This document shows, piece after piece, positions 1-14,047 of a stretch of DNA of 14,047 nucleotides. Numbering within the stretch: the stretch's first letter is position 1; every line of letters starts with the position of its first letter. Source of the DNA: Barnesiella sp. (GTDB taxonomy: Bacteria; Bacteroidota; Bacteroidia; Bacteroidales; Muribaculaceae); contig JAAVEX010000092.1 of the NCBI GenBank assembly GCA_014801065.1, positions 1 through 14,047 on the forward strand, written 5' to 3'. A program made the translations under genes and the position numbers. Under the pieces are notes generated by a model. That model searched no databases and had not been told where the DNA came from. It worked only from the letters and a program-made list of their open reading frames with translations.

Positions 1-2
1 CA

Positions 3-92
3 TTTAAATTCAAACACTCTCTAAACTGCGAGAATCTGACGGTGGTTGCAGACACAAAGGCATATACGGCACCCCTGCTTACATCCTGTTAA
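3..92 (+). CDS. Possible 3' tail of a gene entering from the left edge
   Basis: One plus-strand frame is open from the left edge to a TAA at 90-92. Its 29 residues include CENLTVVADTKAYTAPLLTSC-like content, loosely reminiscent of the end of a BspA-type leucine-rich repeat protein. Only the last 90 bases would be visible, so neither coding status nor family can be shown. It may equally be non-coding DNA or a remnant left by the neighbouring repeats. The remaining bases up to position 100 show nothing else. Confidence 0.2.
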   Translation, partial: FKFKHSLNCENLTVVADTKAYTAPLLTSC

Positions 93-99
93 AAGGCGC

Positions 100-116
100 T
101 AAGTAAGTATTCATAA
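100..116 (+). repeat. 17-bp direct repeat, left copy
   Basis: TAAGTAAGTATTCATAA occurs here and again, identically and in the same orientation, at 1194-1210. The two copies bracket the family B element, the first family A element and the lone gene at 492-1118, a block of about 1.09 kb. This copy overlaps the left end of the family B element. Confidence 0.6.
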
Positions 117-257
117 TTCTTTATACTATATGCGAGCTTATTTTTAGAATATTTTGGTGCGGAGAGAAAGAGCATAGCGAGCTATGCGACTGAACGACAA
201 GTCAAAAGAGCAAAAAAGAAGCCGCAGATAGTATAAAAGATCAATGAATTACTTACT
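102..257. repeat. 156-bp giant-hairpin repeat (family B)
   Basis: The element is an imperfect palindrome with two arms of exactly 77 nt (102-178 and 181-257) around a 2-nt loop (179-180). The outer arms match as AGTAAGTA-TTCAT...TTTATACTAT on the left and its complement on the right, with three small indels. Matching continues inward (TGCG, GCTT, T-rich/A-rich tracts) to a perfect cap, GCATAGC-GA-GCTATGC at 172-187. I see no credible ORF. It resembles a MITE-like or structured-RNA repeat. Only one complete copy is present; its left-end sequence recurs at 1194-1210. The second family at 280-451 has the same architecture without sequence similarity. Confidence 0.65.
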
Positions 258-279
258 ATCGTTTAATTTTGAATACTTA

Positions 280-451
280 GAAACTGTTTAAATTTATGTG
301 CGAATGATTTTGAGGATAATTCAGGATGAGTTTTGCAAGTTGAAGAGGGAGCGATGCGGGCATCGTGACCGATAAAACTTGGCAAAAATCGCCTGAAAGA
401 TCATCAAAATCAGAGCATATAAAAATTTTCCACATAAATTTAAACAGTTTC
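280..451. mobile_element. 172-bp MITE-like hairpin element, family A copy 1
   Basis: The 21-bp terminal inverted repeats are perfect and begin GAAACTGTTTAAATTTATGT. TTA at 277-279 and TTA at 452-454 flank the element as a 3-bp target duplication. The interior is also palindromic: the left arm (280-357) and the complement of the right arm (360-451) align over most of their length (shared GATTTTGA, TTCAGG, TTTTGC, AAGTT). They end in the cap CGATGC-GG-GCATCG at 352-365. The right arm carries about 14 extra nt near 418-432. Removing the element and one TTA restores GAATACTTACTT, so it inserted into an older repeat end. A 52-aa minus-strand frame spans it but behaves as non-coding when copies are compared. 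There is no transposase, so it would need to be mobilised in trans. Confidence 0.75.
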
Positions 452-491
452 TTACTTATATTCCAACGAATGTCGGGGCGATAGCCGAGGA

Positions 492-1118
492 TCAGGAGAT
501 TATGCACTCCTCGTCGGAGTTGATGATCCCGTGGATGCTGTAGCGGATACCCGTGTGCTGCCCGGCTGTGTAGACAAATCTTTCGTTTGTTGCGGGGCGT
601 GTCACTTCGTTGAAATAGAGCGGAGCGTTTTGAGTCAGGCTCATACACCGGACGATGTCACCCGGACGGAGGCGTCCGTGATAGGATTCGGCAACCTTAA
701 AAAGACCCTTATCCAGACACACAAGGCTGCATCGGCGGTCGGGAGCCCAACGGATTTCAACTATGCTGCCCGGCATGATATCATCGGTCCGGATGGTGTC
801 TCCCTTGAATTCGGCCGACTGGATGGCACTTTCGTTGTTGTAATGCCGGTTGAAATCATCAAGGTCCCTGTAGCCCAACAGATTGACCAAAGAAATCAGA
901 GTATAGCGATAGGGGCGATACTTGTCAGAAACATCCCGGTTGTAACCCCAGATTCTTTTCAATGTGGAGCCTGAAAGTCTTGTGCCGATTTTTGCCATCT
1001 CCTCGGAGAGATACTCGAAATCCCGAGGAGAACTCATCTTTCTCCCAAGACGCTTCTCGATAGCTAAACACAATTTTGAAATAATATCTCTGTTAACCTG
1101 CAAATGTTTTTCCGCCAT
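492..1118 (-). CDS. Putative DNA-binding regulator, Bacteroidales-specific type
   Basis: A 208-residue cytoplasmic protein with no signal peptide or membrane segment. The N-terminal ~80 residues are helical, with the segment LSGSTLKRIWGY followed by a TL.SLVNLLGYRDLDDF helix. This arrangement resembles a helix-turn-helix-like module seen in many Bacteroidales hypothetical proteins. The C-terminal ~100 residues look beta-rich (PGSIVEIRWAPDRRCSL... RLRPGDIV.. APLYFNEV..). DNA binding is inferred, not shown. I chose ATG at 1116-1118; a GTG two codons upstream (1122-1124) is also possible. The promoter box at 1135-1142 leaves only a very short leader in either case. The gene stands alone between direct copies of the family A element. 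Its own direct-repeat operator candidate (1163-1181) would fit autoregulation. The function is otherwise unknown. Confidence 0.75.
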   Translation of the reverse strand: MAEKHLQVNRDIISKLCLAIEKRLGRKMSSPRDFEYLSEEMAKIGTRLSGSTLKRIWGYNRDVSDKYRPYRYTLISLVNLLGYRDLDDFNRHYNNESAIQSAEFKGDTIRTDDIMPGSIVEIRWAPDRRCSLVCLDKGLFKVAESYHGRLRPGDIVRCMSLTQNAPLYFNEVTRPATNERFVYTAGQHTGIRYSIHGIINSDEECIIS

Positions 1119-1134
1119 GTTCACGATTTTTCTA

Positions 1135-1162
1135 CAAATTTAGTCTTAAGTGGTCAATACAA
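1135..1162 (-). promoter_or_regulatory. Bacteroidales-type promoter of the 492-1118 gene
   Basis: Read on the minus strand, TAAATTTG (1135-1142) matches the Bacteroidales -7 consensus TAnnTTTG. A TTG at 1160-1162 lies 17 bp upstream as a -33 element. The predicted transcription start is near 1129, about 10 nt before the ATG at 1118. Confidence 0.6.
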
Positions 1163-1181
1163 CTTAATCCATCTTAATCCA
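1163..1181 (-). promoter_or_regulatory. Tandem 9-bp direct repeat, candidate operator
   Basis: CTTAATCCA occurs at 1163-1171 and 1173-1181 (plus-strand reading), so the repeat period is 10 bp, about one helical turn. It abuts the upstream side of the -33 element of the only gene this promoter serves. This is a typical position for an activator or autoregulator site. The site is visible; its function is inference. Confidence 0.4.
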
Positions 1182-1193
1182 ACATGATCTCCA

Positions 1194-1218
1194 TAAGTAA
1201 GTATTCATAAATACTTAG
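1194..1218. repeat. 17-bp direct repeat, right copy, inside a short palindrome
   Basis: This repeats the 17 bp of 100-116 exactly (1194-1210) and continues as AATACTTAG, so AAGTATT-CATA-AATACTT forms a small hairpin. ATAAGTAAGTATTC at 1193-1206 is also the inverted complement of the GAATACTTACTTAT that is reconstructed at 271-276 plus 452-459 once the family A insertion is removed. The unit 271-1206 therefore had 14-bp inverted ends. Positions 1219-1333 show no gene or clear signal. Confidence 0.5.
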
Positions 1219-1333
1219 CTAAAATAAGTGGAGGAAACGTCTCATAAGAAGAGATCAACCGTTTTCAAGGCATAATCCCTTCCGAAACATCGGGGATTTT
1301 CGCCATCGTCATCAATTTCACCATACGACAAAT

Positions 1334-1379
1334 AAAAAAACACCATCAGCCCTCGTCCATCATTCTTTTCCTTATGGTG
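1334..1379 (-). terminator. Candidate terminator of the lipoprotein-comM unit
   Basis: Read on the minus strand, CACCAT (1374-1379) pairs with ATGGTG (1341-1346), followed at once by seven T (1334-1340). The stem is only 6 bp and the loop is long (27 nt), so support is moderate. Without the family A copy 2 insertion it would begin about 10 bp after the comM stop codon. It is now about 195 bp away. Confidence 0.35.
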
Positions 1380-1390
1380 ACCAGCCCTAA

Positions 1391-1574
1391 GAAACTGTTT
1401 AAATTTATGTGCGAATGATTTTGAGGATATTTAAGGATGAGTTTTGCAAGTTGAAGAGGGAGCGATGCGGGCATCGTGACCGATAAAACTTGGCAAAAAT
1501 CGCCTGAAAGATCATCAAAATCAGAGCATATAAAAATTTTCCACATAATTTTAAACAGTTTCTTAAACAGTTTC
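1391..1574. mobile_element. 184-bp MITE-like hairpin element, family A copy 2
   Basis: It matches copy 1 in the same orientation with three mismatches over the shared 172 bp (two near 1430-1440, one in the right terminal repeat). The cap CGATGC-GG-GCATCG lies at 1463-1476. The right end carries an extra TTAAACAGTTTC (1563-1574) duplicating the terminal 12 bp. If the element ends at 1574, the flanks are TAA (1388-1390) and TAA (1575-1577), a 3-bp target duplication. If it ended at 1562 they would not match, so the duplicated terminus is treated as part of the element. It abuts the comM stop codon. Confidence 0.7.
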
Positions 1575-3133
1575 TAAAATGGCAAAGATCCTGCCGACGC
1601 GCCCCAGGAGGAGCGGTCGAGGTTGCGGTAGGAGACGGCTTCGCGCATGTGGTGGGGACGAATTTCATGGGAGTTGTCGAGATCGGCTATAGTGCGCGCC
1701 ACTTTGAGGATGCGGTCGTAGGCACGGGCCGACATGTCCAAACGAGTCATGACATCGCGCAGGATAGCCATGGTTTCATCGTCGAGGCGCGCATGCTCGC
1801 GCAGCAACCGTGAGTTCATCTGGGCATTGCAATGGATATGTGGCTCTGACGCAAACCGTTGCTGTTGAATGGCGCGGGCCGCTATCACACGCCGACGTAT
1901 GGCTTCGCTCGTCTCGCTGGTCTGCTCGGAGGTCATATCGTCAAACGCCACAGGCAATATTTCGACCTGAATATCTATGCGGTCAAGCAACGGCCCCGAA
2001 ATCCGGTTGAGATATTTCCTGACAGCCCCCGGCGGACACTCACATGCCTTGGTGGGATGATTATAATAGCCACACGGACAAGGGTTCATACTCGCCACGA
2101 GCATAAATCCGGCAGGATAATCCACCGAATATTTTGCACGCGACACCGTGATCGTGCGATCTTCAAGCGGCTGCCGCATCACTTCGAGCACCGTCCGGCT
2201 GAACTCGGGAAACTCATCGAGAAAAAGTATGCCGTTATGGGCCAGAGATATTTCCCCGGGCATAGGATTAGTGCCACCCCCCACGAGCGCCACGGGCGAA
2301 ATCGTGTGGTGTGGCGACCGAAACGGGCGCCGCGTCATAAGCCTTGAACCCCGAGGCAGCTTTCCCGCCACCGAATGAATCTTAGTGGTCTCCAATGCCT
2401 CCGAAAGCGACAGCGGAGGCAGAACCGACGGCAACCTCTTAGCCATCATTGACTTTCCCGACCCCGGAGGACCCACGAGCAGAATATTATGACCGCCCGC
2501 ACACGCCACCTCAAAGGCTCGCTTCACATTTTCCTGCCCTTTGACCTCACTGAAATCAAAATCGAAATTAGTGCTCTCGGCCGCAAATTCCGCGCGTGTG
2601 TCAACCACCGTTGGCTCCATCGTGCCTTCACCCGACAGAAACTCAACCACCTCACGCAGCGTTTCCGCTCCGTAGACCTTCAGGCGATTGACCACCGCTG
2701 CCTCCGTGGCATTGGCCTTAGGCACGATCATACCCTCAAATCCAAGTTGACGGGCAAGAATAGACATCGGCAGCGCACCGCGGATAGGGAGAATGGAGCC
2801 GTCGAGCGACAGCTCTCCCATGATCATATAGCGCGACAGCCGTTCCGGCTGAAGCTTCTCCGATGCCGCGAGTATACCAATGGCTATCGGCAGATCGTAG
2901 GCCGCTCCCTCCTTGCGCACATCGGCCGGGGCAAGATTGATCACGATATGGCGGCGCGGAAAATCGATTCCGCTCTGCCTCATTGCCGACATCACGCGCT
3001 GATACCCCTCTTTGACTGCCGCATCCGGCAGTCCGACAAGATGATATGCTATACCCTGAGTTGCGGCCACCTCGATGGTGACCCGGATCGCATCGATCCC
3101 CTGGACGGCTGCGCCAAAAGTCTTTACAAGCAT
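1574..3133 (-). CDS. comM: ComM/YifB-family Mg-chelatase-like AAA+ ATPase
   Basis: A 519-residue protein of normal family length, starting with the typical MLVKTFGAAVQGIDA. An N-terminal S5/Lon-protease-like domain (about 1-170, with H31LVGLPD and D71VRKEG) precedes a Mg-chelatase-type AAA+ module. That module has Walker A GPPGSGKS (221-228), RRPFRSPHH (268-276), Walker B ILFLDEF (302-308) and a four-Cys cluster C352xC354...C364xC366. The C-terminal lid carries ARAYDRILKVARTIADL (469-485). In proteobacteria ComM is a hexameric helicase that promotes branch migration when DNA is taken up by transformation; its role in Bacteroidales is not settled. It begins 5 nt after the lipoprotein gene, so the two are probably co-transcribed. 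Its TAG stop uses the terminal base of a repeat insertion at 1574. Confidence 0.95.
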   Translation of the reverse strand: MLVKTFGAAVQGIDAIRVTIEVAATQGIAYHLVGLPDAAVKEGYQRVMSAMRQSGIDFPRRHIVINLAPADVRKEGAAYDLPIAIGILAASEKLQPERLSRYMIMGELSLDGSILPIRGALPMSILARQLGFEGMIVPKANATEAAVVNRLKVYGAETLREVVEFLSGEGTMEPTVVDTRAEFAAESTNFDFDFSEVKGQENVKRAFEVACAGGHNILLVGPPGSGKSMMAKRLPSVLPPLSLSEALETTKIHSVAGKLPRGSRLMTRRPFRSPHHTISPVALVGGGTNPMPGEISLAHNGILFLDEFPEFSRTVLEVMRQPLEDRTITVSRAKYSVDYPAGFMLVASMNPCPCGYYNHPTKACECPPGAVRKYLNRISGPLLDRIDIQVEILPVAFDDMTSEQTSETSEAIRRRVIAARAIQQQRFASEPHIHCNAQMNSRLLREHARLDDETMAILRDVMTRLDMSARAYDRILKVARTIADLDNSHEIRPHHMREAVSYRNLDRSSWGASAGSLPF

Positions 3134-3138
3134 TGGAG

Positions 3139-4167
3139 TTAGTTAGAGCGTTTCAACTGTTTGTCAACGAACCGACGGGCCTGACCTATCGACGGACCGC
3201 GATAGATCGTTCGACCGGCCGAGTCGGCCACTATGAAATAGGGTATGCGGTTGACATCGAGACGGCGCACCGGAGTGGCCGAAACCGATCCCGGAAGCCA
3301 CGCCTGGATCCATCGGGCGCTATCGCCTGATATCGACCTGCGCCATGACGAGGAATCAACAGCCGTCGAAAGCTCCACAGCTGCAAGCTCCGAGCGGTCG
3401 TAGCTGCGCGTCAGATCGCGGAGTGTCGATGCCACCGAATCGCGCTGCTTGCGGTCAGCATCCACGAAACAAAGCAGCGTGGCCGAATGGCGAATAGGAT
3501 TGACGTTGATCATCGAATCATTGCTGCAATAGAGCGTCAGAAACGGTAGCGGCTCATCGCTGACATTGCCCACGTAGGAGGATATGACGGCATTGAAATT
3601 CTGCGTCATTTCAATAGAGCGCACATCCTGTCCGAGCACGGTGAAAAGCGAATCGGCCATAGCCTCATAGCCTTCGCTGCGGAAGCAGGTGACCATCAGC
3701 GCCGTAGCCACCGGCTTGTCAGAGTTTTTCTTAACAAATTCAGCCACAGCCTTATTGATCTTTCCGGCATCCCCTTTCCGTAGAAGTTCATCGTTGTCGG
3801 CCATCCACTTCTGCAGCGCCTCCGAATCGGAATTGCCCGTCACCTTGATGCCCGCCGGATTGTCGAGAGCGCCCTCAATCCTGACCTCATCGCCGTTGGC
3901 CACCACCACAGCGGCAAGGCGCTGATTGTCGGGCGCCACGGTCACTATAGCGAGCGTGGGGCGGGCCGACGATCCCTTAAACTGAAAAACTCCGCTATTC
4001 ATATTGATGGTGGTCGATTTCAGACCGCCGGCAGCATAATAGGTCAGCGTAACGCTACGGTCGCCCGCTCCATCAATCTTTCCGGCGATCACGAATGAAT
4101 CCTTATCGCCACACCCTGTCGCGGCAAAGATTAGGAGCATAGTCAAAAGCGTATGGATATATCTCAT
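3139..4167 (-). CDS. DUF4369-like lipoprotein with degenerate thioredoxin fold
   Basis: A 342-residue lipoprotein. The start MRYIHTLLTMLLIFAATGC gives a lipoprotein signal peptide with C19. The residues after the Cys (GDKD) are acidic, as in Bacteroidetes surface-export signals. The longer frame up to 4239 is rejected because it would cross the promoter. Residues about 24-110 (FVIAGKIDG..SVTLTYY...GVFQFKG) resemble the beta-rich DUF4369 domain found before TlpA/ResA-type thioredoxins. Residues about 225-335 look like a thioredoxin fold with the cis-Pro region IPYFIV (308-313). However, the active-site region reads TLLCFVDADRKQRD (about 230-243) with no CxxC. It is therefore unlikely to be an oxidoreductase and may act as a binding or structural protein. 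It is first gene of a unit with comM, 5 nt apart. Confidence 0.8.
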   Translation of the reverse strand: MRYIHTLLTMLLIFAATGCGDKDSFVIAGKIDGAGDRSVTLTYYAAGGLKSTTINMNSGVFQFKGSSARPTLAIVTVAPDNQRLAAVVVANGDEVRIEGALDNPAGIKVTGNSDSEALQKWMADNDELLRKGDAGKINKAVAEFVKKNSDKPVATALMVTCFRSEGYEAMADSLFTVLGQDVRSIEMTQNFNAVISSYVGNVSDEPLPFLTLYCSNDSMINVNPIRHSATLLCFVDADRKQRDSVASTLRDLTRSYDRSELAAVELSTAVDSSSWRRSISGDSARWIQAWLPGSVSATPVRRLDVNRIPYFIVADSAGRTIYRGPSIGQARRFVDKQLKRSN

Positions 4168-4193
4168 AAGTCGATGATGAACTGTTTGGATAG

Positions 4194-4225
4194 CAAAGGT
4201 AGTCAACCCAAGCGAGTAAAGCAAA
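4194..4225 (-). promoter_or_regulatory. Promoter of the lipoprotein-comM unit
   Basis: Read on the minus strand, TACCTTTG (4194-4201) matches TAnnTTTG, and TTTG (4222-4225) lies 20 bp upstream as the -33 element. This is a full match to the Bacteroidales promoter pattern. The predicted transcription start is near 4187, leaving a leader of about 20 nt before the ATG at 4167. Confidence 0.7.
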
Positions 4226-4287
4226 CATTTTGTCGCCATCCGGCAAAAAAACGAACCGCCGATAGCGTTATTTTTCCCGCAAGTGAG

Positions 4288-4295
4288 TATATTTG
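4288..4295 (+). promoter_or_regulatory. -7 box of pldA
   Basis: TATATTTG matches TAnnTTTG exactly. No clear TTTG is present 17-21 bp upstream, only a T-rich run near 4268-4275. The start of transcription would fall at about 4299-4302, right at the GTG start codon of pldA. This suggests a leaderless or nearly leaderless mRNA. Confidence 0.55.
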
Positions 4296-4299
4296 CAGA

Positions 4300-5145
4300 G
4301 TGAAACCGATCATCCGAACATTTCTTCTGCTCGCAGCCGTCTTTCTTACGACGGCCACTGCCCGTGCGCAGATCGTATCGGAGCAGGGTGAGACTATAGA
4401 CTCCGACAGCCTCCGACGCGACTTCGACAATCAGCCATACTTTGGCCTATACAAAGACAACTACTTCATTTTCGGCGCGCCGATCGGTCAACGACCGACC
4501 AAAGAAAACACCAACGTAAAGTTTCAGATCTCGATTGCCCAGCGTCTGACCCGAAGCACACTCCCCTGGAACACATATCTTTTCCTCTTCTACACACAGA
4601 AAGTGTTCTGGAACGTGCTCGAAAACTCCATGCCGATGACCGACCTCAACTTCAATCCCGGCGTCGGGCTGGTCAAACCGCTGTTTGTCAAAAATCGATT
4701 TATCGGCAAGCTCTTTCTGCTCGTGGAGCATGAGAGCAACGGCCGCGACGGAATCAAATCCCGCTCTTGGAACAAAGTGAGCGTTGGCGCAAACATCATG
4801 ATCGACCCCAACTTCATTGTCCACGGCAAAGCATGGATTCCGATCGTCGACGGAATGTACAATAAAGACATTCTCGACTACAGCGGCATTTATCAGGTGG
4901 GCACATCTTTCTTCACCCCCGACCGCCGATTCGGTGCTTCGGTCACTCTGGTCAAACGCCGGGGATGGTCGCTCAACTACAACACAATAGTGGAGCTGAA
5001 TTATCGTTTATTCAAACGCGACAACCAATATCTGTTTCTTCAATACTACAACGGCTATGGCGAAGGATTGCTCGACTACAAGCAATTCCACTCGATGCTT
5101 CGCCTCGGCATAGTCATCAAACCCAAAATATTCTCGGACTTTTAG
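4300..5145 (+). CDS. pldA: Outer-membrane phospholipase A (OMPLA)
   Basis: A 281-residue outer-membrane beta-barrel that hydrolyses acyl esters of phospholipids. The GTG at 4300 is chosen because the signal peptide KPIIRTFLLLAAVFLTTATARA|Q starts there. An in-frame ATG at 4153 would add 49 non-signal-like residues and lies upstream of the promoter. The catalytic motif is HESNGRDGIKSRSWNK (144-159). H144, S146 and N158 keep exactly the spacing of H142, S144 and N156 in E. coli PldA. The late strand YYNGYGEGLLDYKQ (249-262) matches the family's GYGESLIDYN segment. The family works as a Ca-dependent dimer, normally silent until membrane asymmetry is lost. The protease gene follows 15 nt downstream and is probably co-transcribed. 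Confidence 0.93.
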   Translation: MKPIIRTFLLLAAVFLTTATARAQIVSEQGETIDSDSLRRDFDNQPYFGLYKDNYFIFGAPIGQRPTKENTNVKFQISIAQRLTRSTLPWNTYLFLFYTQKVFWNVLENSMPMTDLNFNPGVGLVKPLFVKNRFIGKLFLLVEHESNGRDGIKSRSWNKVSVGANIMIDPNFIVHGKAWIPIVDGMYNKDILDYSGIYQVGTSFFTPDRRFGASVTLVKRRGWSLNYNTIVELNYRLFKRDNQYLFLQYYNGYGEGLLDYKQFHSMLRLGIVIKPKIFSDF

Positions 5146-5160
5146 AGATTGATTAATGCT

Positions 5161-8100
5161 ATGATAAATAATTTTTTTCGATTAGCCATACTCTCAGTTA
5201 TAGTGTTGGCCACACCCGCCATGACGTATGCGCGAACGATCTCACCCGAAGCAGCGCTCCGGCGTGTGGTGGGTGAACGTTCGGAGTTCAACACTATGAG
5301 CACGGATCCGCGCTCGCACTACGAGCTGCAATACACTTCGCCCGAGGCCGCATACTATGTGTTCAGCACCGGCGACCGTGGCTGCATGATCGTCTCGGGC
5401 GACGATCGCGTGCCGGCATTGCTTGCCGAGATCCCGACCGCGAATTTCGATCCCGACCGCCTGGCCCCGGGTGCGGCATGGCTGCTTGAGGCCTACAGGC
5501 TGCGAATCGCTTCGCTGCCCGCCGACGAAGCCGGCACACAACGGTCAGCGCTCGCCGCCACCGACAATGATATTGCGGCATTATACACCGGCTGGACCGA
5601 CATTGCCCCCCTCATGGAATGTGCATGGAATCAACACTCGCCCTACAACATGCTCTGCCCGATTAAGACCGGCGAAAGGTGTCTGACCGGGTGCGTGGCT
5701 ACAGCCATGGCGCAGATCATACGCACTATCGGCTACGCTCAGACTTCCGGCTATCTCTATCAGGGTTCAGGCAGCGAGAAGGTAGAGTATGACTACGACA
5801 ATACGCCTATAGATTTCGCCAATCTGCTCTCCTCCTACAATTCGCTCGACACCGAGGAATCGAAGCTCGCCGTGGCAAGGCTCATGCTTGCCTGCGGCCT
5901 CAGCGTGGGCATGAGCTACTCCCCTTCCGAAAGCGGAGCTTACAGTTCGGGAGTGGACCACGCTCTGATCAATAATTTTGGCTACGACAAGACCCACACT
6001 CGCTATCTGGCGCGGTCGGACTTCTCCACTGCAAAATGGGAATCGATAATCTTCAAGGAGTTATCGCTCGGACGTCCGGTCTTTTATTCCGCCGATTCCG
6101 GAGTGTCGTCCGGCCACGCTTTCGTGATCGACGGCTACCGCAAGGAGGGCCTGTGGCACGTCAACTGGGGCTGGGGCGGACAGTCCGACGGATATTTTAG
6201 TCTGGCCCTGCTTAGCCCTACCGCCGTCAACTATGGCGACACCAACCGAGGCTACAATATCAACCAGAACCTTGTCAAAGCAGTGCCACCCGGCGCCGAT
6301 CCGGGCATAACGCTGAGCAGCATCTACGGCTCGCTGACGGTGGCATCCGAAGGAAGATACCGGGTGTACTATTCCGGAGGCGGTGTGGCTCACGAAGATG
6401 TATCCCTCGGAGCGGTCATCGTAGCGGAGGGTTCGGACAACATACTGGAGTGGGTACCGTTCTGGACCAATCAATGGCTTGGAGCCAATGTAACGGTCCG
6501 CGACTATAAAAACTATGATTTTACTGATATTTCGCTCCCTGCCGGCGACTATCGCATCTATCCGGCTATTATAAGCCGGGGGGAGGAAACTCCCGAGATA
6601 TGCGCCGAATCCGAAGGGCTCCAACACTACGTGGCGCTGACCGTTACGCCGGCCGGCAAATATGATATCCATAACCCGGAAAGCTCAGTGCAGGCGTCGA
6701 CCCACGAACTTTATCTCTCCGAACTTCTCACCCCTACTCTTTATTCGGGCTACCAATGCGAGTTGCGGTATGTGATCGTCAACAATGGAGGCGCCGACTA
6801 TCTGGGCACGATTCTGCTGCAATTGATTCCCGAAGGAGAAACGCTCCCGGTGTATCAGAAAACCATATTGGGCAATGTGATATCGGGAGGCTTCAATAAA
6901 GTGATGAGCACGATATTCAATGTAGTGGACAGCGACGGACGCAACCTTCCCGCAGGAAGATACAACATTCGATTGACCACCGCATCGGGAGAAGAACTGC
7001 TGAAAGAGCCCTCGACGGAAACCGTAACCGTGGTCAATGGCACGCCTCCGGGCATGCACTCCGGCGGCGGAGACACCGAAGTGTTGAATCCTTCAATGAT
7101 GCCCGAATATCTGGTGAAAGGGGGCGAGTGGTCCCACATTCCTTACATTAACAATGAGCGCACGGGCCGGATCAGGATTGACCTGGTGTTTTCGCCTCAG
7201 GGCTCAAATACCGTGTTGGAGCGACACACTCTCTACGATGGCGAGTTGGGGTCATTAAACGGCACTCTTGGCTTCGAACCCTTTACGATCGATCTGCCGT
7301 TTGGAATATATGATGTGATGTATGAGGCAAACAACATCAACATTTCGGCGCGACGCAGAGTGTATGTAGGCGACCGCATTGACGATCTTTACTATCTGCC
7401 TATTTCGGCCGACCGCGCTGCCCTCTGCTATCATCCCGACCGCGGATATTCGGGCCATATTACGGTAAAACCGCAAATAACGGTTGGCGGATCCTCCTAT
7501 ACCGTAACGGATATAATCGAGAACGCCTTTTCACGCTGCCCGGATCTGACCTCGGTGTCGATTCCCGCTACGGTTACCCACATCGGAAGAAACGCTTTCA
7601 CCTATTGTCCGAATCTTGAAACTCTGCTGTTCGGGGCGAGTGATATTCCCTTTACTCAGCGTAACCACGTGATGCCGGGAGCCGATGAATCGATGGCGAT
7701 ATATGTGCCGGCAACTTCCTACGGCGTTTACAGCGACCTGCTCTCGGCATATCAGCCTGTATATGCCCGAATTGAAAGCATCGCATCATCGAGATTTGTC
7801 ATGAACACGCCGATAGACCATATCGAACTGGCAATCAACCCCATGCATCCGAACATCAACACGGAATTTTCAATCGAGTCCGCCGACAGCGGCATTTCGC
7901 CAATAGAGGTGACAGCGGCCGAGGTGACCGACGGCAAACTCCTGCTGACGGTCGCAGCCACCGGTTCAGGCACCGCCCACTATCTGATACGCAGCGCCCA
8001 GCCTGACGTCGAACCGGCTCTAATTGAAATAACCACCAACGATATTGCCGGTGTGACCGACATCAACGCCGACTGCAGCGACAATAACGAAAAGCTCTAC

Positions 8101-8184
8101 GACCTTCAAGGCCGACGCACCGATTCGCACAGCGGTTTCCGCATCGTCATAACAAATGGACGCGCAAAAGTGATAAAGTATTAG
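5161..8184 (+). CDS. Secreted C10-family (streptopain-like) cysteine protease with LRR
   Basis: A 1007-residue secreted protease. ATG at 5161 gives the signal peptide MINNFFRLAILSVIVLATPAMTYA; a TTG at 5149 is less likely. Residues about 25-135 resemble the Spi-type inhibitory propeptide of C10 peptidases (ISPEAALRRV... YYVFSTGDRGCMIVSGDDRVPALL). The C10 core follows: GCVATAMAQI (nucleophile C178), GHAFVIDGY (H319) and WHVNWGWGGQSDGYF (332-346). A long beta-rich middle (about 380-770) has no recognised motif. A BspA-type leucine-rich repeat (VTDIIENAFSRCPDLTSVSIP..., about 780-835) follows. The C-terminus ends KLYDLQGRR...GFRIVITNGRAKVIKY, a tail type common on exported Bacteroidales proteins and possibly a type IX sorting signal. 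It lies 15 nt downstream of pldA and converges with the DUF2752 gene, leaving 10 bp between stops. Confidence 0.92.
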   Translation: MINNFFRLAILSVIVLATPAMTYARTISPEAALRRVVGERSEFNTMSTDPRSHYELQYTSPEAAYYVFSTGDRGCMIVSGDDRVPALLAEIPTANFDPDRLAPGAAWLLEAYRLRIASLPADEAGTQRSALAATDNDIAALYTGWTDIAPLMECAWNQHSPYNMLCPIKTGERCLTGCVATAMAQIIRTIGYAQTSGYLYQGSGSEKVEYDYDNTPIDFANLLSSYNSLDTEESKLAVARLMLACGLSVGMSYSPSESGAYSSGVDHALINNFGYDKTHTRYLARSDFSTAKWESIIFKELSLGRPVFYSADSGVSSGHAFVIDGYRKEGLWHVNWGWGGQSDGYFSLALLSPTAVNYGDTNRGYNINQNLVKAVPPGADPGITLSSIYGSLTVASEGRYRVYYSGGGVAHEDVSLGAVIVAEGSDNILEWVPFWTNQWLGANVTVRDYKNYDFTDISLPAGDYRIYPAIISRGEETPEICAESEGLQHYVALTVTPAGKYDIHNPESSVQASTHELYLSELLTPTLYSGYQCELRYVIVNNGGADYLGTILLQLIPEGETLPVYQKTILGNVISGGFNKVMSTIFNVVDSDGRNLPAGRYNIRLTTASGEELLKEPSTETVTVVNGTPPGMHSGGGDTEVLNPSMMPEYLVKGGEWSHIPYINNERTGRIRIDLVFSPQGSNTVLERHTLYDGELGSLNGTLGFEPFTIDLPFGIYDVMYEANNINISARRRVYVGDRIDDLYYLPISADRAALCYHPDRGYSGHITVKPQITVGGSSYTVTDIIENAFSRCPDLTSVSIPATVTHIGRNAFTYCPNLETLLFGASDIPFTQRNHVMPGADESMAIYVPATSYGVYSDLLSAYQPVYARIESIASSRFVMNTPIDHIELAINPMHPNINTEFSIESADSGISPIEVTAAEVTDGKLLLTVAATGSGTAHYLIRSAQPDVEPALIEITTNDIAGVTDINADCSDNNEKLYDLQGRRTDSHSGFRIVITNGRAKVIKY

Positions 8185-8194
8185 AGCCGGGGTA

Positions 8195-8578
8195 TCAGCC
8201 CCCGATATTGCGACAGATGGTCCAGATCGCCGTGGCAGCTATTATCACGGCTATTGATGCCGGCGAGAGGATCACTCGGTTTAGCCGAGGAAATCTCTTG
8301 CGCCAAAGCTCCGCCACAAGAGCAGCAAGCATCACCGGGATCATCACGATAAGAAAAGGATTCCGGCGCCACGCCCCGGCGAAATCGCCATGGAGCAGAG
8401 CGTGGATCATCCGCTGCGAGCCACACCCCGGACAGTCAAAACCGGTCAGCGCCTTGATCGGACAGCGTGGCATCAAGCCGGAATCCACATCGACCAGGGC
8501 ATAGAAAAGCAGAAGAGCGATCGCCACTGCAGCCACAACGACTGCCACGATCGCTCTTCGGTCAAATTTTCGGATCAT
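8195..8578 (-). CDS. DUF2752 membrane protein
   Basis: A 127-residue inner-membrane protein with about three hydrophobic segments (8-28, 74-92, 105-123). Between the first and second lies the DUF2752 signature: RCPIKALTGFDCPGCGSQR (38-56) followed by HALLHGDF, with C39, C49 and C52. The biochemical role of DUF2752 is unknown; a metal-binding Cys cluster is conceivable. It is last gene of the dtd operon, 39 nt after the GYF_2/CD225 gene, a pairing I recall from other Bacteroidales. The chosen start is ATG 8576-8578, which keeps IRKF before the first membrane segment. A tandem duplication places a second, out-of-frame ATG 25 nt upstream. Confidence 0.88.
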   Translation of the reverse strand: MIRKFDRRAIVAVVVAAVAIALLLFYALVDVDSGLMPRCPIKALTGFDCPGCGSQRMIHALLHGDFAGAWRRNPFLIVMIPVMLAALVAELWRKRFPRLNRVILSPASIAVIIAATAIWTICRNIGG

Positions 8579-8616
8579 TTACCTTTTCGGGTCTTCGGAT
8601 CATTTACCTTTTCGGG
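8569..8616. repeat. Tandem 23-bp duplication of a start region
   Basis: TTCGGATCATTTACCTTTTC plus GGG occurs at 8569-8591 and again at 8594-8616 with period 25. On the minus strand each copy carries AAAAGGTAAATGATCCG, that is a purine-rich stretch plus an ATG. The downstream ATG (8578) starts the DUF2752 gene. The upstream ATG (8603) is in another frame and gives a 13-codon ORF ending at 8562, overlapping the real start. Confidence 0.85.
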
Positions 8617-8617
8617 A

Positions 8618-9160
8618 TTAGAACAGCCCCAGAACCATTGAAAACGGCATCCACACAAGTCCGACCACAATCGCCACGATCAGCCAGATCTCGGCGCGTT
8701 CGGAAGCTTTCTTAGCTCCTGCATAGTCACCCTCGTTGTATTTCGATGAAACCCTAAGAGAATAGACCAGAGCCACGATGGCGGGCGGCATACAGCAGAG
8801 TATGATCGCCGCTATGGACCATCCGAGATAGGTGGTCGGTCGTTCGGGAATCTCCACCGGGCCGCGCGATTCGATATACGACGGCCGGCTGCTGATCGGA
8901 CCCGCCGCGCGGGTCGGCACCTCAGGCATATTAAACACCGGCGCCTGAGCATGGTCTTCCGCTGCGCTACCACTGCCACATTCAGCATTTTCACTCTCAC
9001 CGGCAAGCGATCCGGCAAGCTCAGGGAGCGTCGAAGCCTTACACCATGTGGCCAGTCCGTTGTGCCACACGAGAGTTTCGGGATCAAGTCGGCGCGAGCG
9101 CACATCGCTGAGCGATAGAGGCCCTATTTTCTTTTTATCTATGGCTATCCAATAATCCAT
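8618..9160 (-). CDS. GYF_2 plus CD225/dispanin-type membrane protein
   Basis: A 180-residue membrane protein. Residues 1-50 form a GYF_2 domain (WIAIDKKKIGPLSLSDVRSR... LVWHNGLATWCKASTLPEL), a small module thought to bind peptides or partners. A Ser/Pro/Ala-rich linker (about 52-106) leads to a CD225 domain: YLGWSIAAIILCCMPPAIVALVYSLRV (111-137, first membrane segment with Cys122-Cys123), the loop SSKYNEGDYAGAKKASERAEIW (138-159), and a second membrane segment (about 157-179). The CD225 layout is that of eukaryotic IFITM/dispanins, but bacterial members have no established function. It starts 12 nt after deoC and sits 39 nt before the DUF2752 gene. Confidence 0.88.
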   Translation of the reverse strand: MDYWIAIDKKKIGPLSLSDVRSRRLDPETLVWHNGLATWCKASTLPELAGSLAGESENAECGSGSAAEDHAQAPVFNMPEVPTRAAGPISSRPSYIESRGPVEIPERPTTYLGWSIAAIILCCMPPAIVALVYSLRVSSKYNEGDYAGAKKASERAEIWLIVAIVVGLVWMPFSMVLGLF

Positions 9161-9172
9161 TATATCAATCTC

Positions 9173-10057
9173 TTAGAAATATTTCGTCTCCTCGCCAAGG
9201 ATCACACTGAGAAGATTGTTGGCAAGACCGCTCGCTCCGATGCGGAAATATTCATTGTCGAGCCACTGCTCGCCAAGCACGTGTTTCACGATCGTATAGT
9301 AGGCCAGTGCCTCATCGGCGGTGCGAACGCCTCCGGCCGGTTTGAAGCCCACCATGCGTCCGGTCTGTTCGTGATACTCCTTGATACACTGACACATCAC
9401 ATAGGCTGCTTCGAGCGAAGCGCCGTCAAATTCCTTGCCGGTAGATGTCTTGATAAAATCAGCGCCGCTATACATGGCCAGAATAGAAGCCGCACGGATA
9501 TTTTCAGCTGTGCGGAGAGCGCCTGTTTCAAGAATCACCTTAAGGTGAGCATCGCGGCATGCGTGTTTGAGTTCCCCGATTTCGTCGCACACTTCTTCCC
9601 AGTCGCCGTCGAGGAAATTACCCACGTTCATCACTATATCGATCTCGTCGGCACCACCTTCCACGGCAAGCGCCGTCTCTGCCACCTTCACTTCGGGGAA
9701 TGTCTGCGAGGCGGGGAAACCGCCCGACACACACGCGATGTTCACTTCCGAAACATCGAGCACCGTGCGCACCACCGGAGCAAAATTGGGATAAACGCAG
9801 ATAGCAGCCACCGGGGGCAGATCGCCGTGGTCCTGCTCAAACTGATTGACACGCTCGGTGAAGCGAGCCACAGACTGAGGCGAGTCGGTGGCTTTGAGCG
9901 TGGTCAGATCGATACAGTTGAAGAGCAGCTTCATGGTGTCGATACTGCGGTTGGCTTCCATTTCGTCAGCAAGGATTTTTGCCACTTCGGCCTTGACTTT
10001 TTCGTCGTCGGTCAGAACGTTGCTTTTCGCAACGGTGTCATGATATTTATCTGCCAT
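9173..10057 (-). CDS. deoC: Deoxyribose-phosphate aldolase
   Basis: A 294-residue class I aldolase cleaving 2-deoxy-D-ribose 5-phosphate to glyceraldehyde 3-phosphate and acetaldehyde, the last step of deoxynucleoside breakdown. Family motifs are clear: ADEIDIVMN (136-144, with D140 as the E. coli D102 equivalent), ADFIKTSTGK (199-208, Schiff-base K203) and GFKPAGGVRT (237-246, K239). The N-terminal ~40 residues are longer than in E. coli, as is usual for the ~290-300-residue subtype. It lies 14 nt downstream of the MazG-like gene and 12 nt upstream of the GYF_2/CD225 gene, so it is in the middle of the operon. Confidence 0.96.
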   Translation of the reverse strand: MADKYHDTVAKSNVLTDDEKVKAEVAKILADEMEANRSIDTMKLLFNCIDLTTLKATDSPQSVARFTERVNQFEQDHGDLPPVAAICVYPNFAPVVRTVLDVSEVNIACVSGGFPASQTFPEVKVAETALAVEGGADEIDIVMNVGNFLDGDWEEVCDEIGELKHACRDAHLKVILETGALRTAENIRAASILAMYSGADFIKTSTGKEFDGASLEAAYVMCQCIKEYHEQTGRMVGFKPAGGVRTADEALAYYTIVKHVLGEQWLDNEYFRIGASGLANNLLSVILGEETKYF

Positions 10058-10071
10058 AACAGGTTTTATAT

Positions 10072-10461
10072 TTATTGATTATTTGATTTTAACTTATCGT
10101 TTTCTCTATGTCTGTCTTTATCTCGAATGGTTTTCTTGTCAAGATTGTTCAGAAAGGCGGATGTCAGATCGATCCCATGCTGATTGGCTATCGCTGCCAC
10201 CACCCAAACCACGTCGGCAAGTTCATCGGCGAGCGCATCGGCAGATTCGCCGGGTTTAAACGACTGATCGCCATCGATCCGGGCTATAAGCCGGGCCACT
10301 TCACCCACCTCCTCGGTCAGCACAGCCATATTGGTCAGCGGAGAGAAATAGCGCACACCGACAGTGCGGATCCAATGGTCAACGGTGTGCTGCACCTCCT
10401 CCACTGTCAGCCCCCGGGGCCGTGGATTTTCCGATATGCCTATGTCTGTACGGTTCATCAT
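10072..10461 (-). CDS. MazG-like nucleotide pyrophosphohydrolase
   Basis: A 129-residue all-alpha NTP pyrophosphohydrolase of the MazG/YpjD type. The metal-binding motif is complete: LTEEVGEVARLI (E50, E51, E54) followed by ADELADVVWVV (E80, D83). Such enzymes hydrolyse (d)NTPs, often damaged ones, to the monophosphate plus pyrophosphate; the substrate here cannot be read from sequence. The charged tail (KKTIRDKDRHRENDKLKSNNQ-like) is typical. Its ATG overlaps the dtd stop codon as ATGA, so translation is likely coupled. A second in-frame ATG follows immediately. Confidence 0.9.
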   Translation of the reverse strand: MMNRTDIGISENPRPRGLTVEEVQHTVDHWIRTVGVRYFSPLTNMAVLTEEVGEVARLIARIDGDQSFKPGESADALADELADVVWVVAAIANQHGIDLTSAFLNNLDKKTIRDKDRHRENDKLKSNNQ

Positions 10462-10910
10462 TCTCTAAGCCGCGAATCGATTATAATGGTCACAGGGCCG
10501 TCATTGACGAGCGCCACTTTCATATCGGCGCCAAACACGCCCTTGTCGACACGTCCGGGTATCAACTGCTGAAGCTTGTCGCAGAAATAGTCGTAGAGCG
10601 GCTTGCTCTCCGCTCCGGCGGCAGCGCGTATGTAGCTCGGACGGTTGCCCTTGCGCGTTGAGGCCGTCAGCGTGAACTGACTGATGGCAAGAACATCGCC
10701 ATGAATGTCGGTCACCGAGCGGTTCATCACCTCATTGTCGTCGGGAAAAATGCGCATAGCGGCCGTCTTTGCGGCGAGCCAGTCGGCATCCTCACGCGTA
10801 TCGCCGCACTCAACGCCGACCAACACCATCAACCCGGTGCCGATCGACCCGCGCAGCTGGCCGTCGACCGTGACCGACGCGCTGCTCACCCGTTGTAGGA
10901 CAAGTCTCAT
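10458..10910 (-). CDS. dtd: D-aminoacyl-tRNA deacylase
   Basis: A 150-residue enzyme of typical DTD length that removes D-amino acids (and mischarged glycine) from tRNA. The start MRLVLQRVSSASVTVDG is the standard one. The active-site motifs SQFTL (77-81) and NDGPVT (136-141, the Gly-cisPro motif) are both intact. KGNRPSY (87-93) is also family-typical. It is first gene of the operon dtd - MazG-like - deoC - GYF_2/CD225 - DUF2752 and overlaps the next gene by 4 nt. The leader is very short if the box at 10920-10927 is the promoter. Confidence 0.96.
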   Translation of the reverse strand: MRLVLQRVSSASVTVDGQLRGSIGTGLMVLVGVECGDTREDADWLAAKTAAMRIFPDDNEVMNRSVTDIHGDVLAISQFTLTASTRKGNRPSYIRAAAGAESKPLYDYFCDKLQQLIPGRVDKGVFGADMKVALVNDGPVTIIIDSRLRE

Positions 10911-10919
10911 TTCTTATCG

Positions 10920-10927
10920 CAAACTTA
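10920..10927 (-). promoter_or_regulatory. -7 box of the dtd operon
   Basis: Read on the minus strand, TAAGTTTG matches TAnnTTTG. No matching TTTG lies 17-21 bp further upstream. Transcription would begin around 10914, only a few nt before the dtd ATG (10910). Confidence 0.5.
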
Positions 10928-10948
10928 ATAAAAATCTTCAAAAATGTC

Positions 10949-10956
10949 TATATTTG
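10949..10956 (+). promoter_or_regulatory. -7 box of the GH123-like gene
   Basis: TATATTTG matches TAnnTTTG and is identical to the pldA box. The transcription start would be near 10962, about 36 nt before the ATG at 10998. The -33 region would fall on the -7 box of the divergent dtd promoter. Confidence 0.5.
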
Positions 10957-10997
10957 CAATATAATTTTTTCTCATCAGCTAATCTTCAACAACTGCC

Positions 10998-12749
10998 ATG
11001 ACACGATTTCTACTGTCATTAGCCCTTATGACATCGATCGGAGCCGCAGCGGCCGCGCCCGCTTCCGGGACATACTCCGAACCGGCCGACACTTCGACCG
11101 TCGACACTTCGGGCTGGGCCTCACTCTCCGGTCCGACACGCCTTTCATGGGCTTCAAAAAACATCCACTACCGCCAGCGCGCCACTCCTCCGCAGATAGC
11201 TTGCAGCGACACCACGGTCAACGCCTGGCGCGGCGAACGCCTCGGCCTCGAAGCGCTTCTGATCAGTCCTGAAGGATGCGGCCCGCTCCGCCTGAGCCTC
11301 TCCGACCTCCGTCAGGGCAACCGCACATACCGCGCTCCCGGCAGTCAGGCTTCATTCATGCGCTATGTCACCTCGACCTCCTGGAATGCCTGCGGCTATC
11401 CGCCCGACACGCTCCCAACGTTTACCGTGGCCGATATGATCGACCTTCCCGATGCAACAGTGGCTATGCAACCGGCCACAGTGCGCCCGATATGGCTCAC
11501 CGTCGAAGTGCCCGACAATCTGCGCCCGGGAGCCTACACCATGACCCTCACCGCCACCGATACAAAAAGCGGCAAAGAAGCAGGCCGGCTCGACCTTACC
11601 ATCAATGTCAGCAAGCACTCTCTGCCCGCCGGGCCCGATCAGGCATTTTATCTCGACCTGTGGCAGCAGCCCTATTCCGTGTCCCGCTACTACGGCGTGA
11701 AGCCCTGGAGCGACGAACACCTCAAACTCATGGACCCCTACATGGAAAAACTCGCGCGTGCAGGCCAGAAAGCTGTGTCAGTGATCCTCTTCTACGAACC
11801 CTGGGGCGAACAAAGCAACGATAAGTTTGAACCGATGGTGGAGACCTACCGCCGGCCCGACAGCACCTGGCGCTTTGACTACACCACATTTGACCGCTGG
11901 GTCGACTATATGGACAGCCACGGCATCAACGCCAATCTCGAATGTTTCACCATGGTGCCCTGGCAACCAACCTACCGCTACCGCGATGAGGCGACAGGCG
12001 AACTGCGCACCCTCGAAGCACGCCCGGGATCGGAGAGCTACAACGACCTGTGGTCCACGTTCCTGACAGATTTCGCATCCCACCTGCGCAAGCGCGGTCT
12101 TTTCGATAAGACAATGATTGCGATGGACGAACGTGGCCTGACCGACATGCTCGCCGCCTACAGAATAGCGAAGACCACCGTGCCCGATCTGAAAATGTCG
12201 CTCGCCGGATCATATCATCCCGAGCTGGTCGACTCGCTCGATTGCTATACGCTGATCAAGGGCGATTTCTTCCCCGACGATGTCATTAAACGCCGCCGCG
12301 ACAAAGACCGCCTGACACTGATGTACACCTGCTGCGCCACTCCCGCGCCGAGCCAGTTCAGCAACAGCGCTCCGGCCGACGGTGCCTATCTCCCCGTCTA
12401 TGCCACGGCCACCGGCCACGACGGCTACCTCCATTGGTCGTACATGAACTGGACCGACAATCCGCTGGAGGACACCCGCTTCCACATGTTTGCTCCGGGC
12501 GACACCTACTTTATCTATCCCGACGGACGCTCCTCGCTCCGCTACGAGCGGATGGTTGAAGGAATCCAGATGAGCGAGAAGATCCGCCTGCTGCGCGAAG
12601 ATATGCGCCGCCGCTGCGACATCGACGGACTGCAGAGCCTTGAAAATGCCCTGATCCCCATTCGCTCGGGCGCTCTCAACGAGTGGTATCCCACATCGAC
12701 CGTGGTCGATCACCTTCAGCAGACCATCGACGAGCTTTCACGCCGCTGA
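10998..12749 (+). CDS. Secreted GH123/DUF4091-type glycosidase
   Basis: A 583-residue exported protein. The signal peptide MTRFLLSLALMTSIGAAAAA is followed by a beta-rich N-terminal domain (about 45-205) ending in VSKHSLP. A TIM-barrel-like region follows (about 215-480: FYLDLWQQPYSVSRYYGV, SVILFYEPWG, NLECFTMVPW). MIAMDERGL carries the adjacent acid pair D377-E378. This matches the catalytic Asp-Glu of GH123 beta-N-acetylgalactosaminidases, which use substrate-assisted catalysis. The end NPLEDTRFHMFAPGDTYFIYPDG...YERMVEGIQ (488-524) is the DUF4091 signature. A role in trimming GalNAc from host or microbial glycans is inferred; the actual substrate is unknown. It is monocistronic, with a strong terminator 24 nt downstream. 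Confidence 0.9.
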   Translation: MTRFLLSLALMTSIGAAAAAPASGTYSEPADTSTVDTSGWASLSGPTRLSWASKNIHYRQRATPPQIACSDTTVNAWRGERLGLEALLISPEGCGPLRLSLSDLRQGNRTYRAPGSQASFMRYVTSTSWNACGYPPDTLPTFTVADMIDLPDATVAMQPATVRPIWLTVEVPDNLRPGAYTMTLTATDTKSGKEAGRLDLTINVSKHSLPAGPDQAFYLDLWQQPYSVSRYYGVKPWSDEHLKLMDPYMEKLARAGQKAVSVILFYEPWGEQSNDKFEPMVETYRRPDSTWRFDYTTFDRWVDYMDSHGINANLECFTMVPWQPTYRYRDEATGELRTLEARPGSESYNDLWSTFLTDFASHLRKRGLFDKTMIAMDERGLTDMLAAYRIAKTTVPDLKMSLAGSYHPELVDSLDCYTLIKGDFFPDDVIKRRRDKDRLTLMYTCCATPAPSQFSNSAPADGAYLPVYATATGHDGYLHWSYMNWTDNPLEDTRFHMFAPGDTYFIYPDGRSSLRYERMVEGIQMSEKIRLLREDMRRRCDIDGLQSLENALIPIRSGALNEWYPTSTVVDHLQQTIDELSRR

Positions 12750-12772
12750 TCATCAATTCTACATAAAATTCA

Positions 12773-12810
12773 CGAGGGAGAAACCGTTCATCGCAGCGGT
12801 TTCTCCCTCG
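12773..12810. terminator. Bidirectional terminator
   Basis: A perfect 14-bp stem, CGAGGGAGAAACCG (12773-12786) with CGGTTTCTCCCTCG (12797-12810), has a 10-nt loop. It lies midway between the convergent stops of the GH123-like gene (12749) and rlmN (12835). The sequence after the stem is richer in T on the minus strand (GTGAATTTTATG) than on the plus strand, so rlmN termination may be the stronger of the two. Confidence 0.85.
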
Positions 12811-12834
12811 CGTTATATCTCTATATTTCGAGCG

Positions 12835-13872
12835 CTATTGTTTTTTCTTGCCGGCCAGCATGCCGCAGGCAGCCATGATATCCTCGCCACGCGAGGCGCG
12901 AATGGTGGCTGTGATGCCACGCTCGTTGAGCCTGTCGCGGAAGGCAACCATGGTTCGCTCGGTGGCCGACTGCAGATCGACCCCTTCGAAAGCATGGAAG
13001 CGGATCAGATTGACGCGACAGCTCATGCCGCGCAGCAGCCGCGCCAACGCATCGGCATGGCGGAGATCGTCGTTGACCCCCCGCCACATTATATATTCAA
13101 CCGACAGACGGCGCTGATGAGCCCAGTCGTAATGTCGCAGCAGATCAATCACGGCCGTAAGCGGATAGGCTTTCTCCACCGGCATCAGCCCCTCGCGTTC
13201 AGCGGAAAAAGGAGAATGGACACTGATGGCGATATGCACCTGAGTGTTTTCGATCAGATGGCGGAGCGCATCGAGCTTGCCTATGGAAGAAACAGTGATG
13301 CGCTTCGGACTCCAGGCAAAACCCCAGCGCGAAGTCATCACCTCGATAGCCTGTTCTACGGCCTGAGGATTGTCCATAGGCTCTCCCATACCCATAAACA
13401 CAATGTTGGTCAACCGCTCACTCTCCTGCACCGACATGATCTGATTAATGATATCTCTTGCGGTCAGATTGCCGTGGAATCCCTGCCGACCGGTCATGCA
13501 AAACGAACAGTTCATCTTGCATCCGGCCTGCGAACTGACACAAAGAGTGGCGCGGTCGCCATCAGGGATCATCACCGTCTCAATGTCGCGGCTCCCTACA
13601 CCGTCAAAGAGATATTTGACAGTGCCGTCGACCGACACCGTGCGCAGCTTGGGCACCGTTTTTCCAACGCAATAGGCGGCTTTCAGCCTTTCGCGGCCGG
13701 CCAGAGAAATATCTGTCATTTCGTCGATCGAGCTTACCCGACGCACATACAGCCACCTGGCCATCTGCCCGGCAGCAAAACGAGGCAATGAACATTCGGC
13801 AGCCACACGCTCAAGATCGGCGAGCGTCATCCCAATCATAGGGCGCAGATTTTCAGAACTTTGCATAACCAT
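12835..13872 (-). CDS. rlmN: 23S rRNA (adenine-2503-C2)-methyltransferase
   Basis: A 345-residue radical SAM methyltransferase that modifies A2503 of 23S rRNA (and A37 of some tRNAs in E. coli), aiding translational accuracy. TLCVSSQAGCKMNCSFC carries C111 (E. coli C118 equivalent) and the 4Fe-4S cysteines C118, C122 and C125. MGMGEPMDN (160-168) is the SAM-binding GGEP-like motif. C336 in SRGEDIMAACGML is the methyl-carrying cysteine (E. coli C355 equivalent). All catalytic residues are present. The ATG at 13870-13872 is preferred; another in-frame ATG lies two codons later. No convincing TAnnTTTG box is visible in the 18 bp between the ATG and the family A element, so its promoter may lie in or beyond the insertion. 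Confidence 0.96.
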   Translation of the reverse strand: MVMQSSENLRPMIGMTLADLERVAAECSLPRFAAGQMARWLYVRRVSSIDEMTDISLAGRERLKAAYCVGKTVPKLRTVSVDGTVKYLFDGVGSRDIETVMIPDGDRATLCVSSQAGCKMNCSFCMTGRQGFHGNLTARDIINQIMSVQESERLTNIVFMGMGEPMDNPQAVEQAIEVMTSRWGFAWSPKRITVSSIGKLDALRHLIENTQVHIAISVHSPFSAEREGLMPVEKAYPLTAVIDLLRHYDWAHQRRLSVEYIMWRGVNDDLRHADALARLLRGMSCRVNLIRFHAFEGVDLQSATERTMVAFRDRLNERGITATIRASRGEDIMAACGMLAGKKKQ

Positions 13873-13890
13873 AGCATATTTATGATTTCA

Positions 13891-14047
13891 GAAACTGTTT
13901 AAATTTATGCAAAAAGTTTTTATATGCTCTGATTTTAATGATCTTTCAGGCGATTTTTGCCAAGTCTTATCGGTCACGATGCCCGCATCGCTCCCTCTTC
14001 AACTTGCAAAACTCATCCTGAAATATCCTAAAAATCTTTCGCACATA
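13891..14047. mobile_element. MITE-like hairpin element, family A copy 3 (cut by window end)
   Basis: It is inverted relative to copies 1 and 2, begins GAAACTGTTTAAATTTATG and is preceded by TCA (13888-13890), fitting a TNA target site. The interior matches the complement of copies 1 and 2 with about ten substitutions, the most diverged copy here. The cap CGATGC-CC-GCATCG lies at 13977-13990. The last bases (CGCACATA) are the start of the second terminal repeat, so only about 15 bp plus the second target duplication are missing. It lies 18 bp upstream of the rlmN start codon. Confidence 0.75.

Follow-up and report, generated by a model that had tools for sequence, protein, structure and literature searches.

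The repeats in the window, by which we mean the whole stretch of 14,047 nucleotides that was analysed, are non-autonomous MITEs of the IS5 kind (family A here), and their interior holds an imperfect hairpin of about 117 nt that starts 23-24 bp from the element end. Taken jointly, the identity of these repeats as mobile IS5-type MITEs and the folding of the hairpin from one strand are in our judgement very probable. MITEs are usually regarded as empty shells consisting of two ends and filler. Here the filler retains a fold across families with different ends, at a constant distance from the end and with selection on one strand. We know of no IS5-family DDE transposons that carry such a hairpin module. 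The chances seem even that the module is a previously undescribed class of structured nucleic acid, rich in G·A and folded from one strand, which recurs at IS5-type ends in Bacteroidales and is handed on between element families whose terminal repeats differ; each MITE would then be a mobile gene for a structured RNA (or single-stranded DNA) in IS5 ends. If the hairpin acts in transposition, a strand-specific element would be added to a double-strand mechanism, and if it acts as RNA, the MITE would be a mobile structured RNA.

The window is a complete contig (C92) of the draft genome G000, which comprises 1.9 Mb in 96 contigs and is 76% complete. A sequence-only reading had described three repeats with inverted ends, and all three were recovered (Table 1): the body of copy 2 is 98% and copy 3 is 94% identical to copy 1, in which arms of 22 nt match at every position (279-300/431-452, including one flanking A/T). 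The flanks it gave stand for copy 1 (TTA/TTA) and for the sole visible edge of copy 3 (TCA). Its TAA/TAA for copy 2 holds only when the element is taken to end at 1574, so as to include the repeated 12 bp of the right tip, and the edges at 1562 are TAA/TTA. It had also stated that the window has no transposase; no transposase domain was detected with Pfam in the 10 reading frames scanned out of 59 listed frames of at least 60 aa. The hairpin, the family B element hosting copy 1 and the family C edge had not been seen in that reading.

Table 1. MITEs, element edges and hairpins in the window.
Feature	Position	Strand	Remarks
MITE family A copy 1	280..451	+	172 bp; TTA target duplication; within right end of family B element
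MITE family A copy 2	1391..1574	+	172-bp body ends at 1562, followed by 12-bp repeat of right tip; flanks TAA/TAA
MITE family A copy 3	13891..14047	-	Truncated at contig end; visible edge TCA; lies 18 bp upstream of start of RlmN-type frame
Hairpin in copy 1	303..419	+	98.3 bits; starts 23 bp from element end; in the model's alignment
Hairpin in copy 2	1414..1530	+	94.0 bits; starts 23 bp from element end
Hairpin in copy 3	13923..14039	-	98.3 bits
MITE family B (ends TAAGTAAGTATTC...)	100..458	+	Split by copy 1 plus one TTA duplication; edges deduced from the intact copies
Hairpin in family B	124..239	+	75.7 bits; in the model's alignment
Family C element end (GAGAGTGTTTGAATTT)	6..21	-	At contig edge

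Genome-wide data support the earlier proposal that the repeats spread by transposition with TNA duplication rather than by simple copying. At least 41 places in G000 match the element of about 172 bp with 81-100% identity, pieces included, a lower bound with 40 of the 95 candidates scored. There are 73 occurrences of the 13-mer GAAACTGTTTAAA in the draft, against none of its reversed control, which excludes chance. Tabulating the flanks across the genome, as the sequence-only reading had suggested, revealed a consistent TNA: both edges were usable in 27 of the 41 copies, with identical 3-bp TNA in 20 and TNA on each side in 24 (the three others read GAA/TAA, TNA with one unread base/TTA, and TAA/TTT). 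Only one edge was usable in 13 copies, being TNA in 12 and TCG in one, and the last copy had no usable edge. Empty sites were found as well. Copy 1 reads GAATAC-TTA[MITE]TTA-CTTA, and the intact family B copies L281 and L171 give the empty site GAATACTTACTTA, to which a site in locus L129 is related. Another family A copy is inserted in a family C MITE that is uninterrupted in its other copies. Among the features of a MITE, family A has the short length (172 bp), the high copy number, the lack of a transposase gene within the element, the terminal inverted repeats and the target duplication.

The hairpin is supported by covariation in the arms, where 13 of 13 pairs show two-sided changes, counts that are inflated by kinship among the sequences; 91.2% of arm cells are paired, compared to 62.2% in shuffled and at most 61.3% in slid alignments. 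The covariation claim rests on the arms because apex sequences were collected through a stem filter, which biases apex covariation and made no use of the arms. Mismatches in the arms of 30 representatives were G·A in 163 cases and C·U in 7 (G·U 80, A·C 24), and in 17 more distant representatives G·A in 95 and C·U in one (G·U 47, A·C 16). In 16 matches outside the model's alignment, for which element ends were chosen in a way that favoured TNA edges, G·A was again in excess (83 versus 2 C·U). As the mismatches are G·A and not C·U, it is one strand that folds. Outside the model, the G·U excess did not reach significance (33 versus 21, p = 0.13), and the preference for RNA over single-stranded DNA is weaker for it. 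At the apex, GA is seen on each side rather than GA/TC. The strand read inward folds better than its complement at all 17 hairpin-bearing IS ends and in all 9 MITEs tested, a weak test alone, as the same was seen at 7 of 13 IS ends lacking the hairpin (3/8 and 4/5). Rfam 15 gave no match in the window at the gathering score, and four sub-threshold matches (best E 0.39) in region 90-1600 at a relaxed threshold; among the open-licence papers listed in literature searches, none presents the module in its title or the opening of its abstract.

The same hairpin is found in family B and in MITEs with many different terminal repeats, belonging to families that span several genera, with only one copy of the hairpin in each MITE. 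In 51 of the 68 elements whose terminal repeat could be detected, the apex lies 69-71 bp from the outer end, in a survey of 98 apex contexts that scanned 50-94 bp and in which the choice of end favoured TNA edges. Eleven of 15 IS5-type ISs also carry the hairpin, six at both ends and five at one; the 15 are those with ends found, near-copies included and transposase matches without recognisable ends excluded. Among 17 IS ends, the offset between the end and the start of the model is exactly 24 bp in 16 cases and 25 bp in one, with TTA or TAA outside each. The hairpin is missing at all 8 ends of the ISs in L082, L080, L310 and L312, which have full-length transposase frames, and it is therefore dispensable for IS5-type transposition in general. 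Transposase frames are short or broken in all 11 hairpin-bearing ISs, so none is a demonstrated active donor. A longer hairpin model had matches in 24 of 393 genomes of the order, own genome included, and 18 of its 20 fetched loci were examined, all but L324 (from G000) and L341. The apex-only model matched 4 of 149 order genomes, own included, and in the phylum only the own genome of 395. Five congeneric drafts besides G000 have 28 to 64 matches to the module each.

Which enzyme moves family A is a related question. The 3-bp TNA duplication is associated with the IS1031-type branch of the IS5 family, and by this trait family A would fit that subgroup. An IS5-like transposase acting in trans had been proposed from the window, and by kind the proposal is supported: genomes of the same genus carry IS5-family ISs with TNA-type edges and ends related to family A (891 bp, TAA/TTA in L082; 896 bp, TTA/TTA in L080; 1117 bp, TTA/TTA in L084), and congener ISs score 182.6, 175 and 136.3 bits with the IS5-family model NF033580 (cut-off 110). 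It falls short at the level of the exact element, as the full-length IS with the same terminal repeats, which the sequence-only reading had named as support, was not found, only related ends in congeners. The exact GAAACTGTTTAAATTT end was not seen on any full-length IS in searches with PF01609 in 41 genomes, with the G017 transposase and NF033580 in 34 genomes of the genus, with NF033580 at E 1e-30 in 149 order genomes, or for paired ends in fetched loci. G000 itself, at its 76% completeness and in 96 contigs, had zero matches to NF033580 or the G017 transposase. A near-exact match of terminal repeats was seen for the sister family C only: the ends of the G017 IS are nearly those of family C, with 19 of the first 20 and 27 of the last 27 bases agreeing when family C is compared with the L082 IS. 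An autonomous partner for B/D-type ends was not found in the fetched loci. L284 holds a full-length IS5-type frame of the genus (282 aa) near the contig start, with no element ends detected. Scanning viral contigs for the family A end gave 85 stretches; among the 80 fetched, two had convergent end pairs, rejected as chance in the absence of TNA edges.

Considering the observed copy number, ends, TNA duplications, empty sites and related congener ISs, the enzyme acting on family A is probably of the IS5 family. IS5-family DDE transposases acting in trans would cut at TNA and leave the 3-bp duplication. The element consists of a terminal repeat of about 24 bp, the hairpin, a spacer of variable length and the other terminal repeat, the hairpin being a module common to many terminal-repeat types and many IS5-type IS ends. 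Selection acts on the folded single strand, the one running inward from the end, in which G·A pairs recur about a conserved apex. We suggest, at slightly under an even chance, that the hairpin folds in transcripts entering the element from a neighbouring promoter and so limits the effect of read-through there. A terminator role was rejected, as no T run follows the hairpin in the window copies and convergent genes flank 4 of the 28 copies assigned; the commonest arrangement, a divergent one (12/28 by a crude reading-frame rule, 13 of the 41 copies unassigned), is a poor fit to it. In L084, L104 and L118 a TANNTTTG box, which we take to be a Bacteroidota promoter motif, lies just inside the transposase-side hairpin, and with 3 of 22 IS ends, all in one IS type, a general promoter box at this position was likewise rejected.

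The hairpin could instead serve transposition at the level of DNA, extruded or formed in lagging-strand single-stranded DNA beside the terminal repeat and bound by the transposase or a host protein. We consider this possible, though on the improbable side: the hairpin adjoins the terminal repeat on its inner side, with constant spacing and an inward orientation, at one or both IS ends, MITEs retain it without any transposase gene and the G·U excess outside the model is weak, whereas related IS5-type ISs, one of them with nearly family C ends, lack it at both ends, and a MITE has a single copy. A role in regulating the parent IS's transposase message, as a 5' leader or antisense, with the hairpin a mere leftover in MITEs, is unlikely. 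In its favour, one hairpin in L084 is just upstream of the transposase region, and in ISPpu9 the transposase is regulated by a structured 5' leader (PMC8450116), but the hairpin sits at the other IS end too, pairing and spacing are kept in MITE families across several genera, and the TANNTTTG box would leave the hairpin outside the transposase message. A double-stranded palindrome, either a dimer binding site or two terminal repeats grown long, is very improbable: most of the arm sequence is complementary and covariation would also be expected of a dimer site, but the mismatches are one-sided, the apex has GA on both sides and a single IS end holds its own hairpin. That the copies are palindromes of the REP/RAYT type or spread by recombination rather than DDE transposition is barely credible, for although they are palindromic, largely intergenic and numerous, their terminal repeats are defined, their 3-bp duplications are TNA and their empty sites are clean, and family A has both inverted repeats and target duplication, which IS200/IS605 (TnpA) and REP/RAYT elements lack.

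The hairpin as a module of IS5-type ends can be compared with known systems. The IS1031-type branch shares IS5-family transposase scores, the TNA duplication and ends that begin with GA and have TGTTT or TGTTC; to our knowledge a terminal hairpin is not a feature of that branch. The ends of IS200/IS605 elements likewise carry a hairpin that is strand-specific and constantly spaced from the end, but these elements differ from family A in having neither inverted repeats nor target duplication. MITEs of Porphyromonas gingivalis, also of the Bacteroidales (MITEPgRS/MITE464, MITE239 and BrickBuilt), have terminal repeats that match IS5-family ISs, the family to which ISPg1, ISPg3 and ISPg4 belong, and 9 of 12 positions are identical between the ISPg4 end GAGACTGTTGCA and GAAACTGTTTAA (PMC4596501). 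Long stem-loops are also predicted in BrickBuilt, from its direct repeats. BrickBuilt differs in having duplications of variable length and a minisatellite interior; the available part of the source describes no fixed-distance hairpin common to these families (PMC4596501). The PIF/Harbinger-related PHIS elements have DDE transposases that were compared with those of bacterial IS5, and two groups have 3-bp TWA or TNA; however, they are eukaryotic, the duplication of bacterial IS5 elements is taken there as ANT, not TNA, and no common internal hairpin is described in the available part (PMC4482050). Cardinium MITECca01 is also a Bacteroidota MITE with palindromic inverted repeats related to an IS, ISCca4, which differs in being listed as IS982 family (PMC9769881).

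The apex pattern used in the contig search held one extra purine and so misses the window's own apex type. It gave 76 matches, with all three free positions Watson-Crick in 68, one G·U and 7 not fully paired, and the apex pattern had no matches in viral contigs. Of the 7, those in L197, L226, L233 and L244 look like chance matches in coding sequence; the others are in L209, L225 and L240. The record of L245 is labelled an archaeon, yet it bears a MITE resembling those of Paludibacteraceae, and we suspect a binning error.

The three copies of family A, a MITE of about 172 bp, that the sequence-only reading had placed in the window were found to be real by sequence inspection and genome search. 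The window spans the entire contig C92 of a draft genome, G000, which is 1.9 Mb long in 96 contigs and 76% complete. Family A matched at least 41 places there at 81-100% identity, pieces included and with 40 of 95 candidates scored, and its 13-mer end GAAACTGTTTAAA occurred 73 times (reversed control 0). Both edges were usable in 27 of the 41 places, with identical TNA in 20, TNA on both sides in 24 and other edges in 3; a single edge was usable in 13 places (TNA in 12) and none in one. These consistent flanks from the whole-genome search, together with empty sites, support the earlier claim of transposition with a 3-bp TNA duplication. Copy 1 (280-451) has inserted in the right end of an element of a second MITE family, B, which occupies window ~100-458. 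This occupied site is GAATACTTA followed by the MITE and TTACTTA, and intact family B copies at loci L281 and L171 read GAATACTTACTTA, with a related intact site in L129. A second family A copy (L027) lies inside a MITE of sister family C, other copies of which are uninterrupted, with GAA at its left and TAA at its right edge. Judged from these sequence comparisons, made within one genome or genus and not between strains, the family A element is one that transposes.

A window copy of family A folds as one hairpin (z -11.8 as DNA, -11.1 as RNA), and this imperfect module of about 117 nt just inside the element end has at its tip (apex) the pattern GAGC-NNNN-loop-NNNN-GYGACYGA with further GA steps flanking. 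The same apex is present in families B and C, in genus MITEs with other ends and at IS ends. Among 98 non-redundant apex contexts (distances 50-94 scanned) a terminal repeat was detectable in 68, and in 51 of these the apex lies 69-71 bp from the outer end, despite the variation in total element length (e.g. 162, 172, 183, 193 and 240 bp).

Matches of the 116-position hairpin model (R2) in the window, from model search
Feature	Position	Strand
R2 match in copy 1	303-419	+
R2 match in copy 2	1414-1530	+
R2 match in family B element	124-239	+
R2 match in copy 3	14039-13923	-

Outside the apex, 13 arm pairs were 91.2% paired across 28 divergent sequences, compared to 62.2% (sd 1.7) in shuffles and at most 61.3% when slid, and two-sided changes occurred in all 13. 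With the arms aligned by plain identity and the apex excluded, mismatches in 30 representatives were 163 G·A, 7 C·U, 80 G·U and 24 A·C; G·A exceeded C·U in all 30, and G·U exceeded A·C in 22 and fell below it in 3. The respective counts were 95, 1, 47 and 16 in 17 more distant representatives and 83, 2, 33 and 21 in 16 matches outside the alignment, the G·U excess in the latter not being significant. The G·A steps were clustered at particular distances from the apex. A double-stranded palindrome, in which G·A should be no commoner than C·U, is very unlikely. The strand read inward from the element end folds better than its complement at 17/17 hairpin-bearing IS ends (one by just 1 kcal/mol) and in 9/9 MITEs, but it also does so at 7/13 IS ends without the hairpin. 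The alignments indicate that the hairpin is a real structure on one strand.

R2 (116 positions) was applied to four chance loci and to 15 ISs whose ends were known, and it matched 17 IS ends on 11 ISs (both ends in six, one end in five), 5 of these ends having been in the R2 alignment and some others being near-copies of those. The distance between IS end and match start is exactly 24 bp in 16 cases and 25 bp in one, and TTA or TAA stands outside all 17. The own ends of L082, L080, L310 and L312 had no R2 match (0/8), the sole match in locus L082 being a MITE, and L197 gave an E of 0.051. Transposase frames are short or interrupted in all 11 hairpin-bearing ISs (L084, L104, L113, L118, L096, L107, L116, L102, L103, L095, L101), and the hairpin is missing from L082 and L080, the two ISs of the genus that have full-length frames and whose ends are known. 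Many IS ends (L084, L104, L096, L107, L116, L102, L103, L095, L101) also share a stretch approximating GAGRCGANGGTAA just inside the hairpin. The same hairpin is borne by a second end class (AGGTGNGTTCTATAAATT and TAAGTAAGTATTC; L250, L210, L236, L245, L193, L251 and window ~100-458).

An IS5-like transposase acting in trans had been proposed, and by kind the proposal stands. The IS5-family model NF033580 (cut-off 110) scored 182.6 bits for L082, 175 for L080 and 136.3 for L084, all with DDE_Tnp_1. These genus IS5-type ISs have ends GAGAGTGTTTGAATTTAAA (L082, 259-aa transposase), GAGGGTGTTTCATAAC (L080, 264 aa) and GAGCCTGTTCCATAATATTTG (L084 and L104), further genus ISs having other ends, and L310 from another family of the order has one end GAGGTTGTTTAAATTT with TAA on both sides. 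The G000 family C shares with the L082 IS 19/20 bases at the start and 27/27 at the end. The IS5 link of family A is thus good by kind, because congener ISs have related ends and IS5-family transposases and family C resembles the L082 ends. However, the exact family A partner was not found: the search yielded no full-length IS with the same terminal repeats, NF033580 and an IS5-type transposase query from a same-genus genome (G017) had no match in the 76% complete G000, and PF01609 matched there once, in a 533-aa frame on contig C96.

The hairpin may act as RNA or as single-stranded DNA. That it acts as RNA on read-through transcripts comes close to an even chance, favoured by the surplus of G·U over A·C in the main sets, the absence of the hairpin from some related ISs and its location near gene starts (12/28 assigned copies between divergent genes by a crude rule). 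In IS10 and IS50, hairpins protect the transposase from read-through transcripts. The ISPpu9 transposase is controlled by a structured leader (PMC8450116). A DNA role is somewhat less likely, and is consistent with the hairpin immediately adjoining the terminal repeat on its inner side, being present at each end in six ISs and being kept in MITEs. It is unlikely that the hairpin is a leftover of transposase control. Bacteroidales MITEs with IS5 ends are already known, and for one of them, BrickBuilt, stem-loops were predicted from direct repeats (PMC4596501). The hairpin module was absent from Rfam 15 in a window scan and a relaxed scan of 90-1600, and no description of it was found among titles and abstract starts of open-licence papers.

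The apex model matched 19/34 genus genomes, with 85 matches in G000, and, G000 included, 4/149 order and 1/395 phylum genomes; the longer model matched 24/393 order genomes in 17/207 genera, G000 included. Twenty longer-model loci were fetched, and of the 18 examined, 16 had not been part of the alignment. A script that favoured TNA edges found a terminal repeat in 16/18, the element starting 23-25 bp before the model in 13/16 and TNA flanking both sides in 9. A pattern scan of named genomes placed the apex in Candidatus Minthenecus merdequi, one of the Paludibacteraceae, and also in records under the labels Prevotellamassilia timonensis, Muribaculaceae, Rikenellaceae, Salinivirgaceae and Prevotella. 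The elements concerned have ends that differ from family A; another four matches resemble chance hits. Judged by these relatives, G000 probably belongs to the Bacteroidales.

In copy 2, the second occurrence of the right tip (window 1562-1576) extends into the 3' end of a ChlI/ComM-type frame (1574-3133, minus strand), the stop codon of which consists of the TA of the target site and the first element base. Elements of 41-70 bp, hardly more than two family A ends, were also seen (L064 1501-1541, L066 1501-1554, L058 1501-1570). The assembly seems to break on these repeats, and copy numbers are probably underestimates because many G000 contigs end within them (e.g. C16, C31, C48, C51, C66, C83, C87, C92, C95). 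A 23-bp direct repeat is present at window 8569-8616 as two copies 2 bp apart.
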